Below, in pieces: positions 1 to 64,000 of a stretch of 64,000 bases of DNA; the first letter of the stretch is position 1; the number at the start of each line of letters is the position of its first letter. The position numbers and the translations under genes were made by a program. The notes under the pieces were generated by a model. It had not been told where the DNA came from. It ran no database searches and worked only from the letters and a program-made list of their open reading frames with translations. This stretch comes from Streptomyces sp. NBC_01754 (GTDB lineage: Bacteria > Actinomycetota > Actinomycetes > Streptomycetales > Streptomycetaceae): positions 5,952,001 to 6,016,000 of the forward strand of contig NZ_CP109132.1 of the NCBI RefSeq assembly GCF_035918015.1, in the 5' to 3' direction.

Positions 1-3000
1 TACCTCTACCGCATCCTGTTCCTGCTCTATGCCGAGGCCCAGCCCTCGCTCGGCATCCTGCCCGCCGACGACCCCGAGTACGTGCGCGGCTACGGCCTCC
101 AGCGCCTCGGCGACCTCGTCGTCCGTGACCTGGTGGGCGAGCGGTCCCGGCGCGGATTCCATCTGTACGAGTCCCTGGACCTGCTCTTCCGGCAGGTCCA
201 GAAGGGCCACCGGGAGTTCGGCAGCGAGCCCGAGGACCTTCAGGCCCAGGCCGCCGACCGCGCCGCCACCGAGGCCGAGCGGGAGGCCGCCGAACTCTTC
301 GCCGCCGGGACCATCACCCGCGACGAACACACGGAACGCGTACGCGAGGCCGACCGCACCCGCAAGGCCGCGGCCCGCAGCGCCGACGTCGGCCTGCGTT
401 TCGAGCCGTTGCGCTCCGAACTGTTCGCGAGCGATGCCGTACGCCTCATCTCGACCGACCTGATCGAGAACCCGGCGTACGAGGAGGGCTCGGGGCTGCC
501 CGAGTACCTGGACGTCCGGCTGCGCAACGAGACCCTCCACAAGGTGCTGCACCGGCTGATGCTCACCCGGGGCAAGGGCCGCGAGCGCGGCGGCTTCATC
601 TCCTACGCCCAGCTGGGCATCAACCAGCTCGGCGCGGTCTACGAGGGGTTGATGTCGTACACCGGCTTCATCGCCGACGAGGACCTGTACGAGGTGGCCA
701 AGGGCGGCGACGCGTCCGGCGGCAGCTGGATGATTCCGGCCTCCCGGGTCCAGGACTACCCGGACGAGGTGTTCGTCGAGCGACCCCACGAGGAGACCGG
801 CCGCCCGCTGCGCGTCGTCCACCCCAAGGGCTCGTTCGTCTACCGCCTGGCGGGCCGCGACCGCCAGACCTCGGCCTCGTACTACACCCCGAAGTCCCTC
901 ACCGAGGTGACCGTCGAGCTGGCCCTGAAGCACCGCCTCGACCAGGACGGCACCAAGACGTCCGCCGAGGAGCTCCTGGGCTGGAAGATCTGTGAGCCGG
1001 CACTCGGCTCGGGCGCGTTCCTCAACGAGGCGATCGACCAGGTGGCGGCGGAGTACCTGCGACGCAGGGAAAGGGAGCTGGACCGCCGCATCGACCCCGA
1101 GGCGCGCCCGGTCGAACTCCAGAAGGCCAAGGCGTACATCGCCCTGCACAACGCGTACGGCGTGGACCTGAACGCCACGGCGGTGGAGCTGGCGGAGGTC
1201 TCGCTCTGGCTGAACTCCATGCACCCCGGCATGCGCGCCCCCTGGTTCGGCCTGCATCTGCGGCGCGGCAACTCGCTGATCGGCGCGGGCCGCAAGGTGT
1301 ACGGGGCGGACGCGCTGCCGCACGGCCAGTGGCTGTCGAAGAAGGCGCCGCTCGCACCCACCGATCTTCCCTTCCGCGACGGCGATCTGCCCGACGGCGC
1401 GGTGCACCACTTCCTCCTGCCCGCACTCGGCTGGGGCGCGGTGGCGGGGGAACCCGAGGCGAAGAAGCTCGCGGAGGAGCAGGCGAAGGCGCTCGGCCAG
1501 TGGCGCCGGGGCGTCCAGAAGACCCCCAAGGGCCCCAAGCCGTTCGAGGAGAAGGACGGTGAGGCGGCGGACAAGCGGCAGGCGCGGTACGCCCGTTGGG
1601 CCAAGGCGGCGGCCAAGACCGAGGCGGGTCGGCTCCAGGCGGTGGCCCGGCGGGCCGAGTTCCTGTGGAGCCTGGTCGCCAAGCGCCTGGAGCTGTCGGA
1701 GCGGAAGGTGTCGCGCCGGATCGACGTATGGGGCGCGGAGTGGCTGGAACCGGCCACGGAGGCGGCGGACAAGCAGCGCGTCCTGGACGACCTGACGGCG
1801 GCCGGCACGCCGTACTGGCGGCTGAAGACGGTGATGGACGCGTGGTGCGCGCTGTGGTTCTGGCCGCTCGACCAGGTGGGGCTGCTGGACGGCACGGACG
1901 GGGCGGCGTACGCGTTGGGCGGCGGCGGAGCGCCAGGTGCGGTGCCTGATCTGGAGTCCGCCGCGCCGGCCGGTCCCGCGCCGGGCGATGTCGCCTGGCG
2001 GGCGACCGGCCTCTTCGACGACCCGGACGGCGAGCAGGAGGAGCTGGGCGCGGACGGCGCCGATGCGGCGGGACTGCGGGCGAAGGGGCGCTCACGGAGC
2101 ACCGGTGGTCGAAAGGCCAGGATCAAGCAGGACGACCGGCGGTCCGTCATTGCGCTGAAGAACTTCGCCGACTGGCTGGAGTTCCTGGAACTGGCGCTCG
2201 GAACGCTGGACGCGGACCCTGGTTCCTTCCTGAGCGGCCTGGACGAACTGCCGGTGGACGAGGCGTTGCCGCTGCTGGAGACGTACGAGCGCAGTCTGGA
2301 CGACATGCTGGGCATGGACAGTCCGTTCAAGCTGAAGTCGCGCTTCCCGTGGTTGGCAGCGGTCGAGGACATCGCGGGCACGAACGAGCGAGAGATAAAG
2401 ACGGAGGACGGGCAGGGCTTCTTCCACTGGGAGCTGCACTTCGCGCATGTGTTCCGGGGGGAGCGGGGCGGGTTCGACCTTCAGGTGGGGAATCCACCGT
2501 GGGTGCGGCCCCGGTGGGAGGAGAACCCACTGCTCGCCGAGTACGAACCGTGGTTCATGCTCACGGAGAAGCCGACGAAGGCCGAGCGCACGCGACGACT
2601 CGACGAGCTGATGACGGCGGAGCCGGTGCGCCGCTACCTGCTGCACGAGCTGGCCGTGCACAGCGGCACGGGTGCCATGCTCGGCTCCGGCCTCCTGTAT
2701 CCGTTGCTGCGCGGCACGCAGCCGGACCTCTACCGGGCGTTCATGTGCCGGACGTGGGAGCACATGGCGGGGGAGGGGACGGTGGGATTGGTTCACCCGG
2801 ATTCCCACTTCAGCGGGGACAAGGAAGCGCGCCTGCGGGAGGCCGCGTACACGCGGCTCCGGGTGCACGGCGACTTCGTGAACTCCGGGAACCGCTTTTT
2901 CCCTCCGCCCGTGGGCAGGTCCAGCCACTTCGGCGTGCATGTCTACGCGAGGGAGGGGGAGATCGGGTTCGACCACTTGTCCTGGCTCTTCTCGGTGGAC

Positions 3001-4485
3001 GCCCTGCGCCTGTCGGCCCAGGACGACGGCACATCCCCCGATCCCGGCGTCAGGTACGGCGAGAGTTGGGACGAGCGACCACACCAGAAGCGGATCGTAC
3101 GGGTGGACGAGGAGACGCTGGAGCGGTGGCAGCGTCTGACGGGCGACGAGGGGGAGCCCGTGCGGCAAGGGCGGCTGCTGTCTCCGGTGAGTACGGCCGA
3201 GGCGCAGGCGATCGAAGCGCTGGCGGACTACTCGCTGCGGCTTGCGGACTACGAGCCGCAGATCACTCGCGGGTATGACGAGAGCGGTGCCAAGGCGGCC
3301 GACCTCATCGACTACAACGTGCCCGACGCGAGCGGGGCCGTGCGTCAGCCGGCCGACTGGTCCGAGGTCATCCTCAAGGGTCCGCAACTTGGCCTGGCAA
3401 ACCCGATGTTCAAGCAGCCCAGTCAGGGTGCCGGAGAAGTCCTGGGGCTGAACCCGCTGACGCTGGCGGATGATGCGGTGCCCGAGTCCGAGTACGTGTA
3501 CGTGGCGAAGCCCGAGGTGTACCGCGCGGCGCAGGACAAGTGGAGCGACCATCGGACGCTGGACGAGCTGCGGGCGTCCGAGCGTGAAGTCGCGCGGGCG
3601 CGGACGGTTGTGGCCGAGACACGGGGGGTCGCGCCGGAGGAGGTTGACGGCGAGCTGGTGCGGCGGTTGCGTCGGCCGTACACGGAGTTCTATCGGGTTG
3701 CGTGGCGCGAGTTCATCGCTCCTGACACCGAGCGCAGCTTCTATACGGCTCTCGTGCCTCCCGGTACCACACACATTCACGCGGTCCGCAGTGCTCATGT
3801 CGTCAACAACCGAGTCACAACACTGGCCGCTGGTTTCTGGTCGGGCGTCCCTCTCGACTATCTCCTGCGTACGACACGCATCCGCCATTTGGATGTGACT
3901 CCCGCCAGGCGGCTGCCAATGCCGGAAGTCGATCACCCGCTGGCATCAGCTCTCTTGCTGCGGACCCTCCGTCTCAACTGCCTGACGACTGCCTACTCGG
4001 AGATCTGGGAGGAACTGTACGATCCCACCTGGCCCGGCTACGAACCTTGGGCGCATGACTGGCAGGGGCTTCAGCCCCTGCATAACGTCACGCCCGAATG
4101 GAACCGCGATACCCCGCTGCGTACCGAACGGGCACGCCGGGCGGCACTCGTGGAGATCGATGCCCTCGTGGCGGTTTGGTTGGGGGTCACCGCCGACGCG
4201 TTGGTCGCCATGTACAAGTCCCGCTTTCCGATCATGCAGGACTTCGACGCCGTCACCTGGTTCGACGCGGGGGAACGCAAGCTCGCGGGCGATCGCTACA
4301 CGTATGGGTTTGGGCAGACCAAGGAGCACTACGAGCAGTTCCTCGCGTACAACAAGGGCGAGCGCGCCGAGCCCCCCGAGGGCTACACCGCCCCCTTCTA
4401 CAAGGCCAATCGCGAAGAGGAGCTGCGCGCCGCGCATGCCGTCTTCGCGGAGCGACTGCGGAAGGCGCAAGCGAAGCAGGCGTGA
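1..4485 (+). CDS. Eco57I-class adenine-specific DNA methyltransferase (5' truncated by window)
   Basis: The reading frame is already open at base 1 and starts with YLYRILFLLYAEAQ, a segment typical of the N-terminal region of PglX/DrmMI-like methylases, so the true start lies upstream. At least 1494 codons are present. Methyltransferase motifs are clear: a SYYTP segment near base 882, motif I as EPALGSGAFL near base 1000 (family form DPACGSGAFL), and motif IV as NPPW near base 2490. NPPW/NPPY with SAM-binding motif I is established for N6-adenine methylation. In BREX (PglX) and class 1 DISARM (DrmMI) such enzymes mark self DNA. I cannot choose between those families by eye. It is followed by a strong hairpin. 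Because it sits beside large helicases I infer a defence role. Confidence 0.85.
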   Translation, partial: YLYRILFLLYAEAQPSLGILPADDPEYVRGYGLQRLGDLVVRDLVGERSRRGFHLYESLDLLFRQVQKGHREFGSEPEDLQAQAADRAATEAEREAAELFAAGTITRDEHTERVREADRTRKAAARSADVGLRFEPLRSELFASDAVRLISTDLIENPAYEEGSGLPEYLDVRLRNETLHKVLHRLMLTRGKGRERGGFISYAQLGINQLGAVYEGLMSYTGFIADEDLYEVAKGGDASGGSWMIPASRVQDYPDEVFVERPHEETGRPLRVVHPKGSFVYRLAGRDRQTSASYYTPKSLTEVTVELALKHRLDQDGTKTSAEELLGWKICEPALGSGAFLNEAIDQVAAEYLRRRERELDRRIDPEARPVELQKAKAYIALHNAYGVDLNATAVELAEVSLWLNSMHPGMRAPWFGLHLRRGNSLIGAGRKVYGADALPHGQWLSKKAPLAPTDLPFRDGDLPDGAVHHFLLPALGWGAVAGEPEAKKLAEEQAKALGQWRRGVQKTPKGPKPFEEKDGEAADKRQARYARWAKAAAKTEAGRLQAVARRAEFLWSLVAKRLELSERKVSRRIDVWGAEWLEPATEAADKQRVLDDLTAAGTPYWRLKTVMDAWCALWFWPLDQVGLLDGTDGAAYALGGGGAPGAVPDLESAAPAGPAPGDVAWRATGLFDDPDGEQEELGADGADAAGLRAKGRSRSTGGRKARIKQDDRRSVIALKNFADWLEFLELALGTLDADPGSFLSGLDELPVDEALPLLETYERSLDDMLGMDSPFKLKSRFPWLAAVEDIAGTNEREIKTEDGQGFFHWELHFAHVFRGERGGFDLQVGNPPWVRPRWEENPLLAEYEPWFMLTEKPTKAERTRRLDELMTAEPVRRYLLHELAVHSGTGAMLGSGLLYPLLRGTQPDLYRAFMCRTWEHMAGEGTVGLVHPDSHFSGDKEARLREAAYTRLRVHGDFVNSGNRFFPPPVGRSSHFGVHVYAREGEIGFDHLSWLFSVDALRLSAQDDGTSPDPGVRYGESWDERPHQKRIVRVDEETLERWQRLTGDEGEPVRQGRLLSPVSTAEAQAIEALADYSLRLADYEPQITRGYDESGAKAADLIDYNVPDASGAVRQPADWSEVILKGPQLGLANPMFKQPSQGAGEVLGLNPLTLADDAVPESEYVYVAKPEVYRAAQDKWSDHRTLDELRASEREVARARTVVAETRGVAPEEVDGELVRRLRRPYTEFYRVAWREFIAPDTERSFYTALVPPGTTHIHAVRSAHVVNNRVTTLAAGFWSGVPLDYLLRTTRIRHLDVTPARRLPMPEVDHPLASALLLRTLRLNCLTTAYSEIWEELYDPTWPGYEPWAHDWQGLQPLHNVTPEWNRDTPLRTERARRAALVEIDALVAVWLGVTADALVAMYKSRFPIMQDFDAVTWFDAGERKLAGDRYTYGFGQTKEHYEQFLAYNKGERAEPPEGYTAPFYKANREEELRAAHAVFAERLRKAQAKQA

Positions 4486-4490
4486 GCAAA

Positions 4491-4523
4491 GCGCCCCGCA
4501 TGGAAAGTGACCGTGCGGGGCGC
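4491..4523. terminator. Hairpin terminator between convergent genes
   Basis: Perfect 10-bp inverted repeat (GCGCCCCGCA / TGCGGGGCGC) with a 13-base loop. It begins 5 bases after the methyltransferase stop and lies before the 3' end of the minus-strand DUF397 gene. There is no T-run, which is usual for Streptomyces. It probably serves both directions. Confidence 0.7.
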
Positions 4524-4540
4524 GGAGAGGTGCGGCAGCC

Positions 4541-4789
4541 TCAGCCCTGAGCCGCGTACGAGAGGAAGCTCTGCCACGTCCCGGGGCCCACAGCAAGCTG
4601 CGGGCTCTGGCGCAGCTTGGAGTCCCGCACGTGGACGGTCGTAGGGCAGGCTGCCACCTCGACGCAGTCTCCGTCGCCGCTGCTGCTGTGGGTGGACTTC
4701 CGCCACGAGAGGGCCACCTCGACGCAGTCGTCACCCTGCGAGCCGCTGTAACTGCTCTTGAACCAGGCCAGTTCGGATGTGCTGTTCAT
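4541..4789 (-). CDS. DUF397 domain protein with duplicated motif
   Basis: Small 82-residue protein. DUF397 proteins are abundant in Streptomyces and normally carry one W-KSSYS-G-CVEVA block followed by VRDSK and a C-terminal W..F. Here the block appears twice: around residues 9-26 (WFKSSYSG, DDCVEVA) and 29-47 (WRKSTHSS, GDCVEVA). The VRDSK and W..F features follow once. Its ATG overlaps the stop of the upstream XRE gene (shared ATGA), so the two are translationally coupled. In known cases (the whiJ/abaA type) such pairs act in developmental or antibiotic regulation. The local target is unknown. Confidence 0.85.
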   Translation of the reverse strand: MNSTSELAWFKSSYSGSQGDDCVEVALSWRKSTHSSSGDGDCVEVAACPTTVHVRDSKLRQSPQLAVGPGTWQSFLSYAAQG

Positions 4790-5646
4790 AGCGCTCCTCG
4801 CATTCGCTTCAACAGGCCCAGGGAGTCCTCCGGGGTCAGAGCCTGTGAGCGCATCTTGGCACAGCGCTGATGAAGACGGCTTATCTCTTTCGGGTCAGTG
4901 ATGAGGCGGCCATTCTCCTGACCCTCCGAGTAGCCGTACCAGTGATTGTCGGCCGTCTCGGCCAGTCGCAACGGCCCGTCCAACCCCGCATGCACCGACT
5001 GCCGCAGCGGCATCAGCTGAAACTCGACGTTCCAGTGCCGCTCCACGACCTCCACCAGGTGGTCGAACAACTCCCGCGTCACGTCCTCCCCGCCCGTGTG
5101 CCGCTCAAGCACCGCCTGCTCCACGATGAAGCTGAATGCCGTCGGCGGCTTCCGGCACGTCGCCAGCAGCTCCTGGCGGGCGATCCGCGCCGCGATACGT
5201 TCGTTCAGCTCTTGCTCGTCCGGTAGCGGCGGCACGCTGAACGACACCGCTCGCGCATACGCCTCCGTCTGCAACAGCCCCGGCACCACCCGGCACTCGT
5301 ACGTGTACAGGCTCACCGCCTCGGCCTCCAACCGCGCCCACTGACGGAACCAACTCGCCAGCCCCGGCTGCCGCGAGAGATGCCGCGCCGCGCCCCGTAG
5401 CGTCCCGAACGCGTCCAGGATCTCCTCCGCCCGTTCCACGAAGTCCACTTGCGGGAAGCGGCGGCCCTGCTCGATCTTGGCGACCGTCTGGAGCGAGTAC
5501 CCCACCCGCTCGGCGAACTGCTCCTGCGTCAGACCCGCCCGCTTGCGGAAGGCCTTCAGGACCTCGCCGAACGTCTTGAGGCTGTCCGAGACCTCCGGCT
5601 CCCCGCTGCCCGGCGACCCGCACGCCCCACCCGTACCGTCCGTCAT
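4786..5646 (-). CDS. XRE-family helix-turn-helix regulator (DUF5753)
   Basis: 286 residues. An N-terminal helix-turn-helix is visible around residues 25-80 (LTQEQFAERVGYSLQTVAKI), followed by the DUF5753 region with the typical W/YTYECRVVPGLLQTEAYA segment. This is the common Streptomyces XRE/DUF5753 architecture (WhiJ-like). The start is the ATG at 5646, preceded on the minus strand by GGGAGG. It is coupled by a 4-base overlap to the DUF397 gene and diverges from the anti-sigma-like ATPase gene at 5815, forming the usual three-gene regulatory group. It may regulate itself through the dyad at 5735-5766. Whether it controls the neighbouring defence genes is an inference from position only. Confidence 0.9.
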   Translation of the reverse strand: MTDGTGGACGSPGSGEPEVSDSLKTFGEVLKAFRKRAGLTQEQFAERVGYSLQTVAKIEQGRRFPQVDFVERAEEILDAFGTLRGAARHLSRQPGLASWFRQWARLEAEAVSLYTYECRVVPGLLQTEAYARAVSFSVPPLPDEQELNERIAARIARQELLATCRKPPTAFSFIVEQAVLERHTGGEDVTRELFDHLVEVVERHWNVEFQLMPLRQSVHAGLDGPLRLAETADNHWYGYSEGQENGRLITDPKEISRLHQRCAKMRSQALTPEDSLGLLKRMRGAL

Positions 5647-5734
5647 GCGAGGACACCTCCCGTACGCCTGCTCTGTTCTGCCCCGTCACCCACTTCGAAC
5701 CCGGTCATGGTCACGGATGGTCGCCACCCCTGTC

Positions 5735-5766
5735 CACTCTCCGTACTCACCCTCTGACACAGAGTG
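5735..5766. promoter_or_regulatory. Nested dyad in divergent intergenic region
   Basis: CACTCT at 5735-5740 pairs with AGAGTG at 5761-5766. An inner repeat CTCTG-ACA-CAGAG occupies 5752-5764. It lies between the divergent XRE and ATPase genes, where an autoregulatory operator would be expected. No footprint or homologous site was available to compare. Confidence 0.35.
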
Positions 5767-5814
5767 CTAGTGGCGGATCTGGTGACTGCCCCTGTGAGCT
5801 GCGATTTTGGTCCC

Positions 5815-6258
5815 ATGACGTCAGCCCACGCCCCCCAACCATCCGTCGCCGTACGTGTGTTCGCGCAGCGGTTCAGCTCCACCCCACGCGGTGCGCGCCT
5901 CGCCCGTCACCTCGCCGTGCATCAGCTGGACGCCTGGGGCATCCCGTACGGTTCCGACGCCTCGGACACCGCCGCTCTCCTGGTCGCCGAGCTCGGCGCC
6001 AACGCCGTCGCCCACGGCCGTGTCCCCGGCCGTGACTTCGAGGTGCGGCTCCGCCTCGACGCGTACACGCTGCGGATCGACGTCTCGGACGCGCGCGGCG
6101 AACGCCGTCCCGCCGGACGCGGGGTCGCCGTCCCGCCGCCCTGCGCCGACGGTGGTCGCGGGCTGCTGCTCGTGGAGGTGCTGGCCGACCGGTGGGAGGT
6201 ACGCGACCGGCTGCCCGTCGGCAAGACCGTCCGCGCCGAACTGGACCTGCCCCGCTGA
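5815..6258 (+). CDS. ATP-binding protein, anti-sigma-factor-like (HATPase_c)
   Basis: 147 residues from the ATG at 5815. The frame is open further upstream, but this ATG gives the usual N-terminus of the family. The N box of the GHKL/RsbW-type ATPase is visible as ELGANAVAHG (around residues 63-72), with a later G-rich GRGLLLVE segment. Such single-domain proteins are very numerous in Streptomyces and often sit beside an XRE/DUF5753 plus DUF397 pair, as here. Most have no defined partner. The family fold suggests a serine-kinase-like anti-sigma function. It may be unrelated to the defence genes on either side. Confidence 0.85.
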   Translation: MTSAHAPQPSVAVRVFAQRFSSTPRGARLARHLAVHQLDAWGIPYGSDASDTAALLVAELGANAVAHGRVPGRDFEVRLRLDAYTLRIDVSDARGERRPAGRGVAVPPPCADGGRGLLLVEVLADRWEVRDRLPVGKTVRAELDLPR

Positions 6259-6351
6259 CCGGCCTCGCTGACGCACCCGCCCGCCGTCTATAGGCTTGCC
6301 GCGACACCGAGGTCATCGGTGGCGGACGAGCGAGGGCGGCGACGGGGAGTC

Positions 6352-7644
6352 ATGGCGGGGCTTGAGGACAGTGGCAGCGGGCGCACCACCGGGCGGAACC
6401 GTGCCGTCGGATACCGGCGCTACCAGTTTCCGCCGGGGGAGGACGCCGAACAGCTCCAGCCGGGGCTGTTCCCCACCCTGCACGGTCCCGTCGAGGTCGG
6501 TAACGACGGGCTGCCCACCGGTGTGGAGCTGGAACAGCTCGTCGACGAGGAGAGCGAGGCGCGCGACCCGGGCGAGATCGTCGCGCCCTTCCAGCCCGAG
6601 AACATCAGGATCGAGACCCAGACGACCACCGTCGACCTGCTGCTGTCCCGGCTCAGGGAGGGGATGATCGATCTCGCGCCCGACTTCCAGCGCCGGGCCG
6701 GTATCTGGACCGACGTGCAGCAGAGCCGGCTCATCGAGTCGCTGCTCCTGCGCATTCCCATCTCGTCGTTCCACATGGCGCAGGACGAGGACGACAACTG
6801 GGCCGTGGTCGACGGGATCCAGCGGCTCACGGCCATCGCCCGGTTCATGGCCCCGGAGACCGTGGGAATGCCACCGCTCCGGCTGCGGGGGCTCGACTAC
6901 CTCCAGGACTTCCACGGGCACGGCTACCAGGACCTCACCGGGCGGCTGAAGATCAGGCTGCGCGAGACGCAGCTCGTGGTGCACATCATTCAGCAAGGCA
7001 CCCCGGAGGCGGTGAAGTTCAACGTCTTCGCGCGGATCAACACGGGCGGGATGCCACTCAAGCCGCAGGAGATCCGGCACGCCCTGATCGACGGCCCGGT
7101 ACGCGGCTATCTCGCCGACCTCGCCGAGGACCGGGCCTTCGGCGAGGCCACCGGGAACAGCGTGTCCAACGAGCGCATGGCCGATCGGGAGATGGTGCTG
7201 CGCTTCCTGGCGTTCCGGCTGACCGACCCGGCCGAGCACGTGCAACGCGACTTCGACCAGTTCCTCATCGACGCCATGCACCAGGTGAACCGGCTCGGTG
7301 TGCGGGAGCGCGGCGCGGTGGCGGTCGAGTTCCGGAAGGCGATGCGTTGCGCGACGGACGTCTTCGGTGAACACGCCTTCCGGAAATGGCGCGGCGAAAA
7401 GGGCAAGTCGCCCATCAACAAAGCGCTCTTCGAGACGGTCGCCGTCAATCTGGCCACCCTGGACGATCACGGACGTAAAGCGTTGGTAACGTCACGTGAC
7501 AGGGTGCTCGACGGCTTCTTCGAGCTGATGAAGGACTGGGACTTCGACCGCGCGATCTCCGTCGCCACCGGCGACACGAAGAAGGTGCGTACGAGGTTCT
7601 CCGCGATGGCGGAGCTCTTCCGGGGGGTGGTGAACGGTGATTGA
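6352..7644 (+). CDS. DUF262 domain protein (GmrSD/ParB-nuclease-like fold)
   Basis: 430 residues from the ATG at 6352, which has GGGGAG just upstream. An in-frame GTG at 6319 is an alternative, giving 441 residues. The DUF262 signature is clear: LLSRLREGMIDLAPDFQRR, then the R.IESLLLRIPI segment and VVDGIQRLTAI. The family consensus is DGQQR, so the first Q is replaced by I. DUF262 is the NTP-dependent half of GmrSD and SspE enzymes, which cut modified phage DNA, but the partner HNH domain DUF1524 is not visible here. The gene overlaps the next one by 8 bases. I infer a sensor or effector subunit of a defence complex. Confidence 0.85.
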   Translation: MAGLEDSGSGRTTGRNRAVGYRRYQFPPGEDAEQLQPGLFPTLHGPVEVGNDGLPTGVELEQLVDEESEARDPGEIVAPFQPENIRIETQTTTVDLLLSRLREGMIDLAPDFQRRAGIWTDVQQSRLIESLLLRIPISSFHMAQDEDDNWAVVDGIQRLTAIARFMAPETVGMPPLRLRGLDYLQDFHGHGYQDLTGRLKIRLRETQLVVHIIQQGTPEAVKFNVFARINTGGMPLKPQEIRHALIDGPVRGYLADLAEDRAFGEATGNSVSNERMADREMVLRFLAFRLTDPAEHVQRDFDQFLIDAMHQVNRLGVRERGAVAVEFRKAMRCATDVFGEHAFRKWRGEKGKSPINKALFETVAVNLATLDDHGRKALVTSRDRVLDGFFELMKDWDFDRAISVATGDTKKVRTRFSAMAELFRGVVNGD

Positions 7645-8821
7645 CCAGCTGACGCTGACGAACTTCAAGGCGTTCCAGCACGTGGACCTGCGCCTCGGGC
7701 CCCTCACCCTGCTGACCGGGCTCAACTCCTCCGGCAAGAGCAGTGTGCTCCAGGCGCTGGGGCTGCTCCAGCAGTCCTACCAGGCTGGGGAGTTCTACGA
7801 GGTCCCCGATCTGTTCACCCTGCCGGGTGACCGGGGCGGGCCCCCGACCGGCCACGGCTTCCTCCTCAACGGCGAATTCGTCTCGCTCGGCACCGGGCGC
7901 GACGTCCTGCACGAGGACTTCGCCGGGGAGGAACCGGAGATCACCCTCGCGGTGAGCGAAGGGCCGGCCCGCTACGCCTGGACCGTCGCCTACGAACCGG
8001 AACAGAACCTGCTGCCTCTGCTCCGCGTCGACAACCCACAGAACAGCGAGGGCGCGTTGGCACGGGGGGACATCGCCTCCGTCATCCCCGGCTGCTTCAC
8101 CGCCGGGTTCCAGTACCTGCACGCCGACCGCATCTCACCCGCCGAGTTCTATCCGCGCGACCACCACGCGGCCATCGGCCGTGGCTTCCTCGGCGTCCGG
8201 GGCGAGCACACCGTCAACTTCCTGCGCCACCACCACCAGGTCGGGTTCGAGGTCCCCGAAGGGCCCCTGCGTCACCCGAAGGCCGCTTCCGCCCGGCTGC
8301 TCGACCAGGCCGCCGCCTGGATGGGGGAGCTGTGCCCCGGAGTGGACATCCAGGCCGCCGCCATCGACGGCACGGACTCGGTGCGTCTCTCGTACGGTTT
8401 CGACGGCCCTCGCGGCACGCGCCGACGCCCCACGAACGTCGGCTTCGGGCTCACGTACGCCCTGCCGATCGTCGTGGCCTGTCTGACGGCGCAGCCGGGT
8501 TCGCTGGTCCTGCTGGAGAACCCGGAGGCGCATCTGCACCCGCGCGGCCAGTCCCGGATCGCGGGCCTCCTCGCGGCGGCTGCGGCGCAAGGGGCGCAGC
8601 TGATCGTCGAGACGCACAGCGACCACGTGCTCAACGGGGTGCGGCTCGCCGTCAAGCGTGGAGTGCTGGCGCCGGACCGTGCCGTTGTCCACTACTTCCG
8701 GGGCGGCGTGACGGGCAGCGAGGTGGCCAGCCCCCGCATCGACCGCGACGGCATGCTCGACCAGTGGCCGGAGGGGTTCTTCGACGAGGTGGAGAACCTG
8801 CTCGACGAACTGCTGACCTGA
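7637..8821 (+). CDS. AAA family ATPase with DUF3696
   Basis: 394 residues. The GTG start at 7637 lies inside the end of the DUF262 gene, so the two are coupled. Walker A is GLNSSGKSS near residues 31-39. A C-terminal ABC/SMC-type Walker B region follows as LLENPEAHLHP, with the H-loop segment VETHSDHVLNG. The C-terminus RIDRDGMLDQWPEGFFDE matches the DUF3696 tail. These OLD-like ATPases commonly accompany nuclease or DUF262 partners in defence loci. I see no fused TOPRIM domain, so any nuclease activity must come from a partner. A role as the energy or sensor subunit for the DUF262 protein is inferred from coupling. Confidence 0.88.
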   Translation: MIDQLTLTNFKAFQHVDLRLGPLTLLTGLNSSGKSSVLQALGLLQQSYQAGEFYEVPDLFTLPGDRGGPPTGHGFLLNGEFVSLGTGRDVLHEDFAGEEPEITLAVSEGPARYAWTVAYEPEQNLLPLLRVDNPQNSEGALARGDIASVIPGCFTAGFQYLHADRISPAEFYPRDHHAAIGRGFLGVRGEHTVNFLRHHHQVGFEVPEGPLRHPKAASARLLDQAAAWMGELCPGVDIQAAAIDGTDSVRLSYGFDGPRGTRRRPTNVGFGLTYALPIVVACLTAQPGSLVLLENPEAHLHPRGQSRIAGLLAAAAAQGAQLIVETHSDHVLNGVRLAVKRGVLAPDRAVVHYFRGGVTGSEVASPRIDRDGMLDQWPEGFFDEVENLLDELLT

Positions 8822-8874
8822 GGGACCGGCCGGGGGCCGGACGAGCGTGCGTGAGACATCACCGAGGGGGAAGT

Positions 8875-9846
8875 GTGCCGCTGCTGTTCCTGAACGAGAT
8901 CTCCTGCGGAACGACGTGCGACCACGCACGGGCCGAACGGGCGATGACGGAGCTGGCGGACGCCGTGCTCGCCGTGCTGCGGGCGGACCGGCCGGGCACC
9001 GTGCTGGTGAGCAAGGAACCGATCACCGGGCTCCAGATCGCGGACGGGCACCCGATCGGCAAGTGGCACGGCAACCCGAGGAACCGTGACGCCTGGCGGC
9101 GGCTCCTCCAGATGCAGAGCAAGTGGCCGCACCGCACCTCGTATCCGGAGGGCGAGGGCTTCTACGACGTCGAGTACCGGCATCAGGGCAGGTTGGCCGA
9201 AGGGCTCGGCGCGGCTCACCTGATGGACGGGCTCGGGCTGTCCCTCGCCGTCGACACGTGCTGGGGCGACGCCCGGGTGACGCTGGAGCGCGAGCAGCTG
9301 GTCGACGACGCCGATGCCACGGACACCACAGTCGGCGGCGCCACGGCGGGCTCGCACATCGGCGAGGTGGAGATCCGGCACGCGTCCAGCGGGACACACA
9401 TCGACGGGCACCTGCGCTGGATCGCCGACCGGGTCGAGCTGGCCAGACGCGGAGGGATCGACTCCGTGGCCCACGGCGCGGAGCTGTGGGAACGGAGGGC
9501 AGCCCTCTTCCCTCGGCTGGAGTTCCTGCCGCGTGTGGAATCGCAGCTCAGGAACCTGACCCCGGGCTGGGTGCGCCCGGCGGGCCGACGCCTGGCCGAA
9601 CTCGACCTGGCCGTCACCTCATGGGACCCGGACACCGACCCCGAGGGGCCGCAGTGGCACTCCCATGTGACGGGCGAGGGCGAGACCCGGAGCCGTGAGT
9701 TCTGCGTGTTCACCGATCTCGACGGCCGGCAGCGGACCTTCGGCAAGCACGGCCGCTTCACCCCCGGGCACGGCCGGGTGCACTTCCGGCTCGTACCCGA
9801 GAGCAGGACACTGCGCGTCGCTCACGTCGGCCTGAAACTCCTCTGA
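8875..9846 (+). CDS. Uncharacterised protein of the defence operon
   Basis: 323 residues. The GTG at 8875 has a strong GAGGGGGAA just upstream; the frame remains open further back, but that part overlaps the ATPase gene. I do not recognise the family. Visible features are an N-terminal FLNEISCGTTCD segment, a central GKWHGNPRNRD segment, and a C-terminal FTDLDGR..TFGKHGRFTPGHGRVHFR stretch rich in His and Arg. There is no signal peptide or membrane helix. It lies 53 bases after the DUF3696 ATPase and 126 bases before the large helicase, on the same strand. I infer it belongs to the same system; the conserved-looking His residues would suit a nuclease or toxin, which is speculation. Confidence 0.7.
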   Translation: MPLLFLNEISCGTTCDHARAERAMTELADAVLAVLRADRPGTVLVSKEPITGLQIADGHPIGKWHGNPRNRDAWRRLLQMQSKWPHRTSYPEGEGFYDVEYRHQGRLAEGLGAAHLMDGLGLSLAVDTCWGDARVTLEREQLVDDADATDTTVGGATAGSHIGEVEIRHASSGTHIDGHLRWIADRVELARRGGIDSVAHGAELWERRAALFPRLEFLPRVESQLRNLTPGWVRPAGRRLAELDLAVTSWDPDTDPEGPQWHSHVTGEGETRSREFCVFTDLDGRQRTFGKHGRFTPGHGRVHFRLVPESRTLRVAHVGLKLL

Positions 9847-9972
9847 GCCGGTCGCCGCAGACAGATGGGGCCTCCCGCCCGACCCGCACGGGAGAACCGG
9901 CGATTACGGTAGGGCCCCGGAGCCGCGGGTGGCGGCACCGGACACCGAGTACGGAACGAAGGAGACGCACGC

Positions 9973-12900
9973 GTGCGACCGACCCTCGCCGCCGAGCAGG
10001 TACGCGACAGCCTGAGCCAGTACCTGTCGACGACGTACGCACTGGCGGACGAAGGCACCCGCAGCGCCCTGGAACAGTTCCTCGGCCACACCGACGACGG
10101 CATCTTCCGCGGCCCGTACCTGCGCATCCGCACCCCCTTCAGCCCGGCCACGGGCGACGACTGGCAGCAGCACCTCACCTGGTGGCCGCGGGGCTTCCAC
10201 CCGCACCGCCACCAGGAGAGGGCCTGGGAACGCCTCTCCACCCTGCACCGCCCGGCCAGGCCCACGCTGGTCACCACCGGCACGGGATCGGGCAAGACCG
10301 AGTCGTTCCTCGTGCCGCTCCTGGACCACTGCCGCCGGGAGCGCGAAGCGGGCCGGGAAGGCGTCAAGGCCGTCCTGCTCTACCCGATGAACGCGCTCGC
10401 CACCGACCAGGCCCACCGCATCGACGACCACCTCGGCAACCCCCGGGACGCCCGGCTCAGGGACGCGGGCGTACAAGCCGCGCTGTACATCGGCGACAAG
10501 GCGTCCACGGAGTTCAAACAGGCCAATCCGCGCATCGTGGCCGACCGCGACGAGATCCGGCGCACCCGTCCCGACATCCTGATCACCAACTACAAGATGC
10601 TGGACCTGATGCTCCAGCGGCCTGAGGACCAGCGACTCTGGCAGGAGCCGGGCGGCAGCGCGCTCGCCTACGTGGTGCTGGACGAGTTCCACACCTACGA
10701 CGGCGCACAGGGCACCGACGTGGCCATGCTGCTGCGCCGGCTCGGCGCCGTCACAGGTCTGGCCGAACCGGGCCGGCCGCTCGGTCCGGTCTGCCCCGTC
10801 GCCACCTCGGCCACTCTGGGTGAGGGCATGTCAGGGGCTGCGGGCGGGTCGATGCTGGACGTGGCGGAGCAGGTGTTCGGTGTGCCCTTCCCGCCGGACG
10901 CCGTCGTGGGGGAGGAGCGGCGCAGCGCCCAGGACTTCGCGGGGAACAGCGACTTCGCACTGCCCTTCCCGGCCCCCGAGGAGGTGGCGGCCATCGGCGA
11001 TCCCGCCACGGATCCCACGGCTCTCGACGAACTCGTCGCGCTCTTCACCGGGAAGAGCGGCCTGGACGCGGCGCAGCTCGGCCGGCAACTGCGCCGCCAC
11101 CGGCTGACCGCGGCCGTCCTGGAGATCCTCGACGGCCGCCCGCGCACCATGACCGAGATCATGGACGTCCTGCCGCGCTACGCCTACCACTGGGGTGTGG
11201 CGGTCCAGCAGAAGCCGGCCGTGGCGGCCAGGGCCCTTGCCCGGTACATCGCGCTGCTCTCCACGGCCCGCGACCCCGAACACCCCAACCGCCCGCTCCT
11301 GTCGATCGAAGTGCACCACTGGGTGCGCTCCGTCTCCCGGGTCCTGCGCGGTATCAGTGCGGCGCGGGCGGAGTTCCGGTGGGACGACGAGCGGGTCGCC
11401 ACGGGTGGCCGTCCGACCCGTGGTCGGCCGGACGGCACCCGTTCCTCCGGCCGCTCCGACGCGTCCGCCCTCTCCGACGGCGACGCCACCCCCGCCATCG
11501 ACAGCGCGCCCCCGCCCGCCCAGGTGTTCCTGCCCGCGGTCTTCTGCCGGGAGTGCGGCCGGTCCGGCTGGGCGGCGCTCTCCCCGGAGGCGGATCCGGC
11601 GGAACTCGACATGAACGCCACGAAGATCCGCCGGGCATCCGTCGGCCGCGACAAGAGCCGCGTCCGCAACATGATCGCCGCGACCCCGCAGCAGGCGTAC
11701 GACGCGGCGTTCGTCACCGAGAGGCCGCGCGGCGGCCCGACCGTGCTGGTGCTCGACGGACTGACCGGACGAGTCCGCCCGCTGTCGCGCGAGAAGGACT
11801 TCGACCCGCCCCGGGACGGCGAGGGCCCGCACCTGGCCAAGCCGCTGCACGACGCGGCGTTCGTCTGGGCCGACCTCGGCGACGACCGGGCCGCGCGTGG
11901 TGACCAGTGCCCCGCCTGCCGTACGTTCAACGCCATCCGCTACCTCGGTACCGGCCTCGCCGCGCTGGCCGCCGCGTCCATCACCCAGCTGTTCACCGGT
12001 GGTGAGCTCGACAAGAACCTCCACGAGGACAAGACGCTCCTCTTCAACGACTCCGTCCAGGACGCCGCCCACCGCGCCGGATACGTCGCCAACCGCTCGT
12101 ACACCTTCTCGCTGCGCTCACTGCTCGCCAGCCGCATCGACGAGGACGAGCCGATCGCCCTGAACGACCTGGCCGCCGACCTCATCGCGGACGTCGTGGA
12201 CAGCAAGGCCGTCCAGGCCGCGGTGATCCCGCCCGACCTGCACGTCGTGCGCGGTGTCGACACCCTGCTGGCCGGGCGAAGCCAGGGCTCCCGCCCCACC
12301 TGGCAACTCATCGCCCAGCGCCTCGCCTTCGCGGCGGTCCTGGAGTTCGGCCTGAAGTCCCGGCAGGGCCGCACCCTGGAACTGACGCGTACCGTCGCCG
12401 CGGACGTCCCGCTCCAGGACCCGGACGCGGTCGCCGAGATCGTGCGCGAACTCCTGCACACCACACCCGGAGAGATCGCACTGCCCGACGGCTCCCCGCC
12501 GGGACCGGAACGCTGGACCGCCTATGTGAGGGGCATCCTCGAACGGCTGCGCACCCGGGGCGCCATCCGGCACACCTGGCTCGACGGCTGGCTGAACGAG
12601 GCGGGCGTGCGGCGCTGGCTCGTCTGGGGCGGGCGGAAGACGGGTATGCCGGCGTTCCCGCCCGGTGTGTCCGCGCCCGCGTTCCTGCTGGGCAGCCCCA
12701 AGCAGGGCAGCGACGACTTCGACGTCGTCACCGGCCGCCTCGGCTGGTACCAGGACTGGACCCGGCGCAGCCTCGGCCTGCGGCCCGACTCGGCCAACGC
12801 CTTCCTCGTGCGCCTGCTGCCCGCGCTCGCCGACGCGGGCGTGCTGTCCGCCCGTACCGCCAAGGACGGGGTGACCCGCGTCTACGGCCTCCAGCCCGGC

Positions 12901-15900
12901 CACGTCACCGTCCGCAAGCTCGCCGACGACCAGGTGGCCGACGCCTCCGCGCACTGCCCGGTGTGCTCCTGGGAACAGACCGTCCACCCCGACCTGGCCG
13001 AGCAGTGGCACGGGCAGCCGTGCCCCCGCTACCGCTGCGGCGGACTGCTGCGTACCGGCCAGGACGTGCAGAGCGGCGTACGGCACCGGGACTTCACCGA
13101 CGACTTCTACCGCCGGATGTACCGCGAGGCAGGGGTCTTCACGATCAACACGGCGGAGCACACCGGCACCCTCACCCGACCCAGACGCGAAGCGGTCGAG
13201 AAGGCGTTCCGCGAGGGAGTCCAGGCCCACTACGCCAACCCGCAGGTCCTGTCGTGCACCCCCACGCTCGAACTCGGCATCGACATCGGTGACCTGTCGG
13301 CCGTGGTCCTCGCCTCGCTGCCCAAGGGACCGGCGAACTACGTACAGCGGGTGGGCCGGGCCGGCCGAGCCACCGGCAACGCCTATCTGCTGACCATGGT
13401 CGACCGGGGCCCCCGGGACCGCTACTACCTGGAAGACCCCCGGCAGATGATCGCCGGGGACATCCAGCCACCCGGCTGCTTCCTCTCCGCGAGCGAGATC
13501 CTGCGCCGCCAGTACCTCGCACACCTCCTCGACCTGGTCGGCGCCGGGCGCCTGCGCACGCCGGACGGCGACACGCTCAGCCCGATGCCCCGCCTGGCCA
13601 GCGACCTGTTCGGTCCCTCCGCGTGGCTGCCGGAGTTCCAGCAGGCCGCACTCGCCGACGGCACCCGACTCGTCGAGGCGTTCCTGGGCCTGTTCCCGCC
13701 GTACGACGCGCAGCGGGGCACCGGCGTCAGTCCACGGGCGGCCGAGGAACTGCGTACGTACGCGACCGGAGACCTCGGCGCCGCCCTGGGCGGGGCCCGC
13801 ACCCGGTGGGAGGACCGGCGCGGCGAGACGCAGCACCGGATCGAGTCGATCGACAGGGCGTTGAAGGCCCTGGTGGCCGGCGACCCGGACCACGAACGGC
13901 AGGGCAAGGAGCTGCGGGCCGAACGACGAGGCGTGTCCCGGCACGCCGGAGAGATCAGCCGCAGCACGGCACACGGCGCGCTCGTCGACCTCGGCCTGCT
14001 GCCCAACTACAGCCTCGTCGACTCGGCGACCGAACTCGAAGCCACCCTCGTCTGGCGTGAGGACGGCAAGGACGGACAGACCGAGCACCACAGCAAGGTC
14101 CTCAGGTACGAGCGATCGGCGCGCCTGGCCCTGACCGACTTCGCACCCGGCAACCACTACTACGTACAGGGCTACAAGCACCGCGTCACCGGGCTCGACA
14201 TCGGCAGTCCCAACCGGCCGTCGTGGCTGTGGTGGCGTGTCTGCCCCGACTGCGGCCACGTCCGTACGCAGCAGGCGGAGAGGGACTCCTCCGCCTGCCC
14301 GCGATGCCAGTCCCCGGCCATCGGCGACGTCGGCTGCCTGCACAAGGTCCTGGTACCGCACCGCGTGACGGCCCGCGACCAGCGCGACGACATCCGCGTA
14401 CGCGACGACACGGACGAGCGGGAACGGCGCCACTACACCGTCGTCCCCGCCGTGGACATCGCGCAGGAGCACATCGAGGCGGGGTGGAAGCACCGGAAGG
14501 CCACCTTCGGATGGGAGTTCACCCGGCAGGCCGTGATCCGGCACATCAACGTCGGCTCCACCCGTGTCGACACAGGGGCCGAGGACGCCTTCTCGGGACG
14601 CCAGGTCAGGCTCAACCCCTTCTGGGTCTGCGACACCTGCGGATTCGCCGACCCCGACGGTGGGCCCGCCGCCGCGCACACAGGACAGCAGGACGCCTTC
14701 GGCCCGCCCAGGGCCACCAAGTACCACCGCCCGTGGTGTCCCCGGCTGCGTGACGGTCTCGGCGAGACGAGAGCCGCACAGCAGGGTGTGAGACTGCTGC
14801 TCGCGCACGAGCTGCGCAGTGAGGCGCTGCGCATTCTCATCCCCGCGGTCACCGCCTACACGCAGGAGCGTCTGGCCTCGTTCAAGGCGCTGCTCCTCGC
14901 GGGCATCGCCCAGAGCTACGGCGGCGACCCCGACCACCTGGCCGTGGTCACCGACTCGATGCCGGAGCCCGGCAGCGACGTCCGCAGGCACTTCCTCGTG
15001 CTGTACGACTCCCTGCCCGGCGGCACCGGCTACCTCCACCGGCTCGCGGGACCCGACGGGCTGCACGACGTGCTGACCCGGGCCCGTCAGGTGATCGAGC
15101 GGTGCCCGTGCGTCGGGGAGGAGCGCCCCGCCTGCCACCGCTGCCTGCTGCGGTACGTCGACGGCGGCGAGTACGAGCTGGTCTCGCGCGAGCACGCCCT
15201 CGACATGCTCGGTGAACTCCTGGGCCGTACCGGCGACGCCTGGAGCATCGAGGAAGCCGGCACGACGCGGGACATCAGCCTCGTCCAGCAGGTGGAGAGC
15301 GAGCTGGAGGCACTGTTCCGCCGGGGACTCCTCGCCTGGGCCGAGGGCTTCGACGGCGTGAGCGTGCGCACCGCGCAGACGCCCGACGGCGAGCGCGACA
15401 CCACGCTGCGGTTCACGGCTCCGGACGGCAAGGTCAGCGGCTGGCGTATGGAGACGCAGACCGACCTCGGGTTCACCGTGCCCGACGTCGTCTTCCGCAG
15501 CCTCGACGACGACCGCAAGCGCGTAGCCGTCTACCTGGACGGCTACCGCTACCACGCGAGTCCCGGCCACAACCGCATCGCGTCGGACGCCGGAAAACGG
15601 ACACGGCTGCGTACCGGGCACGGCTGGCAGGTCTTCCAGCTGACCTGGGACGACGTACGCGCCTGGACCGGGGACGCGAAGCCTCCGGCCGATCCCGTAT
15701 GGGTGCCGTACCAGCACACGGCGCAGAAGACCGCCTCCGACATCCACCGGCGTCTGCACGGGGACGATCCGCGCGATCTGCACAACTTCGTGTGGACGAA
15801 CCCCGTCAACACATTGATCGGCTATCTGACCACCCCGGATCACGAGATGTGGCGGAGGCGTGTCCAGAGCGCCCTGGCAGGCTTCGCCGCCGTCTCCGCG

Positions 15901-16749
15901 ACCAGCAGGGCCCTGGCGGACGGGCCCGGGATCGGGCACCGTATCGCGGAGGCGCTGGCGGGCAGGCGGCTCGCGGGCGGCAAGGGAGCCGTCCAGGTCA
16001 TGGCCACCCAGGACGGCAGCGGATGCCCCCTGACCGTCGCCCTCGACCTGCGCAGGGGCCAGGCGGGCGCGGTGTGGAGCGCCCTGACCGTGCTCGACGA
16101 CAGCCCGGAGGCGCTGGGCCGTGACGAGAACGCCCACCACCGGCGATGGCAGGCCTGGCTGTACTGGACCAACCTGCTCCAGTTCCTCAACGAAGGCGAG
16201 GGAGACGGCGTCCAGCTCGCGGCCAGCCAACTGCCGGGCTTCGACCCGGTGGAGCTGGCCGTGACGGGCGGCCCGGGCTGGCTGGAGTCCCGGCGGCAGC
16301 GGTCCGGGTCCGAGCGGCCGGCCGAGGAGGCTGCTTCGCCCGTCGCCCCTGCGAGGCCGGCGACTCCGGCCGCGGGAGCCGTGCGCGATCCGGCATGGGA
16401 CGAAGTCGTCGAGTACTTGGTGGACGAACCCGGGCTCGCCGAGCTGGTCGAGGCGCTGGTGCGTTCCGCCGCGCCCGCTCCCGAGGCCGGATTCGAGCTC
16501 GGTGAGGCGGCCTGGCCCGCCGAACTGGCCTGGCCCGTCCACCGGGTCGGAGTCGTCCTCGCTGCTGGGGAGGAGGACGAGGCGGCGCTTGCCGAGGCAC
16601 GGGACCGCGACCGCGCGTACGCGGCGGCGGGGTGGACCGTACGGACCGCGGTGGAGTGGGACGCCCGGGGACTCGTGGCTGCCCTGACCCGGTCCACGGA
16701 AAAAGACGGCCGACCGGCCGCGAACGACGACGAGGAGCAGGACCGATGA
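9973..16749 (+). CDS. Giant DEAD/DEAH helicase with DUF1998 and C-terminal nuclease-like domain
   Basis: 2258 residues. The GTG start at 9973 has AAGGAG 8 bases upstream. The superfamily 2 motor shows Walker A GTGSGKTE (about residue 105), a DEFH box (about 237), SAT (about 279), and QRVGRAGR (about 1125). Roughly 800 residues separate the two RecA halves and hold Cys clusters that look zinc-binding. Further on come a CPDCG..CPRC cluster, the LPGGTGYL segment and the CPC..ERPACHRCLL cysteine block typical of DUF1998. Near residues 1835-1900 a PDVVF..VYLDGYRYH..D..KR..L segment resembles Vsr/DUF559-type restriction-endonuclease folds. The closest known types are Druantia DruE and DISARM helicase/DUF1998 proteins. 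It overlaps the next gene by 4 bases. Confidence 0.88.
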   Translation: MRPTLAAEQVRDSLSQYLSTTYALADEGTRSALEQFLGHTDDGIFRGPYLRIRTPFSPATGDDWQQHLTWWPRGFHPHRHQERAWERLSTLHRPARPTLVTTGTGSGKTESFLVPLLDHCRREREAGREGVKAVLLYPMNALATDQAHRIDDHLGNPRDARLRDAGVQAALYIGDKASTEFKQANPRIVADRDEIRRTRPDILITNYKMLDLMLQRPEDQRLWQEPGGSALAYVVLDEFHTYDGAQGTDVAMLLRRLGAVTGLAEPGRPLGPVCPVATSATLGEGMSGAAGGSMLDVAEQVFGVPFPPDAVVGEERRSAQDFAGNSDFALPFPAPEEVAAIGDPATDPTALDELVALFTGKSGLDAAQLGRQLRRHRLTAAVLEILDGRPRTMTEIMDVLPRYAYHWGVAVQQKPAVAARALARYIALLSTARDPEHPNRPLLSIEVHHWVRSVSRVLRGISAARAEFRWDDERVATGGRPTRGRPDGTRSSGRSDASALSDGDATPAIDSAPPPAQVFLPAVFCRECGRSGWAALSPEADPAELDMNATKIRRASVGRDKSRVRNMIAATPQQAYDAAFVTERPRGGPTVLVLDGLTGRVRPLSREKDFDPPRDGEGPHLAKPLHDAAFVWADLGDDRAARGDQCPACRTFNAIRYLGTGLAALAAASITQLFTGGELDKNLHEDKTLLFNDSVQDAAHRAGYVANRSYTFSLRSLLASRIDEDEPIALNDLAADLIADVVDSKAVQAAVIPPDLHVVRGVDTLLAGRSQGSRPTWQLIAQRLAFAAVLEFGLKSRQGRTLELTRTVAADVPLQDPDAVAEIVRELLHTTPGEIALPDGSPPGPERWTAYVRGILERLRTRGAIRHTWLDGWLNEAGVRRWLVWGGRKTGMPAFPPGVSAPAFLLGSPKQGSDDFDVVTGRLGWYQDWTRRSLGLRPDSANAFLVRLLPALADAGVLSARTAKDGVTRVYGLQPGHVTVRKLADDQVADASAHCPVCSWEQTVHPDLAEQWHGQPCPRYRCGGLLRTGQDVQSGVRHRDFTDDFYRRMYREAGVFTINTAEHTGTLTRPRREAVEKAFREGVQAHYANPQVLSCTPTLELGIDIGDLSAVVLASLPKGPANYVQRVGRAGRATGNAYLLTMVDRGPRDRYYLEDPRQMIAGDIQPPGCFLSASEILRRQYLAHLLDLVGAGRLRTPDGDTLSPMPRLASDLFGPSAWLPEFQQAALADGTRLVEAFLGLFPPYDAQRGTGVSPRAAEELRTYATGDLGAALGGARTRWEDRRGETQHRIESIDRALKALVAGDPDHERQGKELRAERRGVSRHAGEISRSTAHGALVDLGLLPNYSLVDSATELEATLVWREDGKDGQTEHHSKVLRYERSARLALTDFAPGNHYYVQGYKHRVTGLDIGSPNRPSWLWWRVCPDCGHVRTQQAERDSSACPRCQSPAIGDVGCLHKVLVPHRVTARDQRDDIRVRDDTDERERRHYTVVPAVDIAQEHIEAGWKHRKATFGWEFTRQAVIRHINVGSTRVDTGAEDAFSGRQVRLNPFWVCDTCGFADPDGGPAAAHTGQQDAFGPPRATKYHRPWCPRLRDGLGETRAAQQGVRLLLAHELRSEALRILIPAVTAYTQERLASFKALLLAGIAQSYGGDPDHLAVVTDSMPEPGSDVRRHFLVLYDSLPGGTGYLHRLAGPDGLHDVLTRARQVIERCPCVGEERPACHRCLLRYVDGGEYELVSREHALDMLGELLGRTGDAWSIEEAGTTRDISLVQQVESELEALFRRGLLAWAEGFDGVSVRTAQTPDGERDTTLRFTAPDGKVSGWRMETQTDLGFTVPDVVFRSLDDDRKRVAVYLDGYRYHASPGHNRIASDAGKRTRLRTGHGWQVFQLTWDDVRAWTGDAKPPADPVWVPYQHTAQKTASDIHRRLHGDDPRDLHNFVWTNPVNTLIGYLTTPDHEMWRRRVQSALAGFAAVSATSRALADGPGIGHRIAEALAGRRLAGGKGAVQVMATQDGSGCPLTVALDLRRGQAGAVWSALTVLDDSPEALGRDENAHHRRWQAWLYWTNLLQFLNEGEGDGVQLAASQLPGFDPVELAVTGGPGWLESRRQRSGSERPAEEAASPVAPARPATPAAGAVRDPAWDEVVEYLVDEPGLAELVEALVRSAAPAPEAGFELGEAAWPAELAWPVHRVGVVLAAGEEDEAALAEARDRDRAYAAAGWTVRTAVEWDARGLVAALTRSTEKDGRPAANDDEEQDR

Positions 16750-19010
16750 CCAGCACCGGTGGGCCAAGTGTGGGTGCGACCCTCCGCCTGCTCGACAAGG
16801 CGGACAAGGAGATCGTCAAGCTGGACCGGGCGATCGTCGGAGCGGTCTACAAGTTTCAGCACGAGTTCCGTAAGAACCCCGAGGCGCCGGGCTTTGATCT
16901 CAAGCCGCTGAAGGGCCACGAGCGGCTGTGGTCGGCGCGCGTCAACCGCGAGTACCGGGCTCTGCTGGTGCGGCTCGGCGGCAACGACTGGCTGCTGGTC
17001 TCGGTCAAACACCGCGGACACGTCCACCGCAACCTCGACCGGTTCGCGTACGGCATCAACCAGATCACGGGTGCGATCGAGTACGTGGACCTCCACGTGG
17101 TGGAGGAGGACGTCCTCGGCGAGGGGGGATCCGGGGAGCACGCGGAGAGGCCGGCCCAGGAAGCCGCCGTCCCCGAAGCGCCGCTGTTCGCCGCCTACAC
17201 CGCGCGGCAACTGGCCGACCTGGGTGTGGCCGAGCCGCTGATCCCGATCGCTCTCAAACTCACTACGGACGACGAGCTGCTCGGACTCGCCGAGTACGCT
17301 CCGCGGCACACCGGCGAGGTGCTGCTGCGGCTGCGTGACGGAGTCCCGTATCAGCAGGTCATGGACGAGGTCACCGCGCCGGTAGCGGTCGCGGGATCGC
17401 CCGGGAGCACCGACGGTGAGAACTGGCGGGCTGCGGCGGACCGCTCGCAGGCCGTGGTGATCACCGACGACGAGTCCCTGCGCGGCATCATCGAGGAGGG
17501 CGACTTCGGGCGGTGGAAGGTGTTCCTCCACCCCACCCAGGAACGGCTGGTGGCACGTACGTACTCCGGGCCCGCCCGGGTGGGCGGTGGACCCGGAACA
17601 GGGAAGACGATCGTCGCCCTGCATCGGGTGAAGCATCTCGTGGAACGACTGCCCCCCGGCCACAACAAGCCGGTCCTCTTCACCACCTTCAACAAGAACC
17701 TCGCCGCAGACCTCCGCTCCCGCCTTCTTTCGCTCGGCGGGCCGCACCTGCTCGCCCGTGTCGACATCCTGCACGTCGACCAGTTGGCGACGCGCGTGGT
17801 CAGCGAGGCCGACCCGGGGAACGCCAAGCGCCGGATCGACGACACACAGGCTCTGCGCGAGTGGCGCCAACTGCTGGTGGAAGCCGGGGAGAGCCGCTGG
17901 GACGCCGAGTTCCTCTGCGACGAGTGGAACCAGGTGATCCTCGGCCAGGCCGTGTCGTCACGCGCCGACTACTTCCGTGCCCGACGGGCCGGGCGGGGCC
18001 GCAGTGTGTCCCGCGCCGACCGTGCCGAGATCTGGCAGCTGGCCGAGCGCTTCACCCAGCGGCTGGACGTCAACGGTTGGGAGACGCACCGCCAGGTGGC
18101 GGAACGCGCCGCCCAGTTGGAGACGGCGCGCCAGCACAAGATCGAGGAGCGCCGTCGCCAGGAGGAAGAGTCGGGTGGCCCCGGCAACATCCACGCGCAG
18201 TCCGGGACCGGCGCCTGGATGCGGTACCGCTACCGGCACATCGTCGTGGACGAGGCCCAGGACCTCGGTGCCGCGCATTGGAAGATGCTGCGGTCCATGG
18301 CACCCCGGGAGGCCGACGACATCTTCCTCGTCGGTGACACACACCAGAGGATCTACGACAACCAGGTCACCCTCGGCAGCCTGGGCGTCAACATCCGGGG
18401 GCGCTCGTCGAAACTGACGCTCAGCTATCGCACCACCCGCGAGATCCTGAGCGCCGCGATCCGCATCCTGGAAGGAACCGACTTCGACGACCTCGACGGC
18501 GGCTCCGACGACCTGGCCGGATACCGCTCGGTGCTGCACGGCGGACGCCCCCGCCTGCGGAGTGCGGACAGCTGGGACAAGGAACTCGACCTCGTCGTGG
18601 AGCAGGTCCAGGCATGGCACGACGTCCCGCGCGAGTCCGTCGCGGTCTGTGTGCCGACGAACGACATGGCTGACGAGGTGGTGACGCGGCTCGCCCGCCG
18701 CGGCATCATGGCCACGAAGATCACCGGCGACGGGGCGCGGGGCGTGGAGGGGGTGCACGTCGGCACCATGTACCGGTTCAAGGGGCTCGAGTACCGCTGC
18801 ATGATCATTGCCGGCGTCTCGGAGGGCCTGGTGCCCCGCGCGGCTGTGGACGCCTGGGAACGGACCGACCGCCTTCGCCACAGGCGAGAACTGCAACGAG
18901 CGCGCTCGCTGCTGTTCGTCGCGGCCACCAGGGCTCGGGACGCACTGACCATTTCCTGGAACGGTGAGCCCAGCCGGTTCCTGCGCCCGCTGGGAGCAGG
19001 GGATCGCTGA
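16746..19010 (+). CDS. UvrD/Rep superfamily 1 helicase with RelE-like N-terminal domain
   Basis: 754 residues. The ATG at 16746 overlaps the stop of the large helicase (ATGA). Residues about 8-110 read like a RelE/ParE toxin fold: DKADKEIVKLDRAIVGAV, a LKPLKGHERLWSARV strand, YRALLVRL and a C-terminal SVKHRGHVHRNL. The helicase motor follows, with Walker A GGPGTGKT (about residue 280), DEAQD (about 500), GDTHQRIYDN, a FKGLEYR segment and the C-terminal AATRARDAL motif. Superfamily 1 motors unwind DNA 3' to 5'. Coupling implies it is made with the giant helicase. Whether the RelE-like part cuts RNA or serves only as a docking fold is unknown. Confidence 0.88.
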   Translation: MTSTGGPSVGATLRLLDKADKEIVKLDRAIVGAVYKFQHEFRKNPEAPGFDLKPLKGHERLWSARVNREYRALLVRLGGNDWLLVSVKHRGHVHRNLDRFAYGINQITGAIEYVDLHVVEEDVLGEGGSGEHAERPAQEAAVPEAPLFAAYTARQLADLGVAEPLIPIALKLTTDDELLGLAEYAPRHTGEVLLRLRDGVPYQQVMDEVTAPVAVAGSPGSTDGENWRAAADRSQAVVITDDESLRGIIEEGDFGRWKVFLHPTQERLVARTYSGPARVGGGPGTGKTIVALHRVKHLVERLPPGHNKPVLFTTFNKNLAADLRSRLLSLGGPHLLARVDILHVDQLATRVVSEADPGNAKRRIDDTQALREWRQLLVEAGESRWDAEFLCDEWNQVILGQAVSSRADYFRARRAGRGRSVSRADRAEIWQLAERFTQRLDVNGWETHRQVAERAAQLETARQHKIEERRRQEEESGGPGNIHAQSGTGAWMRYRYRHIVVDEAQDLGAAHWKMLRSMAPREADDIFLVGDTHQRIYDNQVTLGSLGVNIRGRSSKLTLSYRTTREILSAAIRILEGTDFDDLDGGSDDLAGYRSVLHGGRPRLRSADSWDKELDLVVEQVQAWHDVPRESVAVCVPTNDMADEVVTRLARRGIMATKITGDGARGVEGVHVGTMYRFKGLEYRCMIIAGVSEGLVPRAAVDAWERTDRLRHRRELQRARSLLFVAATRARDALTISWNGEPSRFLRPLGAGDR

Positions 19011-19211
19011 GCCGGTTCCCTGCGTGTCGGGTGCCTGTACGGTGTGCTCGCCGACAGAGCTCGGCAAGCCTGCCGGCACGCGCGGGCGAAGTGGTATTCG
19101 CGACGCCGTCAGGCCTCTCATCGCGGACAGGAGCTCTCCGCCAGCCGCTCCGATGGCGCGGTCGCGGAGGAGCTTCTTGATGCTCTGACGACGTTTGCCT
19201 CGTGGCTCTAG
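19011..19211 (+). other. In-frame open stretch after helicase stop, possible gene remnant
   Basis: The helicase frame continues open for 66 codons after its TGA, to a TAG at 19209. The end reads plausibly like protein (AVAEELLDALTTFASWL). A GTG inside the stretch could start a 55-residue product, but no good ribosome site is seen. By hand count about 73% of its codons end in G or C, lower than is typical here. It could be the decayed 3' end of a lost gene, a readthrough tail, or chance. Confidence 0.25.
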
Positions 19212-19557
19212 TAGGGCCTGGTCAGGTCGGTGCGGGGATGGGTATGTCGCGGTGGCAGGTGGGGCTGGCGCCGGCCCATGTCGCGAGGAGGGCCTGTAGC
19301 TCGCGGACGACGCGGTAGGGGCTCAGGCCGGCGCCATGTCTTTTGGGGCAGGCCGCCGTGGCCCGGCCGGGGCGTGCCCCCCCGTTCCGTGTCCGGGGCC
19401 GCGCTCCGTGTGGTGAGCGGCCCCGGATGAGTGGTTGTGGTCGTCCGGCCGGTGGCGTCGACCATGATCTGTACGGCCCGGTGTGGTGGTGTGCGAGTGT
19501 GCAGCCGCCACGCTTGTTGCGCGGTCGCGGGTCGGGCTGGGTTCGCCGGAGGTTTTG
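19212..19557. other. Gene-poor stretch at the island edge
   Basis: I see no convincing complete gene. A minus-strand frame ending near 19222 reads SPYRVVRELQALLATWAG and could be the 3' end of a degenerate transposase or similar gene. The GGGCCTGGTCAGG near 19214 could belong to an old element end, but no matching inverted end was found. This may mark the right border of the defence island. Confidence 0.25.
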
Positions 19558-19986
19558 ATGGAGCCTTTGATCGCTCTCGTCGCCGGGTTTCTGGGAGCGG
19601 GGCTGGCGGGTCTGCTGGGTGTGGACGCGCTGGAGGGGTGGCAGGCCGCTTTGCGTGTCGGGCTGGCGCTGATGTTCCTGCTCACGGGATTCGCGCATTT
19701 CCAGCCGCGGATGCGGGCCGAGATGATCGCAATGGTCCCGCTCTCCATGCCCCGGCCGGACCGTCTGGTGACCCTCACCGGCCTGCTCGAACTGGCCGGT
19801 GCGGTCGGCCTGCTGATCCCCTGGACAGCTCCATGGGCGGCGATCGGGCTGATTCTCCTGTTGGTCGCGATGTTCCCGGCGAACGTCTCCGCAGCGCGCA
19901 GAGGTGTTGCCCAGGGAGACCCGATCGGCCGCCGTACCCTGCTCCAGGCGGTGTTCATCGCCGCGGCCGTGCTCACGCTCGTGTGA
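19558..19986 (+). CDS. DoxX-like small membrane protein
   Basis: 142 residues from the ATG at 19558, preceded by GGAGG 5-9 bases upstream. Four hydrophobic segments are visible. MFLLTGFAHF and FPANVSAARRG in the second half fit the DoxX/DoxX-like superfamily. DoxX relatives have been linked to thiol and redox homeostasis at the membrane, but this subgroup has no assigned reaction. It stands alone between the island edge and the convergent Lrp gene. A hairpin at 20063-20095 follows. Confidence 0.75.
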   Translation: MEPLIALVAGFLGAGLAGLLGVDALEGWQAALRVGLALMFLLTGFAHFQPRMRAEMIAMVPLSMPRPDRLVTLTGLLELAGAVGLLIPWTAPWAAIGLILLLVAMFPANVSAARRGVAQGDPIGRRTLLQAVFIAAAVLTLV

Positions 19987-20062
19987 CCCCCTCGGTTTGC
20001 GGAGCGGAAGTACCCCGAGGTGAGCGGGCGGCAACGCGCCTGGGCCCAGGAAGAGGCCCACG

Positions 20063-20095
20063 GCCGGGGCAGGGGGTGTGGCGGAGTGCCCCGGC
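20063..20095. terminator. Hairpin between convergent DoxX and Lrp genes
   Basis: A 9-bp inverted repeat GCCGGGGCA / TGCCCCGGC with a 15-base loop, located between two convergent genes. A weaker repeat CCTCGG / CCGAGG lies at 19990-20030. A shared terminator is the simplest reading. Confidence 0.5.
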
Positions 20096-20262
20096 GGCCC
20101 CTTCGGCGGTGAGTGTCTTCTGCCGTGGCCGGACCCCGGCCTTCATGCCGCGGGCCGCGGTCCTCGTCTCGTGCCGGTCGCGACCACCGGACGCGGCGGC
20201 GGCACGCGGGAGACGACGCGGAAGGAACACCGAGCCCCGCGGCCGACACGAGGCGCGGGGGC

Positions 20263-21252
20263 CTACCGGGGCGGCCCGACCAGCCTGCCCTGGTAGACGA
20301 GCGAGGCGGCCTGTTTGAGGGTGCGCAGCCGGACGCTGACCGTGTAGCCGGTGACCCCGGGCACCGTCGCGAGCCGGCGGCTGAGCCAGTCGTAGAAGTC
20401 GGCGGTGTGCGTGCACATGACGATCGCCATCAGGTTCTGGGCGCCGGTCGTGGCGGAGGCGAAGACGACCCGGGGGAGCGCGGCAACGGCCGAGCCCGTC
20501 TCGTGCAGCCGCGCGGGTGAGGTGTTCATCCACAGCGCGGCACTGAAGGAGTAGCCCAGCTTCTCCAGGGCCAGGTCCACGTCGTAGAACAGGGTGCCCG
20601 AGCGTTCCAGCACCTCCAGCCGCCGCGCGACCCGTCCGGTGGTCCAGCCGGTGCGGCCGGCGAGCATGGCCTGGCTCGCCCGGCCGTCCTCGGCGAGTGC
20701 GGCGAGCAGGGCGGCGTCCTCCTCGTGCGGTTCGACCGGCCGGCCCAGCGGTGTCGTACGGGGGTGGTGCTCGCGAAGGAAGTCCAGCGCCTCCTGGGGG
20801 AGCGAGGGGCCGAGCCTTCCCCAGTCGGCGCCGGGTGGGGAGTAGGTGTGCAGCGCCATACGGGTGTCGATCTCCAGCACCCCCGGGGTGCGGGCGAGTT
20901 GGCGCAGCACCTCCGGCATCCGCCCCTCGTGGGGTGTCGCGATCGAGCACACGATCTCTGAGCCGCCGAAGGAGATGGTCGCGAAGGAGACCTCCGGAAG
21001 CCGCGTCAGCGCCTCGGCGCACGCGTCGATCCGGTCGGGGCGCAGCGAGATCCGGACCACGCTGGCCACCAGACCCTGCACCGCCGGGTTGACGCGCCCC
21101 ACCACTCTTACCGTTCCCGCCCGGCACATCGTCCGGTAGCGCCGCGCGACGGTCTGCTCCGAAGCCCCCACCACCTCCCCGACCAGCCGGAACGGTGCCC
21201 GGGGTGCGACGTGGAGAGCGTGGAGGATATGGCTGTCCAGAGTGTCGAGCAT
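20263..21252 (-). CDS. Lrp/AsnC family regulator with duplicated domains
   Basis: 329 residues from the ATG at 21252. The frame stays open upstream, but MLDTLDSHILHALH is the standard start of an AsnC-type helix-turn-helix. There are two helix-turn-helix/ligand-domain units: the first HTH around residues 3-50, with a sensing domain to about 140, and a second HTH around 175-225 (DAALLAALAEDGRASQAMLA) with another sensing domain to the end. Tandem Lrp proteins of this length are common in Streptomyces. The gene diverges from an efflux pump gene 253 bases away, so it probably controls that pump in response to a small molecule, perhaps an amino acid. The ligand is not evident. Confidence 0.88.
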   Translation of the reverse strand: MLDTLDSHILHALHVAPRAPFRLVGEVVGASEQTVARRYRTMCRAGTVRVVGRVNPAVQGLVASVVRISLRPDRIDACAEALTRLPEVSFATISFGGSEIVCSIATPHEGRMPEVLRQLARTPGVLEIDTRMALHTYSPPGADWGRLGPSLPQEALDFLREHHPRTTPLGRPVEPHEEDAALLAALAEDGRASQAMLAGRTGWTTGRVARRLEVLERSGTLFYDVDLALEKLGYSFSAALWMNTSPARLHETGSAVAALPRVVFASATTGAQNLMAIVMCTHTADFYDWLSRRLATVPGVTGYTVSVRLRTLKQAASLVYQGRLVGPPR

Positions 21253-21287
21253 GGAGCAAGTATGCCGCCCGGTGTCCTCGGATAGTG

Positions 21288-21324
21288 GTTTCCACCGGTT
21301 CTGTGGGTTCGAATTGTTGGAAAC
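21288..21324. promoter_or_regulatory. Inverted repeat in Lrp/efflux-pump intergenic region
   Basis: GTTTCCA at 21288-21294 and TGGAAAC at 21318-21324 form a 7-bp dyad separated by 23 bases. A smaller GTGG-TTT-CCAC repeat overlaps the left arm. It is 36 bases upstream of the Lrp start and about 180 upstream of the pump start. A binding site for the Lrp protein is the natural guess. Confidence 0.4.
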
Positions 21325-21505
21325 GAGCCTCTCGGTGGAGACTCGGGGAGGCTCGACGGTCGTCTCTCGGGCCACCGGCCGACGGCGACCGGTGCGGCCG
21401 GGCCCCCACGCGGCTCGGGCCCGCGCGGCCGGACACGCCCCCGAGGCCCCCTGTCTCTCGTCTGTTCCCCGCGCCGGACCCCCCTGGCGCCCCGAAGGAG
21501 TTGTG

Positions 21506-23119
21506 TTGTCCCAGTCACCGCCCTCAGCCGTGCCCCGTCGCGGGGCGACCATAGTCATGGCCTGCCTCGGGGTCTTCGTCGCCTACCTGCCGGTGACCAG
21601 CGTCTCGGTGAGTCTGACCGCCATCCAGTCGGCCCTGTCCACGACGACCTCGCAGCTGGCCTGGGTGTCGGACGCCTTCGTGCTGCCGATGGCGGCCTTC
21701 ATCCTCACCGCCGGGGTCTTCGGCGACGTCCACGGCCGGCGCAAGGTCTTCGTCGCCGGGCTGCTGCTCTCCGCCGTCGGCGCGGCCACGTCGCTCACCG
21801 CGCACTCGATCGGCCAGCTGTGGACCGGGCAGGCACTGTCCGGGCTCGGCGCGGCCGCGCTGCTGCCCACGACACTGGCCCTCATCAGCCACGCCGTCCC
21901 CGATCACCGTGAACGCGGGAAGTTCATCGGTATCTGGGCGATGTGCCTGCTGGGCGCGCTCGCCCTCGGGGGTGTGCTGGCCGGGTCGATCCTCAGCCAG
22001 TTCGGCTGGCGCTGGATCTTCCTCGTACCGCTCCCCGTCGCGCTCGTCGCCGTCGTCATCTCGCTGCGGTCCCTGCCCGAGTCCCGCGCGCCGCGCGCCG
22101 CGCGGCTCGACTGGCCGGGGCAGATCACGGCCGCGCTCGCCATCACCGCGCTCGTCTACGGCGTCATCGAGGGCGGCGCCGGCTCCTTCGGCGACACGCA
22201 GGTCGTCGCTGCGCTGGCCGTCTCCGTCGTCAGCGGCGTCCTCTTCGTCGTGATCGAGCGGCGCTCCGCCCACCCGATGCTCGACCTCGCGCTCTTCCGC
22301 AGCCCGGGCTTCACCGCCACGACCCTCGTCGCCATGATCATGTTCCTGGGCATGATCGGCTTCTTCTTCGTGCTGAGCCTCTACTTCGGGATGGTCCAGC
22401 GGCTCGACACCCTCTCCATCGCCTGGCGGCTGCTCGTGATCACCGGGTCCGGGCTGATCGTCAGCGGTGTCGCCGGGCGTGTCATGCACCGGCTCTCACC
22501 GCGCCTCATGATCACCACGGGTCTGCTCATGGTGACGGCGGCCCTGCTCACCTTGCTCGGAGCCGATGCCGGTACCTCCTTCGCCTCGCTCTCCTGGCGG
22601 CTGCTCCTGCTGGGGGTGGGCATGGGGCTGGTGACGACGCCGATGACGGCCACCGCCGTCGCCTCCGTACCGCATCCGCTCGCCGGGATGGCGGCCGCCG
22701 GCAACAACGCCTTCCGGCAGGTCGGCGGTGCGCTCGGTCCCGCCGTGCTCGGCGCCCTGCTCACCAGCCGTGCCGTCTCCTCCCTTCCCGGCCACCTCGC
22801 CGACGCCGGGGTGGACGGCGCGCTGGCCGGCCAGGTCACCGCGGTGACGCGTGACGCCGGCCTCGGCGCGGTGGGCTCGATGGCCCTCGGCCCGGGGGCC
22901 GGCCAGGTCTGGGGCGCGGTCGGCGACGCCTTCCTCGACGGCATGCGCCTGTGCCTGATCGTTTCGGCGGGCCTCACGTTCCTGGCGGCGGTCCTCGCCT
23001 TCGTCCTCCTCCACCCCCGTCTGGGACGCGAGCGCTCGGTGAACGTCGCCGGCGAACCGGCCGCGCAGGCGCCCGGTGGTACGGAGCGGCGCGAAGTCGG
23101 CACGGTGGCCCCTGCCTGA
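21506..23119 (+). CDS. MFS drug exporter, DHA2 (14-helix) type
   Basis: 537 residues if started at the TTG at 21506, which has AAGGAG 5 bases upstream; the GTG at 21503 is an alternative with tighter spacing. The protein has many hydrophobic helices. The helix 2-3 loop GDVHGRRKVF and the motif C region GVLAGSILSQFGWRWIF, followed by a proline-rich edge, are typical of DHA2 proton-coupled drug antiporters such as those of the EmrB/QacA group. Substrates of this family are usually lipophilic cations or antibiotics; none can be named here. It diverges from the tandem Lrp regulator, which is its likely controller. A hairpin with a T-run overlaps its stop. Confidence 0.88.
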   Translation: MSQSPPSAVPRRGATIVMACLGVFVAYLPVTSVSVSLTAIQSALSTTTSQLAWVSDAFVLPMAAFILTAGVFGDVHGRRKVFVAGLLLSAVGAATSLTAHSIGQLWTGQALSGLGAAALLPTTLALISHAVPDHRERGKFIGIWAMCLLGALALGGVLAGSILSQFGWRWIFLVPLPVALVAVVISLRSLPESRAPRAARLDWPGQITAALAITALVYGVIEGGAGSFGDTQVVAALAVSVVSGVLFVVIERRSAHPMLDLALFRSPGFTATTLVAMIMFLGMIGFFFVLSLYFGMVQRLDTLSIAWRLLVITGSGLIVSGVAGRVMHRLSPRLMITTGLLMVTAALLTLLGADAGTSFASLSWRLLLLGVGMGLVTTPMTATAVASVPHPLAGMAAAGNNAFRQVGGALGPAVLGALLTSRAVSSLPGHLADAGVDGALAGQVTAVTRDAGLGAVGSMALGPGAGQVWGAVGDAFLDGMRLCLIVSAGLTFLAAVLAFVLLHPRLGRERSVNVAGEPAAQAPGGTERREVGTVAPA

Positions 23120-23130
23120 CGGGGGCCTTT
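23107..23130 (+). terminator. Hairpin with T-run after the efflux pump
   Basis: GGCCCC at 23107-23112 pairs with GGGGCC at 23122-23127, followed by TTT. It overlaps the end of the pump gene and precedes the promoter of the sulfatase operon. Confidence 0.5.
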
Positions 23131-23153
23131 CCGGCGGGGGACGGCCGGCCATT

Positions 23154-23179
23154 TGGTCAGTTGTCCAAGACGATTGACC
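23154..23179. promoter_or_regulatory. Operator-like repeats before the transporter-sulfatase operon
   Basis: The minus-strand unit GGTCAATCGTCTT (23167-23179) matches the 13-bp repeat found before the secreted hydrolase (29310-29335) and the oxidase (30041-30066). The adjacent plus-strand GGTCAGTTGTCC (23155-23166) is a related unit in the opposite orientation. The site covers the -35 hexamer, as expected for a repressor. Confidence 0.5.
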
Positions 23180-23202
23180 ACTCAGGGTGCGCCACCTAAA
23201 CT
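23174..23202 (+). promoter_or_regulatory. Sigma-70-type promoter of the transporter-sulfatase operon
   Basis: TTGACC (23174-23179), a 17-base spacer, then TAAACT (23197-23202). This is close to the Streptomyces housekeeping consensus (TTGACN, TANNNT). The predicted start of transcription is about 25 bases before the GTG of the first gene. Confidence 0.6.
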
Positions 23203-23231
23203 CCCGGGACCATCCAGACCAGGAGGCGCCG

Positions 23232-24503
23232 GTGACCGCACCGCCCGAGGATCGGACTGGCCCCCCGGAACCGGTCGGCCCGGCAGAGGATCCCTCGGTG
23301 CCCGCGCCTCCCGTCACGACGGCGTGGCTGTGGTTGTTCGCCCTGGCCTGGCTCGGGTTCTGGCTGCTGGTGATGCTGCCCAGCCAGGTCATGCTCGCCC
23401 AGCTGGCCCGCGACATCGATCCCGCCCAGAAGGTCCGCCTGGCCAGCACGTTCCAGGGCGTCATGCTGGTCGCCATCGTGCTGGCGGTCCCGCTGGCGGG
23501 CTTCCTCTGTGACCGCACCCGACTGGCCTGGGGCCGCCGACGCGCCTGGGCGCTGGGCGGGTTCACCCTCGCCGCACTCGCCTTCGCCCTCGTCGGGCAG
23601 TTCGACTCGGTGCCGGTGGTGTGCGGGCTGCTCGTGCTCGTCGCGTTCGGACAGGCAGGCGTGCTCGTGGCCCTGAGCGCGATGATCGCCGATCAGGTAC
23701 CCGTGAACCAGCGCGGCCGCGCGTCGGCGGCCTTCGGCGCGCCCCAGGTGATCGCCCTGGCCGGAGGCATGGCGCTGGTCACCGAGGTCATCCACGACGT
23801 GTCCACCGCGTGGTGGGTGATCGCCCTGCTCGCCGCGGTCTGCTGTCTGCCCTTCCTGCTCGGCGTCGGCGAACCGGCGCCGGCTTCACGGACCAGGCCG
23901 GTCGGCGGCCTGCTGCACAACCTGACGCCGCCACGTCCGAGTCGGGCGCCGGACTACTACTGGGCCATGTCCACCAGGGTGCTGATCAACGCCGGCAACC
24001 TGGTCGGCACGGCGTACCTGCTCTACTACGTCGACGACGCCCTCCACCGCCCCGACCCGGAGAGCGCGGCGCTCACGCTCACCCTCGTCTACCTGGTGTT
24101 CTGCCTGGTCGCCACCTACGCGGCGGGGCTGATCTCCGACCGCAAGCTGTGCCGCAAGCCGCTCGTGATCGCCGGCGCCGCGTTCCAGATCGCGGCGGCA
24201 CTGAGCCTGGCGGTCTCACCGACGTGGGAGGCGGCGATCCTGGCCGCGGCCCTCCTCGGCGTCGGGTACGGCACCTTCCTCTCCGTCGACCAGGTGCTGA
24301 CCACCGAGGTCCTGCCCGACGAGCGCACCCGCGCCCGCGACCTGGGCCTCGTCAACGCCGCCCAGAACCTGCCCATCGCTCCCCTGGTCGGCTTCGCCGT
24401 ACTCACCCTCACCAACGAGAACTACCGTGCCCTCTATGCCGCCAGCGCACTGATCGTGTTGCTCGGGGCCTGGTCGGTGACGCGAATAAGGTCGGTGTCC
24501 TGA
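23232..24503 (+). CDS. MFS transporter of the sulfatase operon
   Basis: 423 residues from the GTG at 23232, which has AGGAGG 5 bases upstream. About twelve hydrophobic helices are visible, with an MFS loop CDRTRLAWGRRRAWALGG after helix 2 that resembles sugar/cation symporters (GPH type). It is followed after one base by the sulfatase gene, and that overlaps the activating enzyme gene. An import role for a sulfated or glycosylated compound fits the context, though export cannot be excluded. The substrate is unknown. Confidence 0.8.
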   Translation: MTAPPEDRTGPPEPVGPAEDPSVPAPPVTTAWLWLFALAWLGFWLLVMLPSQVMLAQLARDIDPAQKVRLASTFQGVMLVAIVLAVPLAGFLCDRTRLAWGRRRAWALGGFTLAALAFALVGQFDSVPVVCGLLVLVAFGQAGVLVALSAMIADQVPVNQRGRASAAFGAPQVIALAGGMALVTEVIHDVSTAWWVIALLAAVCCLPFLLGVGEPAPASRTRPVGGLLHNLTPPRPSRAPDYYWAMSTRVLINAGNLVGTAYLLYYVDDALHRPDPESAALTLTLVYLVFCLVATYAAGLISDRKLCRKPLVIAGAAFQIAAALSLAVSPTWEAAILAAALLGVGYGTFLSVDQVLTTEVLPDERTRARDLGLVNAAQNLPIAPLVGFAVLTLTNENYRALYAASALIVLLGAWSVTRIRSVS

Positions 24504-24504
24504 T

Positions 24505-26280
24505 ATGCGTGCCATCTTCGTACTCTTCGACACACTCAATCGGCGGTTCCTGCCCCCGTACGGCGCGAAAGACGTCATCGCCCCGCACTTCGCCGACCTC
24601 GCCGAGCGCAGCGTCACCTTCGACAACGCCTACGGCGGCTCGATGCCCTGCATGCCGGCCCGCCGCGAACTGCACACCGGCCGGCACAACTTCCTGCACC
24701 GGGGCTGGGGCCCGCTGGAGCCGTTCGACGACTCGATGCCCGAACTGCTCACCCGCGCCGGGGTCTACACCCACCTGGTGACCGACCACCAGCACTACTG
24801 GGCCGACGGCGGGGCGACCTACCACCCGCGGTTCCGGACGTTCGAGTTCTTCCGGGGCCAGGAGGGCGACGAGTGGAAGGGCCACGTCGCCGACCCGCCG
24901 GTGGCCGACGGCCAGGCACCGACGGTGACGAACGGGGAACTGCGTCGTCAGGACCGGGTGAACCGCCTCTACATGACCAGTGAGGCCGAGCACCCGCAGA
25001 CGCTCACCTTCGACGCGGGACTGGACTTCATCCGTACCAACGCGGAGGAGGACGACTGGTTCCTCCAGATCGAGACCTTCGACCCGCACGAGCCCTTCTT
25101 CACCTACGACGACTACCGCAAGCTCTACGACACGGCGTACGAGGGCCCCGAGCTGGACTGGCCCGACTACGTGCGGGTCTCCGAGCCGCAGGAGACCGTC
25201 GACCACGTCCGCACGCTCTACTCGGCTCTGCTCACCATGTGCGACCGCAGCCTGGGCCGGGTGCTGGCGGCCATGGACGAGCACGGCATGTGGGACGACA
25301 CGATGCTGATCGTGGGCACCGACCACGGCTTCCTGCTCGGTGAGCACGACTGGTGGGGCAAGAACACACCGCCGTACTTCCAGGAGACCATCCACCTGCC
25401 GCTGTTCGTGTGGGATCCGCGCTCGCGCCGGAGCGGTGAACGGCGCACCTCGCTGGTGCAGACCATCGACCTCGCTCCGACCCTGCTCGACTTCTTCGGC
25501 CGGCCCGCGACCCCGGACATGCGAGGAGTCTCGCTCGCGCGGACCGTCGAGTCCGACGTACCGGTCCGCGAGGCCGGGCTGTTCGGCATCTTCGGGGGAC
25601 ACGTCAACGTCACCGACGGCCGCTGGGTCTATCTGCGTGCCCCGGCGCGACCTGGCAACCAGCCGCTCGCGGAGTACACGCTGATGCCCACACTCATGCG
25701 CGGCCGGATGCCGGTCGAGGTCCTGCGTGAGGCCGCTCTCGCTGCTCCGTTCGGGTTCACCCAGGGGGTGTCGCCGCTGCGGGTGCCCGGCACCGCGTAC
25801 ACCGACCCCTACGCCTTCGGCTCGATGCTCTTCGACCTCGAGGCCGACCCCGGGCAGCAGCACCCGGTCGTCGACGACGGCCAGGAGCTGCGGATGGCCA
25901 CCCTGATGCGCGATTTGATGGTGGCCGAGGAGGCGCCGGCCGAGCAGTTCGAGCGGATGGGACTGCCCGCGGCCGGACCGCTGACGTCCGAGCACCTGCT
26001 GTGCCGTGAGCAGGCCGGCCAGGTGGAGGCCGGCCGCCGGCGGCCGCTGCGGGCCGCGGACTTCCCCAGGTCCAGGATCGATGTGACCACGCCGATCTCG
26101 GCGCTGCTGGCCGAGCCCGGCGCGGTCGCGGTCCTGCGCGCCCATCTGGGCGGCCTCGTCGACGGTCCGCTGCCCGAGGAGGTGCTCGGGCTGGGGCTGC
26201 TGGACGTCGCCGGTGTGGCCGTCGGACTCATCCCCACCGCCACGCTGCACCGGATCGCCGACGAACTGGCCGAGCTGTGA
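24505..26280 (+). CDS. Sulfatase (formylglycine-dependent, type I)
   Basis: 591 residues. The active-site signature C-x-P-x-R-x4-TG is exact as CMPARRELHTG, with Cys49 the residue converted to formylglycine. Further metal-site elements are FDTLN near the start and GTDHGFLLGEHDWWGK around residues 272-287. There is no signal peptide, so it should act in the cytoplasm. The family hydrolyses sulfate esters (some members phosphonate or other esters). It sits between a transporter and a formylglycine-generating enzyme, an arrangement that supports import followed by desulfation. About 120 C-terminal residues beyond the usual core are unassigned. Confidence 0.9.
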   Translation: MRAIFVLFDTLNRRFLPPYGAKDVIAPHFADLAERSVTFDNAYGGSMPCMPARRELHTGRHNFLHRGWGPLEPFDDSMPELLTRAGVYTHLVTDHQHYWADGGATYHPRFRTFEFFRGQEGDEWKGHVADPPVADGQAPTVTNGELRRQDRVNRLYMTSEAEHPQTLTFDAGLDFIRTNAEEDDWFLQIETFDPHEPFFTYDDYRKLYDTAYEGPELDWPDYVRVSEPQETVDHVRTLYSALLTMCDRSLGRVLAAMDEHGMWDDTMLIVGTDHGFLLGEHDWWGKNTPPYFQETIHLPLFVWDPRSRRSGERRTSLVQTIDLAPTLLDFFGRPATPDMRGVSLARTVESDVPVREAGLFGIFGGHVNVTDGRWVYLRAPARPGNQPLAEYTLMPTLMRGRMPVEVLREAALAAPFGFTQGVSPLRVPGTAYTDPYAFGSMLFDLEADPGQQHPVVDDGQELRMATLMRDLMVAEEAPAEQFERMGLPAAGPLTSEHLLCREQAGQVEAGRRRPLRAADFPRSRIDVTTPISALLAEPGAVAVLRAHLGGLVDGPLPEEVLGLGLLDVAGVAVGLIPTATLHRIADELAEL

Positions 26281-27254
26281 ACGGTCCCTGCTGCTCACCG
26301 GGCCGACGCGGTCCGGACGGAGAGGGAGACAGAGCGGCCGAGCCGGTCGCCGACGCCGACCCGGTCCGCGGTCCGCGACACGGCGCGGAGCCGCCGGCCC
26401 ACGCCGTACGGCTCCCCGGGGGCACGTTCCGGATGGGCAGCGACGAGGGGCTGGGCCACCCCGACGACCACGAGGGGCCGGTCCGTGCCGTGACGGTCGG
26501 TCCCCTCGCCGTCGCCTCGACGACGGTCACCACCGTCCAGTGGGCGGCGTTCGTCGAGGAGACCGGACACGTCTCCGACGCCGAGCGGTTCGGCTGGTCC
26601 CACGTCTTCCACCTGCACCTGCCGCCCGCCGTCGCGGCACGCGCCCCGCGGGTCCGGTCGGCACCGTGGTGGTGCGCGGTCCAAGGGGCGGACTGGCGGC
26701 ACCCCGAAGGCCCCGGGTCCGAGTCGGCCGGCCGCGAGGACCACCCGGTCGTGCACGTGTCGTGGCGCGACGCGCGGGCCTGGTGCGCGTGGGCCGGCGG
26801 CCGGCTGCCGGCCGAGGCGGAGTGGGAGTACGCCGCACGCGGCGGGCTCGAGGACGCGCGCTACCCGTGGGGCGACGAACTGCGCCCGGACGGGGAGCAC
26901 CGGTGCAACATCTGGCAGGGCGACTTCCCGCAGCGTGACGAGGCCGCCGACGGCTGGGCCGGCACCGCCCCGGTCACGACGTACGCCGCCAACGGGTTCG
27001 GCCTCTTCCAGACCGTCGGAAACGTGTGGGAGTGGTGCGCCGACCCCTGGCGCGGCGGCCGGGTGATCAAGGGCGGCTCGTTCCTGTGCCACGACTCCTG
27101 GTGCAACCGCTACCGCGTCGCCGCGCGCTCGGCCAACGAGGAGGACGCGTCGGCGGCCAACGCCGGCTTCCGGTGCGTCTGGGACCTCCCCGGGCCCGGA
27201 CGCACCGGAAGCGGCCCTCACCGCGCGTGGACGGCCACGTCCCACAACGAGTAG
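26277..27254 (+). CDS. Formylglycine-generating enzyme (sulfatase activator)
   Basis: 325 residues. The GTG at 26277 overlaps the sulfatase stop (GTGA), so the two are coupled. The FGE-sulfatase fold is clear: LPGGTFRMGSDE near residue 45, RLPAEAEWEYAARGG, NVWEWCADPW, and the active-site block GGSFLCHDSWCNRYR with the two copper-binding cysteines at 271 and 276. FGE oxidises the sulfatase cysteine to formylglycine with oxygen, as characterised for the S. coelicolor enzyme. A dedicated copy next to the sulfatase makes the pair self-sufficient. Its 3' end overlaps the convergent hydrolase gene by 37 bases. Confidence 0.93.
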   Translation: MNGPCCSPGRRGPDGEGDRAAEPVADADPVRGPRHGAEPPAHAVRLPGGTFRMGSDEGLGHPDDHEGPVRAVTVGPLAVASTTVTTVQWAAFVEETGHVSDAERFGWSHVFHLHLPPAVAARAPRVRSAPWWCAVQGADWRHPEGPGSESAGREDHPVVHVSWRDARAWCAWAGGRLPAEAEWEYAARGGLEDARYPWGDELRPDGEHRCNIWQGDFPQRDEAADGWAGTAPVTTYAANGFGLFQTVGNVWEWCADPWRGGRVIKGGSFLCHDSWCNRYRVAARSANEEDASAANAGFRCVWDLPGPGRTGSGPHRAWTATSHNE

Positions 27255-29269
27255 CCGTAGCGCGTGGCCCGATCGGTGCCGTGCACCCGCACATGGCGCG
27301 CGGTCGTCGGGGTGAACCGGGCGGTCTCGAGCCCGCCGCGGCCCGACGTGGTCTGCCACACCGTGCGCCACGTCCGGTTGTCGTCGGACACCTCTACGCG
27401 GTAGGCGGCGGCGTGGGCCGCCTCCCAGTCCAGCACCACCCGGCCGACGGACTGGGGGCTGCCCAGGTCGACCGACCACCACTGGTCGTCGTTCCAGTCG
27501 CTGGCCCACCGGGTGGCGCGGTCTCCGTCGACCGCGCGGCCGGGGCGGTAGCTGGTGATGAGGGAGAACTCGCTGCTGCTCGCCGTCGCGGCACCGCCCC
27601 GGGCCAGGTCGGCGGGCCGGTCCCACGCACCGGTGGAGTTCCAGGTGTCGAGGTAGGACTGCGCGCCGCGCAGCAGGTCGTCGACGAGCGGATCGCCACC
27701 GAGCCGGCGCACGTCCTCGACCCAGTCGGGCACCAGGCCGACGTGGGCGCCGCCGTCGGTGTTGACGTCCCACACCCGCTCGCCGGTGCGCTGGCGGTCC
27801 ACCAGCGGGCCGTCCGGATAGGAGCGGAACGGGTAGGTGACCTTGTCCGGCGCGTCGGACCCGCGGGGCGCCGGGTGGCTGCCGAGTCCGTTGAAGTCGG
27901 TGCCGTAGCCCAGCCCGACGTCGTACTTCTCGCGCAGGGCGGCGGTGGCCGCGGCCTCCTCGACGAAGCTCTCCGAGTCCATGTCGTAGGAACCGACGAA
28001 GCCGCCCATCCGGTAGAGCCGCTCGGTCCACGCGCTGTCCATCCAGCTGTGGCTGGAGATCACCCCCGGGTACCCCACCGACTCCATGATGTCCATCGCC
28101 CGGCCGGCGGCCTTGACGCCCATGTGGTCGACCTCGACCATCATCCCCCGGTCCATCATGCCGTTGAGGGCGTATTCACCGAGTCGCGTGAGGCCGCGGG
28201 AGTTGCAGCGCGCGTCGTCGTCGTACGACGGCACACTCGTCCCGGGCGGCAGCTTCGCCTCCGCCTCGGGCACCTCGGCCGAGCCGATCGGGTTGTCGTG
28301 CTGGGGGCCGGTGCACGTCTCGGTCCGCCAGAACGTGCCGGTGGAGAGGAACTGCCCGATGTTGATGACGGTGCCCTGCGTCCCCTGGTCGAAGCGCACC
28401 CCGCACAGGGCGTTGTCGAACTTGTGACACAGGAACATGCTGCTCACGCCGAGCGCGTGGAGTTCGTCGAGACCGGCGTCGATGTCGGCCTCGGTGCACT
28501 GGGCGACGCCGAGGATCTGCTTGCAGCCGAAGGGTTCGGAGGTCTCCACACCCAGGACCACGGCCAGCTTGCCCGCTTCGATCACCTGTCGCGCCTGCTC
28601 GGGCGACTTCACGATCCGGAACCAGCCCTGGCCCGAGCCGCCGTACATCCGGTCGACGTAGTCCTGCATCTCGTAGGTCTTCCGGGCCTGCAACCGGACG
28701 GACTCCATCTCGTCGCAGCCGCGGTCGCGGACGTAGATCGAGCAGAGGACACCGTTGGACGTCAGGTCGGTGACCAGTACGCGCTGTCCGGCCCGCCAGG
28801 CGCGCTCGAGCCAGGCGTAGTAGTTCTGCTGATGCGACATCGTGGTGTAGCTGGGCCAGTCCTCGAACGTCGGCCAGCCCACCGGGTCGTGGTGGCCGTC
28901 GGGGTCGACGGTCAGGTTCTCCAGCAGCGCGCCGGCCCCGTCGGGGTAGTGCTCGGGGCAGTCCTTGAGGGCGTCGGCGACACCGGCGTCGGAGAACGGC
29001 TTGCCGCAGACCACCTTGCCGCCGAAGGCCTCATTGGTCATCAGATGGTTGTGGGCGTCGACGAAACCGCGCACGTCGCCGTGTTCGTCGGTGCCGGTGA
29101 ACGGCTCGCCGCTCACGTTGATCTCCGAGTCGGGGGCGGGCCGGTGGGCCGGCTCCCACCAGGGCCGCTCGGCGGCGCCCGCTCCGCCGGTTCCGAGACC
29201 GGAGAGGAGTAACGCGGCGAGGAGGGACAGGACAAGGGCGGCGATGCCGCCCGGACGCACTCTCTTCAT
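27218..29269 (-). CDS. Secreted metal-dependent hydrolase (renal-dipeptidase-like) with F5/8 type C domain
   Basis: 683 residues with a good signal peptide (charged MKRVRPGG, a Leu/Ala-rich core, AGA cleavage region near 32). The catalytic part has DAHNHL near residue 70, VEVDHMG and a SSHSWMD segment, consistent with the amidohydrolase/membrane dipeptidase (M19-like) barrel. Around residues 550-683 a discoidin domain is visible: WASDWNDDQWWSVDLG, VGRVVLDWE, YRVEVSDD. F5/8 type C (CBM32-like) domains often bind glycans. The 3' end overlaps the convergent FGE gene. An operator-like repeat upstream is shared with the sulfatase operon. The substrate is not evident. Confidence 0.8.
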   Translation of the reverse strand: MKRVRPGGIAALVLSLLAALLLSGLGTGGAGAAERPWWEPAHRPAPDSEINVSGEPFTGTDEHGDVRGFVDAHNHLMTNEAFGGKVVCGKPFSDAGVADALKDCPEHYPDGAGALLENLTVDPDGHHDPVGWPTFEDWPSYTTMSHQQNYYAWLERAWRAGQRVLVTDLTSNGVLCSIYVRDRGCDEMESVRLQARKTYEMQDYVDRMYGGSGQGWFRIVKSPEQARQVIEAGKLAVVLGVETSEPFGCKQILGVAQCTEADIDAGLDELHALGVSSMFLCHKFDNALCGVRFDQGTQGTVINIGQFLSTGTFWRTETCTGPQHDNPIGSAEVPEAEAKLPPGTSVPSYDDDARCNSRGLTRLGEYALNGMMDRGMMVEVDHMGVKAAGRAMDIMESVGYPGVISSHSWMDSAWTERLYRMGGFVGSYDMDSESFVEEAAATAALREKYDVGLGYGTDFNGLGSHPAPRGSDAPDKVTYPFRSYPDGPLVDRQRTGERVWDVNTDGGAHVGLVPDWVEDVRRLGGDPLVDDLLRGAQSYLDTWNSTGAWDRPADLARGGAATASSSEFSLITSYRPGRAVDGDRATRWASDWNDDQWWSVDLGSPQSVGRVVLDWEAAHAAAYRVEVSDDNRTWRTVWQTTSGRGGLETARFTPTTARHVRVHGTDRATRYGYSLWDVAVHAR

Positions 29270-29298
29270 GGGATCTCCCGAGGCGTGACGTGGGTCGC

Positions 29299-29328
29299 AC
29301 CCTAAAGTTGGTCAAACGTCCCAGTCAA
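29299..29328 (-). promoter_or_regulatory. Promoter candidate for the secreted hydrolase
   Basis: On the minus strand TTGACT (29328-29323), an 18-base spacer, then TAGGGT (29304-29299). The fit is moderate. The shared 13-bp repeats overlap the -35 element and much of the spacer. Confidence 0.4.
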
Positions 29329-29335
29329 GAGTCCA
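29310..29335. promoter_or_regulatory. Tandem 13-bp operator-like repeats before the hydrolase
   Basis: Two adjacent units, GGTCAAACGTCCC (29310-29322) and AGTCAAGAGTCCA (29323-29335), share GTCAA-N2-GTCC at a 13-bp period. The same unit recurs at 23154-23179 and 30041-30066. They lie between the TetR gene and the hydrolase start. Confidence 0.55.
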
Positions 29336-29357
29336 GGAGTGGTCGCGGCCGGACGGA

Positions 29358-29960
29358 TCAGGCTTGGCGGGCCAGCCCCGCCACATGCCGGGCGACGAGA
29401 TCGAGGGCCTCGCCGGCCGCGACCGCGTTCCCCTCGTTGAGGTAGAGCAGCGTCACCCCGTCGAGCACCGCCGTGACGTAGCGCGCCAGTACCGGCACCG
29501 GCGCGTCCCACTCCAACTGCTTCCCCTCACCGTCCGTGAGCGCCTCGAGGAGGCGGGTGTTGGCCGCGAGGTAGGTCTGGTACTGCCGCTCCGCGACGAC
29601 GGCGAGGCCGGACTGCCGCGCCGCGTACTGGGTCAGTTCGTAGGTGAGGCGGTGTTCGTCCGGCTCGTCGACCACATGCTGCCAGTAGGCGCGCATCCCG
29701 CGACGCAGCCGCTCCTCCAACTCGCCTTCGCCCACCACCTCCGGCAGTGCCCGCTCCAGAGTGTGGCCGGTGATGACCTCGATGACCTCGCCCAGCAACT
29801 CCTCCTTGGAGCGGAAGCAGTAGTGGAAGGAGCCCAGCGGCATGTCGGCCTCGGCCACGATCGCGCGCGTGGTGGCGGCCGAGACTCCTTCCCGGACCAT
29901 GACCGCGATCGCGGCGTCGACCAGTCGGTCGCGTCGTTCGCTCGCCGCCATACGGTTCAT
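29358..29960 (-). CDS. TetR family transcriptional regulator
   Basis: 200 residues from the ATG at 29960, which has AAGGAG 8 bases upstream on the minus strand. The N-terminal helix-turn-helix is typical (RDRLVDAAIAVMVREGVSAATTRAIVAEADMP, residues about 10-41), followed by SFHYCFRSKEELL. The rest is an all-helical ligand domain without a recognisable specificity. It diverges from the oxidase gene and lies 88 bases before the secreted hydrolase on the same strand. The shared 13-bp repeats near both genes, and before the sulfatase operon, make this protein the best candidate for their repressor. Confidence 0.9.
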   Translation of the reverse strand: MNRMAASERRDRLVDAAIAVMVREGVSAATTRAIVAEADMPLGSFHYCFRSKEELLGEVIEVITGHTLERALPEVVGEGELEERLRRGMRAYWQHVVDEPDEHRLTYELTQYAARQSGLAVVAERQYQTYLAANTRLLEALTDGEGKQLEWDAPVPVLARYVTAVLDGVTLLYLNEGNAVAAGEALDLVARHVAGLARQA

Positions 29961-30040
29961 GAGTTCGACTCCTTGCTCGTGCCCGGCGGTCACGGGCTGC
30001 GACCGCCGGCGTCGGGGTGCCATTGTGCTCGATCCTGTCT

Positions 30041-30066
30041 TGGACGCACGACCTGGACGCTTGACC
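30041..30066. promoter_or_regulatory. Tandem 13-bp operator-like repeats before the oxidase
   Basis: On the minus strand GGTCAAGCGTCCA (30066-30054) is followed directly by GGTCGTGCGTCCA (30053-30041), 11 of 13 bases identical. The left edge overlaps the -35 TTGACC of the oxidase promoter. The site is between the divergent TetR and oxidase genes. Confidence 0.6.
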
Positions 30067-30089
30067 CAGATCTTCGCCGCTGCCATAGT
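30061..30089 (+). promoter_or_regulatory. Promoter of the oxidase gene
   Basis: TTGACC (30061-30066), a 17-base spacer, and CATAGT (30084-30089). It is about 35 bases upstream of the ATG at 30125. Confidence 0.5.
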
Positions 30090-30124
30090 CGCGCCACCGA
30101 CCGCCCCGTCCACCGGAGGTTTGG

Positions 30125-31444
30125 ATGACCGCACGCTGGGAGAACTGGGCCCGCACCGAACGGGCCACTCCGGACCGGACCGTCTCCCCGTCCTCCACCG
30201 AGGAGGTCGCCACTGTCGTCACGGCCGCGGCCGCGGCCGGGAGTTCGGTCAAGGCGGTCGGATCGGGGCACTCGTTCTCCGGGATCGCGGTCGCGGAAGG
30301 CGTGCAGCTGCGTCCGGACCGGCTGACCGGAGTGGTCCGCGCCGACACCGGCAGCGGCCTGGTCACGGTGCGGGCCGGGATGCCGCTGCACCGGCTCAAC
30401 CCGCTTCTCGCCGAGCTCGGACTGGCGCTGGAAATCGTCGGCGACATCGACCGCCAGACCGTCGCCGGTGCGCTGACCACCGGCACCCATGGTTCCGGCG
30501 GACGGTTCGGCATCATGGCCACCCAGGTGCGTGAGCTGGAACTGGTGCTGGCCGACGGCTCCGTCGTGACCTGCTCGGCCGTGGAGCGGCCCGACCTGTT
30601 CGCCGCGGCCCGCGTCTCCCTCGGCGCCCTGGGCGTCATCACCACCGTCACCCTCCAGTGCGTGCCGCTCTTCGCGCTGCGCGGGGTCGACCGGCCGCAG
30701 CCGCTCCAGGAGACGCTGGAGTCGCTCGACGATCTCGTCGCCGCCCACGACCACTTCGAGTTCTTCTGGTTCCCGCACACCACCACCGCGCTGACCCGTC
30801 GTTTCACGCGGCTCCCGGCCGGCTCCCGGATGCGGCCCCGGAGCCGGCCGGCGCGCACGGTGGAGGACCGGTTCCTGGCCGACCACGCCTTCGAGCGACT
30901 GCTGCGCCTGGGCGCGAGGAGGCCCGGGCTGGTCCCGGGCATCACCCGCCTCGCGACCCGGCTCACCGGGTCCCGTGACGTCACCGACCTCGCCCACCGG
31001 GTCTTCGTATCGCCCCGCAACGTGCGCTTCCGTGAGGGCGAGTACGCCGTCCCGCGCGACGCCGTCGTCGACGCCCTGAGCGAGCTCCGGCGCTGGGTCG
31101 ACACCCATGACGAGGCGGTCTCCTTCCCCTTCGAGGTCCGGTTCGCCGCCGCCGACGACATCTGGCTCTCTCCCGCCCATGAACGGGACGTCGCCTACGT
31201 CGCGTTCCACCAGTACCACCGGATGCCGCACGACCGGTGGTTCCGGGTCTGCGAGGACGTCCTCGGCGCCGCGGGCGGCCGGCCGCACTGGGGGAAGATG
31301 CACCGGCTCGGTGCCGCCGAGCTGGCCGGGCTCTACCCCCGGTTCGCCGACTTCACCGCCCTGCGCGCTGACGTGGACCCGTCCGGAGTGTTCGCGAACC
31401 CGTATCTCGACCGTGTCCTCGGCTCCGCCGGTGCCGTCCGGTGA
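30125..31444 (+). CDS. FAD-linked sugar-lactone/alditol oxidase (ALO family)
   Basis: 439 residues, ATG preceded by GGAGG. The FAD domain carries GSGHSFSG near residues 46-53, where the histidine of this family binds FAD covalently, and TTGTHGSGG near 120. The C-terminal HWGKMHRLGAAELAGLYPRFADF and DPSGVFANPYLDRVLG match the D-arabinono-1,4-lactone oxidase domain. Relatives include L-gulonolactone oxidase and Streptomyces alditol oxidase, which oxidise sugar lactones or sugar alcohols and release hydrogen peroxide. The exact substrate cannot be read. A beta-glucosidase follows after 135 bases, so a glycoside-derived substrate is plausible. Confidence 0.87.
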   Translation: MTARWENWARTERATPDRTVSPSSTEEVATVVTAAAAAGSSVKAVGSGHSFSGIAVAEGVQLRPDRLTGVVRADTGSGLVTVRAGMPLHRLNPLLAELGLALEIVGDIDRQTVAGALTTGTHGSGGRFGIMATQVRELELVLADGSVVTCSAVERPDLFAAARVSLGALGVITTVTLQCVPLFALRGVDRPQPLQETLESLDDLVAAHDHFEFFWFPHTTTALTRRFTRLPAGSRMRPRSRPARTVEDRFLADHAFERLLRLGARRPGLVPGITRLATRLTGSRDVTDLAHRVFVSPRNVRFREGEYAVPRDAVVDALSELRRWVDTHDEAVSFPFEVRFAAADDIWLSPAHERDVAYVAFHQYHRMPHDRWFRVCEDVLGAAGGRPHWGKMHRLGAAELAGLYPRFADFTALRADVDPSGVFANPYLDRVLGSAGAVR

Positions 31445-31579
31445 GCGCGTCGGCCACCCTGCTTCCCGCCTCGCCCGGCGCGCCGCTCGCCGAGGACGGC
31501 CGCACCGGCGACAGCGCCCCCACCCACCGAGGCCACCACAGAGCCTTTCTCTGACCGTCAACCCGCGAAAGGTGTCACC

Positions 31580-32965
31580 ATGTCCGATTTCCCCCGCCTG
31601 CCCGAGGACTTCGTCCTCGGCGTGTCGACGGCGTCGTACCAGATCGAGGGCGCCGCCGCCGAGGACGGCAAGGGGCCCTCCATCTGGGACACGTTCTGCG
31701 CCGAGCCCGGCAGGATCAAGAACGGCGAGACCGGCGAGGTCGCCTGCGACCACTACCACCGGTCGGGGGAGGACGTGGCCCTGATGCGGGAGCTGGGCAT
31801 CGACTCCTACCGCTTCTCGATCTCGTGGCCGCGCGTCATGCCCTCCGGGGCGGGCGAAGTCAACGCGGCCGGACTGGACTTCTACGACCGGCTCGTCGAC
31901 GACCTGCTGGCCGCGGGCATCACACCGGCGGTGACCCTGTACCACTGGGACCTGCCCCAGGCGCTGCAGGACCGCGGCGGATGGCGGTCGCGGGAGACGG
32001 CTCACCGGCTGGCGGACTACGGCACCGTGGTCGCCGAGCGGCTCGGCGACCGGGTCGGGATGTGGATGCCGCTCAACGAACCGGTGGTGGCGACGATGTT
32101 CGGCCATGCGGTCGGGACCCATGCGCCGGGCCTGGCCCTCGGCTTCGACGCCATGCCGGTGGCCCACCACATGCTGCTGGGCCACGGCCTGACCGTGCAG
32201 TCGCTGCGCGCCGCCGGCGTCGGCAACATCGGCATCGCCTCCAACCACGCGCCTACATGGCCGGCGTCCGGCTCCGACGCCGACCGCGAAGCCGCCGCGT
32301 CGTACGACGCGCTGGTCAACTGGTTGTTCGCGGACCCGGTGCTGCGCGGCGACTACCCCGACGAACTGCTGGCCATGCTGATGCCCGGACACGGGGACGG
32401 CACCCTGGCCGCGGACCTGGAGATCATCTCGACGCCGCTGGACTGGTTCGGGGTGAACTACTACCAGCCGGTGCCCGTCGGCGCGCCCGGCACCGCGTCC
32501 GCGAACTCGCCCGCCCTGGAGGGCGCCGCCCTGCCGGAAGGGCTGCCGTTCGAGCCGCGCGTCCTGTCCGACGTACCCACCACCGACCTCGATTGGGCCG
32601 TCGTCCCCGAGGGGCTGCACGAGATCCTGACCACCTTCGCGCAGCGGTACGGCGACCGCCTGCCGCCGCTCTACGTCACCGAGAGCGGTTGCGCCTTCCG
32701 CGACCGTCCGGACGCGGACGGCGCGGTCCACGATCCACAGCGCATCGCCTACCACCGTGACCATCTCGCCGCGGTCTCCCGCGCGATCGGGGACGGCGTC
32801 GACGTGCGCGGCTACTTCGCGTGGTCGCTCCTGGACAACTTCGAGTGGGCACTGGGGTACGAGCCGCGCTTCGGGCTGGTCCACGTCGACTACGACACCC
32901 AGGTGCGCACCCCCAAGGACTCCTACCGCTGGTTCCAGGAGAACCTCGCCGCACGACGTCGCTGA
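31580..32965 (+). CDS. Beta-glucosidase, glycoside hydrolase family 1
   Basis: 461 residues, ATG preceded by AAAGGTG. The GH1 start FVLGVSTASYQIEGA is clear. The acid/base glutamate is in LNEP (about residue 165) and the nucleophile glutamate in YVTESG (about 370; the usual form is TENG). FSISWPRVMP and YFAWSLLDNFEWALGY complete the family pattern. There is no signal peptide, so the enzyme is intracellular. GH1 enzymes remove beta-linked terminal glucose or related sugars. Together with the upstream oxidase and the sulfatase genes it suggests use of a modified glycoside. A perfect 14-bp stem terminator follows. Confidence 0.92.
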   Translation: MSDFPRLPEDFVLGVSTASYQIEGAAAEDGKGPSIWDTFCAEPGRIKNGETGEVACDHYHRSGEDVALMRELGIDSYRFSISWPRVMPSGAGEVNAAGLDFYDRLVDDLLAAGITPAVTLYHWDLPQALQDRGGWRSRETAHRLADYGTVVAERLGDRVGMWMPLNEPVVATMFGHAVGTHAPGLALGFDAMPVAHHMLLGHGLTVQSLRAAGVGNIGIASNHAPTWPASGSDADREAAASYDALVNWLFADPVLRGDYPDELLAMLMPGHGDGTLAADLEIISTPLDWFGVNYYQPVPVGAPGTASANSPALEGAALPEGLPFEPRVLSDVPTTDLDWAVVPEGLHEILTTFAQRYGDRLPPLYVTESGCAFRDRPDADGAVHDPQRIAYHRDHLAAVSRAIGDGVDVRGYFAWSLLDNFEWALGYEPRFGLVHVDYDTQVRTPKDSYRWFQENLAARRR

Positions 32966-32976
32966 GGCGTGACACC

Positions 32977-33008
32977 GACGGCGCCGCCGGATCCCCGGCG
33001 GCGCCGTC
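32977..33008 (+). terminator. Strong hairpin terminator after the beta-glucosidase
   Basis: Perfect 14-bp stem (GACGGCGCCGCCGG and its complement) with an ATCC loop, starting 12 bases after the stop codon. No T-run. Confidence 0.8.
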
Positions 33009-33246
33009 CTCCGCTCCCGAGGTGGCGCCGGCCGCCCACCGGGCCGCTCACCGGCGGCCGCCGGTCGCGTCCACCGGCCCGGGGCCGCATGGCGGAACGG
33101 GTGGCCGCCGTGATCGCACCCCAGGAGGGCGCGACGGTGGGAGCCACGATCGCGCCGAGTCCGCGGGGAGGGACGCGGGACGACACGGTGAGACACCATG
33201 GTGGAGCCGGCGCGCGGGTCGGCCGGGTCCGACGGAAGGAGTCCCG

Positions 33247-34329
33247 ATGACGCCGGAGACAGAGACCGACGAGGTATGGATCCTGGGCGCCACGGGCCGG
33301 ATCGGCCGTGCGGTCGCCGCGCGCCTGGCGGCGCGGGGAGTCGTGCCGGTGCTGGTCGGCCGTGACCGGGAGCGCCTGCGCGGGGCCGCAGCGGCCCTCG
33401 GCCGGGCCGACGCGAAGACCGTCGTCGTCGGCACGGCGGAAGGTGCCGCCGCCGAGATCACGCGGCAGCGGCCGGCTGTGGTCGTCAACACCATCGGCGA
33501 CTACGCGGCGACGGCCGCCCTGATCGCCCGTGCCTGCATGCCGGGCGGGCACTACGTCGACCTCGCCGCCGACCTGGCCGCCGTCTCCCGTCTGCTCGGC
33601 CTGCACCAGGACGCGGCCACGGCGGGCAGCACGCTCGTGACCGGTGCGGGATTCGGCGTCCTGGCGACAGAGGCCGTCGTGGTGAAGCTGTGTGAGGGCC
33701 GGCCCACCCCGCAGCGCGTACGCGTCGACGCCCTGGCTTCGGTGGCCGCCGAGGCCGGAGTCTTGGGCTCCGCCTTCGCCACCACCTCCGTCGACGTACT
33801 GACCACCGGCGGACGCCGCTGTCGCGACGGCCGCCTGGTCAGGACCGGGCTCGGCGCGGACCCGCAGGTCCTCACCCTCCCCGACGGGCAGCGGGTGAAG
33901 TCCGCCGGAGTCCCGTCGGGTGAGCTCCTGGCCGCCCGGCGGGCGAGCGGAGCGCCGTTCGTCACCGTCACCTCCGCACTCGCCCCGGCCTCGCCCGCCG
34001 TACGGGCCGTGCTTCCCGTACTCGCGGCGCTGTTGTCCGTCCGCGCCCTGCGCCGGCTCGCCGTCCGCCGGCTGGCGCGGACTCCGGTCGAGGCCGCCCC
34101 CAGGCCCCGGCGGCACTCCTGGGGGCACGCCGTCGTCATCTGGCCCGACGGCACGGGCCGCGAAGGCTGGCTCCGCGCCGGTGACGGCATGGACTACACC
34201 GCCGACGTCGCCGCCGAGGTCGCCGTGCGGCTGGCGCGGGGTGCGGCCAGGCCCGGTGCCTACACGCCGGCGGCCGCCTTCGGTCCCGGCCTCGCCACCG
34301 CGGCCGGGGGCGACTTCGTCCTCGGCTGA
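33247..34329 (+). CDS. NAD(P)-binding saccharopine-dehydrogenase-like protein
   Basis: 360 residues from the ATG at 33247, which has GAAGGAG upstream. The N-terminal Rossmann motif is WILGATGRIGRAVAARL (G-x-x-G-x-x-G type), followed by VVVNTIGDYA and the YVDLAADL segment typical of saccharopine dehydrogenase-like and trans-acting enoyl-reductase-like proteins. The C-terminal half has no recognisable motif. The oxidoreductase reaction is unknown. It lies downstream of a terminator and 177 bases before two small membrane protein genes, so it is probably its own unit. Confidence 0.72.
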   Translation: MTPETETDEVWILGATGRIGRAVAARLAARGVVPVLVGRDRERLRGAAAALGRADAKTVVVGTAEGAAAEITRQRPAVVVNTIGDYAATAALIARACMPGGHYVDLAADLAAVSRLLGLHQDAATAGSTLVTGAGFGVLATEAVVVKLCEGRPTPQRVRVDALASVAAEAGVLGSAFATTSVDVLTTGGRRCRDGRLVRTGLGADPQVLTLPDGQRVKSAGVPSGELLAARRASGAPFVTVTSALAPASPAVRAVLPVLAALLSVRALRRLAVRRLARTPVEAAPRPRRHSWGHAVVIWPDGTGREGWLRAGDGMDYTADVAAEVAVRLARGAARPGAYTPAAAFGPGLATAAGGDFVLG

Positions 34330-34506
34330 GGACACCGTGCGGCCCTTCACGGATCGCACCCGTTCGTACGCGCCGAGAGGAGTGCCCGTGCGTACGGAGA
34401 CCGCGCCGAAGGCACCGCTGTCCGTGGTGGGTGATGGCGCCGGATATGCGACTGATGGTGCGGATCGTCATGTTTCGGATATTCCGGCGGGGGAATCGAG
34501 TCCAGC

Positions 34507-34974
34507 ATGATTCAGAACCTTGTGCGAGGTGGCGCGGCCGGTGCCGCCGGGACGACCGTGCTGAACGCCGTGACCTACGCCGACATGGTGTGGAGGGGGA
34601 GGGCCTCCAGCGGGGCGCCCGCCCAAGTCGTGGACAAGCTCGCCCAGGCCGTGGGGCGCCCGGTTCCAGGGTCGGGCGACAGCCGGGACAACCGGCTCAC
34701 CGGCCTCGGCGCGCTGTCCGGCATCGCCGTCGGATGCGGCACCGGAGTGGCGGTCTCCGCGCTGCGCCGCGCAGGAGTCCGCATGCCGTGGTGGCTGGGT
34801 GGCGTGGTCACCGGCGCCCTGGCCATGGCCGCGACGGACCTGCCCATGGCCGGGCTGCGGGTGAGCGATCCGACGACCTGGGCGGCCACGGACTGGGTGT
34901 CGGACGCCGTGCCGCACCTTGTCTACGGGGTCGTGACCTACGCTCTCGTGGCGGCCGGGGAGCCCCGGTCGTGA
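34507..34974 (+). CDS. Small integral membrane protein
   Basis: 155 residues. Four hydrophobic segments are visible: around residues 5-25, 66-90, 93-115 and 135-152. No catalytic motif is seen and I do not recognise a named family. Its stop overlaps the GTG of the next gene (GTGA), so the two membrane proteins are coupled and probably work together. Confidence 0.65.
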   Translation: MIQNLVRGGAAGAAGTTVLNAVTYADMVWRGRASSGAPAQVVDKLAQAVGRPVPGSGDSRDNRLTGLGALSGIAVGCGTGVAVSALRRAGVRMPWWLGGVVTGALAMAATDLPMAGLRVSDPTTWAATDWVSDAVPHLVYGVVTYALVAAGEPRS

Positions 34975-35564
34975 GACCGGTGGGAGATGCGTTGGCCAGG
35001 GCCGCGCTGATCGGTGCCGTCACCGGCCTCCGGAGCCAGTGGGGGATCGCCGCGGTCTCCTGGACCGTCCGGCCCGCCGCCGCGGCGTCGTCGGTGACAC
35101 AGCAGCTGCTGGCCCGGCCGTGGGTGCGCGGGAGCGTGCTGGTCACCGCCGTGGGGGAGTTCGTCGCGGACAAGTCGCCGCGTGCCCCGAGCCGTCTCAC
35201 TCCGGGGGGTCTGGTTCCGCGCGTCGTGCTCGGCGCCCTGTCCGGCATGGCGCTCGCCGAGCGCGAACGCCCCATGGTCCCGCCGGCCGCGGCTGCGGCA
35301 GCCGGTGCCACGGCGGCCTACGCGTTCGCGCTGGCCGGAGTTCGGTGGCGCCGGACGGCGGGTGTCCCTGCCGACGCCGTGGCCGCCGCCGTAGAGGACG
35401 TGCTGGCCATGGCTCTGGCCTGGGTCGCCTGCGCCCGGGGCGACGCGGCGTGCGGCCCTCCGGCACGGGGCGGTGGCGAAGGGCCGTGGAGCGGGCGGTC
35501 CGCCACCGGTCCGAGGCCGGGCGGCCCGATCCATGACGACGGCGAGGTTCCTGGGGAGCCGTAG
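34971..35564 (+). CDS. DUF4126-like membrane protein
   Basis: 197 residues from the GTG at 34971. The segment LIGAVTGLRSQWGIAAVSW near residue 13, and later GEFVADKSP, GGLVPRVVLGALSGMAL and AAYAFALAG, fit the DUF4126 pattern. The last 40 residues are polar and rich in Gly and Pro. The function is unknown. It is translationally coupled to the preceding membrane protein and converges on the arsI gene 71 bases away. Confidence 0.6.
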   Translation: MRPVGDALARAALIGAVTGLRSQWGIAAVSWTVRPAAAASSVTQQLLARPWVRGSVLVTAVGEFVADKSPRAPSRLTPGGLVPRVVLGALSGMALAERERPMVPPAAAAAAGATAAYAFALAGVRWRRTAGVPADAVAAAVEDVLAMALAWVACARGDAACGPPARGGGEGPWSGRSATGPRPGGPIHDDGEVPGEP

Positions 35565-35635
35565 AGCCGCGTCACCGCGCGCGGCCGGCCGCCTTCGAGG
35601 GGAAGGGGGCCGGGCCCGGGCCGTGTTCCCGCGCC

Positions 35636-36109
35636 TCAGTCGCCGCAGGCGCACCCCGCGGCCGCCGGTGCCCCCTCGGCGGTCTCGCCTTCGCCCGCAC
35701 AGCAGCCGTCGCCGTCGAGAGCGGCGCTCTCGCCCATGTGGCCGGCGTCGGCCTTGACGACGTAGATCTCCCAGGGTTCCTTGCCGGGGCCGTGAACCCA
35801 CACCTTGTCCTGGAGGGCGTAGCAGCAGGACGTGTCGTTCTCCTCGAACGTCGCGAGACCGGCGTCCTTGAGCCGGGTGGTGGCCCCGGTGACCTCCTCG
35901 GTGGTGTCGACCTCGACGCCGAGGTGATCCAGACGGGTCTCCTGGCCCGGCTCACCCTCGATCAGGACGAGCTTGAGCGGCGGGGTGGTGACGGCGAAGT
36001 TGGCGTAGCCAGGACGCCGCTTGGCCGGTTCGACGCCGAACAGCCTGGAATAGAAGGTGACCGCCGCTTCGAGGTCGGCGACGTTGAGAGCGAGCTGGAC
36101 ACGGGACAT
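35636..36109 (-). CDS. arsI: ArsI/CadI-type VOC protein, probable carbon-arsenic lyase
   Basis: 157 residues of the vicinal-oxygen-chelate fold. MSRVQLALNVADLEAAVTFY is the usual start, and the metal ligands are expected at His/Glu positions in DHLGVEVD and WEIYVVK. The adjacent cysteines in TSCCYAL match the arsenic-binding pair of characterised ArsI, which breaks the C-As bond of methylarsenite and aromatic arsenicals. The tail is rich in Cys (CCAGEGE and CACGD), which may also bind metal. The older name of this group is CadI (cadmium-induced). It diverges from arsR with a shared operator between them. Confidence 0.85.
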   Translation of the reverse strand: MSRVQLALNVADLEAAVTFYSRLFGVEPAKRRPGYANFAVTTPPLKLVLIEGEPGQETRLDHLGVEVDTTEEVTGATTRLKDAGLATFEENDTSCCYALQDKVWVHGPGKEPWEIYVVKADAGHMGESAALDGDGCCAGEGETAEGAPAAAGCACGD

Positions 36110-36128
36110 GACGGTCTCCCTGATCAGG

Positions 36129-36152
36129 TTGAATTGATGCCTGTCGATTCAA
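36129..36152. promoter_or_regulatory. Probable ArsR operator
   Basis: TTGAAT (36129-36134) and ATTCAA (36147-36152) form a dyad with a 12-base spacer in the arsI/arsR intergenic region. The TGAAT/ATTCA core is typical of ArsR/SmtB family operators. It could repress both divergent genes. Confidence 0.6.
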
Positions 36153-36190
36153 GATTGCGTCGTGGATCGAAAAACGTCAACATTAGGGGC

Positions 36191-36601
36191 ATGGTGAATC
36201 GAGAGCGCGCGGTGCCCGGCCGGGGCGGTGCCGAAGGGTGCTGTCCGGATCTGCTGACCGCCCCGCTGGGCGAGGAGCGCGCGGCCGAACTGGCGAAGGT
36301 GTTCAAGGCCCTGGGGGACCCGGTACGGCTGAGGCTGCTGTCGATGATCGCCTCTCGTGCGGACGGCGAGATCTGCGTCTGTGACCTCACCCCGGCCTTC
36401 GAGTTGTCGCAGCCGACGATTTCCCATCACCTCAAACTGCTGAAGCAGGCCGGGCTCATCGACTCCGAGCGGCGCGGAACCTGGGTGTACTACCGGCTGC
36501 TGCCGCAGGCGACCGACCGTCTTGCCGCGCTCCTCACCCGGCCCGCCGGGCAGGCTCCGGCCGGACCCGCGCCCGCCGCGCCGGCCGTGCGCGCCTTGTA
36601 G
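36191..36601 (+). CDS. arsR: ArsR family metalloregulator
   Basis: 136 residues from the ATG at 36191; a GTG three bases later is also possible and has better spacing to AGGGG. The winged helix-turn-helix is complete: VFKALGDPVRLRLLSMI, the metal-site segment EICVCDLTP, and the recognition helix SQPTISHHLKLL. The CVCDL cysteines are the classic arsenite-sensing pair. An upstream CC (residues 17-18) may also take part. It diverges from arsI and should derepress it when arsenicals enter. The Ala/Pro-rich C-terminal tail looks disordered. Confidence 0.9.
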   Translation: MVNRERAVPGRGGAEGCCPDLLTAPLGEERAAELAKVFKALGDPVRLRLLSMIASRADGEICVCDLTPAFELSQPTISHHLKLLKQAGLIDSERRGTWVYYRLLPQATDRLAALLTRPAGQAPAGPAPAAPAVRAL

Positions 36602-37253
36602 GCGCCGGGGCGCCCGCCGTCCGGCCCTCCGCGCGTGGCCCGGCCCGGGCGGCCGGACCTGTGACACCCCGGCCCGGAGCCGGCCGTGAGGCGGTGGCGC
36701 GGTGTTCGCCGCATCGAAGGTGATGCCCTCCGTGCAGGGTGTGTGGTCGTACCAGCGCGGTGTGGGGGGCGCACGCGCCCGGCGCATAGGAGCGCGATGC
36801 GATCTGTGTGCGCTACGGCGCCTGCGAGCGCGCGCCGGGCGCTGCCGGGAACGATGCCGGAATGGCGTGGTTCATATGAGGCGATAGTTGGATAACAGGG
36901 ACATCGGGTGGCTGGATATTTTCGTATGGGGATGGCTTGCCCCTCTCCGTTACGAGTCCGGATCGCATGTTGTTCGATTAAATGCTTGTCATGAAGCCGG
37001 TGAATTCGTACCTCCGGTCGTCAGTGGTCCTCTAGTGTGATTGACGTGAACGGGGGATCCGGAGAAGTCCGGCTCGGTCACCGACCCGCCGTCGAATCCG
37101 GAGGCGTAACGTATCTTCGAGTCATGTGACCGAGAGTTCGCCGCGAGGCGGCGGATTACCCGGTGGCTTCCGGAGGAATGTGGCGCGGGTGCCCTGAGCG
37201 ACCGATGGACGTGCTGTGAAAAAGAGTGGGAACGGAACAGGTGAGGGACGGTC
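36602..37253. other. 652-base stretch without a convincing gene
   Basis: It begins with the hairpin at 36619-36658. The segment from about 36870 to 37030 is visibly richer in A and T than the surroundings, which suits a promoter region for mbtH. TTGTCA (36986) followed after 17 bases by TACCTC is one weak promoter candidate. Short open frames on both strands lack ribosome sites. I find no regulator gene here. Confidence 0.4.
36619..36658 (+). terminator. Hairpin after arsR
   Basis: GTCCGGCC (36619-36626) and GGCCGGAC (36651-36658) form an 8-bp stem with a GC-rich interior, 17 bases after the arsR stop. Confidence 0.55.
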
Positions 37254-37472
37254 ATGACCAATCCTTTCGATGACGAGTCGGGGCGGTTCGTGGTCTTGGT
37301 GAACGACGAGAGCCAGTACTCGCTCTGGCCCGCGCACATCGATATTCCGGGTGGCTGGCGTATCGAGGGCCGGGAAGGATCGCGCCAGGAATGTCTGGAC
37401 GCGGTCGAGAGTGTCTGGACGGACATGCGCCCGGCCGGTCTGGTGCGCGCGATGGAGGCCGACGCCGGCTAG
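37254..37472 (+). CDS. MbtH-like protein of the NRPS cluster
   Basis: 72 residues, preceded by GAGGGA. The family pattern is complete: MTNPFDDESGRFVVLVNDES, QYSLWP, IPGGW and the C-terminal CLDAVESVWTDMRP. MbtH-like proteins bind NRPS adenylation domains and are often needed for their folding or activity. The expected partners are the six adenylation domains encoded downstream. Unusually for such a cluster, a strong terminator and a 500-base leader separate it from the first NRPS gene, so the two may be transcribed separately. Confidence 0.95.
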   Translation: MTNPFDDESGRFVVLVNDESQYSLWPAHIDIPGGWRIEGREGSRQECLDAVESVWTDMRPAGLVRAMEADAG

Positions 37473-37499
37473 ACCGGCCGCCGGCCGGACCGAAGCCGT

Positions 37500-37522
37500 C
37501 CCAGGCCGCGCCGCGGCCTGGG
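37500..37522 (+). terminator. Hairpin terminator after mbtH
   Basis: CCCAGGCCGC and GCGGCCTGGG form a perfect 10-bp stem with a 3-base loop, 27 bases after the mbtH stop. No T-run. Confidence 0.7.
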
Positions 37523-37592
37523 GCGGGTGGGCCGAGGGGTGGCGTCATCCCAGGTAGGCAAGGTGCTGCCCCTTCTGGTCTGATCGACTTCG

Positions 37593-37609
37593 TTCTGTTT
37601 CGAACAGAA
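37593..37609. promoter_or_regulatory. Perfect 17-bp palindrome upstream of the NRPS operon
   Basis: TTCTGTT-TCG-AACAGAA has two perfect 7-bp arms and a 3-base centre. Low GC content and lack of a T-run argue for a protein-binding site rather than a terminator. The regulator is not in the window as far as I can tell. Confidence 0.5.
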
Positions 37610-37747
37610 GTAGTCACATGCGAGCGGTGATCTGCTGCATTGTGTTCGTGAATGGCCATCTCGCCGTGATGAGACATTCATTGACCTCTTATTGAGCTAC
37701 CTATGGGTTGCCGGGTGGCTCGTCCTCGGTGCACGGAGCGATCGAAC

Positions 37748-37811
37748 TCCTCCTCAGGAGGATTCCCGGGAGCTCTTCCCAGGAGGTCTCCTCGGGGCGT
37801 CTCCTCGGGAG
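37748..37811 (+). promoter_or_regulatory. Three consecutive hairpins with ribosome-site-like arms
   Basis: TCCTCC-TCA-GGAGGA (37748-37762), AGGAG-GT-CTCCT (37781-37792, flanked by CCC and GGG), and CTCC-TCG-GGAG (37801-37811). Each pairs a GGAG-type sequence with its complement. The block lies about 175 bases before the NRPS start, inside the likely mRNA leader. Confidence 0.45.
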
Positions 37812-37985
37812 GAATCCCGGTGGGCGATACGCACCGGGCCCGGTAATTCCTGACGGCGCGGGCCGGCGATGTCCCTTCGCGTTCTCGTCGACCCTTTTCC
37901 GGCGATCGTCGCCGCACCGGTTCGGGCGGCTTCGGTCCGCCTTCTTCGTCGTCCCCGAAAACTCTCCCCGAAGGTGTAGATCGGC

Positions 37986-40900
37986 ATGCACGAAAACGAC
38001 TCCGCCTCCTCGTGCGCGGTTTCCGAAGAGTTCTTCGAAATGACTCCGGCCCAGCAGGGCGTCTGGTACGGGCAACTGGTCGATCCGGGCAGTCCGAAAT
38101 ACAACATCGGGGAATGCTTCGAGATCCGTGGCGACCTCGACGAGCAGTTGTTCGCCGAGGCGCTCGACCGGACCGTCGCCGCACACGACAGCCTCAACGT
38201 CGAGTTCGTCACCAGGGGCGACACGGTCCTCCAGCGGCTCGTCCGCCGTCCGTCCGCCGGGGCCGGCAGGCTCCGCGTCGTCGACCTGTCCGGCGCCGAC
38301 GACCCCGCCGGTGCCGCCGAGCGATATCTGGCCGACGACATGGCCACCGTCGACCGGCTCGACGCCCCGCGCCACCACTTCGCCCTGCTGCGTCTCGGTC
38401 CCGGGCTGCACCACTGGTACATCCGCTTCCACCACATAGCCATCGACGGACTCAGCGGCGCCGTCTTCGCCCGTACCGTGGCCGACCTCTACACACGTGC
38501 CGTACAGGGAGAGGACCTCGCCACGGCCGAGCTGCCCGCCGCGCCCCTGCGGGAGCTCGTGGCCGACGAGGCGGCCTACCGTGCCTCGGAGCGCTACGAG
38601 GCCGACCGCGCCTACTGGACCGGCAAGTTCGCGGACCTGGCCGGCGGCCTCCCGACGGACACGGCCGGTGCCCGGGACGACGCGGGCGGCGGCAGAGCGC
38701 TGATCCGCAGGCGCACCGACGCTCCGGCACCTGGCTCGGCCGACGCCCCGGACGTGCGCCTGCACACCGGCGACACCCTGCCCCTCGCCGTCCTCGACGA
38801 CCTGCGGACACTGGCCGCCGCCCACCGCACCACCTGGACCGCGGTCCTCGTCAGCGCGGTCGTCGCCTACGTCGGCCGGGTCACCGGGACGCGGGACGTC
38901 ACGGTGGGCCTCGCCTCCGACGGACGCCACGGCGGACTCAGGCACATCGTCGGCATGACCGCCAACATCCTGCCGCTACGCCTCGACTTCACCCCGGAGA
39001 CGACGGTCGGCGCTCTCGTGCGCGCGGTCGCCACCGAGATGCGCGGGGCCCTGCGCCACCGCCGCTTCTCCCGTGAACAGCTCGCCCGCGCACTGAACAT
39101 GACCGACGACGCGGCGCGCCTGGCCGGAGTCGTCGTCAACATCATGGGCTACGACTACGGCCTCGACTTCGCCGGCAGCCCCGGCGCCTCCCGCGTGCTG
39201 TCCATCGGCCCGGTCGACGACGTGTCCTTCTTCGTCTCCGAACGCTCCGAAGGCACAGGGCCGTTGATCGGCTTCGACGCCAACCCCGAGCTGTACCGCC
39301 CCGAGGACGTGCTGCCCCACCAGCAGGCGGTGGTGTCCTTCCTGTCCGCCCTGGCCCGTGCCGACACCGACACCCGCGTCGGCGATCTGCCACTGCTCGA
39401 CGAGGCCACCGCCGGGGCCCTGCTCACGCGGGGGCGGGGGGCGCCCCTGCCCCCGCGGACCGTGACGTCCAGCCTGCCGGAGTCCTTCGGCGCGCAGGCA
39501 CGCCGGACCCCCGACGCCCCGGCGGTGTCCGACGGTCCCGTCACCCTCACGTACCGGGAGCTGGCGCGCACGGCGGACGATCTGTCGGGCGCCCTGGCGG
39601 GATGGGGCGCCGCTGCCGAGGACGGTGTGGGTGTCCTCCTCGGCCGTTCGGCGGCGGTGGTGTCCGCCACCCTCGGCGCGGTCGGTGCCGGAGCCGCGTA
39701 CGTGCCGATGGACGCGGCCTGGCCGCCCGAACGGCTCGACCGGGTCGCGGAGGCCGCCCGGGTCCGCGTGCTGGTGGCCGACGAGGCCGCCGCCGCACAG
39801 CCCTGGGTGCGCGAGCGGGCCGCCACCCTGCCGCTGATCGTCGTCGACCCCCTCGGCCGAGTCGTGCGCGGGGCCCCGGCGCGCCCGGGCCCGCTGCCGC
39901 GGGTGACCCGCGGCGACCGGCTCGCGTACGTGATGTTCACCTCCGGCTCCACCGGACTGCCCAAGGGGGTCGGCGCCACCCACGCCGACGTCCTCGCGCT
40001 GACCGCCGACACCACCTGGTCGGACGGGGTGTCCGACGCGGTCCTGATGCACTCCGCCTACGTCTTCGACGCCGCCACGTTCGAGATCTGGGTGCCGCTG
40101 CTGCGCGGTGGCCGGGTGGTCGTCGCCCCGGAGGGCGTACTGGAGGCGCGGGTGCTCCGGGACCTGGTGGACCGGCACGGGGTGACCGCGCTGTTCCTCA
40201 CGACCGCCCTGTTCAACGTGGTGGCCGAGGCGGATCCCGCCGCCTTCACCGGGCTGCGGCTGATCGCCGCGGGCGGGGAGGCCGCCGCCCCGGACCTGAT
40301 GCGCCGGGTGGCGGCCGCCGTGCCCGGGACCCAGGTCCTGCACGTGTACGGCCCCACGGAGACCACCACCTTCGCCGCCCGCCATCGGGTGGACGCCGGA
40401 ACGCCGGGCGTACCGCCCATCGGCCGCGCCCTCGACGGAACGCGTCTGTACGTCCTCGACCGGTCCCTCGGCCCGGTGCCGCCCGGGGTGGTGGGGGAGC
40501 TGTACGTGAGCGGCCACGGCGTCGCCCGCGGCTACCTCGGGCGGGCCGCGCTGACCTCCACCCGGTTCGTCGCCGACCCGTACGACACGGGCGGCGGCCG
40601 CATGTACCGCACCGGCGACCTCGTGAGCTGGACCGCCCGCGGTGACATCGAGTACGCCGGACGCGCGGACGGGCAGATCAAGCTCCGCGGGTTCCGCATC
40701 GAACCCGCCGAGATCGAGCACGTCCTCCTCGCCGACCCGGGCGTGCGCGCCGCCCGCGTGCTGGTCCGTGAGGACGCGCCCGGCGACCGCGCACTCGTCG
40801 CCTACGTCGTGCACGCCCCCGGTGCCCGGCCGGACGCCTCCTCCCTGGCCCGCCGCGTCGGGCGCGCCCTGCCCGCGTACATGGTGCCCTCCGCGTTCGT

Positions 40901-43900
40901 CCCCCTGGACGCGCTGCCGCTGAACCCGAACGGCAAGGTCGACCGCGAGGCCCTGCCCGCCCCCCGCGCCACGACCTCTGTGGGCCGAGCCCCGCGCACG
41001 GCCGAAGAGGAGATCCTGACGGGGCTGTTCGCCGACGTCCTGGGTGTGGACGCCGTCGGCGTCGACGACGACTTCTTCTCCCTGGGCGGCCACTCCCTGC
41101 TCGCCACCCGCCTCATCGGCCGGGTGCGGGCCGCGCTGGGCGCCGAACCCACCCTGCGTACGCTCTTCGACCACCCCACCGCCGCCTCGCTGGCCGCCGC
41201 ACTCGACAGTGCCGGGGCGGACCGGCCCGTCCTGTGCCGGCAGCGGCGGCCCGAGGCGGTGCCGCTGTCCTTCGCCCAGCAGCGGCTCTGGTTCCTCAAC
41301 CGCGCGGAGGGCGTCGGCGACACGTACAACGTCCCGCTCGTCCTGGAACTCGGCGGCCGGCTGGACACGGTCGCGCTGCGGGAGGCCCTGGCCGATGTGG
41401 TCGCCCGCCACGAGAGCCTGCGTACCGTCTTCGCCGAACAGGACGGTGTCGCCCGGCAGAACGTCCTCGACGCGGGCGCCGCCGCCTCGCTCGTCCCCCT
41501 CGTCGTGGAGGAACCCCCGCCCGGGGAGGCCGCGGACGCCTGGGCCGAGGCGAGGGTGCGCCTGCTGACCGCCGCTCCCTTCGATCTGACCGGCGACGCC
41601 GCCGTCCGCGCCCATCTGCTCCGTCCCGGCCCCGGCCGCCACCTCCTGGTCCTCGTCCTCCACCATGTCGTCGCCGACGGCTGGTCCCTCGCCCCGCTCT
41701 GCGGTGACCTCGGCGCCGCCTACCGCGCCAGGAGCGCGGGCACCGCCGCGCCGGACCGGCCCGAGCCGCGTGTGCAGTACGCCGACTACGCCCTCTGGCA
41801 GCGCCGGCTGCTCGGCGACGACCGCGACCCGGACAGCCTGGGCGCACGCCAGCTCGCCCACTGGGCCCAGGCGCTGCGCGGCGCACCCGAACTGCTCGAC
41901 CTGCCCCTGGACCGGCCGCGGCCCGCCGTGCGCGGCCACCGGGGCGACACCGTCCCCTTCGCCCTGCCCGCGCCCACGTACGCCGCGCTGGTGCGGCTCG
42001 CCCGCACCGCCGGCTGCACGCCCTTCATGGTGCTCCAGGCGGCCCTCGCCGTGACGCTGCACGCCCACGGCGCGGGGACGGACATCCCGGTGGGAACGGC
42101 GGTGGCCGGGCGCACGGACGAGGCGCTCGACGACCTGGTCGGGTTCTTCGTCAACACCGTCGTCCTGCGCGCGGACCTGTCCGGGGACCCGACCTTCCGC
42201 GAACTCCTGGACCGGGTGAAGGAGTTCGGTACGGCGGCGTTCAGCCACGGTGATCTTCCCTTCGAACGGGTCGTGGAGGAGCTGAACCCCGAGAGGTCCG
42301 GCGACCACCATCCGCTCTTCCAGACCATGCTGGTCCTCCAGAACCAGCGCCGGGCGGTACTCGATCTGCCGGGTGTCACCGTCCACGACCGGTCCCGCCA
42401 CACCGGGATCAGCAAGTTCGACCTGACCTTCTCGCTCACCGAGGTCACCGGGGTCACCGAGGTGACCGGGGCTCACGAGTCCGCCGAGGGCCACGGGATC
42501 GCCGAGACCACGGAGACCGATGAGGTCCGCGCAGCCCCGGCCGCCCTCGGCGGATACCTGGAATACGCCACCGACGTCTTCGACGCCGGCACCGCCCGCG
42601 CCCTGTGCGACCGCTTCGCCCGCGTCCTGACCCTCGCGGTCACCGACCCCGGCCGGACGGTCGGCGACCTCGACCCGCTCACAGCGGTCGAGCGGGACCG
42701 CCTCCTCGCCCAGGGACGCGGCGCGGTGCCGCCCCGTCCCGCCCCCACCGTCCCCGAGGCGGTGCGGGCACAGGCGTCCCGCACTCCCCACCTGGTCGCG
42801 GTGCGCGACGCGCACACGAGCCTCACCTACGCCGCCCTCGACGCCCGCGCCGACGCCCTCGCCCAGGCCCTGCGGGAACGGGGCGCCGGCCGTGAGGACC
42901 GCGTGGCCGTCGCCGCGCCGCCGTCCGTGGACACCGTCGTGGCCATGCTGGCCGTGCTGCGGGCCGGGGCCGCCTACCTGCCCGTCGACCCGGAGTACCC
43001 GCCCGCCCGCATCCGGCACATGCTCGACGACGCCCGGCCCGTGCTGCTGCTCACCACCACGGACGTCCACCCGGTACTGCCCCCCTGCGACGTGCCGTGG
43101 CTCGCCCTGGACGCCCTCGGAGCCCTCGACGACACGGACGCCCGGCCCACCCACCCCGTCCCGCCCGCGCAGGACGCGCCGCACCCGCCGCACCCGGCGG
43201 ACCCCGCGTACGTCATCTACACGTCCGGCTCCACCGGCCGCCCCAAGGGCGTGATCGTGCCGCACGCCGCCCTGGCCGGTCATATGGCCTGGATGGCACG
43301 GCACCTCGCCGTCACCCCGGACGACCGGGTCCTCGCCCGCACCTCGACCAGCTTCGACGCCTCCGTGTGGGAGCTCTGGCTCCCGCTGATGCACGGCGCC
43401 GGGCTCTGCGTGCTGCCGCAGGAAGCCAACCGGGAGCCGGCCGCGCTCGTCTCCTGGATGAGCAGGTTCCAGGTCACGGTCGCCCAGTTCACCCCCTCCC
43501 ATCTGAACCTCGTCCTCTCCTCGGCGGCCCACACCGCGCCCCTGCCGGACCTGCGCGCCGTCCTGTGCGGCGGCGAACCGCTGCCGCGCACCCTCGCCGA
43601 CGACGTCGCGGGCCTCTGGGGGGCCGAGGTGCACAACGTGTACGGGCCGACCGAGGCGACGATCGACGCGACCGTCCACCGCGTCCCGGGCGCGGAGGCG
43701 GACCGGGCCGCGCACCCGGAGGCCCCGGCCGAGAGCGTGCCGATCGGCACGCTCGTCGACGGCATGCGCGGCTACGTCCTCGACGGCCGGCTGCGGCCCG
43801 TACCCCCCGGTGTCACCGGTGAGTTGTACCTGTCGGGCCCCAACCTGGCCCGCGGCTACCTGAACCGTCCGGCCCTGACCGCCGTACGCTTCGTCGCCGA

Positions 43901-46900
43901 CCCGTTCGACGCCGCCGGCTCCCGTATGTACCGCACGGGCGACCTCGTACGGTGGAACCGGCACGGACTGCTCGACTACGTCTCCCGCGCCGACGACCAG
44001 GTCAAACTCCGCGGCTTCCGCATCGAGCTGGGTGAGATCGAGGCGGCGCTCCTGGCGCGTCCCGGGGTGACGGCCGCCTGCGCCGTGATCCGGGAGGACG
44101 CCCCCGGCCGCCGCGACCTCGTCGCCTACGCCACCGGCGACCCGGCCCCGGGCCCCCTGGCCCTCCGCGACGCCCTCGCCGAGACCCTGCCCCACTACAT
44201 GGTGCCGGGCGCCGTCGTCGTCCTGGACCGCCTCCCGCTGCTGCCCAGCGGCAAGGTGGACCGGGGCGCCCTGCCCGAACCGGAACCGGACACGGGTACG
44301 TCCGCCGGCGCGGGGCGGCCCACCTTCCAGGAGGAACTGCTGGCCGGCGTCTTCGCCGACGTCCTGCACCGGCCGCTGGTCGGCCCGCACGACAGCTTCT
44401 TCGACCTCGGCGGCCACTCGCTGCTCGCGATGCGCGTCGTCAGCCGGGTCCGCGCCCTCCTGGGGGCCGAGATCGCCGTGCACACCCTCTTCGAGCACCC
44501 CACCGTCGCCGGTCTGGCCCGGGTCCTGGCCGCCTCGGGCCACGCCCGCCCGCCGGTCGTCCCCGTGGTGCGGCGGCCCGATCCGCTGCCGCTGTCCTTC
44601 GCCCAGCAGCGCCTGTGGTTCCTGAACCGGCTGGAAGGGCCCAGCTCCACCTACAACATCCCGCTCGTCCTGGAACTCGACGGCGCCCTGGACACCCCCG
44701 CCCTGCGGGACGCTCTGCGCGACGTCGTGGAGCGGCACGAGGCGCTGCGCACGGTGTTCCCCGAACGGGACGGCGTACCGCGCCAGTCGGTGCTCCCGAC
44801 GGACACCGCCGCGCCCCGCCTGCCGGTCGTGGGCACGGCCCCCGCGGCTCTGGAGGCGGCCGTCCTGGAGGCCGTGCGCGAACCGTTCGACGTCGTCGTG
44901 GACCCGCCCCTGCGCGCCGTGCTGCTGCGCTCCGCGCCCGCCCACCACGTCCTGGTGCTCGTCCTGCACCACATCGCGGGCGACGGCTGGTCCCTCGCCC
45001 CGCTCGCCCGCCATCTCGGCGACGCCTACCGGGCCCGTGCCGGGGGCCGGGCACCCGAACCGGCGGCCGGTCCCCCGCTCCAGTACGCCGACTACACCCT
45101 CTGGCAGCACGAGGTCCTGGGCGACGGGCTCGCGGCGCGGAGCCCGCTGCGGCGGCAGCTGGACCACTGGCACACCGCGCTGGCGGGTCTGCCCGGGCTG
45201 ACCGAGCTGCCGCTGGACCGGCCGCGTCCGGTCACCGTGGACCCGAGGGGCGCCGTCCACACCTTCGGCGTACCGCGCGGTCTGTACACCCGGCTGCTGG
45301 CCCTGGCGAGGGAATCGGGCAGCACCCTGTTCATGGTGCTCCAGGCGGCGGTGGCCACCGTGCTGCACCGGCACGGCGCGGGGGACGACATCCCGCTCGG
45401 CTCGCCCGTCGCCGGGCGCACGGACGAGGCGCTGGAGGACCTGATCGGGTTCTTCGTCAACACACTCGTGCTGCGCACTGATCTCTCCGGCAATCCGACC
45501 TTCCGCGAACTGCTCGTACGCGTGAGGGAGTTCGACCTCGCGGCCTACGCGCACCAGGACGTTCCCTTCGAGCGCCTGGTGGAGAGCCTCAACCCCGTCC
45601 GGGCGCGTGACCACCACCCGCTGTTCCAGGTCATGCTGGTCCTCCAGAACCAGGAGGCGCCCCGCCCCGACCTGCCGGGCCTCACCGTCGAGGACCGGCT
45701 CGTGCACAACGGCCTGAGCAAGTTCGACCTCACGTTCGCCTTCACCGAGGAGCGGGACGAGGACGGTCTCGCGGGACTCACCGCCGGGATCGAGTACGCC
45801 ACGGCCCTCTTCGACCGGACCACCGTCGAAGCCGTCGCGGACCGTCTCGTGCGCCTCCTGGAACAGGTGGCGGACGACCCCGGTCTGCCCCTGGCGGGCT
45901 ACGAGCTGATGACGCCGGACGAACGTGCCCGCGTCACCCACCAGGGCACCGGTGCCCCTCTGCCCCCGGGCGCCGTGGACGCGACGCTGACCGCGCTCTT
46001 CGCGGCCCAGGCGCACCGCACACCGCACGCCGTGGCCGTCGCCGCCGACGGCACCACCCTCACCTACGCCGAGCTCGACCGGATGTCCGACGACCTCGCC
46101 CGCTGCCTCGCGGGCCTCGGGGTCGGTCCCGAGGCCGGGGTCGGGGTGCTGCTCGCCAGGTCACCGGCCGTGGTGTCGGTGTCCCTCGGCGTGGTCAGGG
46201 CCTCCGGTGCCTACGTCCCGCTGGACGCGCGCTGGCCGGCGGAGCGACTCGACCAGGCCGCGGGGGTGGCGGACGTACGGGTCCTCGTCGTCGACGAGGA
46301 GGCGTGGGCGTCCCCCTGGGTGACCGCGGCCGCCCGCCGCGGACCGGTCGTCGTCGTGGACCGGCTCGGCAGGGTCCTGCGCGGCGCGCCCGGACACGGC
46401 GTCCGCCCGGCCGCCGTGCCGGGCCCCGGGGCCCTGGCCTACGTGATGTTCACCTCCGGCTCGACCGGACTGCCCAAGGGCGTCGGCGTCACGCACGCCG
46501 ACGTGGCCGCGCTCACGGCGGACTCCGCCTGGCTCGGGGGTGCCGCCCGGGCGGTGCTGATGCACTCGGCGTACGTCTTCGACGCGTCCACCTTCGAGAT
46601 CTGGGCCCCGCTCCTGAACGGCGGCCGGGTCGTGGTCGCACCGAGGGGCGTCCTGGAGGCCCGCGTCCTCGGCGACGCCGTCCACGAGCACGGGGTGACC
46701 GCGGTCTTCCTGACGACCGCCCTGTTCAACGTGATCGCCGAGACCGACCCCGGGGCCTTCGCCGGTCTCCGGCTCGTCTGCGCCGGCGGCGAACTCGCCT
46801 CCCCGGACGCGATGCAGCGGGTCGCGGGCTCCGCACCCGGAGTGCGTGTCCTGCACGTGTACGGGCCCACCGAGACCACCACCTTCGCCACCCGCCACGA

Positions 46901-49900
46901 CGTCGCGGCCGACCTGCCGACGGGCCCGCCGCCCATCGGCCGCCCCCTCGACGGCATGCGCGCCTACGTCCTGGACGCCTCCCTGGGCCCCGTACCGCAG
47001 GGCGTCGTCGGTGAGTTGTACCTCGCCGGACACGGGGTGGCCCGCGGCTACACCGGGCTTCCGGGGCTGACCTCCGCGCGGTTCGTGGCGGACCCGTTCG
47101 ACCCGGCCGGCGGGCGCATGTACCGCACCGGAGACCTCGTGCGGTGGACCCACGACGGCCGGATCGCCTACGTCACCCGCGCCGACGGCCAGGTGAAGCT
47201 GCGCGGCTACCGCATCGAGACCGGCGAGATCGAGGGGGTGCTGGCCTGCTGCGAGGGCGTGGCCGACTCCTTCGCCGTCGTACGCGAGGACGTCCCCGGT
47301 GACCGGCGGCTCGTCGCGTACGTCGTTCCCGCCGGCGGGGCCCGCCCCGACCCCGGGGAGCTCGCCCGGGCCGTCGGCGGGTCCCTGCCCGCCTACATGG
47401 TGCCCTCCGCGTTCGTCCTGCTCGACGTGCTGCCGCTGACCGTCAACGGGAAGGTGGACCGGCGTGCCCTACCCGAGCCGGGGCAGCACGCCCCGGTCCG
47501 CGGGCGCACCGCCCGCACCGCGCGCGAGGAACTCCTGTGCGGGATCTTCGCCGACGTGCTCGGCCTCGACGGGGCGGGGACCGGCGACGACTTCTTCGCG
47601 CTGGGCGGGCACTCCCTGCTCGCCACCCGCCTCGCCGCGCGCGTCCGGACCGCCCTCGGGGTGGAGGTCCAGGTGAAGTCCCTCTTCGAGCACCCCACCC
47701 CGGCCGCCCTCGCCGCCGCGCTGGACGGGGCCGAGGAGGCCAGGACCCCGCTGACGCGCACCCCGGTACGCCCCGATCCGCTGCCGCTCTCCTTCGCCCA
47801 GCAGCGCCTGTGGTTCCTCAACCGGTTCGAGGGGCCCAGCGCCACCTACAACGTGCCGCTCGTGCTCCGTCTGGAGGGCCCGCTCGACGCGGGAGCCCTG
47901 GAGAACGCCCTCGCGGACGTCATCGAACGCCATGAGAGCCTGCGCACCGTCTTTCCCGACACCGACGGCGTGGCCCGCCAGGCCGTCCACGACGCGGAGG
48001 GCGCCGACCTCGACCTGACGCCCCGCTACACCGAACCCGCACGCCTCGACGAGGTGCTGGCCACCGAGGTCGCGCACGCCTTCGACGTGAGCGCGGAACT
48101 CCCCGTCCGGGCACGGCTGCTGCGGCTCGGTGCCGAGGCCCACGTCCTCGTGCTGCTGGTCCACCACATCGCCGGGGACGGCTGGTCGCTCGCCCCGCTC
48201 GCCCGCGACCTGGGCCGGGCCTACCGGGCCCGCACCGAGGGCGAGGAGCCCTCCTGGACGCGGCTCCCCGTCCAGTACGCCGACTACACCCTGTGGCAGC
48301 GCGCGCTGCTCGGCGACGAGGACGACCCGGCCGGCCGGGCCGTGCGGCAGACGGACTTCTGGCGTACCGCCCTCGCCGGCGCCCCCGAACTGCTCGACCT
48401 GCCCTGCGACCGGCCGCGGCCCGCGGTCCCGGCGTACCGCGGCGACGCCTTCTCCTTCCCCGTCGGCGCGGACACCCACCGGGACCTGGCCCGTCTGGCC
48501 CGCGCCCGCGGCAGCAGCCTCTTCATGGTGCTCCAGGCGGCCCTGTCGGTGCTGCTGTCCCGGCACGGCGCCGGGGAGGACATCCCGCTCGGCACCGCCG
48601 TCGCCGGACGGACCGACGAGGCGCTCGACGATCTGGTGGGCTTCTTCGTCAACACCCTCGTCCTGCGCACCGATCTGTCCGGAGACCCGGCCTTCGGCGA
48701 GGTCATCGACCGGGTACGGGAGTTCGACCTCGCCGCCTACGCCCACCAGGACGTGCCGTTCGAGCGGCTGGTGGACGCCCTCGCCCCGGCCCGCGCCCAG
48801 AACCACCACCCGCTGTTCCAGACCATGCTCGTCCTCCAGAACCAGGCGGACACCACGATCGACCTGCCGGGTCTCACGGTGAGCGAGCAGCCCGTGCACA
48901 CCGGCATCAGCAAGTTCGACCTGACGTTCACCTTCAGCGAGACCTTCGACGGCGCCGGCCGGCCCGCCGGCCTCCACGGGGTCCTGGAGTTCTCCACCGA
49001 ACTCTTCCTCCCCGCCACGGCCCACGCGCTGGCCGCCCGGCTGACCCGCCTGCTCGCCACGCTCGCCGCCGACCCCGACGCCCGCGTGCACTCGGTCGAC
49101 GTCCTGGACCCGGCCGAGCGGCAGGGCCTTCTGCGCGCCGCGCACGGACCGGACCGGGCCGTGGCCGCGCGCACGGCGCCCGAGGCGTTCCGCACGCAGT
49201 GCGCCCGTACGCCCGGCGCCGTCGCCGTACGCGCCGGTGGCACGCACCTCACCTTCCGCGAACTCGACTCGCTGTCCGACGACCTGGCGTACCACCTGCA
49301 CAGCCGGGGCATCGGCCGGGGCGATCTGGTCGCCCTCTGCCTGGAGGGCACCGCCTACCAGGCAGTCGCGATGCTGGCGGTGGCCAAGGCCGGGGCCGCC
49401 TGCCTCCCGGTCGACCTGGGATACCCCGAGGCGCGGATCGCCTTCATGCTCGACGACGCCCGCCCGGCGCTGCTCCTCGGCCACGGCGCCGCGCGGGACG
49501 TCCCGTCCGTGCCCCGCCTCGCGCTCGACGACCGGGCCGCCTGGTCCACCGGACGCGCGGCGCCGCCCGCGGCGGCCCCGGACCCGCGCGACGCGGCGTA
49601 CGTGATCTACACCTCGGGCTCCACCGGGCGTCCCAAGGGCGTCGTGGTCACCCACGCGTCCCTGACCAACCACATGGCGTGGATGGCCGGACACCTCGGC
49701 CTCAGCGACGAGGACCGGGTCCTCGCCCGCACCTCGCCGAGCTTCGACGCCTCGGTCTGGGAGACCTGGCTGCCGCTGCTGCACGGCGGCTCCACCTGCC
49801 CGGTGCCGGCCGCCGCCAACCACGACCCCGCCGGTCTGCTGGCCCGGATGCGCGACGCGGGCGTGACCCTCGCGCAGTTCGTGCCCTCGCACCTCGCGGT

Positions 49901-52483
49901 CGTCCTCGCCGAGACCGGGCCCGACGAGGCCCCGGCGTCCCTGCGGGCCGTCCTGTGCGGCGGCGAACCCCTGCCCCGCTCCCTGGCCGCCCGTGTCACG
50001 GCCGACTGGGGGGCCGAGGTGCACAACCTGTACGGGCCCACCGAGACGACCATCGACGCCACGGCCCACCTCCACCGGCCCGGCGCCGAGGAGGCGTGCA
50101 CCGTGGACGGCGGCGTGCCGCTCGGCCGGCCCGTCGACAACACCCGCGCCTACGTCCTGGACGCGGGGCTCCGGCCGGTTCCGCCGGGTGCCACCGGTGA
50201 GCTCTACCTCGCGGGCGAGGGCCTCGCCCGCGGCTATCTGGGACGCCCCGGCCTGACGGCCGTACGGTTCACCGCCGATCCGTACGGACCCGCCGGGGAG
50301 CGCATGTACCGCACGGGCGACCTGGTGCGGAGGGACGCCGACGGCCTGCTGAGCTATGTCTCACGCGCCGACGACCAGGTCAAGCTGCACGGCTTCCGGA
50401 TCGAACTCGGCGAGATCGAGGCCGCCCTCACCGCGCTCGGCGGTGTCACCGCCGCCTGCGCGCTCGTCCGGGAGGACCGGCCGGGCGAACGGCGCCTGGT
50501 CGCCTACACCGTCCTCGCCGAGCGGGGCGGTACCGCCGTCCCGGCCGACGGCGAGCTGCGTGCCCGGCTGGCCTCGGCGCTGCCGCCGTACATGGTGCCG
50601 GCCGACTTCGTCACTCTCGACGCACTGCCGCTGCTGCCCAACGGGAAGACCGACCGGCGGGCCCTGCCCGCCCCGGCCCGCCCCGACGCCGGCCGGCCGG
50701 GCGGGGAACCGCGCACCGCGCGGGAACGCGTCGTCCGCGACGTGTTCGCCGCCGTCCTCGGTGCCCCCGAAGTCCGCACCGACGACGACTTCTTCGCGCT
50801 CGGAGGGGACAGCATCCTCTCCATCCAGCTGGTCAGCCGCATCCGCAAGGCGGGTCTCGCCGTGACCCCGCGCGACGTCTTCGTCCACCGCACCCCCGAG
50901 GCCGTCGCCGCCGCCGCCACCGCCCTCGGCCCGGACACCACCGCGCGGACCGGACAGGGGAGCGGCACCATGCCGCCGACCCCCATCGCGGCCTGGCTCC
51001 TCGCGCGGCCCGGCGCCATCGACGGCTACAACCAGTCCGGGGTCCTGCGCACCCCGGCGGGCGCCGACGAGGCGAGTCTCGTCGCCGCCCTCCAACTCCT
51101 CCTCGACCACCACGACATGCTCCGTCTGCGTGCCACCCGGCCGGCCGGCGGTGACGGCGTCCTCGAAGCCCTGCCACCCGGCGCGGTGCCCGCCCGCAGC
51201 CGCTTCACCCGGATCGACGTGACGGGCCTTCGCCCCGAAGCCGTACGCTCCGCCCTCGCCGAGGCGGGCGAACAGGCCCGTCGGCGGCTGCGCCCCGACC
51301 AGGGCGTGGTGGCCGAGGCCGTCTGGTGCGACGCCGGACCGCACCGGCGCGGACGTCTGCTGCTGGTCGTGCACCACCTCGCCGTCGACGCCGTCTCCTG
51401 GCGCATCCTCGCCGACGACCTCGCGGCCGCCTGGCAGGCGGTCACCCGCGCCCCCGGGGCCGAGACCCCGCTGCCCCCGGTCACCACGCCCTACCGGCAC
51501 TGGGCCCGGCTCCTGGCCACCCAGGCGCGTGAGGCTTCGCGTGAGGGCGAACTCCCCTTCTGGGAGGACGCCTTGAGGACGCCCGACCCGCAGCTGGGCC
51601 GCCGGGCACTCGACCCCGCCCGGGACACCGCCGGCCGGACGCGCACCCTGGTCACCCGTCTGCCGGCCGTCTGGACGCAGGACCTGCTCACCACCGTCCC
51701 CACCGCCTTCCACGCCGGGGTGGACGACGTCCTGCTCACCGCCCTCGCCCTGGCCGTCCGCTCCTGGCGCGACGAACGGGCGGGAACCGCCGCGGGGCAC
51801 CGGACGGGGGACGCGGGGATCCTGATCGACCTGGAGGGCCACGGCCGCGAGCAGATCACCGACGACCTCGACCTGTCCCGTACGGTCGGCTGGTTCACCA
51901 GCCTCTACCCGGTCCGGCTCGACCCCGGGCCCGCCGATCCCCGCGACCCGTCGCGCTTCGACGCCGCACAGGTCGAACGCACCCTCAAACGCGTCAAGGA
52001 ACACCTGCGGACCGTCCCCGACCACGGCGTCGGGTACGGGATGCTGCGCCACCTCAACCCGGCGACCCGCCGGCTGCCGGCCCTCGCGCCGCAGCCCCAG
52101 ATCGGTTTCAACTACCTGGGCAGGTACGCCTCCTCGTCCGGGACGCAAGAGGACGAGGGGGCCGACTGGGAGGTGCTGCTCGACGGCGGCGGGCCGCGTG
52201 GCCAGGACCCGGACATGCCTGTCCACCACGTCCTGGACATCAACGCGCACACCGAGGACCTGGCGGACGGACCGCGTCTGGTGACCCGCTGGACCTGGCC
52301 CGGCGACCTCCTCGCGGAGACGGACGTGGAGGCCCTGACCGAGTCCTTCACCCGCGCCCTGCGCGCGGTCGCCCAACTCGCCGGACGACCCGACGCGGGC
52401 GGCTGGACGCCGTCCGACCTTCCTCTGGTCTCGCTCAGCCAGACCCAGATCGACCGACTGCAGAACAAGTGGGGTGGACGCAA

Positions 52484-52487
<4 letters not shown>
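37986..52487 (+). CDS. Four-module nonribosomal peptide synthetase (C-A-T x4, E)
   Basis: 4833 residues. Domain order is C1-A1-T1-C2-A2-T2-C3-A3-T3-C4-A4-T4-E. Carrier-protein serines are near residues 1037, 2145, 3210 and 4276; the last sits in GGDSI, the form that precedes epimerases. Condensation motifs HHIAIDG, HHVVADG, HHIAGDG and HHIAGDG are intact. C1 resembles starter condensation domains of EntF/DhbF type, so the first residue is probably acylated. Adenylation codes read by alignment to GrsA are DAFFAGVTFK (A1), DAWQLGVIDK (A2), DAFFCGVTFK (A3) and DAWQLGLIDK (A4), suggesting Ile/Val-like, Gln-like, Ile/Val-like, Gln-like. The epimerase (HHLAVDA, EGHGRE, NYLGRY) should give a D residue 4. 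It overlaps the next gene by 4 bases. Confidence 0.95.
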
Positions 52488-60073
<7,586 letters not shown>

Positions 60074-60103
60074 CCGGCGTGAGCCTTGGATCAGGGCTGA
60101 GTG

Positions 60104-60141
60104 GCGTCGAGCGGGGTCGAGCCGTAGAACCCCGGCGACGC
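60104..60141 (+). terminator. Bipartite hairpin after the NRPS operon
   Basis: GCGTCG (60104-60109) pairs with CGACGC (60136-60141), and inner GGGGT (60113-60117) with ACCCC (60129-60133). It lies 31 bases after the NRPS stop. Confidence 0.6.
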
Positions 60142-60345
60142 TCTCGCCCCGCCCCTGCGGCCAACGGTGAGCCCATGGCCCAGATCAACCGCGGGCGTCG
60201 GGGACCGGTATGAGACATTCCTGGACCCCGGTATCGGACATTCCGCGATCGTGAGGTTGGTCAGTGCCGGTGACATGACAAGGATGGCGCAGGTCTCCCG
60301 GCTGCGAACGGCATGCGGGAGCTGGCTTCGGAGGAGAGGAACTCT

Positions 60346-60732
60346 ATGAAGATCCGGCGTGTCCTTGCGGGAATAAGTGCGGCGTCCATGATGGCTGTGG
60401 CCGGGGCTCTGACGCTCGCCACACCCGCCCAAGCCGCTGCGACGGTGTCCTGCACGGCGCCTCCGCACTCGGCGAACGGGGAGGGCGCGGGTGTCCTGAA
60501 CGGTAGCCACGCGCTCGACTCGGCGCCGTACGCCTCCTGTTCGAACGTCACGACGCTCGCTTCCGGCACCATGGTGTACTACCGGTGCTTCTACGTGAAC
60601 GACTACGGCAATCTCTGGTGGTACGTCCGTGTCGCGGGGACGTCCACCTACGGGTGGGAGTCCGACGACAACCTCACGTCGGTCTGGTACGACGACAACG
60701 GCGACGGCTACATGACCTACTACGCGTGCTGA
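60346..60732 (+). CDS. Small secreted protein with four cysteines
   Basis: 128 residues from the ATG at 60346, preceded by GAGGAGAGGA. A clear Sec signal peptide (MKIRRVLAG, an Ala/Met-rich core, ATPAQA cleavage near 29) leads into a mature protein of about 100 residues. Four cysteines (VSC, ASC, YRC and the C-terminal YYAC) could make two disulfides. A WYVRV...YGWESDDNLT segment recalls bacterial SH3-like domains, but this is a weak resemblance. The stop is four codons beyond a DGYMTYY stretch. It lies after the NRPS terminator and has its own ribosome site; a link with the peptide is not shown. Confidence 0.8.
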   Translation: MKIRRVLAGISAASMMAVAGALTLATPAQAAATVSCTAPPHSANGEGAGVLNGSHALDSAPYASCSNVTTLASGTMVYYRCFYVNDYGNLWWYVRVAGTSTYGWESDDNLTSVWYDDNGDGYMTYYAC

Positions 60733-60968
60733 TCTCCCCGGCCGTGTCCGGGTGAGTCCCGAATTCCATGTGCCTGCGACCGGACGGAGCCCGGTGCGAG
60801 GCGTGTGCGGCTGAATCGCGGACAACCCCGCCGGAACGGATGAGGCACACACGAGCCCGCCGGAGGCCGGGGCCCGCGCCCGTACCAGGTCGTTCGCCCC
60901 GCGGCGCACGCGCGGCAGGTCAGGGCCGAACTCCGGCGCGGGGACGGCCTGTCGGGCGTTGGTGTGCC

Positions 60969-61008
60969 GTGCCGGGTGGGGAAGGCGCGACGCCTCCCCA
61001 CCCGGCAC
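60969..61008 (-). terminator. Long hairpin terminator after metE
   Basis: A perfect 13-bp stem (GTGCCGGGTGGGG and its complement) continues inward, past one bulged A, with AGGC/GCCT. It begins 11 bases beyond the metE stop. Confidence 0.8.
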
Positions 61009-61018
61009 CGGCTCACGG

Positions 61019-63337
61019 TCAGGGCCGGGCGAGTTCCGCCCGCACCACGCGGGCCGCCGCGACCAGGTTCTCCAGGGAGGCGCGGGTCTCCGGCCAGCCG
61101 CGGGTCTTCAGGCCGCAGTCCGGGTTGACCCAGAGGCGCTCGGCCGGGATGGCCTCAAGGCCCTCGCGGAGCAGGGCGGCCGCCTCTTCGACGCTCGGGA
61201 TACGGGGGGAGTGGATGTCGTAGACGCCGGGACCGGCCTCGCGCGGGTAGCCGTGGGCGGCCAGTTCGCGGGCGACCTGCATGTGGGAGCGGGCCGCTTC
61301 CAGGCTGATGACGTCGGCGTCGAGGTCGTCGATGGCCTGGACGATGTCGCCGAACTCCGCGTAGCACATGTGCGTGTGGATCTGGGTGTCCGGGCGTACG
61401 CCGCCGGTGGTGAGGCGGAAGGCCTCGGTGGCCCAGTCCAGGTACGCCGGGCGGTCGGCGGCGCGCAGGGGCAGGGTCTCGCGCAGCGCCGGCTCGTCGA
61501 CCTGGATGACCGATGTGCCCTCGGCCTCCAGGTCGTTCACCTCGTCGCGCAGGGCGAGTGCCACCTGTCGCGCGGTGTCGCCCAGCGGCTGGTCGTCCCG
61601 GACGAAGGACCAGGCGAGCATGGTGACCGGGCCGGTCAGCATGCCCTTGACCGGGCGGTCGGTGAGGGAGCCCGCGTACGCGGTCCAGCGCACCGTCATC
61701 GGGTGCGGCCGGGAGATGTCGCCCGCGAGCACCGGCGGGCGGACGTAGCGGGTGCCGTAGGACTGGACCCAGCCGTGCTGGGTGGCGAGGTAGCCGGTGA
61801 GCTGCTCGGCGAAGTACTGCACCATGTCGTTGCGTTCGGGCTCGCCGTGCACCAGGACGTCGATTCCGGCCTTCTCCTGGAAGGCGAGGACGTCGCGGAT
61901 CTCGCTCTCGATGCGCTGCTCGTAGGCGGCGGTGCCGATGCGGCCCGCGCGCAGATCGGCGCGGGCGGTGCGCAGTTCGGTGGTCTGCGGGAACGAGCCG
62001 ATGGTGGTCGTCGGCAGCAGCGGCAGGCCGAGGTGGGCGCGCTGGGCCGCGGTGCGCTCGGCGTACGGCTGGGAGCGGCGGCCGTCCGCGTCGGTGACGG
62101 CGGCGGCCCTGGCCCGTACGGCCGGATCGCGGGTGATCGGCGAGTGGGCGCGCGAGGCGAGGTCGGCCCGGTTGGCGGCGAGTTCCGCGGTGATGGCGCC
62201 GGTGCCCTGGGCCAGCCCCTTGGCGAGGGTGACGATCTCCTCGGTCTTCTGCTGGGCGAAGGCGAGCCAGCGCAGGATCTGTGGGTCGATGTCCCGCTCG
62301 GCCGCGGCGTCGACCGGGACGTGCAGGAGGGAGCAGGACGCGCCCACGTCGACCCGTTCGGCGAGGCCGAGGAGCGTGCCGAGGGTGGACAGGGACTTCT
62401 CGAGGTCGTTGATCCAGACGTTGCGGCCGTCGACCACCCCGGCGACGAGCCGTTTGCCGGGCAGGCCGCCGACCGCGGCCAGCGCGTCGAGGTTCGCGGC
62501 GGCGGCGCCGGTGAAGTCGAGTGCCAGGCCCTCGACGGGGGCCTTGGCCAGGACGGGCAGGGCGTCGCCGAGCCGGTCGAAGTAGGAGGCCACCAGCAGC
62601 TGGGGGCGGTCGGTGAGGGCGCCGAGATCGCGGTAGGCGCGGGCGGCGGTGTTGAGCTCGGCGGGGGTCCGGTCCTGGACGAGGGCGGGTTCGTCCAGCT
62701 GTACCCACTCGGCGCCGGCGGCGCGCAGGTCGGCCAGCACCTCCGCGTAGACGGGCAGCAGGCGGTCCAGGAGGGTCAGCGGTTCGAAGTCCGCGGCCAC
62801 GCCGGGAGCGGGCTTGGCCAGCAGGAGGTAGGTGACCGGTCCGACCAGCACGGGTCGGGCGGTGTGGCCGAGCGCGACGGCCTCCTTCAGCTCGCCGACC
62901 TGCTGGGAGGAGTCGGCGGTGAAGACGGTGTCGGGTCCGAGCTCCGGCACGAGGTAGTGGTAGTTCGTGTCGAACCACTTGGTCATCTCCAGGGGAGCCA
63001 CGTCCTGGGTGCCGCGGGCCATCGCGAAGTACCCGTCGAGGGCGTCGGCGGCGACGGCCTCGCGGTGCCGCCGGGGGACGGCGCCGACCATGACACTGGT
63101 GTCCAGGACGTGGTCGTAGTACGAGAAGTCACCGGTCGGCACCTCGTGCACCCCGGCGTCGGCCAGCCGCCGCCAGGTGGACCGGCGCAGGTGGGCCGCG
63201 GTCTCCCGGAGGGCGTCGGCGGTGACGCGGCCCTTCCAGTAGCCCTCGACGGCCTTCTTCAGCTCCCGGTCGGGACCTTGGCGGGGGAAGCCGTGGACGG
63301 TGGCGTGTGCTGCCGCGGCTGCGGGCCTGGCTGTCAC
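61019..63337 (-). CDS. metE: Cobalamin-independent methionine synthase
   Basis: 772 residues from the GTG at 63337, which has AAGGAG upstream on the minus strand; the usual family length is about 760. The last step of methionine synthesis, methyl transfer from 5-methyltetrahydrofolate-triglutamate to homocysteine, is done in the cytoplasm. The N-terminal half has FPRQGPDRELKKAVEGYW. The C-terminal half has TTTIGSFPQTTELR, VLVHGEPERNDMVQYF, IQVDEPALRE and the zinc ligands in HTHMCYAEF and the NPDCGLKTRGW segment. A cobalamin riboswitch with terminator lies upstream, so expression should fall when vitamin B12 is present. This implies a B12-dependent MetH elsewhere in the genome. Confidence 0.97.
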   Translation of the reverse strand: MTARPAAAAAHATVHGFPRQGPDRELKKAVEGYWKGRVTADALRETAAHLRRSTWRRLADAGVHEVPTGDFSYYDHVLDTSVMVGAVPRRHREAVAADALDGYFAMARGTQDVAPLEMTKWFDTNYHYLVPELGPDTVFTADSSQQVGELKEAVALGHTARPVLVGPVTYLLLAKPAPGVAADFEPLTLLDRLLPVYAEVLADLRAAGAEWVQLDEPALVQDRTPAELNTAARAYRDLGALTDRPQLLVASYFDRLGDALPVLAKAPVEGLALDFTGAAAANLDALAAVGGLPGKRLVAGVVDGRNVWINDLEKSLSTLGTLLGLAERVDVGASCSLLHVPVDAAAERDIDPQILRWLAFAQQKTEEIVTLAKGLAQGTGAITAELAANRADLASRAHSPITRDPAVRARAAAVTDADGRRSQPYAERTAAQRAHLGLPLLPTTTIGSFPQTTELRTARADLRAGRIGTAAYEQRIESEIRDVLAFQEKAGIDVLVHGEPERNDMVQYFAEQLTGYLATQHGWVQSYGTRYVRPPVLAGDISRPHPMTVRWTAYAGSLTDRPVKGMLTGPVTMLAWSFVRDDQPLGDTARQVALALRDEVNDLEAEGTSVIQVDEPALRETLPLRAADRPAYLDWATEAFRLTTGGVRPDTQIHTHMCYAEFGDIVQAIDDLDADVISLEAARSHMQVARELAAHGYPREAGPGVYDIHSPRIPSVEEAAALLREGLEAIPAERLWVNPDCGLKTRGWPETRASLENLVAAARVVRAELARP

Positions 63338-63485
63338 GGAAATCTCCTTCGCGAGACGACTCCTTGAGATCCCGGGACGGGACACAGGCGCGAAGGGATA
63401 CGCATCGGACGGACCTCCCGCACGCGGTCGGTGCGGTCATCCGTCAGATATGTACGCCGACCCGCCCACGAGGTCACCGGGACAT

Positions 63486-63509
63486 CCGCACGCGATCGGT
63501 CGCGTGCGG
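63486..63509 (-). terminator. Riboswitch-associated hairpin upstream of metE
   Basis: CCGCACGCGA and TCGCGTGCGG form a perfect 10-bp stem with a 4-base loop, directly after the 3' end of the cobalamin aptamer. It is the likely expression platform that stops transcription when B12 binds. Confidence 0.6.
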
Positions 63510-63712
63510 GCAACGGGCAGGTCTTCGGACTCGCGGGCACATCTGCCGGGGGCAGACACCTACTGGCCGTCGCTTCCCGGATCCGTCCGGATCCAGTGCG
63601 TATGACGGCGGTCGTTCCCGCTCACCGCTGCGGGGCAGTCCCGGATTCCCACCGGGTTCCCTCTTACGACGCGTCTGTCCGGCGGACAGGGCGAACCAGC
63701 TGCACCGGCCAG
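63510..63712 (-). ncRNA. Cobalamin riboswitch controlling metE
   Basis: Read on the minus strand the region contains the B12 box features: GGGAACCCGGTGGGAATCC, then CTGCCCCGCAGCGGTGAG, and near the 3' end GAGTCCGAAGACCTGCC. Spacing and order fit the cobalamin aptamer, including the GGTGC element near the 5' end. Similar elements precede metE in characterised Streptomyces. The aptamer boundaries are approximate. Confidence 0.93.
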
Positions 63713-63916
63713 GGTAGAGGGTGGGCGGCCCCGGGGGCGCCACTGTTCACATGTCGGTACGTGAGATGAGACACGGGGCCGGCCGGGTCCGGTACGCGGA
63801 CCCCGGGGGACACGCGGCAGGTCACGCGTGGTCGTCCGCCCCGCCGGACTACGCCTGGCCGCACCCGTCGCCAGGCCCCCCGTCCAGTAGCGGTACCGGG
63901 ACCGCGAGCCCCGGGG

Positions 63917-64000
63917 TCAGAGCCGCCCCGGGGCGCGCGGTCCGGCGTGCGCCGTCTCGACCGGATAGGGCACATGCGTACGGCGGTCGGGGTCGACGGC
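63917..64000 (-). CDS. Possible 3' end of a minus-strand gene, cut by the window edge
   Basis: The minus strand is open from base 64000 to a TGA at 63917 and reads AVDPDRRTHVPYPVETAHAG, then PRAPGRL. Third positions are mostly G or C, as in real genes here. Only 27 residues are visible and no family can be assigned. It might be chance. Confidence 0.35.
   Translation of the reverse strand, partial: AVDPDRRTHVPYPVETAHAGPRAPGRL

Follow-up and report, generated by a model that had tools for sequence, protein, structure and literature searches.

How are the parts of several anti-phage systems combined when they stand side by side on one strand of a bacterial genome: as one new machine, as a passive gathering of cassettes, or as one known system lodged within another? 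The question is raised by positions 1-19010 of a 64,000-nucleotide stretch of Streptomyces sp. NBC_01754 (contig NZ_CP109132.1), the whole of which is here called the window. A preliminary description, prepared from the sequence alone, listed six genes on one strand, all of which are indeed present on the plus strand, and took them for a composite defence system without a match to any named one. It is nearly certain that the locus is an ARMADA Type II operon opened at the junction between ArmB and ArmC by a set of regulators and a complete Menshen system. Since these two named systems cover every gene that had been named, the proposal of a new composite is refuted by the standard which that description had set for itself, a match of the set to named systems, while its view of the locus as an anti-phage composite with DISARM- and Druantia-like parts holds.

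ARMADA Type II opened between ArmB and ArmC

ARMADA Type II is described as four genes in strict order: ArmA (BrxHII-like), ArmB (PglX-like), ArmC (YprA-like, with a Vsr-like nuclease end) and ArmD (PMC12458937, Bell et al., bioRxiv 2025). Its ArmD is GajB-like with a RelE N-terminus, and its ArmC also has a BrxA-like helical insert and zinc-binding modules (PMC12458937). The same A-B-C-D order is found here on one strand. First comes an ArmA candidate left of the window (L005, positions 14013-16997), with matches to SNF2 (7e-15), DrmD (5e-77) and BrxHII (4e-46). ArmB, a PglX-like adenine DNA methyltransferase, enters the window with its 3′ part (1-4485, plus strand; Pfam Eco57I 7e-13); the reading frame opens 1,002 bases before the window edge and encodes a full protein of 1,828 aa that carries GSGAF and NPPW, the SAM and NPPW motifs of an ArmB, and matches the PADLOC models REase_MTase_IIG (3e-223) and DrmMI (7e-45).

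ArmC (9973-16749, plus strand) is a giant helicase of the YprA/DruE type (PADLOC DruE3 9e-92), in which DEAD, Helicase_C and MZB/DUF1998 all fall within one gene in Pfam, just as the helicase and DUF1998 parts had been placed in one chain. The nuclease-like end that had been proposed for it is also borne out: a region at about residues 1774-1905 (15292-15687, plus strand) has a conserved PD...LDG...H pattern, with conservation of 90% or more at the PD and LDG...H residues among 118 sequences, and PF18741 is pre-assigned in the relatives P0168, P0178 and P0184. By these patterns the chain ends in a putative Vsr-like nuclease of the PD-(D/E)xK type, as in ARMADA II. ArmD (16746-19010, plus strand; 754 aa) shares the four bases ATGA with ArmC, the overlap noted before. 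It is a UvrD-family helicase (Pfam UvrD-helicase 2e-19) whose RelE-like start likewise finds support (RelE domain, residues 9-95; 16770-17030, plus strand); it matches a NERD+UvrD model of PADLOC as well as GajB (4e-26), and its residues after 129 are barely covered by VIA-align structure rows.

All four Arm proteins can be aligned along most of their length to four uninterrupted ARMADA loci, on two Streptomyces plasmids, one Tsukamurella plasmid, where ArmC is annotated as two genes, and one E. coli plasmid. Identities to the ARMADA of one Streptomyces plasmid and to the E. coli form are 51% and 29-32% for ArmB, 49% and 29% for ArmC, and 52% and 32% for ArmD. The E. coli form is also chromosomal, beside fim genes, a placement with which a legend on tRNA-Leu islands agrees (PMC12458937), and at megablast level its ArmC gene occurs in 518 of 5,426 E. 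coli genomes. A comparison of ArmC with viral contigs gave four pattern matches and no relative.

Adjacency of ArmB and ArmC is usual in ARMADA II and is not given as defining in the accessible text of PMC12458937. Here, 5,487 bases part the ArmB stop (4485) from the ArmC start (9973), and the locus is therefore filed as a split ARMADA variant. It shares with ARMADA II the SNF2/BrxHII-like ArmA, the PglX-like ArmB, the YprA-like ArmC with DUF1998 and a Vsr-like end, and the RelE-UvrD ArmD; it differs in the 5.5 kb between ArmB and ArmC, which hold a regulator set and Menshen, and in a Ser/Thr kinase 5′ of ArmA.

A composite of the Druantia or DISARM type, as first proposed, would accommodate the DruE3 and DrmMI matches, and the DruE model is in fact the best PADLOC match of ArmC, a likeness to Druantia III as that system is presented in PMC13192584 and PMC13316683. 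Such a composite is nonetheless highly improbable, as all four Arm genes match ARMADA II loci. Druantia III was rejected because the DruE-like gene is flanked by NsnC and a UvrD helicase, which belong to other families, and no DruH is among the PADLOC matches listed for 12 proteins of the locus. The nuclease is of another type as well, since a PLD domain is absent from ArmC (Pfam, E 0.001) and a PD-(D/E)xK pattern stands in place of two PLDs. DISARM class 1 was rejected on the ground that MZB/DUF1998 lies inside ArmC and forms no separate DrmB protein; neither DrmB nor DrmC (a PLD nuclease) is among the PADLOC matches listed. Gabija was rejected too, as no GajA adjoins and the UvrD gene is ArmD.

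A complete Menshen system within the operon

A search with PADLOC models, as the preliminary description had advised, identified its DUF262, DUF3696 and unknown genes as NsnA, NsnB and NsnC, names which we take to denote the Menshen system, reportedly introduced by Millman et al. in 2022. The three stand in tandem on the plus strand, and each protein matches its PADLOC model nearly full-length. NsnA (6352-7644; PADLOC 1.1e-128) is a GmrSD_N/DUF262 protein with the motif DGIQR (Pfam GmrSD_N 3e-20); its longest frame opens at 6319, and its start at 6352, like those of NsnC (8875) and ArmD (16746), was picked by comparison with relatives. By the noted 8 bases it overlaps NsnB (7637-8821; PADLOC 1.5e-115), an AAA_21/DUF3696 ATPase with the Walker A motif GLNSSGKS. 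The "OLD-like" label given to this ATPase fits its AAA_21, AAA_15 and DUF3696 matches and does not extend to a TOPRIM family, for which Pfam gave no match at E 0.001. Menshen is described with DUF262 and OLD-like parts (PMC10952713).

NsnC (8875-9846, plus strand; 323 aa; PADLOC 7.5e-97) matches 141 proteins at E 0.001 or less, itself included. The copy studied here differs from the known system in being lodged within another defence operon and in the predicted end of NsnC: residues 210-321 of the modelled 321-aa piece (9508-9843, plus strand) are predicted to adopt a RelE/YoeB/ParE-type fold, by structure match only and at a weak Foldseek E of 0.06. Residues 184-201 are barely covered by VIA-align rows, and the NsnC profile found nothing credible among PDB sequences. 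The conserved positions of that piece include E266, R270, H290 and R299. A 2025 paper on Menshen domain polymorphism (gkaf357) may already report such an end.

How far does Menshen depend on its host operon? A search of the genome_contigs collection with NsnC gave one locus; among 41 nearest-relative genomes only that of the window itself carries the gene, which is present in 28 of 392 Streptomyces genomes (E 1e-10). NsnC and ArmC share one stretch in 17 of these 28 (the window, ten loci like it and six further ones). In two (L057, L058) NsnC lies beside ArmB with no ArmC in the stretch, in seven (L050, L051, L054, L060, L063, L064, L067) the fetched 16.7-20 kb hold no ARMADA gene, and the remaining two (L068, L069) have fragments only. 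Menshen without ARMADA in reach is also found on one plasmid and probably on a second. Menshen therefore does not need ARMADA. The nested order of the window recurs in S. roseoverticillatus, and the succession ArmB, regulators, NsnABC, ArmC is seen in other Streptomyces, so that the conservation as a block for which the preliminary description had asked is borne out. No description of Menshen inside ARMADA was found in the open-access literature searched.

The ArmB|ArmC junction in other genomes

The first 300 aa of ArmC, searched against 392 Streptomyces genomes at E 1e-40, gave 73 listed places in 67 genomes. Seventy were fetched; the other three were the window, one place covered by L059 and a second piece of the same gene, which makes 72 places. 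At 27 of these ArmB and ArmC are unsplit, with gaps of 0-130 bp; at 35 they are split by 1,914-16,952 bp (median 5,491); and at 10 the ArmB end is out of reach. Where loci are related, their counts are not independent of one another. NsnC occupies 16 of the 35 split slots and none of the 27 unsplit stretches. With 19 of 35 split slots free of NsnC, Menshen was rejected as an obligatory part of ARMADA. ArmB is present twice in genome G147: the L057 copy precedes regulators and Menshen in a stretch that lacks ArmC, and the L127 copy stands at a split junction with other cargo.

A class-wide search with the ArmC start (E 1e-30) matched 70 places in 58 of 394 genomes. Thirty-eight were fetched, four were already covered, two lay at contig starts, and 26 weaker matches were set aside, many of them probably fragments or other helicases of the YprA type. 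In 30 of the 31 loci from other genera the junction is unsplit, with gaps of -51 to 188 bp. The single exception, L171, is split by 5.9 kb containing DUF397, an XRE match (29%) and HATPase. Seven further Streptomyces loci in the class set comprise four split, one unsplit and two unseen junctions.

The other junctions of the operon behave differently. Of 100 loci, 83 allowed ArmA|ArmB to be measured, and it is closed in every one of them, with gaps of -60 to 73 (30 of the 35 split loci, 25 of the 27 unsplit and 28 of the 38 in the class set; 17 were not measurable). ArmC|ArmD, measured in 16 loci, has gaps of -6 to 124 in 14; the value of 912 for both E. coli loci reflects an ArmC end that fails to align. 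The ArmA|ArmB figures bear on a serious rival reading, which we consider only somewhat short of an even chance: ArmB|ArmC may merely tolerate insertions, a passive hotspot at which cassettes pile up with no functional link. Closure of ArmA|ArmB in every measured case argues against it, as does the intact state of all four Arm frames around the insert in the window.

Regulators and cargo of the slot

Between the methylase and the DUF262 gene the preliminary description had omitted three genes: a DUF397 (BldB-like) protein (4541-4789, minus strand; Pfam DUF397 2.6e-27), an XRE/DUF5753 (WhiJ-like) regulator (4786-5646, minus strand; Pfam DUF5753 3e-43, HTH_31 1e-15) and a HATPase_c_2 protein (5764-6258, plus strand; Pfam HATPase_c_2 2e-12), from which every gene through ArmD runs on the same strand in the window. 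The set recurs in the slot: DUF397 is found in 33, XRE in 32 and HATPase in 29 of the 35 split slots, and two split loci (L142, L148) lack any regulator match. That nearly all split slots, including the single split outside Streptomyces, hold a similar set argues against passive accumulation. BldB-type genes are common, with a median of 19 per actinobacterial genome (PMC10294661), and yet chance would hardly account for their presence in 33 of 35 slots.

The HATPase presumably occupies the place of an AbaA-type partner. WhiJ/BldB/AbaA loci have the same plan, a DUF397 protein adjoining an XRE regulator with a third neighbour gene (PMC10294661); they differ in that the window's set stands before defence genes. 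In S. venezuelae, WhiJ9 is described as switching on its neighbour iosA via direct repeats between the genes (PMC10294661). No direct repeats were found between XRE and HATPase (5600-5800), where one weak palindrome lies, and an operator of the WhiJ9 type is therefore not supported.

What the regulators accompany varies widely, as a passive hotspot would lead one to expect. A codon score was used to call genes at 28 loci. ArmB is in reach in 21 of these, and in the other seven the genes may lie outside the slot. Twenty representatives were scanned against Pfam, 10 of these also against PADLOC. Cargo of slots with ArmB in reach includes HEC-01A/B (3.8e-163 and 8.7e-72), EACC1 with a caspase-SF1 helicase, a pair described as a two-gene system (PMC7159879), a Mokosh-like helicase with PLD, Fic with a VbhA/Phd antitoxin, a RAMA-protein relative, a transposase, and a relative of Beta-protein/PD-Lambda-2_C. 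Twelve of the 28 loci hold the Beta-protein relative; in each it lies on the opposite strand, and it frequently, though not in every case, adjoins ArmC. The class-wide set adds a type ISP methylase and an AbiEi-type antitoxin, and several slot proteins gave no match. Clade-C slots are often small, and five near 1.9 kb have room for little besides regulators. Between XRE and HATPase, the slot of L202 has two genes, of 764 and 166 aa, that gave no Pfam match (7859-10667); by eye, the 764-aa protein resembles the secreted polymorphic-toxin type. Menshen with the regulator set also turns up without ARMADA in reach (L051, L054), a further point for the passive hotspot.

History of the split

A quickly built ArmC tree with 109 rows requires four changes of the split state when unseen rows are left out. 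With unseen rows taken as "not unsplit", the unsplit label also needs four, against a mean of 35.9 for shuffled labels, and three of the four are forced by well-supported branches; an earlier tree of 71 rows gave two changes against a shuffled mean of 23.1. Long branches make the exact count on the ArmC tree unsure, and it is best given as about four. L171 is placed among unsplit relatives. We infer that repeated gain of the split is likelier than its loss with the exact 4-base ArmB/ArmC overlap restored.

The cargo has a history of its own. On a 27-row NsnABC tree ten clade-A slot copies form one clade (100/100), L053 clusters with copies lacking ARMADA in reach, and the clade-B copies make two lineages, from which it follows that entry or replacement of Menshen took place more than once. 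Clade-A slot copies thus stand in two places, slot and free copies being mixed, a pattern that again favours a passive hotspot. Distances of NsnABC and ArmC agree (r 0.93 for 11 loci of the window's clade, 0.91 for 16 loci; 0 of 5,000 permutations as high), which fits stable linkage and equally the plain descent of the whole locus.

This matched divergence, and the position of NsnABC directly 5′ of ArmC in 10 of 11 clade-A rows of the ArmC tree, are what one would expect if the Menshen proteins had become subunits of this ARMADA clade, so that neither half works alone. Such a fused system appears unlikely: the clade-A locus L109 has the regulators without Menshen, related Menshen copies occur with no ARMADA in reach (L050, L051, L054), and clades B and C carry other cargo or none.

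Expression and proposed mechanism

A -10-like TACGGT (9905-9910, plus strand) lies 68 bases 5′ of ArmC in the window and is a candidate promoter of ArmC-ArmD. The pattern TANNNT, a motif and range picked after the sequences had been viewed, occurs at -80 to -30 before ArmC in 25 of 35 split loci (mean of 300 rounds of shuffling 4.9, highest 10), leaving 10 of the 35 without it in range, and in 0 of 27 unsplit loci (shuffled mean 2.5), where that stretch is mostly ArmB coding sequence. From this difference between split and unsplit loci we infer a probable promoter dedicated to ArmC-ArmD where the split has occurred. Several split loci, among them many clade-B loci, have a gene on the opposite strand before ArmC, so that slot and ArmC do not form a single transcript; in those of clade B this speaks against a regulator-driven transcript that reaches ArmD.

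We consider it probable, on the whole, that the nested locus works as a direct ARMADA restriction system joined by a probably abortive Menshen layer, with ArmC-ArmD transcribed separately. This reading is compatible with a passive hotspot, which denies only the link between the layers. In E. coli, ARMADA II protection is reported as direct and non-abortive, and against phage HK022 all four genes were required and the cells survived (PMC12458937). By analogy, ArmA and ArmB of the window would modify and survey DNA, and ArmC and ArmD would translocate on and cut phage DNA, the cell surviving. NsnA would act as the sensor of the second layer, NsnB would relay its signal through ATP hydrolysis, and NsnC may stop translation via its RelE-type domain, an abortive back-up for cases in which the first layer fails. 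The split would make ArmC-ArmD a transcription unit of its own, the attacking half being expressed apart from the modifying half and perhaps later.

In restriction-modification, separate expression of the attack is familiar from controller proteins. A bolder and more doubtful proposal, which we offer tentatively, is that ArmB|ArmC is a dedicated and repeatedly evolved cargo bay. A captured switch of the WhiJ/BldB/AbaA type would sever the modifying from the attacking half, with attack expressed separately, and an interchangeable abortive back-up (the RelE-type RNase of Menshen, HEC-01, the caspase-helicase pair or Fic) would be freed when a phage disables ARMADA, much as PrrC guards a type I enzyme. 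PrrC, the nearest parallel in mode of action, is described as kept silent by the restriction enzyme to which it is linked, until an anti-restriction factor of the phage activates it (PMC2610378). The comparison, one of working principle only, is that both would be an ATPase-linked RNase back-up at a restriction locus (PMC2610378); they differ in that the cargo at ArmB|ArmC varies and a regulator set accompanies it.

Surroundings and significance

The locus lies in a larger defence island: some 5.4-12 kb to the left of the window, the Wadjet type II genes JetB, JetC and JetD (L005, 6014-12644) stand just before the kinase and ArmA. The Ser/Thr kinase (L005, 12779-13933; PD-T4-6/mad6-like) directly precedes ArmA. 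It is found within 1.5 kb upstream of ArmA in all 49 Streptomyces loci in which the ArmA start and at least 900 bases before it are visible, and has a match in 14 of 31 stretches outside Streptomyces. The word "kinase" is absent from the main text of PMC12458937, and the protein is a possible fifth component of ARMADA II. Elsewhere in the window, a sulfatase is followed by an FGE-type sulfatase-modifying enzyme (24505-27254), and two large NRPS genes (4,833 and 2,534 aa), the second with NAD_binding_4 near its end, lie at 37986-60073.

The common picture of defence systems is one of separate units clustered in islands. What is new here is the arrangement: Menshen at one exact junction of ARMADA, and a recurrent slot there for regulators and, often, defence-like cargo. 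One multi-gene system thus has a fixed internal place for others, apparently opened several times at the same junction, and offers a concrete example on which ideas of layered or guarding defences can be tested. A split ARMADA could escape detectors based on gene adjacency, and a simple search rule for further systems follows, which is to inspect the sequence between ArmB and ArmC.
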